Positions 1-64,000 of a DNA stretch of 64,000 bases are shown in pieces (within the stretch, counting starts at the first letter, position 1; every line of letters starts with the position of its first letter). The translations under genes were made by a program, and so were the position numbers. Location of the stretch: NCBI GenBank assembly GCA_013306675.1, contig JABLUY010000063.1, positions 62,001 through 126,000 on the forward strand. The letters are read 5' to 3'. The notes beneath the pieces are model-generated. The model ran no database searches. It was not told the origin of the DNA and saw only the letters and a program-made list of their open reading frames with translations. Origin of the DNA: Thraustochytrium sp. TN22 (lineage: Eukaryota > Sar > Bigyra > Thraustochytrida > Thraustochytriidae).

Positions 1-143
1 GCGATCGCCGCGACGCGCGCTTCGCGCGCTCCAAGGAGGAGACCGACCTCCTCGCCTCCCTCGAGGCCACCGAGCAGCAGGCCCACCGCAACCACATCAA
101 CATCTGGCGCTATGGCGACCCTCGTGACGAGGAGGAGATGTGA
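1..143 (+). CDS. C-terminal end of an unidentified protein (5' truncated by window edge)
   Basis: An open frame runs from the window edge to a TGA at 141-143. It encodes about 46 residues that are very polar and rich in Arg and Glu, ending in the acidic tail DPRDEEEM. Third positions are almost all G or C, as in the confident genes nearby, which supports real coding. The segment reads as the end of a helical or coiled-coil protein (SKEETDLLASLEATEQQ, then HINIWRYGDP). I do not recognise the family from this fragment. The next gene downstream points the other way, so the two genes converge with about 276 bases between stops. Confidence 0.6.
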   Translation, partial: DRRDARFARSKEETDLLASLEATEQQAHRNHINIWRYGDPRDEEEM

Positions 144-419
144 GTCGCAAGTTTCGAGCCGCTACCTACCTACTGCTGCCGCCACTTCATGAGACAACAA
201 GAGACGTTTGATTGGTCAACTGCATCCCTTGCGCGTTTCTTAAAATGGGCTTGAGAGGGTGCCCTCGGCCCGGGACGTAATACGTGCCGCATGCGAAACA
301 GCGTGACCTGTCCTACGCGGCGAGCCCTGATGCTTGCTTCCGAGCCACGCACACAAAGCTACACACGTGCGCGACTCTTCTCCTTTCTCACTCGTCTTTT
401 TGGGTGCACGCCTCGCGCA

Positions 420-1148
420 TCAGACGATGTTGTCATCGTCCGGGTCAGTCCGGGCCGAGGCCGCCTGTGCCGCATCAGGCTTGGGCGAAGACACCATCTG
501 CGTCTCGTTGGTAGGGTCGCGTGGCTGCGCCGGGCCATCTCGCAGAAATAGAATGTGGAAAAGGATGGGCCAGTCGGGTCGAAAGGTGTTGTGCAGCTCC
601 TTGTACATCCAGCTGACCAAAACAAAGTTGATAAAGGTCAGCACGATAAATGGAATGCGAATCCCAAGCGTCGCCGCATCGGACGAGTTGCGCATGATGA
701 AGTCGATGTCGCCGATGATGAGGAAGCCCTCCACGTAAAAGGCGAGAATGAGCGAGTTGCGCGTCACGTCCAGCTCGCGCTTGGCCACACCGACGAGGGT
801 CTGGTAGCCAAGCAGCGCCGAGACCGTGGTAAGCGCGAAGAAGTCTAGCCGAAAAGGGATCTTGGGCACGACGTGGCCCAGCATAAGAAACTCCAAGACC
901 ACCTCGGCGAGGAACATGAAGAGCGCGTTCCAGCCGATGACGCTCGCCGCGCGCGTAATGTTGCGGCTCGTGATGTTCGCGTGCGGGTGGCGGCTTCCCT
1001 GCAGCACGTGCGTCACCGCCGTCACGGCCGCCGGCACCACATCGGCCAGCCCCGTCGGCAGCACCTCGCGCAGCTCGTGTTCCAGCTCGCGCTCCAGCCG
1101 CCCCATGTTGCCGCCGCCCACGCGGGACAGCCGCCCGCTGCTCTTCAT
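420..1148 (-). CDS. Multi-pass membrane protein, family not recognised
   Basis: This 242-residue frame starts at the ATG at 1148-1146, with a second ATG 14 codons later, and ends in TGA at 420-422. The N-terminal 60 residues are soluble (ELEHELREVLPTGLADVVPA). Four or five hydrophobic stretches follow: WNALFMFLAEVVLEFLML, FFALTTVSALLGYQTLVGV, SLILAFYVEGFLIIGDI, IPFIVLTFINFVLVSWMY and a shorter PILFHILFL. The C-terminal tail of about 45 residues is polar and ends in acidic DPDDDNIV. The pattern suggests an integral membrane protein with a cytosolic tail. No catalytic or transport motif is recognised. It is divergent from TCTP across about 785 bases, so the two may share promoter DNA. An NIT motif near residue 59 is a possible N-glycosylation site if that side is lumenal. 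Confidence 0.7.
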   Translation of the reverse strand: MKSSGRLSRVGGGNMGRLERELEHELREVLPTGLADVVPAAVTAVTHVLQGSRHPHANITSRNITRAASVIGWNALFMFLAEVVLEFLMLGHVVPKIPFRLDFFALTTVSALLGYQTLVGVAKRELDVTRNSLILAFYVEGFLIIGDIDFIMRNSSDAATLGIRIPFIVLTFINFVLVSWMYKELHNTFRPDWPILFHILFLRDGPAQPRDPTNETQMVSSPKPDAAQAASARTDPDDDNIV

Positions 1149-1933
1149 CGCCTGCGCTGTTCAGCAGCACGGGCCGCGACCTCCGCGCGAGCCGACCCGA
1201 CGCCCAGCCTCTGCGAGCCCGATCGACTCTGCTCGTACCGCCGCAGCCCAGGCTCCGCCCGCCTGCCAGCGTGAGGTCCTGCGCGCGCGCCGCCCTGGCG
1301 ACCGCCGCCTCCGGCGCGTGCACCCACAGACGCCGAGTCGGCGTCGGCCGACAGGAGGGCCGCTCCGGCCGCCACTCGGCCCTGCGCCGCGTGTGCGCAG
1401 CGCGCCCCCGGTGCGCAGCGGTGTGCGACGCCAGGTTGGACTCGGGCAGACCGCCTTAACTGCCACTGCAGAGCTGGTGGGGAGTGCACGCAGGGAAGGT
1501 AAGGCGGGTCGCGGAGGGCTGCGGGGCGCGTGGTTGGCATCTTGCCACCTCGGGCGACGGGGTTCCCTGCAGCGACGTGCAGTTAGCACTGGCCCACATG
1601 GATGTTCTGTGGAGTCGAAGCAGGCTGATGGACTGTGTGGTGGCGAGGGGAAACGGCCTGGGTGGAGGGGGGAAAGCAGGAGAAGACTCGAGGGGGGAGG
1701 CGTGATGGCGGGAATAGGACAGTGGAGGCAGGGGGACTGCGGGAGGCGGGAGAGCGGGACGGCGGCCGCGGCGCCAGCCAGTAGCCTCGAGCGGGTGGCG
1801 CTCGATCGATCGCGCCCGGGCGCGGCCGAGCAGAGCAGCAAAGAGCACGCGGGCAGGCAGAGCGGCGTCGCGAGCGGTAGGCAGGAGAGCAGCAGCGCAG
1901 CGAGGTTCCAGAGCCCCACCCGGCAGCAGCAAG
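1149..1933. promoter_or_regulatory. Divergent intergenic region between membrane-protein gene and TCTP
   Basis: These 785 bases separate two divergently transcribed starts and must hold both 5' UTRs and promoters. They are GC-rich with purine-rich tracts near 1655-1760 and CGATCGATCG at about 1802-1810. I see no convincing TATA box. Open frames here are GC-driven and lack features of real proteins. Confidence 0.5.
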
Positions 1934-2652
1934 ATGATCGTGTACACGGACATCGCCTCGGGCGACCAGGTGCTTAGCGACTCCTACGAGCAGGTGCCGC
2001 TCAAGTACAACGACGCCGTCGTTGAGGGCCTGACGGTCGTGCAGAGCAAGTCGATCAACAAGGAGGTCGGCAGCGTTGACATTGGCGCCAACGCCTCGGA
2101 GGAGGAGGGCGACGCCGGCACTGATGATGCCGCCAAGATGGTGAACCAGCTCGTGGACAGCGAGACCGGCTTCGGCTACCAGGGCCCCATCGACCTCAAG
2201 AAGGCCGAGTTCGTCGTCATGTACAAGAAGTGGTGCAAGGACACCCGCGAGAAGATCATCGAGAAGGGCGACAAGCCGGGCCCCTTTGTGCAGTCCGCCA
2301 AGGCCTTCCTTGATGGTACGTTTCCCCCCGAAAGAGAAGAGAGCGAAGGAGCGAGAAGGGAGCGAGTAGGCCAAAGGAGCGAGACGAGAGGCTTGGCGGG
2401 CGGGCGTGCCTCTCAGGGAAATGGGGGAGGCGGAGGAGGAGGAGGAGAAGCAGCAGAAGTAGATGCAGAAGATGGACTAACGCGACGATCGCAATTTGCG
2501 CAGTGCTCAACGGCGAGTTCAAGAACCTGGAGTTCTACCAGACCTCGAGCTTCACCAGCCCGGTCGTCGCCTGGTGGGATGACGAGGCCAACACCGCTGG
2601 CTCCCCCAAGTTCATCTACTTCACCCACGCCATGGTTGCCGAGAAGTACTAA
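1934..2652 (+). CDS. TCTP: Translationally controlled tumour protein (TCTP), two exons
   Basis: TCTP is an abundant cytosolic protein linked to growth control, calcium and tubulin binding and small-GTPase signalling. Exon 1 is 1934-2315 and exon 2 is 2504-2652. The intron at 2316-2503 is in phase 1, opens with GTACGT, carries GACTAAC about 25 bases before its end and closes with CAG. The joined protein has 176 residues, close to the family's usual 165-180. It starts MIVYTD, a typical TCTP start, and carries the signature IGANASEE near residues 54-61. The family segments GYQGPIDLKK and MYKKWCKD follow. Exon 2 supplies the C-terminal lobe with FKNLEFYQ, WWDDEA and FIYFTHAMVAEKY. Without splicing the frame runs into Gly- and Glu-rich intron translation, so the intron model is needed. 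Confidence 0.95.
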
Positions 2653-3335
2653 GTGCTTTGCACTCCCACTTCTGAAGTGTAGTAGACTCCGAAGTCAATT
2701 TCCTTGCCTGTTGCCAGATCTTGTCTCTTGCTACTAGCTAGCTAGCTAGCTAGCTCCAAGTAGACCTTGGCCTTTTTCTGCGCTGCACGTCGTGAGCGCA
2801 TGTCCTCTCTCTCGTGAAGGCTTGCTGCATCTCAGCCGCACAAGGTACGTAGCCCGGTGTTCAAAATAATGCTGGCGCTCCAAAGGTCATCTACGCAAAG
2901 GAATGACGGCTCTATGCGCAGAGGGGCGTCGTTCGCGGGCCAAGCGGCTGGCAGCCCGCTGCGCATGGCGGCTCGCGCATCCCGCCGGCCCAGGATGTCC
3001 ACCGCTGTAGACCTAGCCCAATCTTCAGGCCGGATAATGTCTTTGGCACTTTCCTTGCCAGCAACGTTAATTAATTCAACTTCGCAGTGACCCATCAGCA
3101 TAACTTGAAGGTGGGGTTGATACCGTGACTGCCACTGGCAGTGTGCCAGCGGGTTGGTACCGGCACCTGCACGAGTTCCGGACCGGCGGTGACAAACCAT
3201 CCTCAGAGCCGAGGCAGCCTGAGCAAAAGCTGAACGTGCCGGCCGCGCGGGTCGAGACGGCGCTTGTGCTCAAGCGCCCAAGCTCAGGCGCGGGCGCATT
3301 GCATTGGACGTTGAGTTGGGTTGCCTGCCCGCACG
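2653..3335. other. Intergenic region, TCTP 3' side to methyltransferase start
   Basis: These 683 bases contain the TCTP 3' end, the GCTA tract and a palindrome-like CACTGGCAGTG at 3133-3143. No gene is supported. A 77-122 codon frame on either strand lacks any family resemblance. Confidence 0.6.
2734..2755. repeat. (GCTA)n tract after TCTP
   Basis: A run of CTAGCTAG tetranucleotides lies about 80 bases after the TCTP stop. Similar GCTA/CTAG tracts occur near other gene boundaries in the window, for example at 15482, 18602, 19040, 30220, 52414 and 54518. Confidence 0.8.
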
Positions 3336-4370
3336 ATGGGGATGACGGAGCTCGCAATCGCGGCGCCCGCCCTGCGCGGCGAGAGCATGTTCCCGGGCAG
3401 CATTGTGGTGTACGCCGCACTGACGACACTGGCGGCGCCCGTGTTGCTGCCGAGCGGGCTGACGGCCTTGGCTGCCGTTCAAATGTCCAAGTCGGACCGC
3501 GCGTCGCATACGGCGCTTCTGGTCTTTGCCGCCCGGGTCACCTGGCACATTCTCGGGGACCGCAAGGATGAGGCCGCGATGCGGCTCGCGCGGCACGTGC
3601 GCGGCGTGAACGTGGCGGCGATGCGCGTGTACTTCAGCACGACGCGCGGCATTGAGCGCGCGTCGGGCTTTCGGCACGCAGCCATCCACGCCAATGCAGA
3701 CCGTGGGCTGCGGTCTGTGGTGGCGCTTCGCGCTGGCCTCATCGACCAGGCCGTGGAGTCAGCGATGGAAGTTGGCGAGATGCACCAGCTCGTGGTCCTC
3801 GGCGCCGGCTTCGACGTGACGAGCTATCGGCCGAGTGTACTGCGCGAGGCGCGCGAGGACGGCCTGCGCTGCTTCGAGGTGGACAAGGCCGAGACTCAGG
3901 CCAAGAAGAGCGCCGCCGTGGTGCGCGCCGGCCTTCAGCACGAGCACGTGAGCTTCGTGGGCTGCGAGCTCGGCAAGGAGGACTGGCTCGCGCGCGCGCG
4001 CGAGGCCGGCCTCACGGCCGACCGCACATTTGTGCTCTGGGAGGGCGTCACCTACTACATTACACGCGAGGTGGCGCTCGAGACGCTCGCGTCCTTCGCG
4101 GTAGCCTTCGCCCCAGGATCGCAGGTCGTCTTCGATCTGCCCTTTACTCAGCGCGTCTCGCCCAGGATGATGAAGTACTTCCGGGAACTGGGCGAGCCAT
4201 GGATTTTTGAGCTGCCCTGCGAAGGCACCCGTGAGGCCTGCACCGAGGCCGTTCGGGCCTTTCTTGCCGAGGCCGGCCTGCGCCTTGTTTCGGCGCGCTT
4301 CATCGAGCGCGCCGACGCCGACGTTGGCGCCTTTTTCGCGGGCTGCGTCCTTGCCGAGGTGCCGCCGTGA
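3336..4370 (+). CDS. SAM-dependent methyltransferase, LCM/TIGR00027-like
   Basis: This 344-residue, intronless frame starts at the first ATG, and another ATG lies two codons later. Residues about 10-50 are hydrophobic (GSIVVYAALTTLAAPVLLP), suggesting a membrane anchor or targeting segment. The catalytic core has the class I methyltransferase glycine motif as VVLGAGFDVTSYR near residue 150. Next comes the acidic SAM-ribose-binding strand CFEVDKAETQAKK, then SFVGCELGKEDW and FVLWEGVTYYI. The order GAGxD, EVDxxxxxxxK and WEGVTYYL matches the leucine-carboxyl-methyltransferase superfamily (PF04072) and the TIGR00027 group. That group covers PP2A methyltransferase and many uncharacterised O-methyltransferases. 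The substrate cannot be told from sequence. The hydrophobic N-terminus is not usual for cytosolic PP2A methyltransferase, which argues for another role. Confidence 0.85.
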   Translation: MGMTELAIAAPALRGESMFPGSIVVYAALTTLAAPVLLPSGLTALAAVQMSKSDRASHTALLVFAARVTWHILGDRKDEAAMRLARHVRGVNVAAMRVYFSTTRGIERASGFRHAAIHANADRGLRSVVALRAGLIDQAVESAMEVGEMHQLVVLGAGFDVTSYRPSVLREAREDGLRCFEVDKAETQAKKSAAVVRAGLQHEHVSFVGCELGKEDWLARAREAGLTADRTFVLWEGVTYYITREVALETLASFAVAFAPGSQVVFDLPFTQRVSPRMMKYFRELGEPWIFELPCEGTREACTEAVRAFLAEAGLRLVSARFIERADADVGAFFAGCVLAEVPP

Positions 4371-4573
4371 TCCCTACCAAGCAATCCGTGTTTGTTCACA
4401 AATCTAGCCTTGATGTTTTCGTCAATCTCTCTGGTCATGGTTGCGTCTGCTTGCTTGCTCGCGTTTTTTTGTGGTACCATTGGTATGGAAATTTACAAGA
4501 GGTCGTCCTGGACGGAGTTCGCGCTGTCGCCGCGCTTTGGCGCCTCGCGCGTAGATGCTTCAAGGCTTCTCTC

Positions 4574-5011
4574 CTACGTTTGCGCGTGTGTGGTGCCGCG
4601 CAGGCCCGCCCAGACCAGCAGGCGCCCGAGGAGGGATTTGCTGCGGCGCGACGCGGCCTCGACCTCCTCCACGAGGCCCGGGGGCGGTGCGGCCGAGAGG
4701 CGTCGCGACAAGCTGCGAGGCCGGCCACCGTGGCTGGCGCTACCGCTCGGAGTGTTGTCCGTGGCGAGGTCTTGGGGATGGCCCTGCGCGAAGCAGTCCT
4801 GCGCGCGGTCTTGGGCGAGGTCCCGCGCGGTCTCGTGCTCCTGGTCCTGATCCAGCGCAAGCAGCGGCGCTCGGCGCTGCCTGTCGCCTGCGGGCCGCCT
4901 GCTGCCCAGAAAGGAGGGCCGCCGGATGTTGGTCTTGACGGTGAAGGTGGTGCGGCCCTTGGCGTCGCCGGCCTTGTTGCGCTTCTCCTTCGGACTGCTC
5001 CAGCACTCCAT
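4574..5011 (-). CDS. Hypothetical basic/polar protein, start uncertain
   Basis: Starting from the ATG at 5011-5009, this frame gives 145 residues (start MECWSSPKEKRNKAGDAK) and ends in TAG at 4574-4576. Third-position G/C is strong through TTFTVKTNIRRPSF and LVEEVEAASRRSKS, which is why I keep it. The C-terminus is moderately hydrophobic (LLGRLLVWAGLRG). The same frame stays open upstream to about 5218 without an ATG. An overlapping frame at about 5130-5366 also has plausible codons (ELRERLGLSKVTARRPG), so an upstream exon joined by an intron is possible. It converges on the methyltransferase with about 200 bases between stops. No family is recognised. Confidence 0.4.
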   Translation of the reverse strand: MECWSSPKEKRNKAGDAKGRTTFTVKTNIRRPSFLGSRRPAGDRQRRAPLLALDQDQEHETARDLAQDRAQDCFAQGHPQDLATDNTPSGSASHGGRPRSLSRRLSAAPPPGLVEEVEAASRRSKSLLGRLLVWAGLRGTTHAQT

Positions 5012-5781
5012 CCTGCGTCGGCGGGCCTGTCCTCGCTCGCGAGTTGCGCTTCCAGGTTTGCTCGCCGCCCTGGCCGGCCCGCCTGAGCGCGCGCGCGCTC
5101 TTGCCGTGGCGGCCGACGCGGCGTCCGAGTCCTGTCTCGACCCGAAGCAGTCCCTGTTGCGGCTGTTGCGTTGCGCACGCGCGTTCTCCGCCGCCGTTGC
5201 GGACGGAGACCTTGGCACCCGGCCGCCGCGCAGTGACTTTGCTTAGCCCGAGTCGCTCCCTGAGCTCGTGTAGGCTTGCGTCTCGCGCAGCTTGCGTGCG
5301 TGGCTTGCGTAGCTTGCGTGTTTGCTCCGGCACACGGCGGCGCGGCGCGCGAGGCCGTGATTCCACTCACGTTCCTCGTCCCGTTCCGTGTTGCGCCGCT
5401 GCTTTGTTCTCCGGCCTGTTCAACTGCCAGCGCGCGGCGCGCGCGCGCGCGCGCGGCTCCAGAGGTGACAGTGAGGACTCGAGTCGAGGAGTCTGAGGAG
5501 ACGAGGGAGGCAGCGAGGACTCGAGTCTGAGGAGACGGGGGAGGCGGCGGTGGCCGGGCGGTGGCGGAAGCCTGGGAGAACTTGAACTCGAGTCGCTGCC
5601 TGCAGCGCCTTTGACTTGAGCAGTCAATGCTTGATCCCGAGGACCGAGTGCGATACCTTGACTCAAGGCGTCGCAGCGTCGCGCAGCATCGCGCAGCATC
5701 GCGCAGCGGCGCACTGTTTCTCACGCTAACTTAGGTTTTAGTAGTCAACAACAAGCAAGCAGGCACCCACAAGTGCCACTT
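5012..5781. other. Intergenic/possible 5' exon region with simple repeats
   Basis: This stretch holds an alternating CG run near 5434-5455 and imperfect repeats of GAGGACTCGAGTC with GAGGAGAC near 5470-5545. A short repeat of CGCAGCATCG lies at about 5680-5705. It may include an upstream exon of the minus-strand gene ending at 4574, but I cannot fix splice sites. Confidence 0.45.
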
Positions 5782-6549
5782 CTAACGGCCGTGGTGATGG
5801 GCAGCATCATCCTCGTCGTCATCGGACTCGTACTCGGAGTCCGTGTCGGCGTCCTCGTGCCCAAAGGGCAAGATCTCGAAGCGATATTGGCGGCCGCCCT
5901 GGGAGACCCGGACCTCAATCACCGGCATGTCGTCGTCGTCGCCGCCGCCGCCCTCCTCTTCCACGTGGTGCGCAGCGGCGTTTGCGAGGGCACGGTTGGC
6001 GGCCGCACCCGACGTCGACGCTGGTGCCGCTCCTCTTGGGGCGGGTGCGGCCGCAGCAGTGGTCGGTGGGCCGTTGGGGTTGGCCGCAGGCGGCGTCGCC
6101 GGCTTGCTCGAGCTTCCGCGGCGACCGATGCTCTCGATAGCAACACGGATGATGGAGCGGCCGGCCTTGAGGGTCACGTCGAAGGCCTGCTGACCCACAC
6201 TCGAGGCGCGACGGCGGCGGTCAGCGGTCTGCTGGCCCGCCCGTCGCTGCTGTTGCTCCTGCTGGTGCTGATCTTGCTGCTGCGCGTCGGGCTTGTGCGC
6301 TGGGCGCTCGCGACGGCGGCGCACAGCACGTTGAGGCGCGCCCAGGAGCGAGCGCAGCAGGCTCCTGCGGCGCTGCTCGCGCTCCTGCTCGAGCTCGTCG
6401 AGCGCCGCGAGCCGCTGCGCCTGGTGCTCGTCCAGCCGCGGCAAGCTGTCGCGCTTGAGCTGGTGCAGCGTGCGGCTCTTGTGCCCGCTCGACCTCCGCA
6501 GCTCTGGACTCGGGTTCGTCGTCCACTCCTCCTGCGCCGCAAACGACAT
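5782..6549 (-). CDS. Hypothetical protein, basic N-terminal half and acidic His-ending tail
   Basis: From the ATG at 6549-6547 to a TAG at 5782-5784, this frame gives 255 residues (start MSFAAQEEW). Residues about 15-90 are highly charged and helical-looking (HLKRDSLPRLDEHQ type sequence with ALDELEQEREQRR), followed by a Gln-rich run. A conserved-looking block FDVTLKAGRSIIRVAIESIGRR lies mid-protein. Ala/Pro low complexity follows, then a compact hydrophobic strand pair PVIEVRVSQGGRQYRFEILPF. The tail is strongly acidic (DTDSEYESDDDEDD) and ends AHHHGR. I do not recognise the family. The frame stays open far upstream because of GC content, but those residues look non-coding, so I choose the internal ATG. 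Confidence 0.6.
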   Translation of the reverse strand: MSFAAQEEWTTNPSPELRRSSGHKSRTLHQLKRDSLPRLDEHQAQRLAALDELEQEREQRRRSLLRSLLGAPQRAVRRRRERPAHKPDAQQQDQHQQEQQQRRAGQQTADRRRRASSVGQQAFDVTLKAGRSIIRVAIESIGRRGSSSKPATPPAANPNGPPTTAAAAPAPRGAAPASTSGAAANRALANAAAHHVEEEGGGGDDDDMPVIEVRVSQGGRQYRFEILPFGHEDADTDSEYESDDDEDDAAHHHGR

Positions 6550-7860
6550 CGCGCCGTCGCGCCGCCGCGCCGCCGCGCCGCCGCCCCGCCGCGCTTCGCC
6601 CGCTGCGCTGCACGCGCCACTGCAGTGCCGTGCCGCTCCGCGTGCACCTGCCCTTGCTCGACGTGCCCTGCGTGCCGCGGCGCTCAGGGAGCTCAGATCC
6701 GCCGCCGCGCTGCGGCCCGCGCAGCCGGTCTGCAGCCGCCGCGCCGCCGCGCCGCCGGTCTGCGCCGCCGCGCCGCGCCGCGCTCCGCGACGCCGCCCCG
6801 CGCGCCGCGTGCGCTGCAGAGGGGCGAGCCAGGGCGGCTGGACTGGACTCGGCGTGCGGCGCGTGCCGCTTGGTAAGGTTAAAACCCAACTGGGGCTGCC
6901 AGTGCTCAGCTGCGCAGCTGCAGTGCCTTCAAGTTCAACTTGAAGTTCAAGTTCAAGCTGAGGGCACTTTGTGTTTCTGGCTGCCAATGGGCGGCGCTTG
7001 TCGGCACTTGCGGGCCTGGCTGGCTGGTGTGTTGTCCGAGTCCGAGTCTGGCTGCGCGCTCCAGTCGCGCCGGTGGCCGGCCGCCTGCCCGCCACCCGGC
7101 CGGGCCCGGGCCCGGGCTCAGGCTGGCCGCTGGCCACAAGTTGTCTGTCTGTCTGTCTGTCTGGCACTGCAGAAGCTTCCGTCGAGGTCGCGGGTGGCGG
7201 CGCGGCCGAGCCGAGCGCGCACCGGCCCCGGCTGCAGCGGTAGCCGCGGCTGGCGCCCTCGCGCGTGCGACGCCGGTGCAGTGCAGCGGACGGACGGCTG
7301 GGCCAGTAGTAAGTTATTTTTGTAAAAGTAAACTGTAAGCGCCAAAGCTCGGCAGTGGCAGTGGCTGGCTGGTGGCCAGCAGTGAAGTTGAAGTGGACCC
7401 TGGGCGTGCTCAGCTTGTGAACAATGAAGAGAGCGCGATGACTGACAGACAGTGACAGCGAGCCAAGGCGAGAATCCTCGCTTCGGCTGTCCTGTCCTGT
7501 CCTGTCCTGGCCTGGCCAGCGAGCGAGGCACGAGCGCGGCGAGCAGTGAATGAAGAGGCGCCGCGACGCGGCTCGTGCCAGCCTCACCTGGCTGCCGTGA
7601 GAGGACGCTGAGACGCCGTGAAGGGAAGCAAGCTGCCCTGACACGCGACAGTCCCACGGTGGAGGCGTCCCAGGCAGTTCCATGGGTTCCAGCGTTCTTC
7701 TGATTCTACCGAGCGCCGCCGGGACCCCAGGCCGGCCAACCAGGGCCTGCCTGACTGCGGACAAGATGGCGGAGAGCAGGTCGTCGCTCCCCTTTTCTTG
7801 TTCGTCGCAGCACTTGTTCGTCGCAGCATTACAAGGAGGATTCGGAAGCGAGTATTGTCA
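6550..7860. other. Intergenic region with microsatellites
   Basis: About 1.3 kb with CGCCGCGC-type low complexity at 6550-6800, a (TGTC)n run at about 7141-7162 and a (CCTGT)n run at about 7492-7513. It separates two minus-strand genes and so holds the promoter of the 5782-6549 gene and the 3' end of the CCCH gene. No supported gene. Confidence 0.5.
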
Positions 7861-9096
7861 TTATGCGAGCTTGCGGCGACCGTGGGCGCGGTCGCGGTCG
7901 CGCTCAGCCTTGACGCCAACATTGGCGCCGTTGCCAGCCTCGTAGTCCCTGTCCTTCTCCTTGGCCTCGGCGACTGACCTGGCGAACTCCCTGGCCTCCC
8001 GGGAGCCAAAGGTGAGGTGGGCAAAGCGACAGTCGGTGCCGAAGCGACAGGTGCCGGCGTTGTATTGCTTGCAGATCTCGGTGGGATTGTTGGAGCGGCG
8101 GGCGCGCTTGGTGGGGCGATTGGCCGCCGTGCCCTCGGTGGGCGCCGCACTCGTGACCCCCTGGTCCTCGGCGGGCCCGCGCGGGGCGTCGGTTTGCGTG
8201 CGGGACGAGATGCGCGCAATGGCGGAGACCGTATTGGTCATCTCGTCGATCCGGGCCGTGACTTGGCTGGGGAAGCTCGCGAAACGCTGCGGGTGGAGGA
8301 CGTAGCGCCACGCGGGGACAAGCACCTTCTCGCGCACGAGCGCCTCCAAGGGTTCCAGCAGGAGCGCCTGCTGGCCCAGCGGCCGCAGGCCGCTCATGAC
8401 GCACTCTCGCAGCGTGGGCAGCACCCAGGCGGCATCCTCGGCGCCCAGGTCAGCAGCGGCAGCGGTGAGCACGCGGATTGCAGCGGCCACGGCGCTCAGA
8501 ATGGTCGCTTGACCCGCGATCTTGGGCGCGCCCTTGGAGGACACGAAGCTCCCGATCGTGAAGACCTCAGGCGCCGTCTCGTCGCGCGCATGAAGCGCGC
8601 TGCGGATCGCGTTGCTGGTCTCCTTGGAGATGACGCGGCCGCGCAGGAGCTCTGCCAGGGCGGCGCACATCGCCGGGTAGTCCTTGTCATCGCCGTGGTC
8701 GCTGGCCGCGGCCGCGGCGGCAGCGGCAGCGGACACGGCGGCGGCCGACCCGGTCCCTGAGGCGCTGGGCGACTCGCCCTCGCCTTCGCGCGGCGCTGGC
8801 GGGTTATGCTGCGGCGTGAGAATGCCCGCGTGGAGGAGCTCCGCAAAGCGCGCCGCGTGCGGGTCCTTGGCCGCGTCAGTGTGCAGTGGCCCGAGCGCCG
8901 AGTCGTCGAGCGCCGGCAGGAACTTGTGCTGCTCGCCGACCCCGGGCGGCAGCCCGAGGAGGCCGGGCTGCTCATTGCGCGCCTCAAGGCTCCACGGGCC
9001 CTGCACGGCGCTTGCCGCTGCGCTCGCGATCACGGCGCGGGCTGGGTCGTTCGGCCCGAGCTTGGCCAGCAGTTCGCCCACCGTGAGCGAGTTCAT
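7861..9096 (-). CDS. CCCH-type zinc-finger protein
   Basis: The 411-residue frame starts at the ATG at 9096-9094 (MNSLTVGELLAKLGPNDPA). A single CCCH finger lies near residues 350-370: EICKQYNAGTCRFGTDCRFAH, spacing C-x7-C-x5-C-x3-H, the classical RNA-binding type seen in splicing and mRNA-decay factors. Just before it is a basic nuclear-localisation-like run (RPTKRARR). The long middle part (residues about 140-300) is helical and leucine-rich with an alanine run, and resembles no domain I can name. The C-terminus is charged and Arg/Lys/Asp-rich (AEAKEKDRDYEAG, then ERDRDRAHGRRK). The role is probably nuclear RNA binding, but the target is unknown. Longer upstream starts would add only GC-driven sequence. 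Confidence 0.85.
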   Translation of the reverse strand: MNSLTVGELLAKLGPNDPARAVIASAAASAVQGPWSLEARNEQPGLLGLPPGVGEQHKFLPALDDSALGPLHTDAAKDPHAARFAELLHAGILTPQHNPPAPREGEGESPSASGTGSAAAVSAAAAAAAAASDHGDDKDYPAMCAALAELLRGRVISKETSNAIRSALHARDETAPEVFTIGSFVSSKGAPKIAGQATILSAVAAAIRVLTAAAADLGAEDAAWVLPTLRECVMSGLRPLGQQALLLEPLEALVREKVLVPAWRYVLHPQRFASFPSQVTARIDEMTNTVSAIARISSRTQTDAPRGPAEDQGVTSAAPTEGTAANRPTKRARRSNNPTEICKQYNAGTCRFGTDCRFAHLTFGSREAREFARSVAEAKEKDRDYEAGNGANVGVKAERDRDRAHGRRKLA

Positions 9097-12000
9097 CCTG
9101 GCGCTCGGCTCGGCGGTTTGCCGCGCGGCGGCTCCCCTGCGCTTGCTTGCTTGCTCGTAGCCGAGCGAGCGATGCCAGATGCTCGGCCGCGCCGCCCGCC
9201 GCCTGCCGAGCCGAGCCGAGCCGAGCAGCACGCTCGCTCGTACGCACGGCGCCGCGCGAGGCCCGCACACAGCCTCCGAGGGGTGGGGTGGGGTGGGAGC
9301 GCTCGCCCGCGCCGCGCCGCGTCGCGCTCTGTCGCCCTCCGTCAACGTCTGCGCGCGCGAAAGGCTCTGCTAGGCCAGCCGCCGGGCTGTTGCGCGCCGA
9401 GGTCGCTGCGCGGCCGAGCCTAACGACGGCGCTGGGGAGCCCAACGACCGCTGCGTGGGGTCGGTGCCGCCGGCGCCAGCGCAACCAGCCTGCTCCTTGC
9501 CGCGCAGCCGGGTCCGAGTCGAGTCGCATGGACGGGACGAGTCGCACGGACGAGTTGGCCTGGACTCGGGTCAGACGCCAGCTGCTCAGGCTGTCGAGCG
9601 AGGTGATGGACAGGCTCAAATCAACGCCTTTTGGGTGGTAGCAATCGCACGAGTGCATCAGAGCCCGAGTCGGGCCCCGAACGAGCGCGCGAGCGAGCGG
9701 ACGCTTGGTGGCGGCGCAAGGTGCTAAGATAGCTAGGTTCGTGGGTTCTGGTGCATCCGAGCGAAGATGCAAGAAGAAGGGCTCCCAAGGACGGCATCTA
9801 CGCCTCGTGGACGGATTGCACGTAGAAGCGCCATGGAGCTTGGCCCGAAGTCCTTGGACACGGAGCGATGATACCAAGAGCGAGACCATGACCAAGAGGG
9901 ACGCTTTGGTGCAGTGCGAGGCCTATGCGCATGCCCTCTAGCTATAGATGCGCTTGGCGTTGGCGATACTAGCTAGAGAAGAAGTTGCTTCTGCGCGCAA
10001 GTATGGGCGCAAGTGACATGAGGTTGCGCGGTAGCTAGGAATGACAAGATGGGCATGGTCTAGCGCGCAACATCTTTTGTCCTTGCGGATCGCATCATGG
10101 TGTGCTGTGCCGCTTGGCGGAAAGTCAATACCGCTGCACGGAGGGGCAAGATGTGACGACGACTAGCTGGATTGTCCAGGTCAGGTTTCTCTCTACGAGT
10201 CGCGCGTGGAGCACAAGGTAAGACCATGGCCAGAGGACGAGTTTGCCTGGACCGGATTTCCCTTCTGGCGAGGCACGCCTACGGATTTCACGCGCGATGT
10301 ACTGGCAGGGTTGAATTTCCGAAGCCAAGCGATCAATTTTGCGAACCCCGCGCGCTCTTTCGCCCATGCCTGAACTCCATTCGCCGATCATTGCTGGAAG
10401 AATGATGTTCAAAGCGAGCCACGTGCCCAGCACAAGTTGCCCGCCGTTCCCGTGTTTTCTGGGCAAGATCTTGGAAGGTGCAAGCCTTACCAAGCCCTGT
10501 AGACTCGGAGGGCTTTAGCGGGCGGTCGCAGTCAGTTGCGGCCAACCGATGAGACTCTGCTCACGTGTACGTTTGAAAAGTAAAGGTTCGCTCCAGGCTT
10601 CCAAGACTCATGGCTTGCATAATTCAAGCCGCGGTAGCGTGATGAGCATCAGGTAGGTACGATGAGCTGAGCATTCGCTCTCAGTTGCTTGGTCACGAAT
10701 CGCCTGGGCCGCTTGTAAGACGACGCCCGGAATCGTCCCTCTCTTGCGCGAGCGAGAGGCCGAAGAGCTAGCTTGAGCGAGCCTGTGCTAGGCTAGGGGT
10801 ATCGTCTGCCAGCAGCCGCCAGGTGGCTACAGCTTTTACAGGATTTCGATTCAAACCAATGCTCCGAGACGGGGGAGGTGCCCCCTCTGATCGATCATCG
10901 AGGACCACACGTTGCGCCAGCCTGTCCAGACGGTGCTCGGGCGGCTCTGGCGCTCCTCCAGGCTCCTCCGAGCCGCTCCCGATCGCATTTTCTCTAGCTC
11001 GTGCCATCACGCCATCAGCGCGCCGCCTGTCTGTTCGCACGACAGCGTGACTCGGACAACCTGCCGCCATGGCCGCCGCAACACAACCCCTCATTCACCC
11101 GCTGAAAGTCCTCTGCCGTCCAAGCAGATGCCTACTTTCTTGCGCAGGTCCACTGTCAAGCACTTGCGTAGTGGGCCATGCCGCCATGGCCATGTGGTGG
11201 AATCAGGTCTGACGCGCGAGTGCGCGCTCGCTCTGTCCAGTGGCTGGCCGAGAGCGTGCAAGGCGCCCAGGCGCGCGCCCAGGCACAGCCTGAGACGGCT
11301 GCAGCCTGTCAGAGAGCGGCGGCGCAGAGCGCGGCGCAGCTTACTAAAACTGCGCCCCACAGGGACACGGCCGGCCGCCGCCGGAATGATATTACCACAG
11401 AAGCGCAGCGGCCCGCCACCCGAGCCTCCGTGACGGAAGATTTGGCGAGCTGACTGCCAGTGACAGACGCGGCACGCGGCACGCGGCGCCGATGCCACCC
11501 ACCGCACTGGCCTGCACTGCCGCCAGTGCCGCCAGTCTGCCAGGGCACTGCACGCGAAAAGGCGCGCAGCCGCAGCGCCGGCCAGGCTTGGCCAAGTTGG
11601 CCTGGTCAGCTTCACGTCACGTGCCGCGTGCGTCGTGCGTGGGGTACGCGCAGCGGACTCGGAGGTGAGCCAAGCCTGCCAAGGCATGATGTCGGCCTGG
11701 GCCCTGGTTGACATGCACGTCTGCTCACGCCAGGCCGGCGGCGCGGCGCCAAGCCAGATCGTAGCGCACGCCAGCCAGGGGGAGCAACCTCGCGGCCCTG
11801 GCGCCTCAACAACTCGATTTCGGCCCTGGAGCCGCTCCAGGACGCGCGCTGAGCGCTCTCAAGCGGCTCAGCCACACGTCGCTCTGCGACGCCGGGCAGG
11901 ATCTTTTGCAGTCGCCACGCGCGGAATCCGGATGCTGGCCGCGCTGGTTAGCATCGGGCCAGGCTGGTGCGAGACTCGGAGAGCGCGGCGTCGCGAGCCA

Positions 12001-12713
12001 GGCTGACGGCTTGAAGCCTTGAACGCCGCATCGCTATCCGCGCGGCCGCGCCTGGCCTGGACTTCCAGTTCGGTGTCCGAGTCTTGCCATGCCATGGCAT
12101 GATCGATGGGATCCGGGGACCGGCCAAGCGGCACTTGACCACGGCCCCTCGCGGCCGGACGCGGCGAGCCATCACGAAGCGCCTCAGTGCGCTCGCTCAG
12201 GGTGGGCTTGATCGCTGGCGCTTGAACGCTCTCCTTGTGGCGCGGCCGAGCGAGCGCGAGCGAGCTCAGCAGCATGTGCTGGCCCGGGCGCGTGCCGCAA
12301 AAGGAGTATCTAGTTGTGAGGGCCCGTGCTCGAGCCACACGAACAGACAGACAGCCGGCTCGCGCTGCAGGAGCCTCGCTGTCAGGCTGCATTGCGGCTA
12401 TGCAGTGCACTTGACAGTGAGTCTGAGGCGGCTCGAGGGGGGTACGCAAGTGGCTTGGCCCGGCGGCGAAGCCTGGAGAGAGCTGGCGGAGCCGGCCGCG
12501 ACGGCAAGCCACTAGGCGTGGGGAGACAAACGCAGCCTGGACCCGCTGGAGAGGCGCGTCGCCGTCCGAGTCCTGCCACTGCCACTGCCAGTGGGCTTTT
12601 CCTTCCAGTCATCTTAGTACTCCGGCAGGCCGCGAGGCCACGGTCCGCAGGCAAAACCGGAACTCAGACGGCGGCAGTCGAGCAAGCGAAGCAGTGCGGC
12701 TGGGGCAAGGAGG
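9097..12713. other. Gene-poor interval, 3.6 kb
   Basis: No frame here has the codon pattern or motifs of the confident genes. Base composition is patchier, with less GC-rich stretches at about 9900-10700. Scattered CACTGCC/GGCAGTG copies occur at about 11455-11470, 11500-11550 and 12573-12595. I looked for tRNA B-boxes and found none with matching stems. The last few hundred bases must hold the promoter of gene A. Confidence 0.5.
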
Positions 12714-15446
12714 ATGCGCACGATCTCGATGGCCTCCGTGGCCATCGCGGTGCTGGCGCTGGTCGCTCCCGTGCTGGGCGGGATGCGCCCCCGGCCGGGT
12801 GACATGATGTTGACGTGCGGGCCGATTGACATGGTGGTGATGTTGGACGGGTCCTGCTCCGTGGAAACCTTCGAAAGTGCCAAGTCGCTGGCCAAGGTGC
12901 TCGTTGGTCAGCTCGACATCGGCCGAAGCAAGGATCATGTGACGGCCTTCAACTTCGGTGACAAGGTCTATGACTCCAAGCCTCTCACCTCCATTAAGAA
13001 CCTGGACGCCTTCAAGGACTTCATCGACGACATGACGAATGGCGAGGAGTGGTCCACCAACCTCGCGTACGCTGCGTCCTTCGCCCAGAAATTGTTCGAC
13101 CGGAAAGGCCGCAGCGAGGCCAAGAAGCTGCTTCTGATTTTGTCAGACGGCTACATGAATGTCCCGATTCCGACGAGAAAGTACGTCTTCAAGGTGTGCC
13201 CGAACATCCCGCACAGGCTCTACGCCACCCCAGAGGCGCTACAGACCTGCTACGAGGACATCCTCATCGACATGGCCGTGGATGACGACATTGTCATTAT
13301 CTACATCCCGCTGGACGAGGACCACAGCGAGTTCCCGGAGTCCGCGGAGGTCTACCCCTACATCACGTCGCCGGTGGACATGAGCGAGATTGGCGCTGCC
13401 ACGTGCCCGGAGCCCACGTTGGCGCCTACCATGATGCCTGTCGCTGGTGACTGCTACCTGGAACGCACGCGCTTTAGCGGCCCAAAGTCCAAACTTGAGG
13501 ACCTGACCCTGGCGCAATGCGACTCAGCCTGCCAGATGGACGATTCTTGCGAGGGCTTCAGCTACCAGGCCGCGAGCCAGAAGTGCTTTCTCTACAGTGA
13601 CATCTCGGGAAGCTCTGTTAGGGCTGCCTTCGTGTCGGGCTACAAGGCAGACTGTGTCGCGACCGCGCCGCCTGCGGGAGGGGAAGGTGAGGAAGAGGTC
13701 CCCACCCCGGCGCCCACCGCGGATCCCACCGCAGAGCCTACTTCGTGCTTCAGCCCCGGCGTTAGGTTCGTCGACGATGACGTTCTCATGGAGTTCGCCT
13801 GCACGTCGACCTGCGAGTGCGCCATTGACTGCTACAACGAGCCGCTCTGCGAGTATTGGTCCTTCAACAGCAAGAAGAAGCAGTGCTTCCTCTTCGACCA
13901 TCCGCCTCAAGTGAACAGCAATGGCAAGTGGGCCAGCGGCACCACGACCTGTGTGCCAGACATCTGCATCATGACGGACGCGCCCACGGAGTACCCGACC
14001 GAATCTCCAACCGAGTATCCCACGGAGTACCCGACCATGATGCCTGTGCTTGGCGGTTGCTATTTGGAGGACTACAAGTACACCGGCGATCGAGTAACGG
14101 GGATCGGTCCGAACGGCGAGAACATTGCTACTCTGGACTCTGCTGAGGCCTGCCATTCTCTTTGCGCTCTCACCGACGGCTGCGAGTACTGGACCTATTT
14201 CGGAAAGGCCGATGCGTGCCTGCTCTTCAAGACCCCCGGCGACGGCGCTGAGACCGTCGCTAACAAGTTGGCCGTCTCCGGGCCCAAGACTGACTGCGTC
14301 CCCACGGATCCGCCGATCCCTAACGAGGGTGAGGAGAGCACTCCCGCGCCCACGGAGTACCCGACCGAGTTCCCTACTGAGTTCCCTACTGAGTTCCCGA
14401 CCGCCGCACCCACCTGTGCTGCTGATGGTCTCAAGTACAAGACTCAGGGCCCCAAGCTGATCTGGAATGACGACATCCCGGCCTGGACCTGCGACTCCAA
14501 GTGCGAGTGCGCTGCGCGCTGCGCTGACGAGCCTGCTTGTGTTGCGTGGACGTACCAACAGCAGACGTACAACGGCGACTGCTATCTCTTTCATACCGAA
14601 CCCGTCGAGAACCCGAGCACCTTCCCGGCGTTCTCGCGCGGCCTCACCGGATGCTTGCCGACCGACTGCCCTACGCTCCCGGAGGGTGAAGAAGGCACGG
14701 AGAGTCCGACCGAATACCCCACGGAGTACCCGACGACCGCGTCTCCCACGGAGTACCCGACCGAATACCCCACGACGGCGTCTCCCACGGAGTATCCCAC
14801 CGAATACCCCACGACCGCGTCTCCCACGGAGCACCCGACCACGTGCTATGACGAGGGCTGGAAGTACAAGGGATCGAACTCCGTTGTAGCTCCCGACGGC
14901 AAGCCGGCCTGGACGTGCGAGACGCAGTGCTCGTGCGTGGACATGTGCGAGGCGTACGAGGGCTGCGTGGGCTGGTCTTTCCAGCTCAAACAGTGGGGCG
15001 AGGGTAACTGCTACCTGTACGTCGAAACACCAGTGGAGAACAACAACAGTCCCTTCGACAACTGGTCTCGCGGCCCGGTTGGCTGCAGGCCAGACTCCTG
15101 CCCGATTCCAACTTCCGCGCCGACGGACACGCCCGCCGTCAACCCGGAGGACTCCGGCGAGGACGTTTGCGCCGCGGTCGGCAAGAAGTGGCAATACACA
15201 GACGACAACCTCTCCGGGTTCAAGCAGTTCGTGGACATCTCGTACGAGGCTTGCGTCCAGAAGTGCCACGACCACGACAAATGCGAGGTCTTCAACTACT
15301 ATTACTATCCCAACGGATCCTACGCGAGCAAGTGCTTCCTCTACAAGAACGGCCAATACGAGACCGACGGACCCGTCGATGGGCCTGCCGAAACCTGGCA
15401 GACCGTTGTCTGTGGCAGCGCCACCTGCCCGGTTGAGGCTCTTTAA
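12714..15446 (+). CDS. Secreted VWA/PAN mosaic protein A (one VWA, six PAN-like domains)
   Basis: This 910-residue protein begins with a signal peptide (about residues 1-22, hydrophobic SVAIAVLALVAPVL). One VWA domain follows at about residues 36-225. Its MIDAS is DGSCS (D45, S47, S49) and LSDG completes the metal site. Six cysteine-rich PAN/Apple-like modules come next, beginning near residues 237, 335, 439, 558, 701 and 809. Most have the pattern CxxxCxxxxxCxxW followed by C-Y/F-L-F/Y. They are joined by short Pro/Thr/Glu linkers such as PTEYPTE and PTTASPTEYPTE. There is no transmembrane or GPI tail, so the product is predicted to be secreted. VWA and PAN domains are established adhesion modules; a role in adhesion or extracellular matrix is inference. 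It is the first of six paralogues on the same strand, and the only one of the six in which the VWA is N-terminal without a second VWA. Confidence 0.9.
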   Translation: MRTISMASVAIAVLALVAPVLGGMRPRPGDMMLTCGPIDMVVMLDGSCSVETFESAKSLAKVLVGQLDIGRSKDHVTAFNFGDKVYDSKPLTSIKNLDAFKDFIDDMTNGEEWSTNLAYAASFAQKLFDRKGRSEAKKLLLILSDGYMNVPIPTRKYVFKVCPNIPHRLYATPEALQTCYEDILIDMAVDDDIVIIYIPLDEDHSEFPESAEVYPYITSPVDMSEIGAATCPEPTLAPTMMPVAGDCYLERTRFSGPKSKLEDLTLAQCDSACQMDDSCEGFSYQAASQKCFLYSDISGSSVRAAFVSGYKADCVATAPPAGGEGEEEVPTPAPTADPTAEPTSCFSPGVRFVDDDVLMEFACTSTCECAIDCYNEPLCEYWSFNSKKKQCFLFDHPPQVNSNGKWASGTTTCVPDICIMTDAPTEYPTESPTEYPTEYPTMMPVLGGCYLEDYKYTGDRVTGIGPNGENIATLDSAEACHSLCALTDGCEYWTYFGKADACLLFKTPGDGAETVANKLAVSGPKTDCVPTDPPIPNEGEESTPAPTEYPTEFPTEFPTEFPTAAPTCAADGLKYKTQGPKLIWNDDIPAWTCDSKCECAARCADEPACVAWTYQQQTYNGDCYLFHTEPVENPSTFPAFSRGLTGCLPTDCPTLPEGEEGTESPTEYPTEYPTTASPTEYPTEYPTTASPTEYPTEYPTTASPTEHPTTCYDEGWKYKGSNSVVAPDGKPAWTCETQCSCVDMCEAYEGCVGWSFQLKQWGEGNCYLYVETPVENNNSPFDNWSRGPVGCRPDSCPIPTSAPTDTPAVNPEDSGEDVCAAVGKKWQYTDDNLSGFKQFVDISYEACVQKCHDHDKCEVFNYYYYPNGSYASKCFLYKNGQYETDGPVDGPAETWQTVVCGSATCPVEAL

Positions 15447-18400
15447 GAAGGCGTTGTCATCGCCGATGCTCCCATCCATATCTAGCTAGCTAGACCAGGC
15501 CCACAAAAGATCCAAAGTCACTTCACTGTCAGTGCGTCGTCCACTCCGCCGACTGTGATGGCGTCTTGATAAGAGCGGTCCATGACAAGCGCGGCCTCTG
15601 CGCTCGCCAGGTCCGCACTTCTGTTGCGCTGGAGGCCTCCCACATTCAGCATGAGGGCTGTTGCAGCACCTCCCTGCCTTGGATTCTTCTTCGCGTGTCT
15701 TGTGCGTCGTCGTGCTCTGAGACACCCTTGTGTCGTCCGCGTCGTGCTCTGAGACACCCTTGCGGTCGTCCAATCTTGCGCACCGACAAGAAGATGCGCT
15801 CAAGTGTGTGGCCTGGGCCTGAACACACCTCAGATCGCAGTTGGTACTAGTGCCAGTGAAGGTACTTCAATGTAGTGTGCCGGTCCCCGCAGCCGCGTGG
15901 TACCCCACACTTGCAAGTCACGGTTTCGTCCCATCGGACCCATCCGATTCGACTTGCCTTGCTGGGCAGACCTAGTGCCTCACAGTCAGGCACTGGCAGT
16001 GCGCGCTGCGAATCACCGCGACCGCAGCGCAGCGGCATGACAGGGCAGGCATGGTGGTAGGTTTGCCCAGGCTCGGGAGAGAAAAAGGCGAAAGATGAGG
16101 TCTCTTGTACTCATGCCACTGCACTCCAGCGCAGAAGCATGGCAGGAATTAGCTTCCAGCTAGGCCTTGAGTCGAGCACTGAGCCGTGCCACTGGAAGTG
16201 CCTTTCGGAGACCGAGTGATGACTCCCCATAATGGAAATCCGCGAATGGCGGACCATACAGGCTTTCCCCGGCTCTCTGGAGTTGCAGAGTCTGTCAGCC
16301 GTGGTGATGGCGGTCTCGGAACCACTAAAGCCTGGCTCCTGGCAGGCAGCAGGCTGCAAGTGCTCGCAGGCCTGAAACCCAAAGGCCGCAGGCCTGAAAC
16401 CCAGGGACGAGGCCCTTCTCCATGGTGGCTCGTCCGTCGATCGATGCCACGGCGACGGCCAGTTCGGCGCCGCCTTTTCGGGTGGCTGGAATCTGCGACG
16501 CGGTCTCGCTACGTCGCCAAGCTGAATGGAGCGCATGGATAAAAGCTTCCTAGATGCTGCCTCCAAGTCTGTCGCCGCATCCGGATCTCGCTCGTGCGTA
16601 GACGCTTGCGCGCGCCCATGCGCGCAGGCTCCTCGCTAAAGATCGGGCAAGCGCCTGCAATCCTGCTGCGCAAGCCTGAAGGGCACCTCGGTTCGGGATC
16701 GTGCCGAAGCCAGAACCCCTGAAATTACGCCGCAGCCATCGTGGCCCCGTGGTGATTGCAGCGGCGGCCCGGGCCAGCGGCGGGCCGACGGCAGGCTCCT
16801 ACGGCGGCATCTCGCGCTGGTCCGAGTCCGGCCCAGTACGTACGTACAGCAAGTGCTCATCATGGTGCGGCTGGGCTCGTCCGCGTCCACGTCTGAAAGG
16901 GAAGCAACAATGGCAAAAGCTCGAGTCGACGCGGATACGGCGTCCGCGCTGCGCTGCGTGCTACTTGCCGACCTGGCTCTCATCATCAGCAACGTCGCGT
17001 GCTCAGCGCCGACCTCAGGAGCGAGCACGTATGTGGTTCAGTGGCGTGGCGGGGCGGGTAGCCGGTCGAAGACCCCCCGGCCCCCGACCTCCAGCACCCT
17101 GCCGAGAGCCTGGCTCACAGTCAAGCAGCTCGCTGCCAGGCGGCTGCCGAAGCCAAATCGCTTGCCACGCGCCAGCTTCACGAGCTTCTGTGCTCTGGAG
17201 CTCCGGGTCCGTCCAGCCTCGTGTCACGGCGTGTTTTCGAGCTGCATCTTGCCACTGCCTGTCGTGCTTAAAGTACGAGCGAGCGATGGTGGAAGCGCCA
17301 ACCCGGAGCGGACTCGGGTACGCCGGTCGGCGGGCGCCCGCGGCCGGGCAGCCAGGCAGCCAGCAGCCAGCGCTCCAGCCTGCCTCAGGCGCCCGCATCG
17401 GCACCGTGCGCCCGTGACGCTCCGGACAACACCCCGGGCCCCACAGTGAGGCCGGGCCGTCACGGCCTGTGCGCCTGGCTCGCAGCGCCGCGTGCCGCCG
17501 CGCCGCGCTGGACGACCTTTTCTTCTTCTGCGGGGTGGTATTTACGCGCTGCTTTGCCACGGCGCCGCCCGGGCCGGTCACGGTGGGGCGGCTGCACTGC
17601 ACGTCGTTGATGTGAGCGCCGCGCTCGAGGCCGCTCGAGCCAGCCTGCCTGTGTGTGTCACGCCTGAGCTCTTGCGTTCAGCGGAGCCGCCAGCGGCGTG
17701 CGCTCGGCTGCGCGTGCTTTACTAGCCTGAGGGAGTCACCTGGTCAGCTGCGGCACCGGGCCTCGCGCGGGCCGCGAGCGGCCGCCAGCCATGCTGAGCC
17801 CAAGGACTTTGCGCTCTCTGAGTCGTGGCTCGCAGCCGCGCAGCGAGTCAGGCTAAGCCGTGGACCTTCCGTGTCGCGTGCCTCGCGGGGAGCCTGAGGT
17901 GAGCGGTGCCGGAAGCGATCCGAGCATGCGCTTGACTTGACTCGATGAGTCGATGCGAGAGTCGGCCGGCGCGCGCGGGCTGCTTGGGCAAGCTGGAGTC
18001 CGATGGCGGCATTTACCGAACTTGCTGTGGTCCTAGCTCGTAGTCGCCTTCACGCCAGCCAACCAAATTACTTTCACAGCAGACAGCTCGCGGCAAAGCG
18101 GCGCTTAGGCTAAGCCCTCTGCAAGTAGGTTGCGGCTGCACTGATCGATCAATCGATCGCGACGTTGCGACGCAGCGTGGCGCAGCGCAGCGCTATCGAG
18201 GTCAGGCCTCCCGCTTCGTTGGAAGCATTGACTGCAAGCCAGGCGAACTATCGACCCTCATGGTTCTCCACAGTGGTAATAGCTGGTTGAGCTGAAACAT
18301 GCGAGCTTGAACAGCAGAAGACGATGAAGATCGCGACCTTCGTGACGAGGCTCGCTGGACACCACTCGAATGGGCGCGCGGACGAGTCGTCGCTTGCTAG

Positions 18401-19114
18401 CTTGTAGGAGCGCGGGCCGCCATGCTGGCTGGCTTCGTAATCAGCGGGAGCACGGAGACGAGGCGTTCGAGCCGCGCCGTGAGTTGAGTCGAGCGGTGCT
18501 GCAAGAGGAGCCAGGGTCGGGGGGCTACCAAAGTAGCCTTGCGCACGACTCAAAATGGTGGTACCCGTACTCACACTCATGCGCGTGGCTTCCTTTCACG
18601 TCTAGCTAGCTAGTAGCAGGACGCCTACTACGTCCGGGTCGGGGCATCCTTGCCCCGAAACCTGCCAGCTAGTGGGGGCGCATGGCAGCGCAAGGGCGAG
18701 CCGGTCGGGGTTGCAGTGACATGCAGGCAGGACGGCGCCAAAGGATCCCTTCTCGCGGCTCTTGAGCTATGGAAAGGCCGGCCGTAGGTCTGGTCTAGGT
18801 CGCCCTCCCCCCCCTCAGTGCCCAGGCTGCAGTAGTTTGGCCCCTCCCCGGTCGCCTCCCGCGCGCGGCTGCGGGTAGTAGTGCGGGGCGCACCCGTTCC
18901 TGGATTGCTGCAAGGGCCGCGGCACCGTGACGAGCGGCTTGAGGTTTTGCTACCCCGGCGCAGGCGCCGCTCGCTCAGCGTCCGCTTGCGCATCAAATCC
19001 CCAACCCGGTGGGTCTGGTGAGCAAAGCTTTCTCTTGCTGGAGCTAGCTGGAGCTAGCTAGCGAGCTAGCTCTAGCGAGTGGAGGAGGAGTCCAGGCGAG
19101 GGCGAGACCCGAGG
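15447..19114. other. Intergenic region between genes A and B
   Basis: About 3.7 kb without a supported gene. It has CTAG tracts at 15482-15494 and 18602-18613 and a GAGCTAGCT-rich patch at 19040-19075 just before gene B. A two-copy repeat of about 32 bases (CGTCGTGCTCTGAGACACCC) lies at about 15707-15762. A short direct repeat of GGCCTGAAACCCA lies near 16369 and 16391. The B promoter should lie at its right end. Confidence 0.5.
15707..15762. repeat. Two-copy tandem repeat, about 32-base unit
   Basis: The block CGTCGTGCTCTGAGACACCC appears twice in succession about 32 bases apart. It is a small local duplication with no coding frame. Confidence 0.7.
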
Positions 19115-22100
19115 ATGGCGCGTGGTGGCGTCCTGCTCGCCGTAGCGGCGGCCGCTGTGGCCGCCGTCTTCGTGCCGGTGAATGCCACGCTCGAGTGCGG
19201 CCCGATCGACATGGTCATGATGCTCGACGGGTCTGGGTCCGTGGAGACCTTCACGCAGGCCCAAGAGATCGCCAAGGCGTTCGCCGCGACCCTGGACATC
19301 GGCACTAACACGGACCATGTGACGGCCTTCAACTTTGGCGGCGACGTGGAGACGAGCAAGCCGCTAGGCAAGATCAAGACACAGGCCGCCTTTGAGTCCT
19401 ATATCGACACAATGAAGCACAACGAGGAGTGGTCGACCAACCTGATCTACGCCACCAACTGGGCCGATACGCTCTTTGAAAAGAACGGCCGCGCCGCGGC
19501 CAAGTGGGTCCTCGTCATTATCTCCGATGGCTACCTGAATGTGCCCATCCCGAGCAAGAAGTACGTGTACAACCTGTGCGCCGGGATCGCGGACTCCAAG
19601 GCGACCGCCACGCAGGAGAACATGCAGATGTGCCTTGACGGCCTCCTCGCGGAGCTCGCCGAGCAGGATGACAACCCGGTCACCATCGTGTACGTGCCGC
19701 TTGACAGCAGCCCGTACGAGTGGCCGTCCACCTCGGAAGCCTATCCGTACGTGGAGACGCCCTCCGACCTGACGAGCGCCGAGACGGCGGCGTCCAGCTC
19801 GGAGGAGCTCATCTGCCCGCCCACCGTGCCGACCGAGGAGCCTACTGTGGCGCCCTCTGCCGAACCGACGGCCGCGCCCACGCTGAGCCCGGTCACACTG
19901 CCGGACGACTGCATCGAGGAGAACATCCAGTACAAGGGCACCAAGATCAGCACCTCGAAGGTCTCCGGCGGCGCTGAGGAGTGCATGTCGCTCTGCCAGT
20001 CGACCACTGGCTGCGTCGGGTGGACCTTTCACGGCAAGAGCGACCAGTGCTACCTGTACTCCAAGGTGACACAGGCCAAGACGAAGAGCTCGAGCGCCGA
20101 GTGGGTCTCTGGCCCGGTTGTCTGCACGTCCGCGCCCACGGCCGAGCCTACGGTCGCGGTCACCGATGCGCCGACCGACGCGCCGGTCACAGTGTCCATG
20201 GACTGCATTGAGGAGGACGTCCAATACAAGGGTGACAAGATCTCTACCACGACCGTCGACGATGTGGAGGCTTGCATGGCGCTCTGCCAGGCAACTCCCG
20301 CCTGCGTGGGCTGGACTTTTCATGGCAAGAGCGCGAACAAGTGCTTCCTGTACGCTGAGGTGACGCAGGCCAAGACCAAGAACGCGAATGCCGAGTGGGT
20401 GTCCGGCCCGGCCTCGTGCACAGCGTCGCCCACGCCCTCGCCAATCAACCAGGAGGGCGGCGAACCCACATCCTCGCCGACGGAGTTGCCCACGGCGTAC
20501 CCGACGGCAGACCCCACGGCGTACCCGACGGCAGACCCCACGGTATACCCTACGGACGCACCAACGACCTGCTACGACGAAGGCTACAAGTACAAGATTA
20601 CTGCCAGCAAGCTCATCAAGAACGGCAACCTCAACGCCTGGACCTGCAGCGGTGCCTGCGAGTGTGCAACGCGCTGCTCCGAGCTCGAGGAGTGTGTCGC
20701 CTGGACCTTCAACAAGCAGACCTACAACGGAGACTGCTACCTCTTCAAGTCTGAGCCTGTCGAGCAAAACACGCCGTACGCCAAGTGGACCCGTGGCCCA
20801 TCCGGCTGCGTGCCTGAGGAGTGCACGCCGTCGCCCACGATTGCGCCCACCTCGATCACTCCTCCGGAGGGTGGCGAAGACACGGAGTCGCCCACCGAGT
20901 ACCCGACGGAATACCCCACGGAGTACCCGACCGAGTACCCGACGGAATTCCCCACCGAGTACCCCACGGAATTCCCCACGGAGTACCCGACCAAGTACCC
21001 CACGAACCACCCCACCGAATACCCGACTGCCTACCCGACTGCCGACCCGACCGCTTACCCGACTGACATGCCCACCGAGTACCCAACCAACTACCCCACC
21101 GCCGCCCCAACCTGCTTTGTCGATGGCTACAAGTACAAGATTACCGAGAGCAAGCTCATCAAGAACGGCAACATTAACGCTTGGACCTGCGATGACGAGT
21201 GCGAGTGTGCTCAGCGCTGCATCGACACGGCTGGCTGCATTGCCTGGACCTTTAACATGCAGACCTACAACGGTGACTGCTTCCTTTTCAAGTCCGAGCC
21301 GGTTGAAAACGACACGCCGTTCACCAAGTGGTCTCGCGGTCTCGTCGGCTGCCAGCCGGACACCTGCACGCCTGCGCCCACGGTCTCGCCCACCTCGATA
21401 ACTCCTCCGGAGGGCGGCGAAGACACGGAGTCGCCCACTGAGTACCCGACGGAATACCCCACGGAGTACCCGACGGAATACCCCACGGAGTACCCGACCG
21501 ACTTCCCCACGGAGTACCCGACCGAGTTCCCCACGGAGTACCCGACGGAATACCCCACGGAGTACCCGACGGAGTTCCCCACGGAGTACCCGACCGAGTT
21601 CCCCACGGAGTACCCGACCGAATTCCCCACGGAGTACCCGACGGAATACCCCACGGAGTACCCGACCGAGTTCCCCACGGAGTACCCGACCGAGTTCCCC
21701 ACGGAGTACCCGACCGAGTTCCCCACGGAGTACCCGACGGAATACCCCACGGAGTACCCGACCGAGTTCCCCACGGAGTACCCGACCGAGTTCCCCACGG
21801 AGTACCCGACCGAGTTCCCCACGGAGTACCCGACGGAATACCCCACGGAGTACCCGACCGAGTTCCCCACGGAGTACCCGACCGAGTTCCCCACGGAGTA
21901 CCCGACCGAGTTCCCCACGGAGTACCCGACGGAATACCCCACGGAGTACCCGACGGAGTTCCCCACGGAGTACCCGACCGAGTTCCCCACGGAGTACCCG
22001 ACCGAGTTCCCCACGGAGTACCCGACGGAATACCCCACGGAGTTCCCGACCGAGTTCCCCACGGAGTACCCGACCGAATACCCCACGGAGTACCCGACCG

Positions 22101-23184
22101 AGTTCCCCACGGAGTACCCGACGGAATACCCCACGGAGTACCCGACGGAATACCCCACGGAATACCCCACGGAGTACCCGACGGAATACCCCACGGAGTA
22201 CCCGACGGAATACCCGACGGAGTTCCCCACGGAGTACCCGACCGAGTTCCCCACGGAGTACCCGACCANNNGCAGTACCCGACGGAGTTCCCCACGGAGT
22301 ACCCGACCGAGTTCCCCACGGAGTACCCGACCAAATACCCCACTGAGTACCCGACGGAGTTCCCCACGGAGTACCCGACCAAATACCCCACGGATGCTCC
22401 GATTTCGCAGTGCACCGAGCGCCAGCTGGACATCATGTGGGTGATTGACAACAGTGGCTCGATTGGTGCGTCCAGCATCCAGACCCTTCAGAATGTGCTG
22501 CCGGACTTTCTCGACGCATACACGCTGACTCCGGACATGACTCGGTTTGCCGGTCTCAGCTATAATGGGAAGATCCTCGGAACCAAGGGCACGATTAGTG
22601 CAACCAAGCCACTCGGCAATGGTCCCGACACCTCGGCCATCGCGCCGTTCTACTTCACGTCTGACGCAGATCAGGCGGTGAACGAGCAGAAGTGGGAGTC
22701 CTTCGCTGCGGCGCAGAGCAGCCCCTCGGGGAAATACACAAACACGCCGCAGGCCCTGCAGGGCGCGGAGTACATGATGTCGCAGGCTTTTGCAGCTGGC
22801 GGTCCTCGCGACATCAGCACAGGCGTCATCCGTGTGGTGGTTCTGATTACGGATGGCAATCCGAACAAAAAGGACGGCACGTATTGCCCGAGCGTTTCAG
22901 GCAGCGCAGATGAGTACATCGTGTGCTCCGAGTACTGGGCGCGGGAGCTCATCAACACGGACCAGGCCTATCTGGTGGTGGTCAAGGTCGGCGCCAGCGA
23001 ATTTAAGGAGGCCTTTATGACAACGTGCATCGCAGAGGGTTCCGGAAAGCCGTCCGAGCAGCCGGACTCCGTCCAGTTCGTCGAGGCAGACTCGTACGAG
23101 ACTCTCCAATCCACTTTCTCGCAGATCGTCGAGGCCACATGCACGGATTACCAGACGCCGTATCCGGTCACCTACAGTTGCTAA
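19115..23184 (+). CDS. Secreted VWA/PAN mosaic protein B with long E-Y/F-P-T array and C-terminal VWA (contains assembly gap)
   Basis: The ATG at 19115 opens a signal peptide (residues 1-24, LLAVAAAAVAAVFV). An N-terminal VWA follows with MIDAS DGSGS. Four PAN-like domains begin at about 19910, 20204, 20569 and 21114. The last two are close copies (CYDEGYKYKITASKLIKNG against CFVDGYKYKITESKLIKNG). From about 21427 to 22404 the protein is a tetrapeptide array E-Y/F-P-T with a 96-base higher-order period. Three N bases at 22268-22270 mark an assembly gap inside the array, and the frame before the gap differs from the frame after it. I join them as one gene because array and linker continue on both sides. 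The C-terminal module is a second VWA (MIDAS DNSGS, then NTPQALQ and LITDG) ending CTDYQTPYPVTYSC. No membrane anchor is seen. Confidence 0.85.
21427..22404 (+). repeat. Coding minisatellite, 12-base unit with 96-base higher-order repeat (gene B)
   Basis: The basic unit encodes E-Y-P-T or E-F-P-T. The order YYYFYFYF recurs, so landmark GACGGAATACCCC falls at 21544, 21640, 21736, 21832, 21928 and 22024, exactly 96 bases apart. About 70 units precede the N gap and about 10 follow it. Confidence 0.95.
22268..22270. other. Assembly gap (NNN) inside coding array
   Basis: Three N bases stand within the E-Y/F-P-T array. The true number of missing bases is unknown, so both array length and reading frame are unresolved here. 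Confidence 0.99.
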
Positions 23185-25931
23185 GCTGCAGCCTCGAACA
23201 CATAATTGAATCTTCTCTGGGTTCTTTTCCCCGCCTGGGAGCCAGCGGATGCTCTGTGGCCCCTTGCCGACAGGATCGAAGGTCGTTGCGCGACCCCGAA
23301 ACTTGGAGCGACTTTCCTCGCCGCTCAAGGGGCGGCAGTTTGCAAGACCTGACTCCAGATCCACGTCCATCGCGAATCCTGCCGAGGCTTGCGCACTCTG
23401 CCCCTCCCCTCCGCCCCCATTCAGGCTTCCCCTTCGAGACAAGGCTTGGGTAGTTGAGCTGGCAGGCGCAAGAACACAGCTGCGCAACGACGTGCAGTGC
23501 ATTGGAGCCAGCAGCAATAACTTGACAGCCAGCCCTGCCAGTGCTAGTGCATGCAAAAGGTCCGTCGCACGCAGTTTTGGCACGCGTGCATTTTATCCGT
23601 GAGGCCCTGCTCGCTGCCGGCGCGCCATGAGTGCTGCGCTCGCAAGCTCACGTGGACGCGCTAAAGTAGGCCGGCACGCGCAGGCAGCGCAGAGGCAGGC
23701 GGCCGCTCAGCTTGCCGCCGCTTGCCGCCGCTTACTTGCGGCCACTGGCAGCCGCCGCCGGGATCGTGCGCCGCCACCACTGGCATTCGACTCGAGGACA
23801 ACGTGTGCAGGTCGGACGCAGACTTCCTTGCCCTCGACCAAAGGTGGCGCACGCCCCGCATTGCCAGCCACGCCACCCCCGCTAGTCTTGACAAGGTACG
23901 TGCTTCGCAGCCTCGGGCGCCGTCACGACGCGCGCAGGCTGCAGGCAGCAGGCTGCGTCGCTTGCGAAGCGCACGGCGGTAGCGGCGCTGCGACAGGATG
24001 GTGGATGGATGGAACGAACGATCGAAGGATCCCTCACTGCGCAACGACGCGCTTGCTCCGAGTCGTGAGGCGGGCCGCGAGTGGCTGTTCAGTGGCAGCA
24101 TGCGAGCCTCGAGTGGGGAGCGAATGTCGATCTGAGCACTCGCCGGCCGCCGGCCAGCGCGCGCTGGCAGGGCTGCAGTGCTGGCTGGGTGCGCTGCGGC
24201 TGAGCAGAGCGGGCCGCACGCGCTCATGTCCGTCGCAACTGCATGCCATCACTGCACTGCATTGCTGCAAGCCAGCCAATCGGACGGAGGCTGTGTGCGT
24301 GTCGCAGGATCGCGACATCGCACTGTCCTTGGCGCGATGCGAGTAGTTAGCGGCGGGCCGCGCCGCTCCGAAAGGGCCGGCCGGCCACCCACAACCAGCC
24401 GCTGCCCGCTGCATTCGTGCGACGGCGCCTGCGCTTCAGCCTGCAGTGCAGTGGCTCCGCGCGCGAGCCGCGAGCGGCCTGGAGGTACGGTACCATTGCG
24501 AAGCGCAACTGGAAGCGCGGCGTCTTCTTAGACTCGAGCCGCCGTCGAGCGACAAGACTCGTGTTCCTTGAGCCGCCGCCGCGCTTCGCACGAGCGCGGC
24601 CCGCCAGCACGGCCCGGGCTCCGGACGAATCACGGATGGCCACGACTCGACTGCAGTGCTGCCCCTGGGACGGCGACTCGGACGGCGTGGCGACTGGCCG
24701 CCAGCGGCTTGCGGTGCAGTGCAGACGCGGCCGAGTCCTCGGCAGCCACGGCAGGCCCGGGGATCGGCCGCGCCGTGACTCGGTTGCTGCCGCAATTTCG
24801 CTCGCGTACCCTGTCGCACGCTCGCTTTGAGCCACGGAGCCAGCAACTACGTCGGTAACGAACACCCGCGTCTCCCCGGGCTCGCCCGGGCTGCCAGTCT
24901 GAACACGACGAGCACGTCCGCCACCGTGTCATTGCCAAAGATGTTGGAGTTGAACGCGGCGGCTGTGCAGGCCCGGCCTGCGCATCGCGCGCTCACGCGC
25001 GTTGATCAGGTTGGCTGGCGCCCGATCGGGCGGCCGGTTGACTGGCCGACCGAGCGCAGCGCTGGGCTGCCGGCCCGCGCCGGCCCGTCACGGCAGCGCG
25101 CTGGCAGCGGCCCACTTGAGGGCCAGCGACGCGTGCAGGAAATGGCTCGTGCTGCAAGATTGCAGGATCTTGGAGGTAAGCGAGCGCCCACTCGGGCTGT
25201 GAGATCACTCTTGCGGCCTGCCTGGCCCTGCCACTGACGGCCACGAGGGGAACTCCCTCCCCTTCCGCCCACGGTGCCACAGAACTTGACCATGACCGTC
25301 TCAGGGGCCGGCACTGCACTGCACTGCACGGGCAGCTCCAAGTCAGGCTGCCAGCAGGGACGGGTCTGTGGCCGTGTTCAAGTTGAAGTTGCCAGGGTTG
25401 GCGCCAGCCGAGGTCACGCTGAGGCGATCATGCGAAAGGAGACAAAGCGCGCGACCGATTGCATGTGCGGCGCTGGTGGCTGCACGAGCGGCCGCTGAGG
25501 GCCAGCGGGCCAGCCAGCACGGGCCGTGCTCCCGGCTCCCCGCTTGGGCCGATCCGCCGAAGCATCGCGCGCGTGACAGATGCCAGTGAGCCGAGAGGGA
25601 CGTGAATCGGAGACCAGCAGAAAGGTTGTTCCAAATGGCGCGCACTTCTTCCATGCGCAACCAGTTGTCCTAGCCTTAGCTAGATCTGGCTAGAGAGGGG
25701 CTAGACTGTCTCGCTGGCGGAGAGGGAGCCCAAGCAAGGATCGCGCGGGAGGCTCGGGGCCGGCGGGGAGCGATCGCGAGCCAAGAAAGTAAGTCACTGT
25801 CAGTGAGGTGAGTCGGTAGGGCGACGACGGCGGCGGCAGACCTCAAACGCAGAGGGGTGGCTGGCCGACAGCTTCTTGCGCCTGGCTTCTCTCCTGCGCG
25901 CCCTTGTGAGGACTACCAGTAAATTGCGAGC
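23185..25931. other. Intergenic region between genes B and C
   Basis: About 2.7 kb, GC-rich, with many GCAGTG/CACTGC words (for example 24432-24455 and 25313-25328). No open frame shows household-like codon use or motifs. The right end should carry the promoter of gene C. I see no clear TATA box. Confidence 0.5.
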
Positions 25932-28900
25932 ATGGCGCGGCTCGCTGCGATGATGGCGGCGGCGGCCGTGGGCCTGCTGGCAGCCTTGGCGCTGCCCGCG
26001 GCCACGGAGGCGGCCACGTGCGGCCCGCTCGACGTGGTCATGCTCCTTGACGCGTCCGGCTCCGTGGAGAACTTCGAGGAAGCGCAGGAGATCGCCAAGG
26101 AGCTGGCGGCCGAGTTCAACATCGGCAGGAACGACGACCACGTCTCCGCCTTCAGCTTTGGCGGCAAGGACTACAACTGGAGGTCGCTCAAGGCGGACAA
26201 GAACCTCGGCCAGGTCAAGACCCAGATCGACAAGCTCAGCGCTATCGAGGAGGAGTCCACCAACCTTGCATGGGCCATGGCCAAGGCCGAGTTTACCTTC
26301 ACCAAGACTGGCCGCAACAATGCCAAGAAGGTCGTCATCCTCTTCTCGGACGGCCACCAGAACATCCCGTACTTTAGCCAGTATGTCAAGAAGGCGTGTG
26401 GCCTCAAGGCCAGGGATGCTACCAAGGAGGCGATGCAGGCCTGCTACGAGGGGATCGTGGCCGACCTCGTCGCGGACGACGTCCTGATCGTCTACGTGCC
26501 GCTCGGCGACAGCCCGTACGTGCCTGTGAGTGGTGACCCGCTCTACCCGCTCTTCTCCGTGCAGAGCGACCTCAGCAGCACGAGCGCGGCCACTGCCGGC
26601 ATCCTCGAGTACATCTGTCCGGCCTCCGAGTGCCCGGACGAGTCGCGCAACATCATCTTCGTCGTGGACGCCTCGCACACCATCGACGAGACCGAGCGCG
26701 CCCAGGCGCACGACTTCGTCACGGACTTCGCCTCGCGCTTCACCATCGACGGCCCGGACGCCACCCGCTTCGGCTACCTCGAGTACTCCAACACGGTCGG
26801 CGATGTGCTTGGTGTGCTCAAGGGCAATGGCCAGCCGTTCTTTAACACCTACGGCAAGCTCGTCAATGCCGTCGAGTCCTACCCGCTTGGCGAGAACCAA
26901 AACACCAACACGCCGCTCGCGCTCTTGGCCGTGCTGGACCTCATCGCTGCCACGGACGCCAAGGACGTCGACAAGGGGCGCGACCCGCGCCACACCATCG
27001 TGATTCACATCGGCGACAACAACCCGTACGTGGACGACCCCAGCCTGAACCGCGCCGTCCTGCCGACCGAGTGTGGGTCCATGAACGCCAAGGAGTGCAC
27101 CATCGCCTTCGCGCAGGACATTCAGGACCTCGACGCCGAGTACATCTCCATCTACATCGGCAACAAGAAGTCTGAGCGCAAGCTCTACAGCGACGTCGAG
27201 CCCGAAGTCCCTGTGTACGAGGTCTCGGACTACGCCGGTCTCATGAACCTCGTCAACGACCTCGTCACGGATCACTGCGACAACCCGACCAGCCCGCCGA
27301 CGCTCGCGCCCGTCGTCGCTCCCGACACGTGCTACGAGGAAGACAGCATGTACCAGGGCAAGAAGATCGGCGAGCCGCGCTGGGTTGACGTCGAGAGCGC
27401 CGCCCAGTGCCACTCCGTGTGCGCCTCGACGACGGGCTGCGTCGCCTGGACCTTCAAGGGCTCCAAGGGCCGCTGCTACATGTTCACTGAGGTCACGGGC
27501 AGCAAGAGCAAGGGCTCCAAGGGCGGGTGGGTCTCCGGGCCTGTTGACTGCGTTGTGCCGCCCGAAGGCTCCGAAGACACGCCGTCGCCCACGGCGTACC
27601 CGACAACCGCGGACCCGACGGCGTACCCGACAACCGCAGACCCGACGGCATACCCGACGGAATCTCCCACGGAGTACCCGACGGCGTACCCGACAACCGC
27701 GGACCCGACGGCCTACCCGACGCAATCGCCCGTGACGGAGCTTGACGGCTGCTATGAGGACAACATCCTGTACTCGAGCTCCTCCAGGATTGGCCCCATT
27801 CTCACCAACGTGCCAAGCGCCGCGACTTGCCACTCCATTTGCACCACCACCGCTGGCTGCAACTTCTGGTCCTACAAGGGCAAGGACAGCAAGTGCTGGC
27901 TCTTTGAGACCATCGATGGCTCTAGCTCCAAGCCGTCGGGTCAACAGTGGGAGTCTGGCCCGGCCATCTGCACGCCCTACCCGACTGCAGAGCCGACCCT
28001 GGAGCCCACTGAATTCCCGACGGCGTACCCGACGGCATACCCCACGGAATATCCCACGGAGTACCCGACCGCCGCACCCACCTGTGCTGCTGATGGTCTC
28101 AAGTACAAGACTCAGGGCTCCAAGCTGATCTGGAATGACGACATTCCGGCCTGGACGTGCGACTCCAAGTGCGAGTGCGCTGCGCGCTGCGCTGACGAGC
28201 CTGCTTGCGTTGCGTGGACGTACCAACAGCAGACGTACAACGGCGACTGCTATCTCTTTCACACCGAGCCCGTCGAGCACCCGGACACCTTCTCGAAGTT
28301 CTCGCGCGGCCTGAGCGGGTGCACGCCGACCGATTGCCCTACGCTCCCGGAGGGCGAAGAAGGCACGGAGAGTCCGACGGAATACCCCACGGAGTACCCG
28401 ACGACGGCGTCTCCCACGGAGTACCCGACGGAATACCCCACGGAGTACCCGACCGAGTTCCCCACGGAGTACCCGACCGAGTTCCCCACGGAGTACCCGA
28501 CCGAGTTCCCCACGGAGTACCCGACCGAGTTCCCCACGGAGTACCCGACCGAGTTCCCCACGGAGTACCCGACGGAATACCCCACGGAATACCCGACGGA
28601 GTACCCGACCGAGTTCCCCACGGAGTACCCGACCGAGTTCCCCACGGAGTACCCGACCGAGTTCCCCACGGAGTACCCGACCGAGTTCCCCACGGAGTAC
28701 CCGACCGAGTTCCCCACGGAGTACCCGACGGAATACCCCACGGAATACCCCACGGAGTACCCGACCGAGTTCCCCACGGAGTACCCGACCGAGTTCCCCA
28801 CGGAGTACCCGACCGAGTTCCCCACGGAGTACCCGACCGAGTTCCCCACGGAGTACCCGACCGAGTTCCCCACGGAGTACCCGACGGAATACCCCACGGA

Positions 28901-29884
28901 GTACCCGACGGAGTACCCGACCGAGTTCCCCACGGAGTACCCGACCGAGTTCCCCACGGAGTACCCGACCGAGTGTACCCGACCGAGTTCCCCACGGAGT
29001 ACCCGACCGAGTTTCCCACGGAGTACCCGACGGAATTCCCCACGGAGTACCCCACACTCTACCCGACCGACATGCCCATCATCCAGTGCAAGGACCGTGA
29101 CCTGGACATCCTGTGGGTGATCGACAACAGCGGCTCGATCGGGGGACCTGCCATCAATCAGCTGAAGGTTGCGCTGCCGAACCTCCTCACCGCATACACG
29201 CTGTTGCCAGATCAGACGCGCTTTGCCGGGCTGAGCTATAATGAGGGTATCCTGGGCGTTTCAGGCGTGTCCAAAACCAACCCGCTTGGCACGAGTATTG
29301 CTAGTACGCCCATCGCGCCGTTCTACTTCACGTCTGATGCAAACCAGGCGGTGAATGAGGCGCGGTGGAATGACTTCGCCGACGCGCAGAGCAGCCCCTC
29401 AGGGAAATACACAAACACGCCGCAGGCACTGCAAGGCGCAGAGTACATGATGTCGCAGCCTACATCGAGTGGCGGCCCTCGCTCTCTTGCCACCGATGTC
29501 ATCCGCGTTGTGGTGCTCATCACTGACGGCAATCCGAACAAGCACGACGGCGCGGACTGCACAATGGTTACAGGCAGCGGCGACGCCATGAGGATCAAGT
29601 GCTCCGAGTACTGGATGAAGGAGTTGATCAACGAGCAGGACGCCTACATGGTTGTGGTTCAGGTCGGCGCGGACGCGTTCAAGTCCGCGTTCGGGAAGAC
29701 ATGCATCGAAGAGGACGCCGCCAAGCCTGCTGACCAGCCGGACTCCATTCAGTTCATTGAGGCCACATCATACGAGCACATCCAGGCCGTCTTCTCCGAT
29801 ATCGTCGCGGCTACCTGCACGGACTATCAGGAGCCCTACCCGGTCAACTTCAAACCTACTTGCCTCACGTCACCACCAAGCTAA
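25932..29884 (+). CDS. Secreted VWA/PAN mosaic protein C (two N-terminal VWA, three PAN, array, C-terminal VWA; frame break in array)
   Basis: The protein begins with an Ala-rich signal peptide (residues 1-27). VWA1 has MIDAS DASGS. A second VWA-like domain at about residues 236-445 starts FVVDASHTIDE, where the MIDAS second serine is replaced (D-A-S-H-T). PAN-like domains start near residues 466, 605 and 717. The E-Y/F-P-T array spans about 28376-29058. At about 28974 the array is out of register by a 10-base deletion relative to its repeat unit. As sequenced, the first frame would end at about 29120 after some 48 out-of-frame residues. The following frame resumes the array and encodes a C-terminal VWA (MIDAS DNSGS) ending in CTDYQEPYP. 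I annotate one gene with a frameshift of uncertain reality (assembly collapse or true variant). Up to the array it is nearly identical to gene D. Confidence 0.8.
28376..29058 (+). repeat. Coding minisatellite, 12-base unit with 156-base higher-order repeat (gene C)
   Basis: The E-Y/F-P-T units are organised as YYYYFYFYFYFYF, 13 units or 156 bases. The landmark GACGGAATAC falls at 28571, 28727 and 28883, exactly 156 bases apart. The period differs from the 96 bases in gene B, so the arrays were homogenised separately. Confidence 0.95.
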
Positions 29885-30969
29885 AAAGAACCAAGTCATG
29901 TTTTGATCTCTGGCAGGCTTCCAGTCCGAAGCTCCTTGTGGCTCGCTTGACTCCGCGGCTTGAGCTGGCAGCGAGCGCCGCACGCCGGTGTCGCCTTCGT
30001 GCGCTTCGCACTCCCTTGTGCCTCGCCGGATGTGGCGCGCTGTCCGCGCGCACGCCCCGCACTGCCAGCCAGCCTCCGCAGCTTGAAGCTTACCTCAGGC
30101 GCCCTCAGGCGGTCATGGATCGCGTCGCGCCGTCTCGCCCACCGCGCGCCGCCCTCCGATTCTGAGTCGATCAAAGATCCACCGATCACTCCTTCGAGCT
30201 AGTAGTCAGCTACAAGCAAGCTAGCTAGCTGGGCTACGAGTCCGACTCGCGCAGCCTGAGGCCCGGGCCGCGCCTCGGCGGCCAGCGCACTGGCAGACTG
30301 GGTGGTGCCGGCCGTACCCACTGCCATACCAGCTGCACCTTTGCAGCGCTGCGCAGGCCGGGAGCGCCGATGACTGCGCCAACAGGCTTGAAGTCTCGGT
30401 CACGGCTGGCCGGGGCCTGGCTGGCCGCAGGCCCTGCGGCCGCCGGCCCTGCGGCCGCCGGCGCCAGCTCGCAAAAACAGCGGGTCGCGCCGTCGACGTG
30501 CCCGTCCGGCCCAGCGGCGCCCGCCGCACGAGCCTCCACGAGCCGGCATCGGCAGTGGCAGCCAGTGCAGGCCGCGACGACGTGCAGCGCTGTCGACGCG
30601 TGCCCGGCGGCCCCGGCCGGCCACGGGCTCGCCCGAGCGCCCGGAACCAGCTGCCGGCTCCGTCAGCTTGCGCGGCGCCAGCGGGCTCCTTGCTTGCAAT
30701 GCTTGCAAGACTTGCAAGCCAAGGCAAGACTTGCAAGCCAAGGACTCGACTCGGGGCGCAGCCGCGGCGCAGCGCGAGCGCGCGCGAGCGAGGGTCGCTA
30801 CCCCCGCACGCGCCGTGCAGGCGCAGCCCGGCAGACGCGGCGCGCGCCACTGCCAGTGCGTGGGTGGCACACAGTCGTCGGCTGGTCACGAAGGGCTAAC
30901 TCCAGCAAGCAGGCCGGGCTGCCGCCTAACCTCGGGCGGGCAGGCTCCCTGCCTGCGGCCGCGCAGTTG

Positions 30970-31024
30970 CGGCTCGCTTCGGCTCGCTTCGGCTCGCTTC
31001 GGCTCGTCTCGGCTCGTCTCGGCT
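30970..31024. repeat. Ten-base tandem repeat (CGGCTCGCTT/CGGCTCGTCT)
   Basis: Three copies of CGGCTCGCTT are followed by two of CGGCTCGTCT and a partial copy. It is a simple minisatellite with no open frame of interest. Confidence 0.85.
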
Positions 31025-32001
31025 CAGACTCGCTTCCCCCGGGCGCCTCGTCTCGACTCTCGACTCTCGACTTCGTGCTCGAGCTGCACGCCAGCCCGCG
31101 CTGCCTGCACTGACTGCACAAAACACGGAAGCGCCGCCTCTCCTACTTCCAGGGCCCAGGAAGGAGGACTCACATGTCGAGTTCGAGTCCGAGTCTGGCG
31201 GCCAGCCACGGCTCACGCGCGCCGTGAGTTACGGTTCGCCGTCCAGGCTGCTGCCAGGCAGCCATGGCCAGTCGAGTCCGCCACGTCCGAGACGGTCATC
31301 ATCCATGTGTCACGGAGGCAGGGAATTGCGCACGCGACGCGGCTGGCACGAGTCACGGCCTAGCGCGAGCAGCCTTGCGTGGCCTGCCAGTGCCAGCCAG
31401 CAGCAACCACCAGGCTTGCTTGCGCTGCGCCATCGCAGCGATGCTGCCGTGCCGTGACATGGCGGCAGCGGCTCGCGGCGCACGCTGGCTGGCTGGCAAC
31501 CTGACTCGAAACCAGGCTCGCGACAGACTTGGAAAAAGTGGCCGGCGCGCCTTCTTGGCTGGCTGAACGCTGAGCACGGGCCATCTTGGTTGGTTTGGCC
31601 TTGCGGTGGCTGTCGGCTCCGAGCCTTCTGTGGCCGCTCAGTTGCTCGGGCACGGCGGCCGCCGTGAGCGAGGACCTCAGGGCGCCGGTCCAGCGCCCGC
31701 CCGTCAAGCTTGATGATCAATTTCAGGGAGCGAGCGATCATCCACCTCGCTTAGCCGTGCCGCATGCACGTGACGTAGCCTAGCCGCAGCTTGGAGCTGG
31801 CTTGCGCGCGGCGTGAAACTTGTGAAAGGATCGCCGCCCTCCCCCCGAGCCGGGCGCACGGACGAGCCAAGAGGCTACGGACAGCTTCCACATACAGCGC
31901 ACTTGAGGGTGCACTGCAGGCATGGCGAGGCGAGGAAGCGTCGAGCAGGTAGCAGGTGGCGCTGAGCCAGGCGCCAGGCCGCAGGCGGCAGCAAAGCAAA
32001 C

Positions 32002-32012
32002 CCATAAAAAGG
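32002..32012 (+). promoter_or_regulatory. Possible TATA-like element of gene D
   Basis: CCATAAAAAGG lies about 42-51 bases before the gene D start codon in otherwise GC-rich DNA. The distance would give a very short 5' UTR. This is a weak prediction from composition only. Confidence 0.3.
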
Positions 32013-32052
32013 CCGGAGACCGCGCTTTTCACTCTCCCATCTGAGAGGGAGC

Positions 32053-35000
32053 ATGACGCGGCTCGCTGCGATGATGGCGGCGGCGGCCGTGGGCCTGCTG
32101 GCAGCCTTGGCGCTGCCCGCGGCCACGGAGGCGGCCACGTGCGGCCCGCTCGATGTGGTCATGCTCCTTGACGCGTCCGGCTCCGTGGAGAACTTCGAGG
32201 AAGCGCAGGAGATCGCCAAGGAGCTAGCGGCCGAGTTCAACATCGGCAAGAACGACGACCGCGTCTCGGCCTTCAGCTTCGGCGGCAAGGACTACAACTG
32301 GAAGTCGCTCAAGGCGGCCAAGAACCTCGGCCAGGTCAAGACCCAGATCGACAAGCTCAGCGCTATCGAGGAGGAGTCCACCAACCTTGCATGGGCCATG
32401 GCCAAGGCCGAGTTTACCTTTACCAAGACTGGCCGCAACAATGCCAAGAAGGTCGTCATCCTCTTCTCGGACGGCCACCAGAACATCCCGTACTTTAGCC
32501 AGTATGTCAAGAAGCCGTGTGGCCTCAATGCCAAGGATGCCACGGACGAGGCGATGCAGGCCTGCTACGAGGGGATCGTGGCCGACCTCGTCGCGGACGA
32601 CGTCCTGATCGTCTACGTGCCGCTCGGCGACAGCCCGTCCGTGCCCGTGAGTGGTGACCCGCTCTACCCGCTCTTTTCCGTGCAGAGCGACCTCAGCAGC
32701 ACGAGCGTGGCCACTGCTGGCATCCTCGAGTACATCTGTCCGGCCTCCGAGTGCGCGGACGAGTCGCGCAACATCATCTTCGTCGTGGACGCCTCGCACA
32801 CCATCGACGAGACCGAGCGCGCCCAGGCGCACGACTTCGTCACGGACTTCGCCTCGCGCTTCACCATCGACGGCCCGGACGCCACCCGCTTCGGCTACCT
32901 CGAGTACTCCAACACGGTCGGCGATGTGCTTGGTGTGCTCAAGGGCAATGGCCAGCCGTTTTTTAACACCTACGGCAAGCTCGTCAATGCCGTCGAGTCC
33001 TACCCGCTTGGCGAGAACCAAAACACCAACACCCCGCTCGCGCTCTTGGCCGTGCTGGACCTCATCGCTGCCACGGACGCCAAGGACGTCGACAAGGGGC
33101 GCGACCCGCGCCATACCATCGTGATTCACATCGGCGACAACAGCCCGTACGTGGACGACCCCAGCCTGAACCGCGCCGTCCTGCCGACCGAGTGCGGGTC
33201 CATGAACGCCAAGGAGTGCACCATCGCCTTCGCGCAGGACATTCAGGACCTCGACGCTGAGTACATCTCCATCTACATCGGCAACAAGAAGTCTGAGCGC
33301 AAGCTTTACAGCGACGTTGAGCCCGAAGTCCCTGTGTACGAGGTCTCGGACTACGCCGGTCTCATGAACCTCGTCAACGACCTCGTCACGGATCACTGCG
33401 ACAACCCGACCAGCCCGCCGACGCTCGCGCCCGTCGTCGCTCCCGACACGTGCTACGAGGAAGACAGCATGTACCAGGGCAAGAAGATCGGCGAGCCGCG
33501 CTGGGTTGACGTCGAGAGCGCCGCCCAGTGCCACTCCGTGTGCGCCTCGACGACGGGCTGCGTCGCCTGGACCTTCAAGGGCTCCAAGGGCCGCTGCTAC
33601 ATGTTCACTGAGGTCACGGGCAGCAAGAGCAAGGGCTCCAAGGGCGGGTGGGTCTCCGGGCCTGTTGACTGCGTTGTGCCGCCCGAAGGCTCCGAAGACA
33701 CGCCGTCGCCCACGGCGTACCCGACAACCGCGGACCCGACGGCATACCCGACGGAGTATCCCACGGAGTACCCGACCGAGTATCCCACGGAGTACCCGAC
33801 CGAGTACCCGACGGAATTCCCCACGGAGTACCCGACCGAGTACCCGACGGAATTCCCCACGGAGTACCCGACCGAGTACCCGACCGCTGACCCGACGGCC
33901 TACCCGACGCAATCGCCCGTGACGGAGCTTGACGGCTGCTATGAGGACAACATCCTGTACTCGAGCTCCTCCAGGATTGGCCCCATTCTCACCAACGTGC
34001 CAAGCGCCGCGACTTGCCACTCCATTTGCACCACCACCGCTGGCTGCAACTTCTGGTCCTACAAGGGCAAGGACAGCAAGTGCTGGCTCTTTGAGACCAT
34101 CGATGGCTCTAGCTCCAAGCCGTCGGGTCAACAGTGGGAGTCTGGCCCGGCCATCTGCACGCCCTACCCGACTGCAGAGCCGACCCTGGAGCCCACTGAA
34201 TTCCCGACGGCGTACCCAACGGAATATCCGACGGAATATCCCACGGAGTACCCGACCGAGTATCCCACGGAGTACCCGACCGAGTACCCGACCGCCGCAC
34301 CCACCTGTGCGGCTGATGGTCTCAAGTACAAGACTCAGGGCCCCAAGCTGATCTGGAATGACGAAATCCCGGCCTGGACGTGCGACTCCAAGTGCGAGTG
34401 CGCCGCGCGCTGCGCTGACATGCCTGCTTGCGTTGCGTGGACGTACCAACAGCAGACGTACAACGGCGACTGCTATCTCTTTCACACCGAGCCCGTCGAG
34501 CACCCGGACACCTTCTCGAAGTTCTCGCGCGGCCTGAGCGGGTGCACGCCGACCGATTGCCCTGCGCTCCCCGAGGGTGGTGAAGACACGGAGAGTCCGA
34601 CGGAATACCCCACGGAGTACCCGACCGAATACCCCACGGAGTACCCGACCGAGTTCCCGACCGAGTTCCCCACGGAGTACCCGACGGAATACCCCACGGA
34701 GTACCCGACGGAGTTCCCCACGGAGTACCCGACCGAGTTCCCCACGGAGTACCCGACCGAATTCCCCACGGAGTACCCGACGGAATACCCCACGGAGTTC
34801 CCGACCGAGTTCCCCACGGAGTACCCGACCGAGTTCCCCACGGAGTACCCGACCGAGTTCCCCACGGAGTACCCGACGGAATACCCCACGGAGTACCCGA
34901 CGGAGTACCCCACGGAGTACCCCACGGAGTACCCGACGGAATACCCCACGGAGTACCCGACGGAATACCCCACGGAGTACCCGACCGAGTTCCCCACGGA

Positions 35001-35583
35001 GTACCCGACCGAGTTCCCCACGGAGTACCCGACGGAATACCCCACGGAGTACCCGACGGAATACCCCACGGAGTACCCGACCGAGTTCCCCACGGAGTAC
35101 CCGACCGAGTTCCCCACGGAGTACCCGACCGAGTTCCCCACGGAGTACCCGACGGAATACCCCACGGAGTACCCGACCGAGTTCCCCACGGAGTACCCGA
35201 CCGAGTTCCCCACGGAGTACCCGACGGAATACCCCACGGAGTACCCGACCGAGTTCCCCACGGAGTACCCGACCGAGTTCCCCACGGAGTACCCGACCGA
35301 GTTCCCCACGGAGTTTCCCACGGCGTATCCGACCACCGAGCCTTATCCCGACTGCTGGATTGGTGCCAAGTCCGTGGGTCCAAATGGTGGTAAGCTGGAG
35401 AATGTTGCCACACCGTTTGACTGTGAGGCCCTCTGCGACGACGCCGGTACCGCGAATTGTGTGCAGTGGAACTGGCATGCAGGGAATCTCGACTGCCATT
35501 TCCTCAAAAGCGTGAACCCGCAGAACCCCCTCCTTTACGACAAGGAACCGTGGGTCACCGGGCCCGCCGGTGGTTGTCCCTGA
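32053..35583 (+). CDS. Secreted VWA/PAN mosaic protein D (two VWA, four PAN, two arrays; C-terminal PAN instead of VWA)
   Basis: This uninterrupted 1176-residue protein has signal peptide (1-27), VWA1 (DASGS) and a VWA2-like domain (D-A-S-H-T). PAN-like domains start near residues 466, 628 and 750. A short E-Y/F-P-T array (about 33742-33890) separates PAN1 and PAN2. A long one (about 34595-35337) follows PAN3. Over the first roughly 460 residues I count 13 amino-acid differences from gene C, and PAN1 and PAN2 are identical to C. After the long array D departs: it ends in a fourth PAN-like domain (CWIGAKSVGPNGGKLENV, then CVQWNWHAGNLDCHFL and EPWVTGPAGGC). That domain resembles the modules of gene E rather than the C-terminal VWA of C. 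Secreted; no anchor. Confidence 0.92.
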   Translation: MTRLAAMMAAAAVGLLAALALPAATEAATCGPLDVVMLLDASGSVENFEEAQEIAKELAAEFNIGKNDDRVSAFSFGGKDYNWKSLKAAKNLGQVKTQIDKLSAIEEESTNLAWAMAKAEFTFTKTGRNNAKKVVILFSDGHQNIPYFSQYVKKPCGLNAKDATDEAMQACYEGIVADLVADDVLIVYVPLGDSPSVPVSGDPLYPLFSVQSDLSSTSVATAGILEYICPASECADESRNIIFVVDASHTIDETERAQAHDFVTDFASRFTIDGPDATRFGYLEYSNTVGDVLGVLKGNGQPFFNTYGKLVNAVESYPLGENQNTNTPLALLAVLDLIAATDAKDVDKGRDPRHTIVIHIGDNSPYVDDPSLNRAVLPTECGSMNAKECTIAFAQDIQDLDAEYISIYIGNKKSERKLYSDVEPEVPVYEVSDYAGLMNLVNDLVTDHCDNPTSPPTLAPVVAPDTCYEEDSMYQGKKIGEPRWVDVESAAQCHSVCASTTGCVAWTFKGSKGRCYMFTEVTGSKSKGSKGGWVSGPVDCVVPPEGSEDTPSPTAYPTTADPTAYPTEYPTEYPTEYPTEYPTEYPTEFPTEYPTEYPTEFPTEYPTEYPTADPTAYPTQSPVTELDGCYEDNILYSSSSRIGPILTNVPSAATCHSICTTTAGCNFWSYKGKDSKCWLFETIDGSSSKPSGQQWESGPAICTPYPTAEPTLEPTEFPTAYPTEYPTEYPTEYPTEYPTEYPTEYPTAAPTCAADGLKYKTQGPKLIWNDEIPAWTCDSKCECAARCADMPACVAWTYQQQTYNGDCYLFHTEPVEHPDTFSKFSRGLSGCTPTDCPALPEGGEDTESPTEYPTEYPTEYPTEYPTEFPTEFPTEYPTEYPTEYPTEFPTEYPTEFPTEYPTEFPTEYPTEYPTEFPTEFPTEYPTEFPTEYPTEFPTEYPTEYPTEYPTEYPTEYPTEYPTEYPTEYPTEYPTEYPTEFPTEYPTEFPTEYPTEYPTEYPTEYPTEYPTEFPTEYPTEFPTEYPTEFPTEYPTEYPTEYPTEFPTEYPTEFPTEYPTEYPTEYPTEFPTEYPTEFPTEYPTEFPTEFPTAYPTTEPYPDCWIGAKSVGPNGGKLENVATPFDCEALCDDAGTANCVQWNWHAGNLDCHFLKSVNPQNPLLYDKEPWVTGPAGGCP
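34595..35337 (+). repeat. Coding minisatellite E-Y/F-P-T (gene D, long array)
   Basis: About 62 twelve-base units encode EYPT or EFPT, in a less regular order than in B and C, with a run of consecutive EYPT units near 34870-34975. A second short array lies at about 33742-33890 in the same gene. Confidence 0.9.
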
Positions 35584-35676
35584 CGCAGCGGCAAGTCCAT
35601 CCCGCGGGCCGGACGGCCTTCTTCGGCATGCCTCGAACCACCAATGATAATCTCACAGCAACCAAGTAAAGATATC

Positions 35677-35920
35677 CCCTTCCAGAACAGATTGTGTTGA
35701 TGCTCTCCTGTTCTGGCCGAGTTTTGCGTGTGTTGGCAGTGCTGCGAGCGAGCTGACCGTCCAGACCTTGATGACCGTGGCCCTATCCTGTCAGCGAAGC
35801 TCGGATGTCCCCTGATGTCCCCTTTCAGAACAGATGTTGAAGCGCTCCGAGTCCTCTGCTGGCCGAGTGTTGCGTGTGTTGGCAGTGTTGCGAGCGAGCT
35901 GACTCCTGTCAGCGAAGCTC
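35677..35920. repeat. Diverged tandem duplication, about 130-145-base unit
   Basis: Two blocks share CAGAACAGAT, CTGGCCGAGT, TTGCGTGTGTTGGCAGTG, GCGAGCGAGCTGAC and CCTGTCAGCGAAGCTC in the same order, with substitutions and indels between them. No coding frame is conserved between copies. Confidence 0.75.
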
Positions 35921-35922
35921 TT

Positions 35923-35997
35923 TGCCTGTGTGCCTGCCTCTCGTTCGCTGCTGGTGCTGCCTGTGTGCCTGCCTCTCGTTCGCTGCTGGTGCTGCCT
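35923..35997. repeat. 35-base tandem repeat, two copies plus partial
   Basis: The block beginning TGCCTGTGTGCCTGCCTCTC recurs at 35958 after exactly 35 bases with no difference, followed by a partial third copy. Confidence 0.9.
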
Positions 35998-36553
35998 GTG
36001 GCCGGGCCGCGGAGATCTTGATTGCCACTGCGCCGCTTCCGTGATGAGACTCGGAGTCGGCCTGGCCCGGCACTGCAAGCGCCGGCCGCCGTGCAGTGCA
36101 AACTCGGAGGTCTCGACGCGCCCGCCTCCTGAGACTCGGACGCGCTCTGCTGGACGGCAGCGGAAGGACTCGCACCGTCGTGCGCCATCGATGATACTCG
36201 TCCCGTGTCTTCAACCGCGTTCGCTCGCCGCTGCGGGCCCGGCTTGTCGCTGCAGTGCAGTGCAGGCTTGTCGCCGCAGCACGGCGCGCCGCCCGGCCCA
36301 GGAGTTCGCTGCGCCGGCCGTGCATGGCCTCACTTCAGTTCGCTCCGGACCCGGGCCGAGCCCAGGCCGCCCAAGTCCCGGCCTCGCCGGCGCCTTGCGC
36401 TCCAGCGCGGCGCGTGCCGAGGCGCACGTCGTGTTCAAGGCCATGGAGCGCCAGCACTGGCAAGCAGAGCAATCAAAGCCCGGACTCGGGCCCGACTGAG
36501 AAGATGAACTTGAAGCGCGCAGCGCAGCACGGCGCCGGGCCCGCGTCTGCGCG

Positions 36554-36592
36554 AGGCGAGGCGAGGCGAGGCGAGGCGAGGCGAGCGGTGGC
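36554..36592. repeat. (GCGAG)n pentanucleotide microsatellite
   Basis: About seven consecutive GCGAG units in intergenic DNA. Confidence 0.85.
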
Positions 36593-37582
36593 GGGTCGAG
36601 ACGCGGCGGCGCGGCTCCTGAAAACCAGGCGAGCGGCGAGGCGCGTGCTGGGCCTGGAGCGCGGTCGCAGAAGGAGAAGGAGGCACGGCGCACTGCATCA
36701 TGGTCGCGACGCGGCTCGGCGCAGCGGCGCAGCGGCGCAGCGGCGCGACTACCTGACGCGGCGCGACTCGGACGCGAAGACTGGACGCTAAGGCTCGGCC
36801 GCGGCAGGGCGGTCGCGTGCGAGCGTCGCGTGGCGGCTCGCTCCGCGCCGGAAGCGAGGCCGGCCTCGGCGCGCGGTGGCGCACGGGCCAGCGGCAGATG
36901 TACGGCTCTCGGCTCGTGTCGGCGATTTGCGGGGCGCGCCAGGCGGCTAGGGGACTTGTCCAGGCTCGACTTGGAGGATACACGAGTTCGCGAGCTAACA
37001 GCGGCGAGCTCCAGCCACCATGGCCAGCGTGGTCATGATCATCATCATCATGGCCAGCCTGCGGCCTGCCTGCCTGAGCGGCAGTGAGCATGAGCGCGGC
37101 ACTCTGCTGCTACGCTGCACTGGCCACTGGCCGCGCCTGCCGCCCACGCCGAGTCGCTCGTCTCGAGCGCGAGCCGCGTCCCCCTCCACAAACGTGCCTC
37201 GCGCGGCTCCGCCAGCCTGCAGTGGCAGACCGTCACGGAGCACGCGCGAGCTTCGCATCGCATTCCTTGCGAGTCGGGCGGCATCGCGGCGGCCGGCTGG
37301 AGAAAAGGACCTGAGGAGCGATCGAGTCGTGGCTGGTGCTGCTGGCCAGCTGGGGCGAGCAGAGGCCGCTGAGCACGGACCGGGACCGCAGCGCGCCCAG
37401 GGGGGGCCGACAGCGGGTGTCCACCGCGGGAAGCGGGGCTGGGCCAGATCGGCCTGCATTGCCGCTTGCATTGCCCTCGCCGACGGCTCGGAGGCTGCAC
37501 AGCACTGGCAGGTGGCTGGCAGAAGCAGAACCCAATCGCAGGCCTCTCGAGCTGGGCGGCCAAGGCTTGAAGAAGGACAACC

Positions 37583-40252
37583 ATGCGGCCGACGACGCTT
37601 GGATACGCGCTCGTCGCGAGCGTCCTCGCTGGGCTCGTGGCTGCGGGCCACGGAACAGCCACGCAGGACTCGGGAGGTGCCGGGACGGAATGCTACTACG
37701 AGAAGTCCAAGACAGTCGGCAAGAAGGTCAGCGGCAAGCCCAACGTTTACGAGGTCGACGACCCGGCCGCCTGCCAGGCGACCTGCACCGGGGTCGACGA
37801 CTGTGTCGCCTGGAATTTTCACATCAACACGCACAAGTGCTATCTCTTCCGCGAAGTGAAAAAGGTGCTCAGCAACAAGCAACCCTGGATTTCCGGCCCC
37901 GTCTACTGCACAGCAAGCCCCACGTCCATGCCGACGGAGGACTCGTCGCCCCAAGGCGGCGAGCCCACCGAGTGCTTCCACGAGGACGCCAAGACGGTCG
38001 GCAAGAAAGTCAGCGGCAAGCCCAACTATTACGTGGTCGACGACGCGGCTGCCTGTCAGGCGACCTGCGCCAGCGTCGATGAGTGCGTTGCATGGAATCT
38101 GCACTTCAACACGCACAAGTGCTACCTCTTCCGCGAGGTCAAGAAGGTGCTCAACAACAAGCAGCCCTGGATTACCGGTCCGGTCGCCTGCACGGCGAGT
38201 CCCACGCCTGCGCCGACGGATGCTGACAGCGAGCCAACCGAGGCTCCCACGGAGTCCACAGATCCCGAGGGCGGCGAGCCCACCGAGTCGCCCACCGACA
38301 GCTGGGACTGGCCGGAGTGCTACGAGAACGACTCCAAGACCGTGGGTCAGCACGTGGACGGCCAGGACATCTACGATGTTGCCGATCCGGCCGAGTGTCA
38401 GGCGACCTGCGCCGGCGTCGCGGACTGCGTCGCCTGGAATATCCACCGGGAGACCCTCAAGTGCTACCTCTTCAAGAGCGTCCAGCAGGTGCTCAGCAAC
38501 AAGGTGCCCTGGACCACCGGCCTTGTCGCTTGCACAGAAAGTCCCACACCTGCGCCGACGGAAGCTGACAGCGAGCCAACCGAGTCTCCCACGGAGTCCA
38601 CAGATCCCGAGGGCGGCGAGCCCACCGAGTCGCCCACCGACAGCTGGGACTGGCCGGAGTGCTACGAGAACGACTCCAAGACCGTGGGTCAGCACGTGGA
38701 CGGCCAGGACATCTACGATGTTGCCGATCCGGCCGAGTGTCAGGCGACCTGCGCCGGCGTCGCGGACTGCGTCGCCTGGAATATCCACCGGGAGACCCTC
38801 AAGTGCTACCTCTTCAAGAGCGTCCAGCAGGTGCTCAGCAACAAGGTGCCCTGGACCACCGGCCTTGTCTCGTGCACGGCAGCACCCACGTCTGAGCCGA
38901 CCACGTCCACGACATCCGAGGGCGGCGAGCCCACCGAGTCGCCCACCGAGAGCCGGACGGTGACGGACTGCTACGACGAGGATTCCAAGACCGTGGGTCA
39001 GCACGTGAACGGCCAGGCCATCTACGACGTCGCCGACCCGGCCGCCTGCCAGGCGACCTGCGCCGGCGTCGCAGATTGTGTCGCCTGGAACATCCACAGG
39101 ACAACCCTCAAGTGCTACCTCTTCAAGAGCGTCCAGCAGGTGCTCAGTAACAAGGTGCCTTGGACCACCGGGCCGGCCATTTGCCCGGCAACCCCGACCT
39201 ACTCGCCCACGGCCGGCTTAACGCCCGAAGGCGGACCGGAATCGGAGGCTCCCACCGCGAGCCCGACTGCGGAGCCAACGGCAGAGCCTACCGCGGAGCC
39301 TACCCTGGAGCCTACCGTGGAGCCCACCGCAGAGCCCACTGCGGAGCCTACTGCGGAGCCTACGCTCTTGCCCACCTCAGAGCCAACTGCAGAGCCCACC
39401 TTGGCGCCTACGCAGCAAATCACGCCCGAGGGTGGCCCGGAGGAGACGCCAGCCCCCACGGACGCGCCCATTGACCCCTGCCTTGATCGGCAGCTCGACA
39501 TTCTGTGGGTGCTGGACAACAGCAACTCCATCGGCGACAACGAAATCGCCCAGCTCAGCGAGGATCTCAAGATGCTTTTGGACGCGTACGAGCTCGGCGA
39601 AGATGCGACGCGCTTCGCCGGCCTCAGGTACAACGGTAAGATCATGGACCTCGTGAACCAAGGCAAGCTGAGCGCCGACAAGCCTCTCGCCGATGGGCCC
39701 AGCTCGGAACCTGGCGCGCCCTTCTTCTTTACCACGGATGGGCAGGTGTGGGAGGACTTCGCGGACGCCATGACTTCCACCGGCTACACCAACACTCCGC
39801 AAGCGCTGCAGGGCGCCTCGTACATGCTCTCGCAAGACTTCAGTCAGGGCGGGCCCCGCCTCCTCGCGACGGACGCGATCCGCGTCGTCGTACTCCTCAC
39901 CGACGGTCAGCCCAACAGAAAGGAAGATACGGATTGCTCAGCCGTGTACGGAGACGACCCCTTCCCGTCCGGCGAGAGGGTGCAGAAGTGCACGGAGAAG
40001 TGGGCACGCAACATCATCAATGACAACAAGGCGTACTTTGTCACCGTCAAGATCGGCAACAATTTCAACTCGGACTTCCTCGCCATGTGCCTTGCGGAGG
40101 GCGATGGCAAGCCCGCCGACCAGCCGAACTCCGTCCAGTTTGTGCAGAGCGACTCGTACAGCGCTCTCAAGAGCACCTTGGCCGAGATCGTTGCCGCCAC
40201 CTGTACCGACTACGGTACGCCCTTTCCCACGAAGTGGACCTGCGACAGGTAA
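37583..40252 (+). CDS. Secreted VWA/PAN mosaic protein E (five PAN, C-terminal VWA)
   Basis: The 889-residue frame starts with signal peptide MRPTTLGYALVASVLAGLVA. Five PAN-like modules begin near residues 37, 131, 246, 360 and 463. They follow the pattern CYEx(3)SKTVG, CQATC, CVAWN and CYLFxxVxxVLxNKxPW. Linkers carry STDPEGGEPTESPT. Modules 3 and 4 are a 342-base tandem duplication. A Pro/Thr/Ala/Glu linker (PTAEPT type, about 39199-39478) leads to a C-terminal VWA. Its MIDAS is DNSNS, followed by NTPQALQ and LLTDG, and it ends CTDYGTPFPTKWTC. It has no N-terminal VWA and no E-Y/F-P-T array. The gene is intronless. Its PAN subtype matches the last module of gene D. Confidence 0.92.
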   Translation: MRPTTLGYALVASVLAGLVAAGHGTATQDSGGAGTECYYEKSKTVGKKVSGKPNVYEVDDPAACQATCTGVDDCVAWNFHINTHKCYLFREVKKVLSNKQPWISGPVYCTASPTSMPTEDSSPQGGEPTECFHEDAKTVGKKVSGKPNYYVVDDAAACQATCASVDECVAWNLHFNTHKCYLFREVKKVLNNKQPWITGPVACTASPTPAPTDADSEPTEAPTESTDPEGGEPTESPTDSWDWPECYENDSKTVGQHVDGQDIYDVADPAECQATCAGVADCVAWNIHRETLKCYLFKSVQQVLSNKVPWTTGLVACTESPTPAPTEADSEPTESPTESTDPEGGEPTESPTDSWDWPECYENDSKTVGQHVDGQDIYDVADPAECQATCAGVADCVAWNIHRETLKCYLFKSVQQVLSNKVPWTTGLVSCTAAPTSEPTTSTTSEGGEPTESPTESRTVTDCYDEDSKTVGQHVNGQAIYDVADPAACQATCAGVADCVAWNIHRTTLKCYLFKSVQQVLSNKVPWTTGPAICPATPTYSPTAGLTPEGGPESEAPTASPTAEPTAEPTAEPTLEPTVEPTAEPTAEPTAEPTLLPTSEPTAEPTLAPTQQITPEGGPEETPAPTDAPIDPCLDRQLDILWVLDNSNSIGDNEIAQLSEDLKMLLDAYELGEDATRFAGLRYNGKIMDLVNQGKLSADKPLADGPSSEPGAPFFFTTDGQVWEDFADAMTSTGYTNTPQALQGASYMLSQDFSQGGPRLLATDAIRVVVLLTDGQPNRKEDTDCSAVYGDDPFPSGERVQKCTEKWARNIINDNKAYFVTVKIGNNFNSDFLAMCLAEGDGKPADQPNSVQFVQSDSYSALKSTLAEIVAATCTDYGTPFPTKWTCDR
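38224..38907 (+). repeat. 342-base coding tandem duplication in gene E
   Basis: The block containing one linker plus one PAN module is repeated 342 bases later. From 38244 to 38527 (284 bases) I see no difference from the copy at 38586-38869, including synonymous sites, so the duplication or a conversion event is recent. Confidence 0.9.
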
Positions 40253-41212
40253 ATTATAAGATAAAATACCATGGTGGTGCTGGTACGGGTACCACTGCCA
40301 GAATTGTTTCTTTTTCTCTGGAGGTGCAGCTTGAAGGCGCGCGCCGGGTCGGCGCGGCATCTTTCGCCATCCGGCCCAGGACGGGCGTGGCGCGGAGGCC
40401 CTCGGCATTGGCGGGCGACAAGCAGATACTTGAACTCGAATCTATCCGTTAGGCCTACGACCTTCCAACACTTGCTTGAATGACTCACTAAAAATCATAG
40501 TTACGGTGCCAGCTGAGTGCCGCGGCCGACCAAGTCAGGTCAGCCTGAGCGAGGAGCGCGCATAGCCTGGCTACCAGTGCTAGGCGCTGCGCGGCGCAGC
40601 CAGGCTGAGTGGTCGGTGTGACGCACGGGCATCGTGAGGATTCGAAGGTGGCTCGTTTTTGTTTTTTTGTTTTCACTGTCCAGTGGCCGCGCTGCACTTC
40701 GTGACGGTGACAGGACCGAGCAGGCTTTCAAAAGAAGGATCCGTCCAACTTCGGCTCCGCAGCAGCACCGGGCCTCCGCGGGGACTGTGCGCTCGCCGCC
40801 ACTCGCCATCGCTTGCCAGCTTGTCCTGCCTGTCCAAGGCGGTGCTGGCGGAATCCGCGCCGGAGCCAATTGGACACATCCAGCCAGACACACGCGTCCT
40901 TCCTTGGACATGATGCAGGCGCAAGCGTGCGACCGCGCGCAACTGCGAGCAATCGCGCGCAACCTACGCTCGTCTCATTCTATCATGGGTAGAAAATGTG
41001 CGCGACCACGCGAGAACGCGGGCGTCCGCGCTGGGGACGCACGCCGTGTATCCCTCGCCGCGGAGAGCGTCCTGGTAGGCAGCCTGGCGGGCTTGGACAT
41101 CGCGCGCGGGCCGCGCGAAGGGATCGATGGACGGCACGGCGCAGGGAAGCAAAACAGGGCAAGCAAAACCCCTTTGGCTCTTTGGCTGCAAGGAGACCGA
41201 AACAAGCGCAAG
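40253..41212. other. Intergenic region between genes E and F
   Basis: About 1 kb. The frame of gene F stays open leftward to about 40634, but there is no signal peptide or domain before the ATG at 41213. I therefore treat this as promoter and 5' UTR. A T-rich patch (TTTTTGTTTTTTTG) lies near 40656-40670. Confidence 0.5.
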
Positions 41213-44007
41213 ATGGGTCCGAGCAAGATGCTGGCTGTGGCGGCTGCAGCGGTGGCGGCCGCCGCGATGGTGACGCTGGGGAGCGCGGCGGAGCGCGAGT
41301 GCGGCGCGCACGATGTGGTGATGCTGCTGGACGCCTCGACGACGGCGGCCGAGTTCCAGGAGGTGCAGCGCATCGCGAAGCTGCTGGCCGAGGACTTCCG
41401 CATCGGCCAGGAGGCGGACGAGGACCGCGTCACCGCAGCGAGCTTTGGCGATGACATCAAGGTCTTTAAGAACCTGTGGCGTGTTGCAAACAGCGATGCT
41501 TTTGAAAACCTGGTGGATTCCATGTCCAACAATAAGAACTGGGGGAGCAACCTGCCGTACGCCATCGCCTCTGGCATGCAGATGCTGGCGGCGAGGCCGC
41601 GTTCGTATGCCAAAAAGGTTCTCATCGTCATCTCGGACGGGCACAACGACGTCACGAACCCCACGGATGACCTCGTTTTCAGCGTCTGCTGCAACATGGA
41701 GGGCCCGGGCGACTTCTCGGAGGAAGCGCTCTGCGAGTGCACGGCGCAAGCCATCAAGAACGTGGTGCGCGAAGAGGATGTCATCTTCATCCACGTGCCC
41801 GTAGGCAGCGACGTGCTGTCGCTTGACTCCCTGGGCAGCGAGTCGGCGCTGGCCGAGTTCGTGGAGGTGGCCGAGACGCCCGATGGCGGTGGTACGATCG
41901 CTGATGACGTCCTCGAGACGCTCTGCCCGGCGGACCCCGTCATGTGCCAGCTGACGCCGCGCGACATCATCTTCGTCGTCGACAGCTCGCACACCATCAG
42001 TGACGAGGAGCGCGCTGCGCAGCAGGCCTTTGTCATCGAGTTCGCCTCGCGCTGGACCGTTTACGAGGACGAGTTCGCACGCTTCGCCTACCTGGAGTAC
42101 TCGACCTCCGCTGGCACCGCGCACTACCTGGCCAACACCGACGGCACCTCCACCTTTGCTACGCAAGAGGACTTCGCGGCGGCTGTCTCTGGCTACGAGA
42201 GCCTGATCAGCGGCAATACAAACACGCCCGAGGCGCTGCTCCGTGTCATCGAGATCATTGAAGACACCCAGGAGCGCGACGACGACAGCCGCCGCGACGC
42301 ACGTGGCACGCTCGTTGTGCACATCGGCGACGACCACCCGTACGTGGATTGGTCGGTCGGCCGCGTTCCTTCCGAGTGCGGCGACTACTACGACAACGCC
42401 GCCTTCTACCCGGAGGCGGCCCTTCGATGCACCAACAAGTTCGTTCAGACCATCCATGACATGGGCGCGACCCTCATTTCGGTCCAGGTTGATGACGAGG
42501 CGCTCGATGAGATCTACGATGCCGTCCTGCCCGCTGTACGCGTCTATCCGTGTGCGGACCGCGCAGACCTCGGGGACCTCGTTGACGAGATCATCAGCGA
42601 GCAGTGTGACTGGAGCACGCCAAAGCCCACCCTGAGCCCCGTCGAGGTGCTCTCGGACTGCTACACTGACGGCATTCTCTACGATGGCGAGCGCATTGGC
42701 GAGCCTGACTACTACGAGAACATTGACGAGGCGGTCGAGTGCCACTCCATGTGCGCGTCGAACACGGCCTGTGAGTTCTGGACGCACCAAGACAGCGAGA
42801 GCAAGTGCGTTCTCTTTAGGTCCATCTCTGGCATTGCGGACAGCGAAGCGGACTATACGTCCGGCCCCAAGATTTGCACTCACGCGCCTACGCAGTTGCC
42901 GACTGCCCTTCCCACGGCCTTCCCGACGGAGCTGCCCACGGCCTTCCCGACGGAGCTGCCCACGGCCTTCCCGACGGAGCTGCCCACGGCTTTCCCGACG
43001 GATCTGCCCACGGCGTTTCCGACGGAGTTGCCCACGGCGTTCCCGACGGAGCTGCCCACTGCGTTCCCGACGGAGCTGCCCACGGCATTTCCGACGGAGC
43101 TGCCCACGGCATTTCCGACGGCCGCCCCTACGACGCCCAAGCCTACTTACGCGCTTTCCTTCACCTGCCCGGCGCGCAAGCTGGACATTCTCTTTGTCAT
43201 TGACAACAGCGGTTCAATCGGCGGTACCGGAGCCACCCAACTTAACGCAGCGCTCCCCAAATTCGCGGATGCGTTCACGATGGGGGCCGACGACACTCGG
43301 TTTGCAGGTCTGCGTTACGACTCCACCGTGCTCAACGTGGGTGGTACCGTATCTTCGTCGGCGCCTCTGGGAACGGGTCCCGATGAGTAAGTTTGAAGCC
43401 TCGACACACAGAGAGCAACGATACGTAAAGGAGGCGCGGAACCGAGACTAACAGATCACCAACCACTTCTAACCTACGCAGCACCGCAGAGGGTCGGCCC
43501 TTCTACTTCAATGAACCGCAGTCAACGGATGAAGGCACGGCGTGGGACGACTTCGCAACCACTCAGAGAGCGGGCGGTTCAACCAACACGCCACAAGCGA
43601 TGCAGGCCGCTCGATACATTCTCAATGCCCCCTACCCTCAGGGGCCGCGAGACAAGGATGATGACACCATCCGAATCGTTCTGCTCTTCACGGACGGCAA
43701 TCCGAACACGTCGGGTGGGACTGCATGCTCTACCAACAACTACTACACGTGCTCTGAGGAACACACTTACGCCTTGGTGAATGATAACAAGGCCTACGTC
43801 ATCGTTGTTGAGATCGGCACCAACATCGCCACAAACTTTCTGACAGGCTGCATGTCCGAGAACAGCAGGCCGGTCGATCAGCCTGCATCCATTTCCTTCG
43901 TGCAAACTTCCTTTGCGCAAATTCAAGAGGCGGTCAACGACATCGTCGAGGCTTCGTGCATCGATGAGACCTACATGGAGCCGGCTGGTCTCACCTGGAC
44001 GTGCTGA
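41213..44007 (+). CDS. Secreted VWA/PAN mosaic protein F (three VWA, one PAN, P-T-E-L-P-T-A-F array; one intron)
   Basis: Exons 41213-43386 and 43482-44007 join to 899 residues. The 95-base intron opens GTAAGT, carries TTCTAAC and ends in CGCAG; it is in phase 2 within the last VWA. The signal peptide is Ala-rich (residues 1-25). VWA1 has D-A-S-T-T at the MIDAS (D40). VWA2 has D-S-S-H-T (near residue 257). One PAN-like domain starts at about residue 483. About nine repeats of PTELPTAF (24-base unit, 42886-43135) follow. The C-terminal VWA has DNSGS, NTPQAMQ and LFTDG and ends CIDETYMEPAGLTWTC. The layout matches gene C (VWA-VWA-PAN-array-VWA) with fewer PAN domains and a different array. I chose this start because the signal peptide follows it directly. 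Confidence 0.92.
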
Positions 44008-44093
44008 TCGTGCTAATCGTGGTGGTACCTGGTAGTGAAGAAGGAAGAGAGAAAAGGAAAAGAATGTTCACTTTTCAAAGTGGGAGCATGCGG

Positions 44094-46070
44094 TCATGCG
44101 TCATTGCCGGCGGTCTCGTTCTTGTCACTGTTGCTGCTGCTGCTGCTGCTGCTCTCTGGGCGGCTGCCAGCGCTGACAATTTTAGCATTCTCGAGCGCTC
44201 CAGAGCGTGCGTCGCGGAAGCCGACCCCAAAGGCGACGGCAGCGAGAGCGAGGGCATAGATGGCGAGGAGGACAAAGGGGGCCTGCGGCACCCAGATGTC
44301 GAAGAGGACACCGCCTGCGTAGGTGATAAAGATGATGCCGAGGGAGCCGATGAAGGAGTACATGCCGGCAATCGCGCCCCGCTGGTGCGGGTACAGGGCC
44401 ATGCGCTGCGCCACGGCCACCTGAGCCACGATCACAAGCAGAATCTCGCCAATGCCCCACGCAAAGGCGATCGCATAGGTGCTAGTAGCGTCTGGGTGCG
44501 TGATGCTCAGGGTACACATGTAGGAGATGCCAGCCCAGAGCGCCGCGAAACCGAGCGCCGAGTAGATGTTCTTGAAGCGCCCAGCGTAGTAGCCGACCCA
44601 AATCGCCACGATAAGGCCGGCTGCCTGCGCCGTGCCCGTGACGCGCGACGCCCGCGTGTAGGCGCCCGGACAGTCCTGCCTGCCAACGTTCTCCAGCAGT
44701 TCGCCGCAAACGGAGTTGTCGCCCACATCTGAGGCCACGCACAGACCGTCCTCATTGTACACGAGGGCAATCCAGAGCGGCAAATAGGTGGTCACAACGA
44801 CCGTGGCGCCGCGAGCCGCAAAGCCTGAGGCGTACGACACGATGAGGTGCACATCCTTCTTCGAGGTGTGATAGAGCTCCACAACACGCTCCTTGAGCGA
44901 GCGCTCGTCCTCGATCTCCGCGACGTCGTCGGATTCCGGCTTGAGGAAGGTGGCCTTGCTGTCGATGGCCGTCCAGGTGAGGATGAGCATAGCAACTGGT
45001 ACGAGTGCATAAATGTAGTAGGCCGCTGTGAGGCAGGTTGCGGTCGCCACGGGACCCATGAAGACAAAGACGCCCACCAGCGCACCGGATCCGGACGCAA
45101 CGCCCACAAGGCCGGTCCCCAGGCCGAGCGACGGGCGAGCGACGACGTCAGCGAGCACGATGGTGAGTGAGCAGGTGAGTGCAGCGGAGCCAAAGGCAAA
45201 GAGGATACGTGCCAGGAGCAGACCAGGGTACACGGAGCCGCCGTTCGGGAAGAGGAAGAGCGACACGATGACCATGGCGAGCCCGCCTGTGAGTGCGGCG
45301 CGGCGCCCAACGCGGTCCGCCACAAAGCCCCAGAAGAGGACGGCCACCATGGAGAAGATCTCGTCCACAACGCCCAGCGTTCCGGTGATGGTTCCAAAAT
45401 CGTCCGAGCTCACGCCGTAAATGTCTGGCAGCAAGAATGCCTGCATCCCGTTCACGAAAGCGAGCGTCATGATGGTCACGAAGGCAAGCGTCAGGAGCGC
45501 CACGAGGTGCTTGAAGCGCTTGCCAGGCTGCAGTTCCACGGCCTTGGTTGGGTAGATGTTCAGCCCGCGCTTGTGCCGCCACCGCAGCCAGCAACCGCAC
45601 ATGCCACCGATGAGGAGAAAAATGCCCAGGAAGACGATCACCAAAAAGAGGACGAGGTTTGCCAGGATCCAGCTCGTCGAGCCCTCCACCTCGTCGTACG
45701 GGTTGAGCAGGGTGCATGTCTGCTCCGACGCAGGAGCAATGCCCGAGTTCGCGCTCGGGTTGTACCAGTTGCACGGTTCCCCTGCGCCGACCTGGAGGGC
45801 GTCGGGGTTCGTCAGATACGTCGAATTGTCGCACAGGTAGAGCGTCTGCGTGCCGGACGCTGCGGCGCCCAGCCGCTCCAGGATGTCATTGATCACGTTG
45901 CCCTCCTCGTCCAGCTCCGCGCAGCCTACTGCCTGGCACAGCTTGTGGTTGATGCCCGCCAGGCTTCCAAAACTGTTGTACCCGTAGGCAATCATGCAGT
46001 ATGTCTCGCAGTTCACCTCGATCAGCTCGCCGTGCGCATCCGTGGTCGCGTCCACACACGTGAAGGTCAT
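44094..46070 (-). CDS. Major facilitator superfamily transporter with cysteine-rich N-terminal domain
   Basis: This 658-residue frame has an N-terminal soluble part of about 130 residues with several cysteines and NSTY/NPS sequons (CETYCMIAYGYNS, CEPC-like NWYN). A hydrophobic segment WILANLVLFLVIVFLGIFLL precedes a 12-helix MFS core. MFS motif A appears as GFVADRVGRRAA between helices 2 and 3. The second half contains WVGYYAGRFKNIYSALGF and GAIAGMYSFIGSLG. The C-terminus has a serine run (SSSSSSS) encoded by a GCT/GCA-type microsatellite near 44128-44150. The extra helix would place the Cys-rich domain outside the cytosol. In-frame codons continue upstream of this ATG (LSRNAVGK) until a stop, so a 5' exon, perhaps a signal sequence, may be missing. 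Substrate unknown. Converges on gene F, stops 86 bases apart. Confidence 0.88.
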   Translation of the reverse strand: MTFTCVDATTDAHGELIEVNCETYCMIAYGYNSFGSLAGINHKLCQAVGCAELDEEGNVINDILERLGAAASGTQTLYLCDNSTYLTNPDALQVGAGEPCNWYNPSANSGIAPASEQTCTLLNPYDEVEGSTSWILANLVLFLVIVFLGIFLLIGGMCGCWLRWRHKRGLNIYPTKAVELQPGKRFKHLVALLTLAFVTIMTLAFVNGMQAFLLPDIYGVSSDDFGTITGTLGVVDEIFSMVAVLFWGFVADRVGRRAALTGGLAMVIVSLFLFPNGGSVYPGLLLARILFAFGSAALTCSLTIVLADVVARPSLGLGTGLVGVASGSGALVGVFVFMGPVATATCLTAAYYIYALVPVAMLILTWTAIDSKATFLKPESDDVAEIEDERSLKERVVELYHTSKKDVHLIVSYASGFAARGATVVVTTYLPLWIALVYNEDGLCVASDVGDNSVCGELLENVGRQDCPGAYTRASRVTGTAQAAGLIVAIWVGYYAGRFKNIYSALGFAALWAGISYMCTLSITHPDATSTYAIAFAWGIGEILLVIVAQVAVAQRMALYPHQRGAIAGMYSFIGSLGIIFITYAGGVLFDIWVPQAPFVLLAIYALALAAVAFGVGFRDARSGALENAKIVSAGSRPESSSSSSSNSDKNETAGNDA

Positions 46071-47361
46071 CTTGCCGACGGCGTTGCGTGAGAGCCGGGT
46101 CTCCTCTCAGGCCTGCCGAGCAAATGGGGGTCTGCCGACAGCTCAACGCGATCGAATCGCCGCTCCTCTGTTCATACAAGAGCGACTACAACAACAACGA
46201 GCCCAGGGAGCCGCTGAACCGCAGCAGCACGGCACGTGCGCCCCCTCACCACAGGACGTAGCGCAGCACGTGCGTGTCTTGCGCGATCTCCGCCAAGTGG
46301 CCTTGCCCTTGCCCTTGCCGAGGCGCCGTAGCCGCCACCGCGCCCGCCTTTTCGCGGCTCGTCACGTCTGGCTGCTGCCTGCCTCGGAGATCGAAGCCAG
46401 CTAGCCCGCTCCGCTCGATGTCGGGTGGCAACGCTGCGCGTTGCGATGCAGCGCACCGAGACTCGGACTGCCGTGGCCCACGGGAGGAATCACGACCTCG
46501 TCCGGCTGGAACTTGAGCCGCGTGGCGGCACGCCGCACTCCAGTGACGGTGCGTGCCACTGGCCACGAGCGCTCCGCCGACCCCAAGGCCGCCTGTCTGT
46601 GTCCCACACAGCGCGCCGCACATCCTCTGTCTCGCCCACAGCTGAGCGTGCCTTCACGCGCCGAAGCGTGCCCTCAGAGCTAACGGGCACCCGCAGCTGA
46701 CCGCAAGAGTGCCGTGCGCCACCCAGGCGCAGGAAGCGGTGGAAGATTGATGGGGTGCCGAGGGCGCGCAGGCACGTGCGAGCGCGCTCCGGCGGGTTGC
46801 ACGCGCTCGTGATCGGCCTCCTCTCCCAGGCTACCTCGGACCTTGGTTGGTGTGCTCGATGCCATCGCCGCATCGGTCGCCCAGGTTGGGCAAGCGAGCT
46901 TCACTCTCTCGCTTGCTCAGTGCCAGTGGAGCTAGCGAGCGAGCGAGCGAGCTAGCTAGCGAGCGAGCGAGCGAGCGAGCGAGGAGGCGCAAGCGGCTGT
47001 CGTTCGTTCGACTCCAACCACCATGGCCACGAACTCTCACAGTCGTGATGACGATCCTTCCTCACAGGCAGGCACTGGCACTGGTGGCAGCAGGCAGGCC
47101 TTTCAAGGGCCTGCGAGCACTGCCCTGCACTACCCTCCAGCGCGCCTACCTGCAGTGCAAGCCACCACTGCAGCCAGTCACCGGTCAGCCAGGGACTCGG
47201 AAGGAAAGAGGGTGCAGTCAGAGTGATTTGGCTCCTCGGTGGCGTCGGAAGGCGCTGGACGATACCTGCGCGGAGGCGGCGGAGCAAGCGTGCCGCTGCG
47301 CAGGCAAAACCAAAGAGCCATAGAGGACGCACGCTACACAAGACACTCAAGCGAGGGCACA
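46071..47361. other. Divergent intergenic region with (GAGC)n tract
   Basis: About 1.3 kb between the MFS gene and the first CCxCC gene, holding both promoters and possibly a 5' exon of the MFS gene near 46071-46110. A GAGC/GCTA repeat lies at 46931-46985. No other gene is supported. Confidence 0.5.
46931..46985. repeat. (GAGC)n / GCTAGC microsatellite
   Basis: Tetranucleotide GAGC units alternate with GCTAGCTAGC over about 55 bases. Confidence 0.9.
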
Positions 47362-48105
47362 ATGACGATGAGGTTGGCCCCGCTTAGCCTGGCCGTTCTT
47401 GCCGTGGTGGCCCTGGCGCTGCCGACCGAGGCCCAAGAGAGCAGCGGCGCTTCGTGCTATGACCTGACAACACACTCGGCGTACTGCGCCGTGGATGCCG
47501 AGGCATGCGCGGCCGCCGGATGGATGGCTTTCAACGAGGGCTTCGTGTACGGCGGCTGCTGCGTCTGCTGCAACGGTTGCGACCACGACCAGGAGACCAA
47601 CGAGAACTGTGAGGAGGTATACGGCGTGGATGGCGAGTGCGGCCACGTCGGCGGGCCGTCCGAGGAGAACCCCTTTTACGATGGTAACTCCACCTCTGCC
47701 GAGACCGAGCCCACGGCCTCGCCCACGTCCATGACTGGCATTGGGGAAGGCGACAATGCCGGCTCCTGTTACGACTTGTCCACGCACACCATCTACTGTG
47801 CCGTGGATGAGGCCACCTGCACTGCCAGCAACACTGCCGACGTCACCCTCTTCGCATGGTATGAGGCCGGTAAGGTGTCCACGTCCAAGCAGTATGAGGG
47901 CTACGGCTGCTGCCACTGCTGCGGCGGCTGCAACCACTCCGAGGAAATTGGCGAAGACTGTCTCGCCGTATATGCCGTCGATGGCGAGTGCGGCCACGTC
48001 GGCGGCCCCAGCGAGGCCAGCCTTTTTTACGACGACGGATCTGGCGCCGCCTCGCTCCCCGTCGGCCTCTTTCTCGTCAGTCTTGCCGCTTTTCTCCAGC
48101 TCTAA
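47362..48105 (+). CDS. Secreted, probably GPI-anchored cysteine-rich protein (two CCxCCxGC domains)
   Basis: The 247-residue frame starts with a signal peptide (LAPLSLAVLAVVALALPTEA). Two copies of a roughly 75-residue domain follow. Each runs GxxCYDLxTHxxYCAVDxxxC, then CCxCCxGCxHxxE, then C-x-VY-x-VDGECGHVGGPSE. They are separated by a short ETEPTASPTS linker. The C-terminus ends in a small-residue patch (DDGSGAAS) plus a hydrophobic tail (LPVGLFLVSLAAFLQL) with no charged end, the usual GPI-attachment layout. I do not recognise the domain. A paralogue with three copies lies at 55290. A second ATG two codons downstream is an alternative start. Likely at the cell surface; function unknown. 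Confidence 0.85.
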   Translation: MTMRLAPLSLAVLAVVALALPTEAQESSGASCYDLTTHSAYCAVDAEACAAAGWMAFNEGFVYGGCCVCCNGCDHDQETNENCEEVYGVDGECGHVGGPSEENPFYDGNSTSAETEPTASPTSMTGIGEGDNAGSCYDLSTHTIYCAVDEATCTASNTADVTLFAWYEAGKVSTSKQYEGYGCCHCCGGCNHSEEIGEDCLAVYAVDGECGHVGGPSEASLFYDDGSGAASLPVGLFLVSLAAFLQL

Positions 48106-50327
48106 TCATTTCCTGAGCTTGGGGCAACATCTGTTCAGTGTCCAGATGATGATGATAATGATGATGATAAATGATGTCGCGTGCAGTGTTGACGCGAGAC
48201 TCGCTGCGCCAGCAAGTCCGTGTCAGATCAAAGCCAGATCAAAACATGAGGGCGCCGCTGCTTCGCAGCTTATAGAAACACAGGACGCCCGCTGCGCTCG
48301 TGCTATTGTCAGTCCAACCAGGCTCAAGAGCTAGGCTACGTTATCACGAATGCGAGCCAAAGTAAGCTTGAGATTACCGCTGCGCCTCGAGTTTGTGAGC
48401 GGCGCTCAGCTGAGCCAAAGATTGATCATGGGTGTTACACCGCCTTGGTTGCCGCACGCCGAGCACTGCGAGCAGCGCGCCCTTCGAAGGCCTTGGGCGC
48501 GATCATCGGCAAGGTGTTTGCAGTACGCGAGTGCCGGGCCTCTGATGTCTCGGCAGTGGCCGCTTGGGTCAAGAGACGGTGAATGGCAGGTCCCCTGGAG
48601 TCAAGCTAGCCATGGCCAGGTCCGAGTCTGTCTTTCCGAGATAGGCTCGGAGTGTCCCGCATCGCAGATGATCCCAGCGATGGATGGTCCATACTGGCCG
48701 CCCGGCGTCATCAAAGGGTCCCTTCAAGTTCCGCCTTGAAGGAGTCGCTCCATCTGCCCGGGATTCTGCCCGAGACGGCAACGCTGGCCTCCGTCCTGGC
48801 GCTGTACCTCTCTAGCCAGCTCTAGCTAGAGAGCAAGCTCTAAGTTAGCATTTAGCTGTCGCTTGCAAGCTTAGTAGGCCTAGCGTAGCTTGTCCGCCAG
48901 CCTGCGCTGCTGCTGAGCTCACAGAGCCGCCTTCCATAGTAGCCCGGCAATGTTGGGCCCGGCCACACGCTCTCCGGCTCCGGCGAGGTCGGCTTGGCCA
49001 GCGTGCTCGCGACCCGGACGCTCGCCGTCACCGTCACAGCCAGTGGCGGCGTGCGCAGCGTGGCACGAGTCGGCCGCCACGCCGTTGCCGGGCTCGCCCA
49101 CCCCGTTCAGTCGCAGGCGTTGATCGAGCTCGGGCCGCGGGCGGCCGCGGGATCGCACTGCGGTTCCACCCCTGCACTCGCCCAGGTCGTTCAGTTGGCC
49201 AGGCGCTCCGAGTCGGCGTCCGAGTCGCCGCGCTTGCCCACGAGCGACCCCGGGGTCTGCACTGCCAGGCACTGCCAGTGAGCTGAGGTCCTGGAGCTCG
49301 AGGCGGCCGGCCGTCACCGGCTCGGCGGCGGTCGAGCTGGCGCTGTGCTGGCACCGCACGCGTCGCGCTCTCAGCCTGAGCTGAGCGCGGCCAGCGCGCT
49401 GCGCCGTTGCGTACGCCGTACGGGCCGTGCGGCGGTGACGGTACCCCTGGTGTTAGTACAAGCAGTAGGCCGGGGCCGCGGCCCGGGTACGCGCCGCTTG
49501 TTCCATGTCATGTCACGGCATGGCATGTTATGGCATGTGATGTGATAACTACTTCACGACGCGCGGCGGCCGCAAGCCTGCGCTGCACTCGCTGTCAAGC
49601 TGCAGGGGGGCGTCAACGCCACGGCGGCCACGCTCGCTCTCGCGGTCGCATTGCGGCGCCGAGCTGGGGCCGGGAGGGGCCAATTGCAGCCAGGCCCGGC
49701 TGCGCGGGGCCCGGCGACCGTGGCGACTGGCTACCACTACATACAGGCAGCACTGCAACCAAGCTTGATCAACCTCCTGGAGGGCAAGTTCCGGGCCTGC
49801 CGCGGATGGCGAGTTGGAGCCGCTGGCCGGCAGCGGCCTTGTCTCAGCTCGCACACTCAGTGTCAGTCAGAGTCGGAGTCGCTCGCCGGTGGCGGCCAGC
49901 GACGGCTCACGCGGCTCACGCGGCCAGCGCAGCACCGCCCGCGCCCGTGGTGATGGCCGCAGAGATTGAGAACTTGAAGAAGCTGACTCGCGGGACTCGC
50001 GCGAGATGGGGGTCCCTGGGTTCGGAAAGGCGACACCGCGGCGAAAGTCGACGTAGATCTTGAAAGCTGTTACTGACTGGCCGTCGAGCCTGGCAACACA
50101 GTCTTCAAGTTGAAGACGCTTGGAGACTGAGCCAGTCGAGTTCAAGTTCGGTCCTGGCTCTAGGCTGCTGCGGCGCAGCCTGAGCCTGGTTGGTACCTCT
50201 CCGTGCAGCGCCGCACTGGCCGGCAAACTCGAATCGCCTGCTCGCTCACCTTTCCAATCGATCCTTCTGGCATCGCACGGGGACCCGTACGCTCGAGCAC
50301 GCGCAGCTTACGAGCTTCGCCAGCCAG
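48106..50327. other. Intergenic region upstream of first FMO-like gene
   Basis: About 2.2 kb without a supported gene. It contains a (GAT)n patch at about 48146-48173 and a CTAGC patch near 48811-48835. A degenerate run of CATGTCATG/GGCATGG words lies at about 49504-49548. Confidence 0.5.
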
Positions 50328-51935
50328 ATGGGCCGCGAGAGACAGCGCATCGCGGTGATTGGCGGCGGCGTGCAGGGCGTGGTCTCGGGCAAGGTGTACC
50401 AGGAGTGCGGGTATGACGTCGTGGTGATGGACCGCCAGGAGCGACTGGGCGGGCAGTGGGTGCAGGCGTACCCGGGCGCGCGCCTCCAGGTGCCGTCGTG
50501 GAACTACGCCTTCCCGACGTTTCTTTGGCCGGAGGGCACCGAGGAGCACCCGCAGGGCGAGAAGATCGTGGACTACGTGGAGAGCGCCGCGCAGGCTTTC
50601 AAGCTCAACGTGCGCAAGCAGTGCGAGGTCGAGAGCATGGAGGAGATCCTGGATTCGGCCACGCGCCGCAACGTTGGCTGGCGGGTCACCTCGAGGGACC
50701 TGCGCTCCGGCAAGACGACCACCGAGGATTACGACCAGGTGGTCATCGCGACCGGGACGAATGGGCCCAACTTCAACAGCATCCCACAGCTCCCCGGGAT
50801 GGCAGACTTCAAGGGCAAGGTGGTGACCCAGCACGAGTCCCTCGAAGACTTCGACGGCAAGCGGGTCGCCGTCCTGGGCAACGGCCGCAGCGCGATCGAC
50901 ATCGCGTGCATCGCGTGCGACCGCCCCACGGTCAAGAGCGTGACCCAGGTCATCCGCGGCAGGCGCTGGGGCGTGCCGGACAGAATCGGTGGCAAGCCCT
51001 TTGACGAGACGCTCATGTGCCGCATGGGCACCTTCATGGTTACGTGCTGGGATCATACCATGGCCTTCCAGCGCTTCGTGCACAACTACATGCCGGGCCT
51101 CGTCAACTTCTTCTGGGAGAAGCTCGTCGCGTCCGACACCTTCGCGCAGCACCGCAAAGACGCGCGCCTCGACATCGTCAAGCGCAAGCCCGGCCAGGAG
51201 CCGGACTACAGCCGCATCGAGGTACTGATGGGCATCCCGGAGGGCGAGACCTTCCTCCAGGGCGCCAAGAACGGCGCCGTCTACCCGCAGGACTACATGC
51301 GCAAGGTGGCCCTCGGCTGCATCGACGTCAAGCAGGCGCTCATTGAGTCCTTCACACCCAACGGCCTCCGCTTCAAGGACGGCTCCACGCTCGACGCCGA
51401 CATCGTCGTGGTCTGCTACGGTGCGGGTCAGCTGCGGTTTCCCATGCTGCCGCAAAAGTACCGCGACATTCTCGAGTCGCACAAGTACGGCGTCCAGCTG
51501 TATCGGCACACCATCCATCCGGACATCCCCAATGTCATCTTTCACGGCCTGAACTCGGGCTTTGAGATGATCATGACGAATGAGGTCGCTGCGCTCTGGA
51601 ACGTCGCCCGCCTCTGGGGCCACCTCAAGATGCCTCCGCGCGAGGAGATGCTCGCGGAGATGCAGCGCATTGCCGACTGGAAGGACAAGAACATCACCAA
51701 GTGCTCGCCGCACTACTTTGCCATCGGTGCGCGCTGCCAGTACCTCAACGACAAGATGATGTACGAGCTGGGCCTCAACCGTTTCCGCAAGATGCCCAAC
51801 GTCTACGCGGAGCTCTGCCGGGCGTATGCTGCGAAGGACTACAGCACAGCGCAGCAAGAGTTTCTGCAAAAGTACGCACGCCCGACCTCCAGTGCCGCCG
51901 TCGCGCCTTCGTCTGCTAGTCAGGCCAAGCGCTAG
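50328..51935 (+). CDS. Flavin-containing monooxygenase-like oxidoreductase, copy 1
   Basis: The first in-frame ATG gives 535 residues. An FAD-binding Rossmann motif sits at the very N-terminus (VIGGGVQG, G12-x-G14-x-x-G17), with acidic strand end VVVMDRQ. RLGGQW follows, as in FMOs. An NADPH-type motif VLGNGRSA lies near residue 183. Between them FKGKVVTQHE resembles the FMO fingerprint FxGxxxH but with two extra residues before the His. The ATG motif VVIATGTN is present. The family uses NADPH and O2 to oxygenate N- or S-containing or carbonyl substrates; the substrate here cannot be told. Being about 535 residues it is at the long end of class B monooxygenases. No signal or membrane tail. 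Intronless, tandem with a close paralogue 0.8 kb downstream. Confidence 0.88.
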   Translation: MGRERQRIAVIGGGVQGVVSGKVYQECGYDVVVMDRQERLGGQWVQAYPGARLQVPSWNYAFPTFLWPEGTEEHPQGEKIVDYVESAAQAFKLNVRKQCEVESMEEILDSATRRNVGWRVTSRDLRSGKTTTEDYDQVVIATGTNGPNFNSIPQLPGMADFKGKVVTQHESLEDFDGKRVAVLGNGRSAIDIACIACDRPTVKSVTQVIRGRRWGVPDRIGGKPFDETLMCRMGTFMVTCWDHTMAFQRFVHNYMPGLVNFFWEKLVASDTFAQHRKDARLDIVKRKPGQEPDYSRIEVLMGIPEGETFLQGAKNGAVYPQDYMRKVALGCIDVKQALIESFTPNGLRFKDGSTLDADIVVVCYGAGQLRFPMLPQKYRDILESHKYGVQLYRHTIHPDIPNVIFHGLNSGFEMIMTNEVAALWNVARLWGHLKMPPREEMLAEMQRIADWKDKNITKCSPHYFAIGARCQYLNDKMMYELGLNRFRKMPNVYAELCRAYAAKDYSTAQQEFLQKYARPTSSAAVAPSSASQAKR

Positions 51936-52758
51936 CCGCCAGTGTAAGAGACAAAGAAAGAGATGGTCTACAGAGCCTCAAAGTTGGCTGACAGTGACTT
52001 CACCTCGTCCCCTTGGGCTGCCAGGAAGCTGTCAGGGCGCTGACAATAAGACGCCGACAAGGTCGGTCCAGCCCTTGGTGGCGGCCAGCATGAGCGGCGA
52101 GGAGGTGGCACGTGTCGAGCGCGGCCTGGCCGAGTAAGCCCGACCACACCTGACACGACTCGCGCCGCCGCCGTCACCGTGACTGAAAGTGAGAGCGACC
52201 ACGTCTCGTAGTGGGCCTCTGGGCTGTCGGTGCCAGTGCAGTGCTTGTAGTTCGTTATTGACAGTGAGGCCGAGACCGCCCGGAAGCTCGACCAAGTTGC
52301 ACTCCGCTGGCAATTAGCCTGTCAGAGTCCCCTGCTCGTCGAACCGCCAGCCAGTCAGCCAGCCAGCAGGTTTTGATCACGCTCCCTCGGCCGCGACTCG
52401 GAGCGCCCTCTGGGCTAGCTAGCTAGCTAAGGTCACGTAGCGGTCGCACCGTGGCGGCGACCCTCGAACTGGCTCAGGATCCGCAACTGGGGTCCTCGGA
52501 TCGCCGGCGGGACAGCAGCCGCGCAGCCTAACGGCGGGGGGGACGTGCCGGCGGGGGACGCGGGGTCCCCGGAGAGCTACGCCTTGTAGTACAAGTTGAA
52601 GCTGCGCCCCTCCGAGTCGGGTTGTACAACTTGAAGCAGCGCCGTACTGGCGGCAGACCTGATCCCTCCGAGTCGCGGCGCTGGCTGCTACGCTCTGGTA
52701 GGACGCTCGCTCGCTGCACGCTTGGCTCTGCGCGTGGACGACGCGACGCAGTGGGACC
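51936..52758. other. Intergenic region between the two FMO-like genes
   Basis: These 823 bases hold a GCTAGCTAGCTAGC tract at 52414-52429. Two copies of a GTACAA(G/C)TTGAAG word occur near 52589 and 52624. It should carry the promoter of copy 2. No gene seen. Confidence 0.5.
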
Positions 52759-54393
52759 ATGAGCGGCGGCCGCGAGAAACAGCGCATCGCCGTGATTGGC
52801 GGCGGCGTGCAGGGCGTGGTGGCAGCCAAGGTGTACCAGGAATGCGGGTTCGAGGTGGTGCTCATGGAGCGGCAGAAGCGCCTCGGCGGCCACTGGCTGC
52901 AGGCGTACCCGGAGGCGAGGCTGCAGGCGCCCAAGTTACTGTACGGCTTCCCAACGTTCCTGTGGCCCGAGGACGCGGATGATCATCCGACGGCGGAGGA
53001 GATCGTCGAGTACGTGGAGAGCGCCGCGGCGGCCTTCAAGCTCAACGTGCGCCTGCTGTGCCAAGTCGACAGCATGGAGGAGATTCTGGACCCAAGCACT
53101 CGCCGTAACATTGGCTGGCGGGTCACCTCGAAGGACGTCCGCTCCGGCAGGAGCACCACCGAGGACTACGAGCAGGTGGTGATCGCGACGGGCACCAACG
53201 GGCCGGACTTCAGCAGCATCCCGCAGCTGCCCGGGATCGCGGACTTCAAAGGCAAGGTCATGACCCAGCACGAGTCGGTGGAGGACTTTGACGGCAAGCG
53301 CGTGGTCGTCCTGGGCAACGGGCGCGCCGCGATCGACATCGCGTGCATCGCGAGCGACCGCCCCACGGTCAAGAGCGTAACGCAGGTTATCCGGGCCAAG
53401 CGCTGGGCCGCGCCAATGCTCCTTGGTGGCAAGTCCTTCGTGCACGCGCTCGTGAGTCGCTCGGGCACCTTCATGGTCACATGCTGGGACCACACCATAG
53501 CCTTTCAGCGCTTTGTGCACAAGTACATGCCGGGCTTCATCACATACTTTTGGGAGAAGCTGGCCCCGACCGATATGTTCGATCAGCACCGCACGGACGC
53601 GCGCCTCGACGTTGTCAAGCGCAAGCCAGGCCAGGAGCCAGACTACAGCCGTATCGAGGTCCTGCTTGGAGTGGCGGATGGCGAGACCTTCCTCCAGGCC
53701 ACCAAGAATACCGCCGTCTACCCGACGGAGTACATGCGCAAGGTGGCGCTCGGCTGCATCGACGTCAAAGAGGGTCAGATCGATACGCTCACGTCGACCG
53801 GTCTCCGCCTCAAGGACGGCACAACGCTCGACGCCGACCTCGTCGTCGCCTGTTTCGGCGCCGGCCAGGCGCGCTTCCCGATGCTGCCTCAAAAGTACCG
53901 CGACATCCTCGAGACGAACAAGTACGGCGCACAGCTGTACCGGCACACGATTCACCCGGACATTCCCAACGTCATCTTCCACGGCCTGAACGCGGGCTTC
54001 CTCATGATCATGACCAACGAGGTTGCGGCACTCTGGAACGTCGCGCGCCTTTGGGGCCACCTCAAGATGCCACCACGCGAGGAGATGCTTGCGGAGATGA
54101 AGCGCATCGCCGACTGGAAGGACAAGAACATCGTCTTTGGCATGCCCCACTATTTTGCCGTCGGGGCGCGCTGCCAGTACTTGCTTGACAAGATGATGTA
54201 CGAGATGGGCCTCAACCGCTTCCGCAAGATGCCCAACGTTTACGCGGAGATCTTCAAGCCCTACGAGTCGAGCGACTACAGCACGGCGCAGCAGGAGTTC
54301 TTGCACAAGTATGCGCGTCCAGCATCGTCCTCTGCCGCCGTCGCGCCCACCACCACTGCTGCCCCCGCCGCCGCCAAGGAGATTGCCGCGTGA
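52759..54393 (+). CDS. Flavin-containing monooxygenase-like oxidoreductase, copy 2
   Basis: The 544-residue protein is colinear with copy 1. It has the FAD motif VIGGGVQG (G14, G16, G19), RLGGHW, VVIATGTN, FKGKVMTQHE and the NADPH motif VLGNGRAA. Long blocks are unchanged between the copies (KPGQEPDYSRIEVL, HTIHPDIPNVIFHGLN, EVAALWNVARLWGHLK). They differ mostly at residues 210-260 and in the Ala/Pro/Thr-rich tail. Copy 1 has a shorter Ser/Ala tail ending QAKR; copy 2 ends AAAKEIAA. The divergence suggests an older duplication than those in the VWA cluster, possibly with different substrates. Intronless. A 28-base duplication covers the end of the gene. Confidence 0.88.
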   Translation: MSGGREKQRIAVIGGGVQGVVAAKVYQECGFEVVLMERQKRLGGHWLQAYPEARLQAPKLLYGFPTFLWPEDADDHPTAEEIVEYVESAAAAFKLNVRLLCQVDSMEEILDPSTRRNIGWRVTSKDVRSGRSTTEDYEQVVIATGTNGPDFSSIPQLPGIADFKGKVMTQHESVEDFDGKRVVVLGNGRAAIDIACIASDRPTVKSVTQVIRAKRWAAPMLLGGKSFVHALVSRSGTFMVTCWDHTIAFQRFVHKYMPGFITYFWEKLAPTDMFDQHRTDARLDVVKRKPGQEPDYSRIEVLLGVADGETFLQATKNTAVYPTEYMRKVALGCIDVKEGQIDTLTSTGLRLKDGTTLDADLVVACFGAGQARFPMLPQKYRDILETNKYGAQLYRHTIHPDIPNVIFHGLNAGFLMIMTNEVAALWNVARLWGHLKMPPREEMLAEMKRIADWKDKNIVFGMPHYFAVGARCQYLLDKMMYEMGLNRFRKMPNVYAEIFKPYESSDYSTAQQEFLHKYARPASSSAAVAPTTTAAPAAAKEIAA

Positions 54394-54425
54394 GAGCGCC
54401 GCCAAGGAGATTGCCGCGTGAGAGC
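54370..54425 (+). repeat. 28-base tandem duplication spanning the stop codon of FMO copy 2
   Basis: The block GCCGCCAAGGAGATTGCCGC with TGAGAGC recurs exactly 28 bases later. The first copy contains the stop used (54391-54393), and the second places an identical KEIAA-stop just downstream. Confidence 0.9.
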
Positions 54426-54773
54426 GCGATGAGAAGATGCACCCATCGCGAGCGAATCCATTTGATGCGAGGTGATTGATCACTGGCAGAGCAACTTGGA
54501 AAAAGAGAGCTTGAGCGAGCTAGCTAGTAGCTAGGAAGCGCCTAGGCGCGGGGCTCGGAGTCGGATCGAGCGAGCGCCACGCACGTCTGTGCTCCGGAGT
54601 TCACGGCCACCACTGGTGGACGGACGACCTCGACGTGGCGCTGGCGCGCGCTCGCACGTGCCGCACGCGCCAAACACACCGCACAGCGTGCGCAAGCTGA
54701 GATAGAGTCGACTTCACAATGGCTCCGTCTGTACAACCTCAATCGCCCGCAGCCGCAGCGCAACCGTGCCGCG

Positions 54774-54837
54774 CCACCGGCTGCAGCCCCCACTGCACGC
54801 CGCCGCCACCGGCTGCAGCCCCCACTGCACGCCGCCG
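54774..54837. repeat. 32-base tandem repeat, two copies
   Basis: The block starting CCACCGGCTGCAGCCCCCAC recurs after 32 bases without a difference. Confidence 0.85.
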
Positions 54838-55186
54838 CCACCCGGCCGCCCTCTCAGGCTGGCCGCCACGTGCGCGCGCAGTTTGTCCGCCAACCTCGCA
54901 GGCGCGTGCGACCACGCGCGCAGGGGCACCCGCAGCTTCCAAAACGAGCTTGACGCACGTGCTGGCGCGAGCGCGCTCGCGCGGAGCTTCCTGGCGTGCG
55001 TCGTGCAGTGCTGCTCCGCGCGCCGATCGCCATCGGACGTCTTGATTTGGATGGTTGGTTTGGACTTGCGAAACAGTGCTTCTGGCTGCACGTGCTCGGC
55101 ACGCCACAGCCATGCAACGCGAGTCCGGACCAGCGTCGCGCAAGGTCCAGCGGACTCCAGCCAGCAAAACTCAAACTCTCCCCGAA

Positions 55187-55197
55187 CTTTTTAAAGC
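55187..55197 (+). promoter_or_regulatory. Possible TATA-like element of second CCxCC gene
   Basis: ACTTTTTAAAG lies about 95-105 bases upstream of the start codon at 55290. This would fit a leader of about 70 bases. Weak prediction from sequence alone. Confidence 0.3.
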
Positions 55198-55289
55198 CTT
55201 GCGCTCTCCCAACTCAAAAGGAAGGAGCTCCGAGCCACCAAGCTGAAAGAGCAAGCACGAGAGAGAGAGAGCAAAAAAAAAGACACAGC

Positions 55290-56306
55290 ATGATGCGTTC
55301 GGTCCTTGTGATGGCACTTGCCGCCGCGTACGCGACGGCAGTCGTGCGCGCTGACATCGGTGAGGGCGATAACGCCGGCTCGTGCTACATGGGTCCGCCG
55401 ACGCACGAGGTGGTCTGCGCCGTGGACGAGGGCACCTGCATGGAGGCCGGCGGCTTCGCCTGGTACGAGCCCGGGTTTGTCTCGAGCCGCGAGGGTTGCT
55501 GCCACTGCTGCGGTGGCTGCAACCACACCGAGGAGACCAGCGACACGTGCACCTACACGTACCTGGACGGCGAGTGCGGCCACATCGGCGGCCCGTCCGA
55601 GGACAGCCCTGCGTACTTCGAGGTTGGCCCTGGTGAGAGCGCCGGCTCCTGCTACATGCCCACCACGCACGGCGTTTACTGTGCCGTGGACGAGGCCAGC
55701 TGCACGGCCGAAGGCGGCCTCTTCTATGACCCTGGCTACGTCTCGCCACGCTCTGGCTGCTGCCACTGCTGCGGCGGCTGCAACCACACCGAGGAGACCA
55801 GCGAATACTGCGAGTACGAGTACTTCGACGCCGAGTGCGGCAGCGACGGCGAGCCCACCGAGGGTAGCCTCTTCTACGAGTATGAGGTCGGCCCCGGCGA
55901 GAGCGCCGGCTCCTGCTACATGCCCACCACGCACGACGTCTACTGTGCCGTGGACGAGGCCAGCTGCACTGCCGAGGGCGGCGTCTACTATGACCCCGGC
56001 TACATCTCGGCGCGTTCCGGCTGCTGCCACTGCTGCGGCGGCTGCAACCACACCGAGGAGACCACCGAGGAGTGTGACTACTCTTACTTTGACGCCGAGT
56101 GTGGCAGCGACGGCGTCCCGACCGAGGGCAGTCTCTTCTATTCGGGTGGCTCGGACGGCTCCACCTCTGCGCCCACGACCACGGACGAGTCCACGGACGC
56201 GCCCACGGCGGACGGCGAGACTGCCTCCCCGTCGACAGCTGCTGGCCGCTCTGTCGTGGCGGCTGCGCTCACTACGCTTGCTCTCGCCTTTGCCGCTCGC
56301 CCTTGA
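55290..56306 (+). CDS. Secreted, probably GPI-anchored cysteine-rich protein (three CCHCCGGC domains)
   Basis: The 338-residue frame begins with two adjacent ATGs and a signal peptide (RSVLVMALAAAYATAVVRA). Three domains of about 75-80 residues follow. Each has GSCYMxxTHxVxCAVDExxC, an aromatic segment such as FAWYEPGF or YYDPGY, the hallmark GCCHCCGGCNHTEET, then a C-x-Y/F-x-D-x-ECG terminus. Each hallmark includes an N-H-T glycosylation sequon. After the last domain comes a Ser/Thr/Pro-rich stalk (STSAPTTTDESTDAPT). A hydrophobic GPI-type tail (SVVAAALTTLALAFAARP) follows. Domains 2 and 3 are most alike, pointing to internal duplication. Paralogue of the gene at 47362; the function is unknown. 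Confidence 0.87.
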   Translation: MMRSVLVMALAAAYATAVVRADIGEGDNAGSCYMGPPTHEVVCAVDEGTCMEAGGFAWYEPGFVSSREGCCHCCGGCNHTEETSDTCTYTYLDGECGHIGGPSEDSPAYFEVGPGESAGSCYMPTTHGVYCAVDEASCTAEGGLFYDPGYVSPRSGCCHCCGGCNHTEETSEYCEYEYFDAECGSDGEPTEGSLFYEYEVGPGESAGSCYMPTTHDVYCAVDEASCTAEGGVYYDPGYISARSGCCHCCGGCNHTEETTEECDYSYFDAECGSDGVPTEGSLFYSGGSDGSTSAPTTTDESTDAPTADGETASPSTAAGRSVVAAALTTLALAFAARP

Positions 56307-56492
56307 CTGTGAGTGAGGCTGGCCTCCGTCTCTAGCTTTCTTAGGTATGAATTTGATGACCTTTCTGTGTTTTGATGTTGCTGTAGCTGTTCGTTCGCCC
56401 AGTGCAGAGTGTTTGCCGAGCGTACGGGTTGGGGTGGTACCAGCACCTGGGTACCATGTACACTGGTACCGGACGCGAACAGCCCGCATCCC

Positions 56493-57791
56493 ATGGCATC
56501 CACCTACAAACCGCCCTTGGGACTGCTCGCGCGAAGCGGTGGCAACCACGGCGGCAACCGCGGCGGCAACTGCTGGCTGACGATGCTGCGCGCTACCAAG
56601 GGCTCGTGTCTGAGCCTGCTGCTCGTGCTGTGTGTTGCAGAGGCGGCGCGGGCCAGCATCGTCGTGCGCGACACGCAGCATGGCAGGCTCATGTTCAACC
56701 CGCTGGACCTTCCCGTGGGCCGAGCGCTGGAGGCAAGTGGTGAGTGGGAGGCACTGGCACGCGACGTGCTGGTAGACGTCACGCAAGCCGGCGACCTCGT
56801 GCTGGACGTGGGCGCGCACATCGGATCCATGACCGTCCCGCTCGCGCGCAAAGCGGGCCAGGAGGGCAGCGTCGTGGCCATCGAGCCGCAGCCCAGCGTC
56901 TTCCACATGCTCTGCGGGAATCTGGCGCTTAACGAGCTCGAAAATGTTGTCGCTCTGCACATGGCCGTGGGCGACGGCTCCCGGCGCACCATTGGTCTGC
57001 ACGTGGGGACCAGCGCGTTCGGCGACAAGGCCGCGACCGCCCTACAGAGTGTCAGCGATCGAAGCAAGAGCGCCGTTAGCGTGGTCGAGGTCGCCTCGGC
57101 GTCCGTGGACCAGCTGCGCGCCGAGGCCGCGCTGTCAGCCTGCCCCGCGCTCGTCAAGCTCGACGTGGAGGGCCACGAGGAAGCCGTGCTGGACGGCATG
57201 AACGCCACCGTGCGAGACTGCGGCCCGCTGCTCTTTCTCGAGAACAACCACCCGCGGAGTCACGCGTCAAACAGTCTCGTGGCGCGACTGGCAGCCATGG
57301 GCCTGCGCTGCTTCTGGGTGGCGGCGTCCCACGACACCTCCGGGGTCCCGGGCCTCTCGCTCAACATGCTTTGCGGGCCGGGCCAGGGCACCGTTGCCGC
57401 AGCCCGCCTCGAAGCCGCCGCTGCACGGTGGAACCTCGAACTCGTGCGGGATCCGGCAACAGATGCCATCTGCCAGGGCGACCGAAGATGCCCAGTCCCG
57501 CTTCACCGGTCCTCGCCCGCATACACCCATTTGCAGCGCGCGCTGGCCGGCATGGACGCTGCTCTCGGTCTGCACTGCGCCGTGGAGCACGACACGGACT
57601 TCCCGGGCGCCGACCTGGACTTTGGCGAGGTCAAGCTCCCCTCCGTGGACCACTGCTGCGCGCTCTGCAGGTCGCACGAGAACTGCTCCTGCTTCGCGTA
57701 CGTCCCAGCCTCGGGCCTCTGCTATCTCAAGCACAGAGTCCTCGGCCGCCAGCACCTGGCAGGCGTCCAGGCCGGCTTGCCCTCGCTTTGA
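56493..57791 (+). CDS. FkbM-family methyltransferase fused to C-terminal PAN-like domain
   Basis: The 432-residue frame starts at the ATG at 56493. Starting at the next ATG (56583) would give a classical signal peptide, LSLLLVLCVAEAARA, so that start is a real alternative. Otherwise the same stretch would be a signal anchor. The core is FkbM-like: the SAM motif VLDVGAHIGSMTVPLA near residue 107 is followed by VVAIEPQPSVFHMLCGNLALN. LVKLDVEGHEEAVLDGM, the family's KxDVEGxE signature, comes later, then LLFLENNH. FkbM enzymes O-methylate sugars and other small molecules. The last 75 residues form a PAN-like domain (CAVEHDTDF, then CCALCRSHENCSCFAYV and LCYLKH). The fusion and signal suggest a lumenal or secreted enzyme, perhaps modifying surface glycans; that is inference. 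Confidence 0.85.
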   Translation: MASTYKPPLGLLARSGGNHGGNRGGNCWLTMLRATKGSCLSLLLVLCVAEAARASIVVRDTQHGRLMFNPLDLPVGRALEASGEWEALARDVLVDVTQAGDLVLDVGAHIGSMTVPLARKAGQEGSVVAIEPQPSVFHMLCGNLALNELENVVALHMAVGDGSRRTIGLHVGTSAFGDKAATALQSVSDRSKSAVSVVEVASASVDQLRAEAALSACPALVKLDVEGHEEAVLDGMNATVRDCGPLLFLENNHPRSHASNSLVARLAAMGLRCFWVAASHDTSGVPGLSLNMLCGPGQGTVAAARLEAAAARWNLELVRDPATDAICQGDRRCPVPLHRSSPAYTHLQRALAGMDAALGLHCAVEHDTDFPGADLDFGEVKLPSVDHCCALCRSHENCSCFAYVPASGLCYLKHRVLGRQHLAGVQAGLPSL

Positions 57792-57978
57792 GCGACCCGG
57801 CATGGGCCTCGGCGCGGGTTTCGGCCTTGACTATGACGATCTCCGCCGTCAAGCAAGCCGGCCCTGCCTCTCAGTCTTGTACGAAGCTTTTATTATTTTT
57901 CACATGTGCGTCGTGCACCAGACCCGGGTGCGAGGCCCTGTGCAGCGCGGCGGCGACCTGCAGTCCGTCAACGCCGCC

Positions 57979-59554
57979 ATGGACTCCGCCGACGACTTCG
58001 TGCTGCGCTACGTGGTGCCGCCCGCGGAGGCGCGGCTGCAGCGGCTGCAGTCCAGACGTAAGTGTCCGGGCGGGCTCGGGCGCCGGGCGCCCAAGGGCGG
58101 GGCGGGGCCGGGTCGGCGTTGCGCGGCGAGGCCCGCCGCTCGCCGCAGCACGGCGTGCACCTGGAGAACCGCGACCAAGGACGGGCCGGGCGGGGCGAGG
58201 CGGGGCGGGGCGAGGCGGGGGAGGCGAGGGGCGAGGGGCGAAAAACGGCAGGAAGAACTAATGAGGAGGGAGGGGGCGCGACGCAGGAGCGAGGCTGGCG
58301 CTAGGAACCGCCGTTGTGCTCGTGAACGCGCTGCTGGTGTGGCTCAACGTGGTGGTGCTCGTGTCGGGCCCCGAGGTGCTCCTTCTCGCAAGGCACGCCT
58401 CGTCTGCGGCGCTCCTGCCGAACGGCGGGCTCGTCATCTCAAACCCGGAAGGGGATGTGGTGCAGGTGCACGTGCACACGGCCGTGTGGGCGAGCTTGGA
58501 GCCCGTGAACAAGCGCAGCAAGGCCTTGAAGGACGCGCGCAGGGTGGGGCTCGGAGGCCTGGCACGTGCGATCCTTACCCCGCGCATCGTGAATACCTTC
58601 TTGAGCGAGCACCGAGATCAATCCCGCAATTCTCGGGTATTTCCGCACGGCGACACGAGGTACGATCCTGGTGGCAATGGTCTTCTCCGGTCTGAACCGG
58701 AGGACATGCCGGCCGACGTTTACGACCGCGAGTTCGAGGAGGAAGCGGAAAGCGAAGAGGAGTTTAACGACGAGGACGCCGACTTCGTTTACGACGGCGC
58801 CTCGCTCGTGGAGGAAGTCGAGCGGGCGCGGCGTGTGCAACATTTTGAGCGCTTCGCCGGCTCCGTATCGACGCTGCGTGCCGGCATCCTCCTCGTGGGG
58901 CGTTCGCCCCGGGTTGTCATGAACGACCAAGAGGTAAAATCCGACACAACAAAGGAAAAGAAGCTCGAAAAGGACGGGCACGAGCACGAGCACGAGCCAG
59001 CCGACGCGACTCGGGCGGAGCTCGAGGCGCTGGACAATCCCTTCGCGACCAATGTCATTCTCATCACTGCGCATGGTCATGGCCAGCCGACTGTTGGCTA
59101 CGTAGTGAACGCGCAGCTTGGCGACGCGGAGAGCGCTCTGGCGAGAGAGATGCTGCGCGAGAACTCGGACGGCGACGGCGTGAACGCGGCAGAGCGACGT
59201 GACTTGGTCAAGTCGGCCTTGCGGGATAGCCACCGCGTCTGGTTCGGCGCGGGTGGCCCGGTGCACCGCGGACACCTCTGGTCGCACATCCACACCTGCG
59301 CCGAGGCGACAGGCGCCGCTGAGCTGGCGCCCGGTGTCTTCCATCGAGGCGACATCCTGGATGTCCTCATCAATGACGCTTGCACGCTGAAGCTTGTCTA
59401 TGGCGCAGCGGTCTGGAGCCCCGGTCAGCTCGACTCCGAGGTGCAGCGCGGTCTGTGGGCGCTTCGCAGAGCAACCGCCACGATCGTCTTTGAGCCTGCC
59501 AGTGACGAGCATGTGGCACACGGGCTTGCCTTGGTGCAGGACGCCGTTGCATGA
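57979..59554 (+). CDS. DUF179 (YqgE/AlgH) protein with N-terminal membrane helix, two exons
   Basis: Exon 1 is 57979-58057 and exon 2 58305-59554. The 247-base intron opens GTAAGT and ends in TAG, phase 1. They join to 442 residues. An earlier in-frame ATG at 57904 would add 25 residues. Exon 2 begins in a transmembrane-like stretch (VVLVNALLVWLNVVVLVSG). A charged middle part with the acidic run EFEEEAESEEEFNDEDAD follows. The C-terminal half carries the DUF179 pattern: LRAGILLVGRSP, NVILITAHG and TVGYVVNAQ, then VWFGAGGPVHRGHLWSHIH, APGVFHRGDI and AVWSPGQLDSEVQRGLW. DUF179 is known from bacteria and plant plastids and has no firmly known function. The insertion between the first strand and the ILITAHG segment is longer than in bacterial members. 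Confidence 0.8.
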
Positions 59555-60023
59555 TGACGATGCTGCAAGAAGGTTGTACTGTATTATTATCGCCAACACA
59601 TTACACACGTGGCAGCTGAGCCGGCTAGCCCTGGCATCGCGGACTTGTTCTATTGTTTGTCTGGGTTGTAAGGCAGCGCGTGCCATAATTTCCCCCTTGC
59701 AGCCACTTCGATCAGCACGACGCGAGCAGGCCCAATGTACAAGCAAGCGCCCGGCAAAGTATCACAAGGCGCATTGACATGAGCAAGTGTATTACCAAAG
59801 CCAGTCAAGGTGCAGTCGTCGTCGTCGTCGTCGTCGTCGTTCTTGTTGTTGTTACGTTTTCGATTGGGCAGGGGAGAGAACGGTTGGAGCGGCGCAGAAG
59901 CTGCGCAAAGGACCTTTTTGAGCTTCTTTACGCACCTGTGTCACGACTGGTCCTGACGGCCTCGAAAGCTTGCTTCGTCTCTAAGATTCTGTCTCTAGTG
60001 TTGCCTGGCTTCCTCCACGCGCG
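59555..60023. other. Convergent 3' region with (GTC)n microsatellite
   Basis: About 470 bases between two convergent genes. (GTC)n at 59815-59840 is followed by GTT repeats. No gene supported. Confidence 0.6.
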
Positions 60024-61256
60024 CTACTGCTCGGCCAGCGCGGCGCGTGCAGCCTCGACAAAGAGACGCTCCTCGGCAATCTCCTCCTCGGTGCGGTTTG
60101 CCTCGAAGGGATGGCTGGCAATGTAGGCCGGTACACCGGGGAAGTCGGGCCTTGCCGCGGCGCGCGCGAGCTCCTCGAGGTAGGAACGCATGTAGCCGCC
60201 AGGGCCGAGCTGCGTATCGCTGGTGTCGCCGATGCGCCAGTCCTTGGGATGGATGGCAGTGTGCGGCGGATTGCGGATAGCCTTGAACTCGGAGTCGTCG
60301 ACGAGGATGGTGGTCTGTGGGCCATGCTGCGGGAAGCGCGTCCAAGCGCGCGAGAGCTCCTTGATGAAAAGCGGGCGGTCGTTGTTCGGAGGTCGCTGGC
60401 CAGCGATGGTGCAGTCGTGCTGGTCCATAATGCCCAGCATGCGCCCGCGCTCGGCCTTGCCCAGCACAACGTTAAGCATGAGATCGATGTTCTCGGGGCG
60501 CGCAGAGGACCAGACAACCAAATCGAAGGAGTCGATAAGGAAGTGAATGAAGTTCTCCGCGTACGGCCGACGCCACGCGAGGTAGCGGCCGGCGTTCTGC
60601 GGACCGCCGGGCTTGTTCAGCATGGCCTTTTGAGCCTGCGTTGCCTCCTGCTTGCGCAGACGGCGCACGACCAGACCGTTCAGGTCAAGCACCAGCATGA
60701 GGCGCTGCGGCCCCTTGCCACCGTTGCCCGCGCCCAAATGCGTCTTGTGCAGGGAATCCGCAAGCGCGTCGACGCCGCCGTTCCCGGCGCGCGGGCCTTG
60801 GCTCTGGCCGCGGCGCGCGGCCTCCACCTCGGCCGCGCGCGCCGTGAGCGAGCTGGACGAGTCCGCCGGTGGCGCGCGCGCGGCGGCCGGCTGCAGGACG
60901 ATCACCTCGCCCTCGTCATCGTCGCCGTCGAAGCCATCGCTCGCAGCAACACTGCTCGCCTCACGCGTCCACGCGGACATGGCGCTGCACCTGCGCCCGC
61001 TATCGCTGCGCAAGCCGCGCAAGCCGCGCAAGCCGCGCAAGCCGCCGCCGACGCCGCCGACGCCGCCCACCCGGAGGCCGGTGAGGTGGTAGCCGCCGCC
61101 GCCCACGCCGCCCACGCCGCCCGCGCCGCCCGCGCCGCCCAAGCCACCGCGCGCGGCCAGTACCGAGCCGGCGCGTCGGGTCGCCGCGAAGCGCAGCGCA
61201 CCAGCCGCGTCTGCGCGCCCCGCGCCCGCGACCGCGCGCCGCGCGGCGAGCAGCAT
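60024..61256 (-). CDS. FCP1/NIF-homology (HAD superfamily) domain protein, possible mitochondrial presequence
   Basis: From the ATG at 61256-61254 this is a 410-residue frame. The first about 38 residues are Arg/Ala-rich with no acids (MLLAARRAVAGAGRAD start), resembling a mitochondrial presequence apart from one Asp. A Gly-rich repeat (GGVGG, LRGLRGLRGLR) follows, then a linker. The NIF domain starts near residue 220: RLMLVLDLNGLVV. RRPYAENFIHFLIDSFDLVVWSSARPENID comes later, then TILVDDSEFK. The classical FCP1 nucleophile motif DxDxT reads D-L-N-G here, as in a known plant and protist subgroup of NIF-domain proteins, so phosphatase activity is uncertain. TIM50, an inner-membrane import receptor, has the same fold, but resemblance is not close enough to claim it. 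Confidence 0.8.
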   Translation of the reverse strand: MLLAARRAVAGAGRADAAGALRFAATRRAGSVLAARGGLGGAGGAGGVGGVGGGGYHLTGLRVGGVGGVGGGLRGLRGLRGLRSDSGRRCSAMSAWTREASSVAASDGFDGDDDEGEVIVLQPAAARAPPADSSSSLTARAAEVEAARRGQSQGPRAGNGGVDALADSLHKTHLGAGNGGKGPQRLMLVLDLNGLVVRRLRKQEATQAQKAMLNKPGGPQNAGRYLAWRRPYAENFIHFLIDSFDLVVWSSARPENIDLMLNVVLGKAERGRMLGIMDQHDCTIAGQRPPNNDRPLFIKELSRAWTRFPQHGPQTTILVDDSEFKAIRNPPHTAIHPKDWRIGDTSDTQLGPGGYMRSYLEELARAAARPDFPGVPAYIASHPFEANRTEEEIAEERLFVEAARAALAEQ

Positions 61257-61457
61257 CGATGATTGGCGCAAGTTTGATCGCGAGCGCGCCGCAGCGGCGG
61301 ATCGCCCGCTCCGTTTCGGACCGTCGCGGACCGCGTCCGGGACGTCGCGGACGGCTGGAGAACGTACGCTTTCTCCGCATGGCGCTGTGGGCGACTCGGA
61401 CTCCAAGCAAGTCGAGGCAGTGCCAACGGCTTCAAGCGCAAGTCTGGTGCAGTGGCG

Positions 61458-61490
<33 letters not shown>

Positions 61491-61557
61491 GAGGAGCGGC
61501 AGTACGAGAGGCGCTGGCGCCGATACCGCGGACGTCCAAGTCGCACGCGCAAGGCCC
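61257..61557. promoter_or_regulatory. Short divergent promoter region with (GGC)n tract
   Basis: About 300 bases separate the NIF-domain gene from the divergent three-exon gene. A (GGC/GGA)n run lies at 61453-61497. Frames reading through it give poly-Arg or poly-Gly and are not credible. Confidence 0.5.
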
Positions 61558-62381
61558 ATGGCGATGGCGGCCGAGGCCATTGTGGCGGCGCGGTTCGCGC
61601 ACGACGAGCGCGTCTTCGTAGGTTTCGGCACGGGCCGCGAGGTAGCGAGAAGTGGCTGACGGCTCGAGGCGGAGCGCGATGCGCAGGTGAACAAGCGACC
61701 GCTGACGCGCAGGGAGCGGCACGCGTCCAAGGACAAGGAGTCCAAGGAGAAGGCGCTGCTGGAGCAGCGGCCTCCGGTCAAGGGCCAGCGGTACATTAAC
61801 TACGGGCGCAACATTGCAGGCGCAGAGGCCGGGTCGATTGGGTACGTGGTTGTTGGCTAGAGGGGAAGCGGCGCGAAGAAGGTGCGGACGTGGGGCTGGC
61901 TAACAGGAAAGCCTGAGCACGCACGCTCGCACACTCGCACGCTCGCAAGCACAGACATATCACGGAGCAGGACCGCTTCATCACGGACTTTGCTGCAGAG
62001 GAGAAGCGGCGGCGGGAGGAGCAGTTCCGCCACCGTGAGCAGCAGCTATCGACGCGGCGGTCCAAGACGGTGGCCGCGGAGGAGGAGCGGTGGCAGCGGC
62101 TCGAGCACGAGTGGTCGGAGCAGGCAGCCCGCGAGGCGAACCGCAAGAGCCGCGCCGTGCCGCGCAACGGCAACAGCGTGCCTTATAACCCACTCACGCT
62201 CCAGTACGAGGAGTCTGCAGCCGGCGAGCGGCTCAAGTACACAGACGAGCAGATCCGCTTCCGTGCCGCGCTGCGCGCCGAGCGCCTGCGCCACCACGAG
62301 GCCAAGGAGGGCTTCAACCCGATCACCGGCGAGGCCATGCAGCCGATGCAGCTTCCGCGGCAGCCGCAGCCCCCATTCTGA
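61558..62381 (+). CDS. Small basic helical protein, three exons
   Basis: Exons 61558-61617, 61669-61841 and 61955-62381 join to 219 residues. Intron 1 (51 bases) opens GTAGGT, carries GCTGAC and ends CGAG. Intron 2 (113 bases) opens GTACGT, carries GCTAAC and ends ACAG. Both removals keep the frame and skip in-frame stops. The protein is highly charged. RPLTRRERHASKDKESKEK precedes VKGQRYINYGRNIAGAEAGSIG. A long Arg/Glu-rich helix (EEKRRREEQFRHREQQL) comes next. The C-terminus is SVPYNPLTLQYEESAAGERLKY, IRFRAALRAERL and a Pro/Gln tail. The blocks look conserved in the manner of cytoskeleton- or flagellum-associated proteins, but I cannot name the family. Confidence 0.65.
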
Positions 62382-62525
62382 TCAAGCTGAGCATTGCAAC
62401 CGTCGCATAGGCCGGCCCCTCCGACTCTTTTGCGTTTTGCTGTTGAGGCGGCTGATCGAGCTGAGCATGGCAACTGTCGCCATGGCCGGCCACTCCGACT
62501 CACTTGCATTTTGCTGTGGAGGCCG
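62378..62525 (+). repeat. Imperfect 74-base tandem duplication overlapping a stop codon
   Basis: CTGATCAAGCTGAGCATTGC at 62378 and CTGATCGAGCTGAGCATGGC at 62452 begin two diverged copies of about 74 bases. The first overlaps the stop codon of the three-exon gene. Confidence 0.85.
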
Positions 62526-62700
62526 GCCGGCGGGCTTCCATTGCGCAGTTTCATAGGTTTCACAAGCAAGAATGATCCCAGGATGTGCTCGAGAGGGTTG
62601 ATGTCCAACTTAGTTCCCTGCGCGTGGGGCATGCACTTTCTTCTCTTACGTACTACAATAACAAACCTCGCGCCGGCCAGGATTTCACCGCTCAACAGAC
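62382..62700. other. Convergent 3' region
   Basis: About 320 bases between convergent stops, largely the 74-base duplication followed by less GC-rich DNA. No gene seen. Confidence 0.6.
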
Positions 62701-63735
62701 TTATGAGGCCGCCGCGTCCTGGAACTGCAGGACACAAAAGGACAGAAAGGACCGCAGCTGCATGTCCTCGCATGCGCCATCCTCCGAGGCCTTGTTGATC
62801 TCGCCAAGCTTGACCATGATGCGCGCCCTGTGCACGTCAGTAAGGGTCTGGTCGGTGCGGCCGTCCAACAGCTGCTCCTGAAAGCGGTGGATGAGGGCGT
62901 CGAGCGCAAAGCCAGAGGCGAGCGTCTCGTCGGCGCAAGCGAGGATGTCATTGAAGCGCTTGGACTGCATGGCGTCCCAAATCTTGTCGAGGAACTCATC
63001 GGGCGGCACGCCGGCCGTCATGAGGATAGACTCGCTCTCGATGTGGCCGTCGCCGTACTCGGAGGCGCTCTGCAGGAGCGTGATACCCTTGCGCATGTCG
63101 CCCTTGCTTACGTCGACGAGTGTGGCCATGGCGCCCTCGCTGAGCGTGAGCTTCTCGGCCGCGGCAACCTCGCTGATCTTCTTGGTAAAGGAGGCCTCCG
63201 AGAGTGGCTGGAAGCGGAACTTGGCGCAGCGCGAGGCGAGCGGCTCGATGATGCGGCTGACATAGTTGCAGATGAGACAGAAGCGCGTGACGCGCGTGTA
63301 CAGCTCCATGGTGCGGCGCAGCGCGCTCTGCGCGTCCTCGGACATGGAGTCGGCCTCATCGAGGATGATGAGCTTGAAAGGTGGCAGCTTGCGCCCATTG
63401 AGCGTGGCAGTACCCACGGCCGTGGACGCGAAGCCCTTGACCTTGTCGCGCACCACGGAAATGCCGCGCTCGTCGGACGCGTTGAGCTCCAGCACGCGCT
63501 TGCGGTACTCGACCGGTCCGAAGATCTGTTTGGCCACGGCCAGGATCGTCGACGTCTTGCCCGTGCCGGGCGGCCCGTAGAACAGCAGGTGCGGCAGCTT
63601 CCCTGTCTCGATGGATGAGCGCAGCGTCGCGATCACCTCATCCTGGTGCGAGACGTCGTCCACCGTGCGCGGCCGAAACTTTTCCACCCACGGGATCATG
63701 CGCTCCGGCACGTCGCTCTCCTCCGCAGCCCCCAT
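62701..63735 (-). CDS. RFC4: Replication factor C small subunit, Rfc2/RFC4-type
   Basis: The 344-residue protein starts MGAAEESDVPERM. It is an AAA+ clamp-loader subunit that helps load PCNA onto primed DNA in the nucleus. RFC box II reads WVEKFRPRTVDDV near residue 17. Walker A is GPPGTGKTS and Walker B is LDEAD. Sensor 1 reads FCLICNYVSRIIEPL, and the SRC arginine-finger motif follows as ASRCAKFRF. The C-terminal collar helices follow. The order ELNASDERGISVVRDKVKGFA and ALRRTMELYTRVTRFCLICNY matches yeast Rfc2 and human RFC4 more closely than RFC2, RFC3 or RFC5, and the length is usual. A Gly-rich extension upstream of this ATG comes from a (GCC)n tract and is not included. Intronless. The 265 bases beyond it to the window end show no gene. 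Confidence 0.95.
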   Translation of the reverse strand: MGAAEESDVPERMIPWVEKFRPRTVDDVSHQDEVIATLRSSIETGKLPHLLFYGPPGTGKTSTILAVAKQIFGPVEYRKRVLELNASDERGISVVRDKVKGFASTAVGTATLNGRKLPPFKLIILDEADSMSEDAQSALRRTMELYTRVTRFCLICNYVSRIIEPLASRCAKFRFQPLSEASFTKKISEVAAAEKLTLSEGAMATLVDVSKGDMRKGITLLQSASEYGDGHIESESILMTAGVPPDEFLDKIWDAMQSKRFNDILACADETLASGFALDALIHRFQEQLLDGRTDQTLTDVHRARIMVKLGEINKASEDGACEDMQLRSFLSFCVLQFQDAAAS

Positions 63736-64000
63736 CCTGCCGCTGCCGCCGCCGCCGCCGCCGCCGTTGCCCGTGCCCCGATCGATTGATTGACTGATCG
63801 TTGATCGCCGTGGCAGGCCGCCGCTTAACCACCTAACGACCGCCACCCACCCAATCGATCAACTCTCAGGCCGTACGAATCCTCGGCACTCCTCGCCGAC
63901 CTTGGAGAGGCTCACGACGCTGCAGAGCGAAGCACGAAGAGGCGAACATGAACGAGGCAGCAACCTGATTCTAGGCCTGGGTTAGGCGGCGGCTAGCGCG

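Follow-up and report, generated by a model that had tools for sequence, protein, structure and literature searches.

Expansions of secreted VWA proteins are on record in red algae (see also PMC8307928). In Asparagopsis taxiformis, the secreted family has about 43 members, the cysteines of which are conserved in their spatial positions and the model of which resembles PTMP1, and a role in flexibility or attachment has been suggested for it (PMC12115072). Coralline algae possess 10 VWA genes, the products of which are thought to be extracellular (PMC6717203). The secreted VWA families reported in algae are without a known ligand. The mussel protein PTMP1, which contains a pair of VWA-like domains, is able to bind collagens (PMC4754843). 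In the oomycete protein CBEL, the PAN/Apple domains are joined by a Pro/Thr-rich hinge (PMC3532174). MIC2 of Toxoplasma belongs to the TRAP family and binds M2AP with its TSR repeats, and galactose-containing glycans are ligands of the MIC4 Apple domains (PMC4055764). Chromerid algae possess VWA-TSP1 proteins that are not orthologous to TRAP (PMC4501334). In Aurantiochytrium, a MIC4-like and probably secreted protein is a candidate component of the ectoplasmic net (PMC12221091).

Gene layout and module types

The window is the whole stretch of Thraustochytrium sp. DNA that was analysed (64 kb). It contains six genes, A-F, all located on the + strand between positions 12714 and 44007; the features given below lie on the same strand. 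Six related genes on a single strand had been proposed in a preliminary description, and the open reading frames together with Pfam VWA and PAN matches in all six confirm this. The six domain orders given there were also correct, with 12 VWA and 23 PAN modules counted by alignment and listing of the modules. Gene A (12714..15446) encodes a signal-like N-terminus, a VWA of the N type, six PAN modules and short PTEY/PTEF linkers. Gene B (19115..23184, in two pieces) has an N-type VWA, four PAN modules, a long PTE[YF] array and a C-type VWA. Gene C (25932..29884, in two pieces) combines N- and M-type VWAs with three PAN modules, an array and a C-type VWA; gene D (32053..35583) has N- and M-type VWAs, three PAN modules and an array followed by one E-like PAN. 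Gene E (37583..40252) lacks an N-terminal VWA and consists of five tandem PAN modules, a PTAE-type linker and a C-type VWA. Gene F (41213..44007) has N- and M-type VWAs, one PAN, a PTEL/PTAF array and an intron-split C-type VWA. Nearly the whole of every gene is covered by long open frames, and genes A, D and E are one open frame each.

Three features had been overlooked in the preliminary description: an NNN gap in B, a frame break in C and a 95-bp intron in F. The gap is located at 22269-22271 inside the PTE array of B, where the frame shifts, and two extra bases at about 28973-28976 change the frame inside the PTE array of C. Both breaks are taken to be assembly faults within a repeat, and the array lengths of B and C are unreliable because of them. 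The GT-AG intron of F (43387..43481) reads GTAAGT...CTACGCAG; its branch site resembles CTAAC, and its acceptor is CAG. It interrupts the C-terminal VWA, and once it is removed the product can be aligned to the C-type VWAs of genes B, C and E. This intron and such neighbouring genes as TCTP, replication factor C and a NIF-type phosphatase show that the window is eukaryotic.

A codon-usage scan trained on genes A, B, C and E gave scores of 304-805 for the main frames of the six genes, and among its 75 best-scoring ORFs none lying wholly between genes A-F scored above 17. The GC content is 64.8% for the window and 61-64% for the genes (calculated without the main arrays of B, C and D and the last exon of F). 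Six labyrinthulomycete genomes, considered on account of ectoplasmic-net adhesins, have 43-47% GC, which lends no support to a source in this group without ruling out other members. Four species of Bangiales red algae have an overall GC of 64-68% (PMC7423979), in agreement with the window, but the coding GC of Pyropia yezoensis, at 71%, does not agree with that of the six genes. Third-position GC is alike in genes A-F (0.81-0.88) and in the eight neighbouring ORFs measured (0.76-0.91), and the genes therefore look native to this genome. In the 500 bp upstream of each gene, no k-mer is common to all six beyond chance, and no 8-mer is found in five or six genes. A partial excess over shuffled sequences was observed for 7-mers in five genes (7 vs 3.87) and for 8-mers and 9-mers in four genes (6 vs 1.68 and 1 vs 0.06, respectively). 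This excess is modest and reaches four or five of the six genes; co-regulation of A-F by a common promoter motif is not shown by these counts.

The domain-model search suggested in the preliminary description placed PF00092 and PF00024 above their gathering cut-offs in all six genes, B, C and F each being searched as two pieces. VWA scores range from 33.6 bits in E to 109.5 in F at a cut-off of 23.8. The piece with the last exon of F reaches 19.2 bits, which is below the cut-off, although it can be aligned to the C-type VWAs of the other genes.

By sequence, the 12 VWAs, located with Pfam and alignment, fall into N (n=5), M (n=3) and C (n=4) types. The N type includes the first VWAs of A (12813..13430; DGSCS, STN, SDG), B (19190..19816; DGSGS), C (26013..26633; DASGS), D (32134..32754; DASGS) and F (41297..41905; DASTT, an altered MIDAS). 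M-type VWAs are found in C (26634..27263; DASHT), D (32755..33384; DASHT) and F (41906..42628; DSSHT), and C-type VWAs in B (22393..23181; DNSGS, TNTP, TDG), C (29069..29881; DNSGS), E (39470..40249; DNSNS) and F (43148..44004, two exons; DNSGS). The metal site MIDAS has the motif DxSxS...T...D. Its D, S and last D do not vary among the 12 VWAs (alignments of eight and four sequences). DxSxS occurs in eight of them, and Thr replaces the third MIDAS Ser in the other four, namely the three M-type VWAs (DxSHT) and the N-type VWA of F, which also has Ser in place of the mid Thr.

Against solved structures, the N/M-type VWA profile matched collagen VI alpha-3 (E 7.2e-43 over seven stretches), PTMP1 (7.3e-15), integrin alpha-1 (7.4e-10) and MIC2 (6e-6); integrin alpha-2, VWF and TRAP are also among the best 60 of 135 matches. 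The top matches of the C-type profile are collagen VI alpha-3 (1.9e-9, no individual stretch passing alone) and PTMP1 (4.5e-6), and MIC2 was matched at 3e-4. The predicted model of the N and M VWA pair of C with the first PAN has a mean pLDDT of 63.3, with less than 50 in the PAN part and at least 62 in 34 of the first 42 ten-residue blocks. With this VWA model, Foldseek placed PTMP1 at ranks 1-5 among the best 50 rows (E 8.7e-18, 456 columns; TMq 0.32, rmsd 15.6, 16% identity). The match is to be read domain by domain, since the TM-scores are low. The predicted model of the C-type VWA (mean pLDDT 34.6) was unusable. In a viral contig collection, none of the pattern matches was confirmed for the C-type VWA alignment (0 of 56), the N-type VWA of D (0 of 11) or PAN3 of D (0 of 4). 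In a genome contig collection, five of 579 C-type VWA matches were confirmed; these are weak bacterial matches with 25-40% identity over parts of the domain (one from Deltaproteobacteria, three of Bdellovibrio type, one unnamed).

The PAN_1 model gave 24.4 (F) to 91 bits (A) at a cut-off of 21.4. All 23 PAN modules have six, seven or nine cysteines, and six- and nine-cysteine forms can be distinguished, with seven in PAN6 of A. Alignment of 19 of the 23 modules revealed seven invariant columns, six of them Cys. The PAN profile matched the solved structures of plasma kallikrein (4.6e-15), TgMIC4 (7.4e-14) and factor XI (9.2e-14). In E, a match to PF13889 (24.2 bits as against a cut-off of 22.9) sits on a PAN repeat and was rejected as spurious; the MANEC and DUF1194 matches were below the Pfam cut-offs.

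Putative export signals and Pro-Thr arrays

The hydropathy of the products suggests that they are probably exported to the outside of the cell. With a 19-residue window, each of the six proteins shows a maximum of 1.69-2.41 close to its start, which agrees with the signal-peptide-like starts described previously as far as a hydropathy window can tell. Further along (window 36 onwards), no value exceeds 1.62; this is reached at residue 174 in C and D and is just at the usual membrane cut-off of 1.6, but it belongs to a VWA strand. By hydropathy, no membrane or GPI-type tail was seen in A-F, as had been claimed, the C-terminal peaks being at most 0.64 in all six.

Pro-Thr-rich linkers had been described between the modules, and they are present in A-F. 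The main PTE[YF] arrays of B (21434..22392, including the NNN), C (28374..29068, including the frame break) and D (34597..35334) are of an acidic Pro-Thr-Glu-aromatic kind; A, E and F have other Pro-Thr linkers. The linker of E (39251..39412) is of the PTAE/PTLE type without an aromatic residue, and the array of F (42887..43147) is of the PTEL/PTAF type without tyrosine. The PT disordered repeat PF04886 exceeded its cut-off (26.2) in genes B, C, D and F but fell short of it in A (16.2) and in the second piece of C (25.9); none was listed for E.

Genes A, B, C and D contain 234 PTE[YF] units. Three 12-base words, CCCACGGAGTAC, CCGACCGAGTTC and CCGACGGAATAC, account for 183 of them, compared with about 60 expected under independent codon choice by our own arithmetic from codon counts. 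The arrays of B, C and D are built from these identical three words, two of which also occur in the short unbroken linkers of A (6 of 13 units). The mean difference between units is 1.74 in B, 1.77 in C and 1.88 in D, and it is 1.74, 1.79 and 1.81 between these genes. Since the units are copied from one another, the following counts of changes against the consensus are not independent. In the B array (69 units without a peptide filter), 69 changes are synonymous and 23 are not, with 22% synonymous changes expected at random. The corresponding counts are 62 and 21 in D, 49 and 38 in C (blurred by a five-residue unit near the array start, which shifts the register) and 33 and 32 in F, where 31% synonymous changes are expected. 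The Tyr/Phe position takes 22 of the 23 non-synonymous changes in B and 20 of the 21 in D. Tyrosine chemistry (DOPA or dityrosine) as a general function of the arrays was dropped, given this Tyr/Phe interchange and the absence of PTEY from the E linker and the F array. A DNA pattern of four PTE[YF] units had matches in two viral contigs (L006 and L007). These were set aside, as PTE[YF] is found in none of the ORFs of at least 100 aa listed for the stretches examined (three in L006, four in L007); a viral ORF over the match encodes TQQS repeats in a different frame.

Proposed module exchange and possible roles

Genes C and D are 98.1% identical over 552 codons (dN 0.011, dS 0.046). This likeness begins about 4 bases before the ATG, and in the 1-kb flanks the E-values of matches did not fall below 0.01 upstream or 0.12 downstream, other flank pairs being no different. 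PAN2 is identical in both genes across 75 codons. PAN4 of A (14412..14669) and PAN3 of C (28080-28337) are 93% identical in DNA, with a dS of 0.16 as against 0.84 for the N-type VWAs of the same genes. A dS of 0.84 also separates the C-type VWAs of B and C, which adjoin the arrays, though the array units are as alike between genes as within them. The C-terminal PAN4 of D (35350..35580) is closest to the PAN modules of E, its sole partner at 45% identity or above being PAN5 of E (46%), and after it no match to a C-type VWA was obtained at E 10.

The most interesting part of these data is the evidence that spacer arrays are common to several genes and coincide with the edges of swapped modules. 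Domain shuffling among the genes seems to take place at the arrays. They could provide the homology for an exchange or conversion of modules, for which the DNA provides support rather than direct observation, and the varying domain order of the paralogues would then be due to this exchange. Internal swaps could be explained in this way; the sharp edge of the C/D likeness at the start codon is left unexplained by arrays. It is conceivable, though rather doubtful, that the cluster represents a self-diversifying adhesive kit, in which each PTE[YF] array is both a protein spacer and a site of gene recombination, and heads are swapped, lost and gained. D without a C-type VWA and with an E-like PAN after its array, A with its C-like PAN, and the coding sequence common to C and D from the start codon below unrelated upstream DNA can be cited for this. 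Misassembly could contribute to the exchange signal. It is unlikely that this signal (the C/D tracts and array words) arose in part from mis-joined reads, which would be compatible with any functional reading. Both the NNN gap and the frame break fall within arrays, and the identity of PAN2 in C and D could have the same origin; two of the three words, however, recur in the unbroken linkers of A, and C and D differ at 1.9% of bases and have unrelated flanks.

On balance, A-F appear to encode soluble, secreted, multivalent adhesion or extracellular-matrix proteins with arrays as module-exchange stretches. This role is best inferred from the folds, because matrix, adhesion and plasma proteins predominate among the solved relatives that come closest in profile and predicted fold. 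The adhesive or matrix role proposed in the preliminary description can thus be retained as the best inference. To call the system undescribed was too strong, since red algal secreted VWA families and oomycete PAN adhesins with Pro/Thr hinges are on record. The VWA domains would bind protein or matrix ligands via a divalent cation at MIDAS, and the PAN domains glycans or proteins. The arrays may form extended, probably O-glycosylated spacers holding the binding heads apart, so that a single molecule could link several partners to one another within a coat, a mucilage or a glue. The absence of the PTEY unit from the E linker and the F array, the unreliable array sequence at assembly breaks, Thr in place of the third MIDAS Ser in four of the 12 VWAs, the low TM-scores to PTMP1 and the lack of an upstream k-mer common to all six genes beyond chance count against this reading.

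Other roles have to be weighed against it. Secreted recognition proteins, whose VWA and PAN domains would bind microbial or prey glycans in innate defence or feeding and whose shuffling would diversify recognition, are a rather improbable alternative. Module exchange and the near-identity of C and D suit diversification, but the C-type lectin domain was not listed by Pfam at E 0.01, and dN is below dS for C vs D and for every other differing pair computed, so that no positive selection emerges from counts over whole domains. It is very unlikely that the products serve a parasite or epibiont for attachment, in the manner of the apicomplexan micronemal adhesins MIC2 (for VWA) and MIC4 (for Apple). 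Both are among the solved relatives, and the ectoplasmic-net candidate reported in a thraustochytrid is MIC4-like (PMC12221091); on the other hand, the thrombospondin repeat was not listed at E 0.01, no transmembrane segment or cytoplasmic tail was seen, and MIC2 ranks behind collagen VI and PTMP1 in E-value. It is just as improbable that the products are cell-cell recognition proteins, such as gamete or colony agglutinins, and not matrix. This would be consistent with extracellular binding modules carried on spacer stalks and with the turnover of paralogues, but a membrane anchor was seen in none of the six proteins.

For secreted adhesion or matrix proteins, a compact set of paralogues with varied head combinations leaves the role of each head open to test. 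Repeat arrays as exchange points provide a checkable mechanism by which mosaic adhesion proteins might arise outside animals. If the products do form an underwater glue or coat, they would be candidate biomaterials.

Relation to known adhesion and matrix proteins

Collagen VI alpha-3 is the best sequence-profile match and resembles A-F in its multiple matrix VWAs. The collagen helix is absent from A-F, and the relationship is at the level of domains only. The best structural match is mussel byssus PTMP1 (PDB 4cnb, 4cn9), likewise a matrix protein with two tandem VWAs and MIDAS, which differs in its low identity (16%) and in the overall packing of the model (rmsd 15.6). PTMP1 is not known to contain PAN domains or Pro-Thr arrays. 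Toxoplasma MIC2 (VWA) and MIC4 (tandem Apple) have the same modules as A-F, but in separate proteins. The TRAP/MIC2 adhesins combine VWA with a thrombospondin repeat, a membrane span and a cytoplasmic tail; in A-F, the thrombospondin repeat was not listed at E 0.01, and no membrane-type segment was seen after the signal. The PTMP1, MIC4 and collagen parallels hold at the family level and are not functional tests.

The Asparagopsis rhodophyte VWAs, likened here by description only, are also an expansion of secreted VWA proteins with cysteines, but PAN, PTE arrays and a tandem cluster, all three present in A-F, are not mentioned in the consulted part of the account (PMC12115072). The features defining the rhodophyte VWAs (a signal peptide and at least one VWA with spaced cysteines) are present in A-F as far as hydropathy and Pfam matches show, the comparison again being by description. 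CBEL resembles A-F as a secreted protein with two PAN/Apple domains and a Pro/Thr-rich hinge; it has an adhesion and cell-wall role and Gal/GalNAc lectin activity, and it differs in carrying CBM1 cellulose-binding modules, VWA being unmentioned in the consulted part of its account (PMC3532174). Unlike CBEL, which is defined by CBM1 with PAN/Apple, no piece of A-F had CBM1 listed by Pfam at E 0.01.

A limited literature search found no description of VWA, PAN and P-T-E-aromatic arrays in a tandem cluster, which does not prove their absence elsewhere. The A-F cluster combines known themes, namely the expansion of secreted VWA proteins and the PAN adhesin with a Pro/Thr hinge. What is new here is that the array words of B, C and D are common to these genes and that PAN4 of A and PAN3 of C are far closer to each other than the VWAs of the two genes.

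Coding and upstream DNA of the C and D genes

In the cluster of predicted secreted VWA/PAN mosaic proteins, the coding parts of C (25932-29884, + strand) and D (32053-35583, + strand) are 98% identical, in contrast to the non-homologous DNA just upstream. Going upstream from the start codon, the two cease to be homologous within about 5 bases (25928-25932 versus 32049-32053). The lengths of the tandem Pro-Thr-Glu-aromatic arrays of B (19115-23184, + strand) and C are unreliable, since a gap (22269-22271) and a frame break (about 28973-28976), respectively, lie within them.

Genes downstream of the cluster

An MFS transporter gene (44097-46106, - strand) lies immediately 3' of the six genes on the opposite strand. 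Two tandem flavin monooxygenase-like genes (50184-51932 and 52702-54390, both + strand) show 77% protein identity over 525 codons, with a dS of 0.58. Two cysteine-rich proteins (47227-48102 and 54954-56303, both + strand) carry repeated GSCY...CAVDE...CCHCCGGCNH units; judged by eye, both have a signal-like start and a hydrophobic, GPI-like C-terminal tail. Pfam gave no above-cut-off family for either.

A further PAN protein

Near the cluster, a further PAN protein is encoded at 56376-57788 (+ strand). It is an FkbM-type methyltransferase, matching PF05050 at 59 bits, whose C-terminal PAN domain matches PF14295 at 34 bits; by eye, it also has a hydrophobic stretch at the N-terminus.
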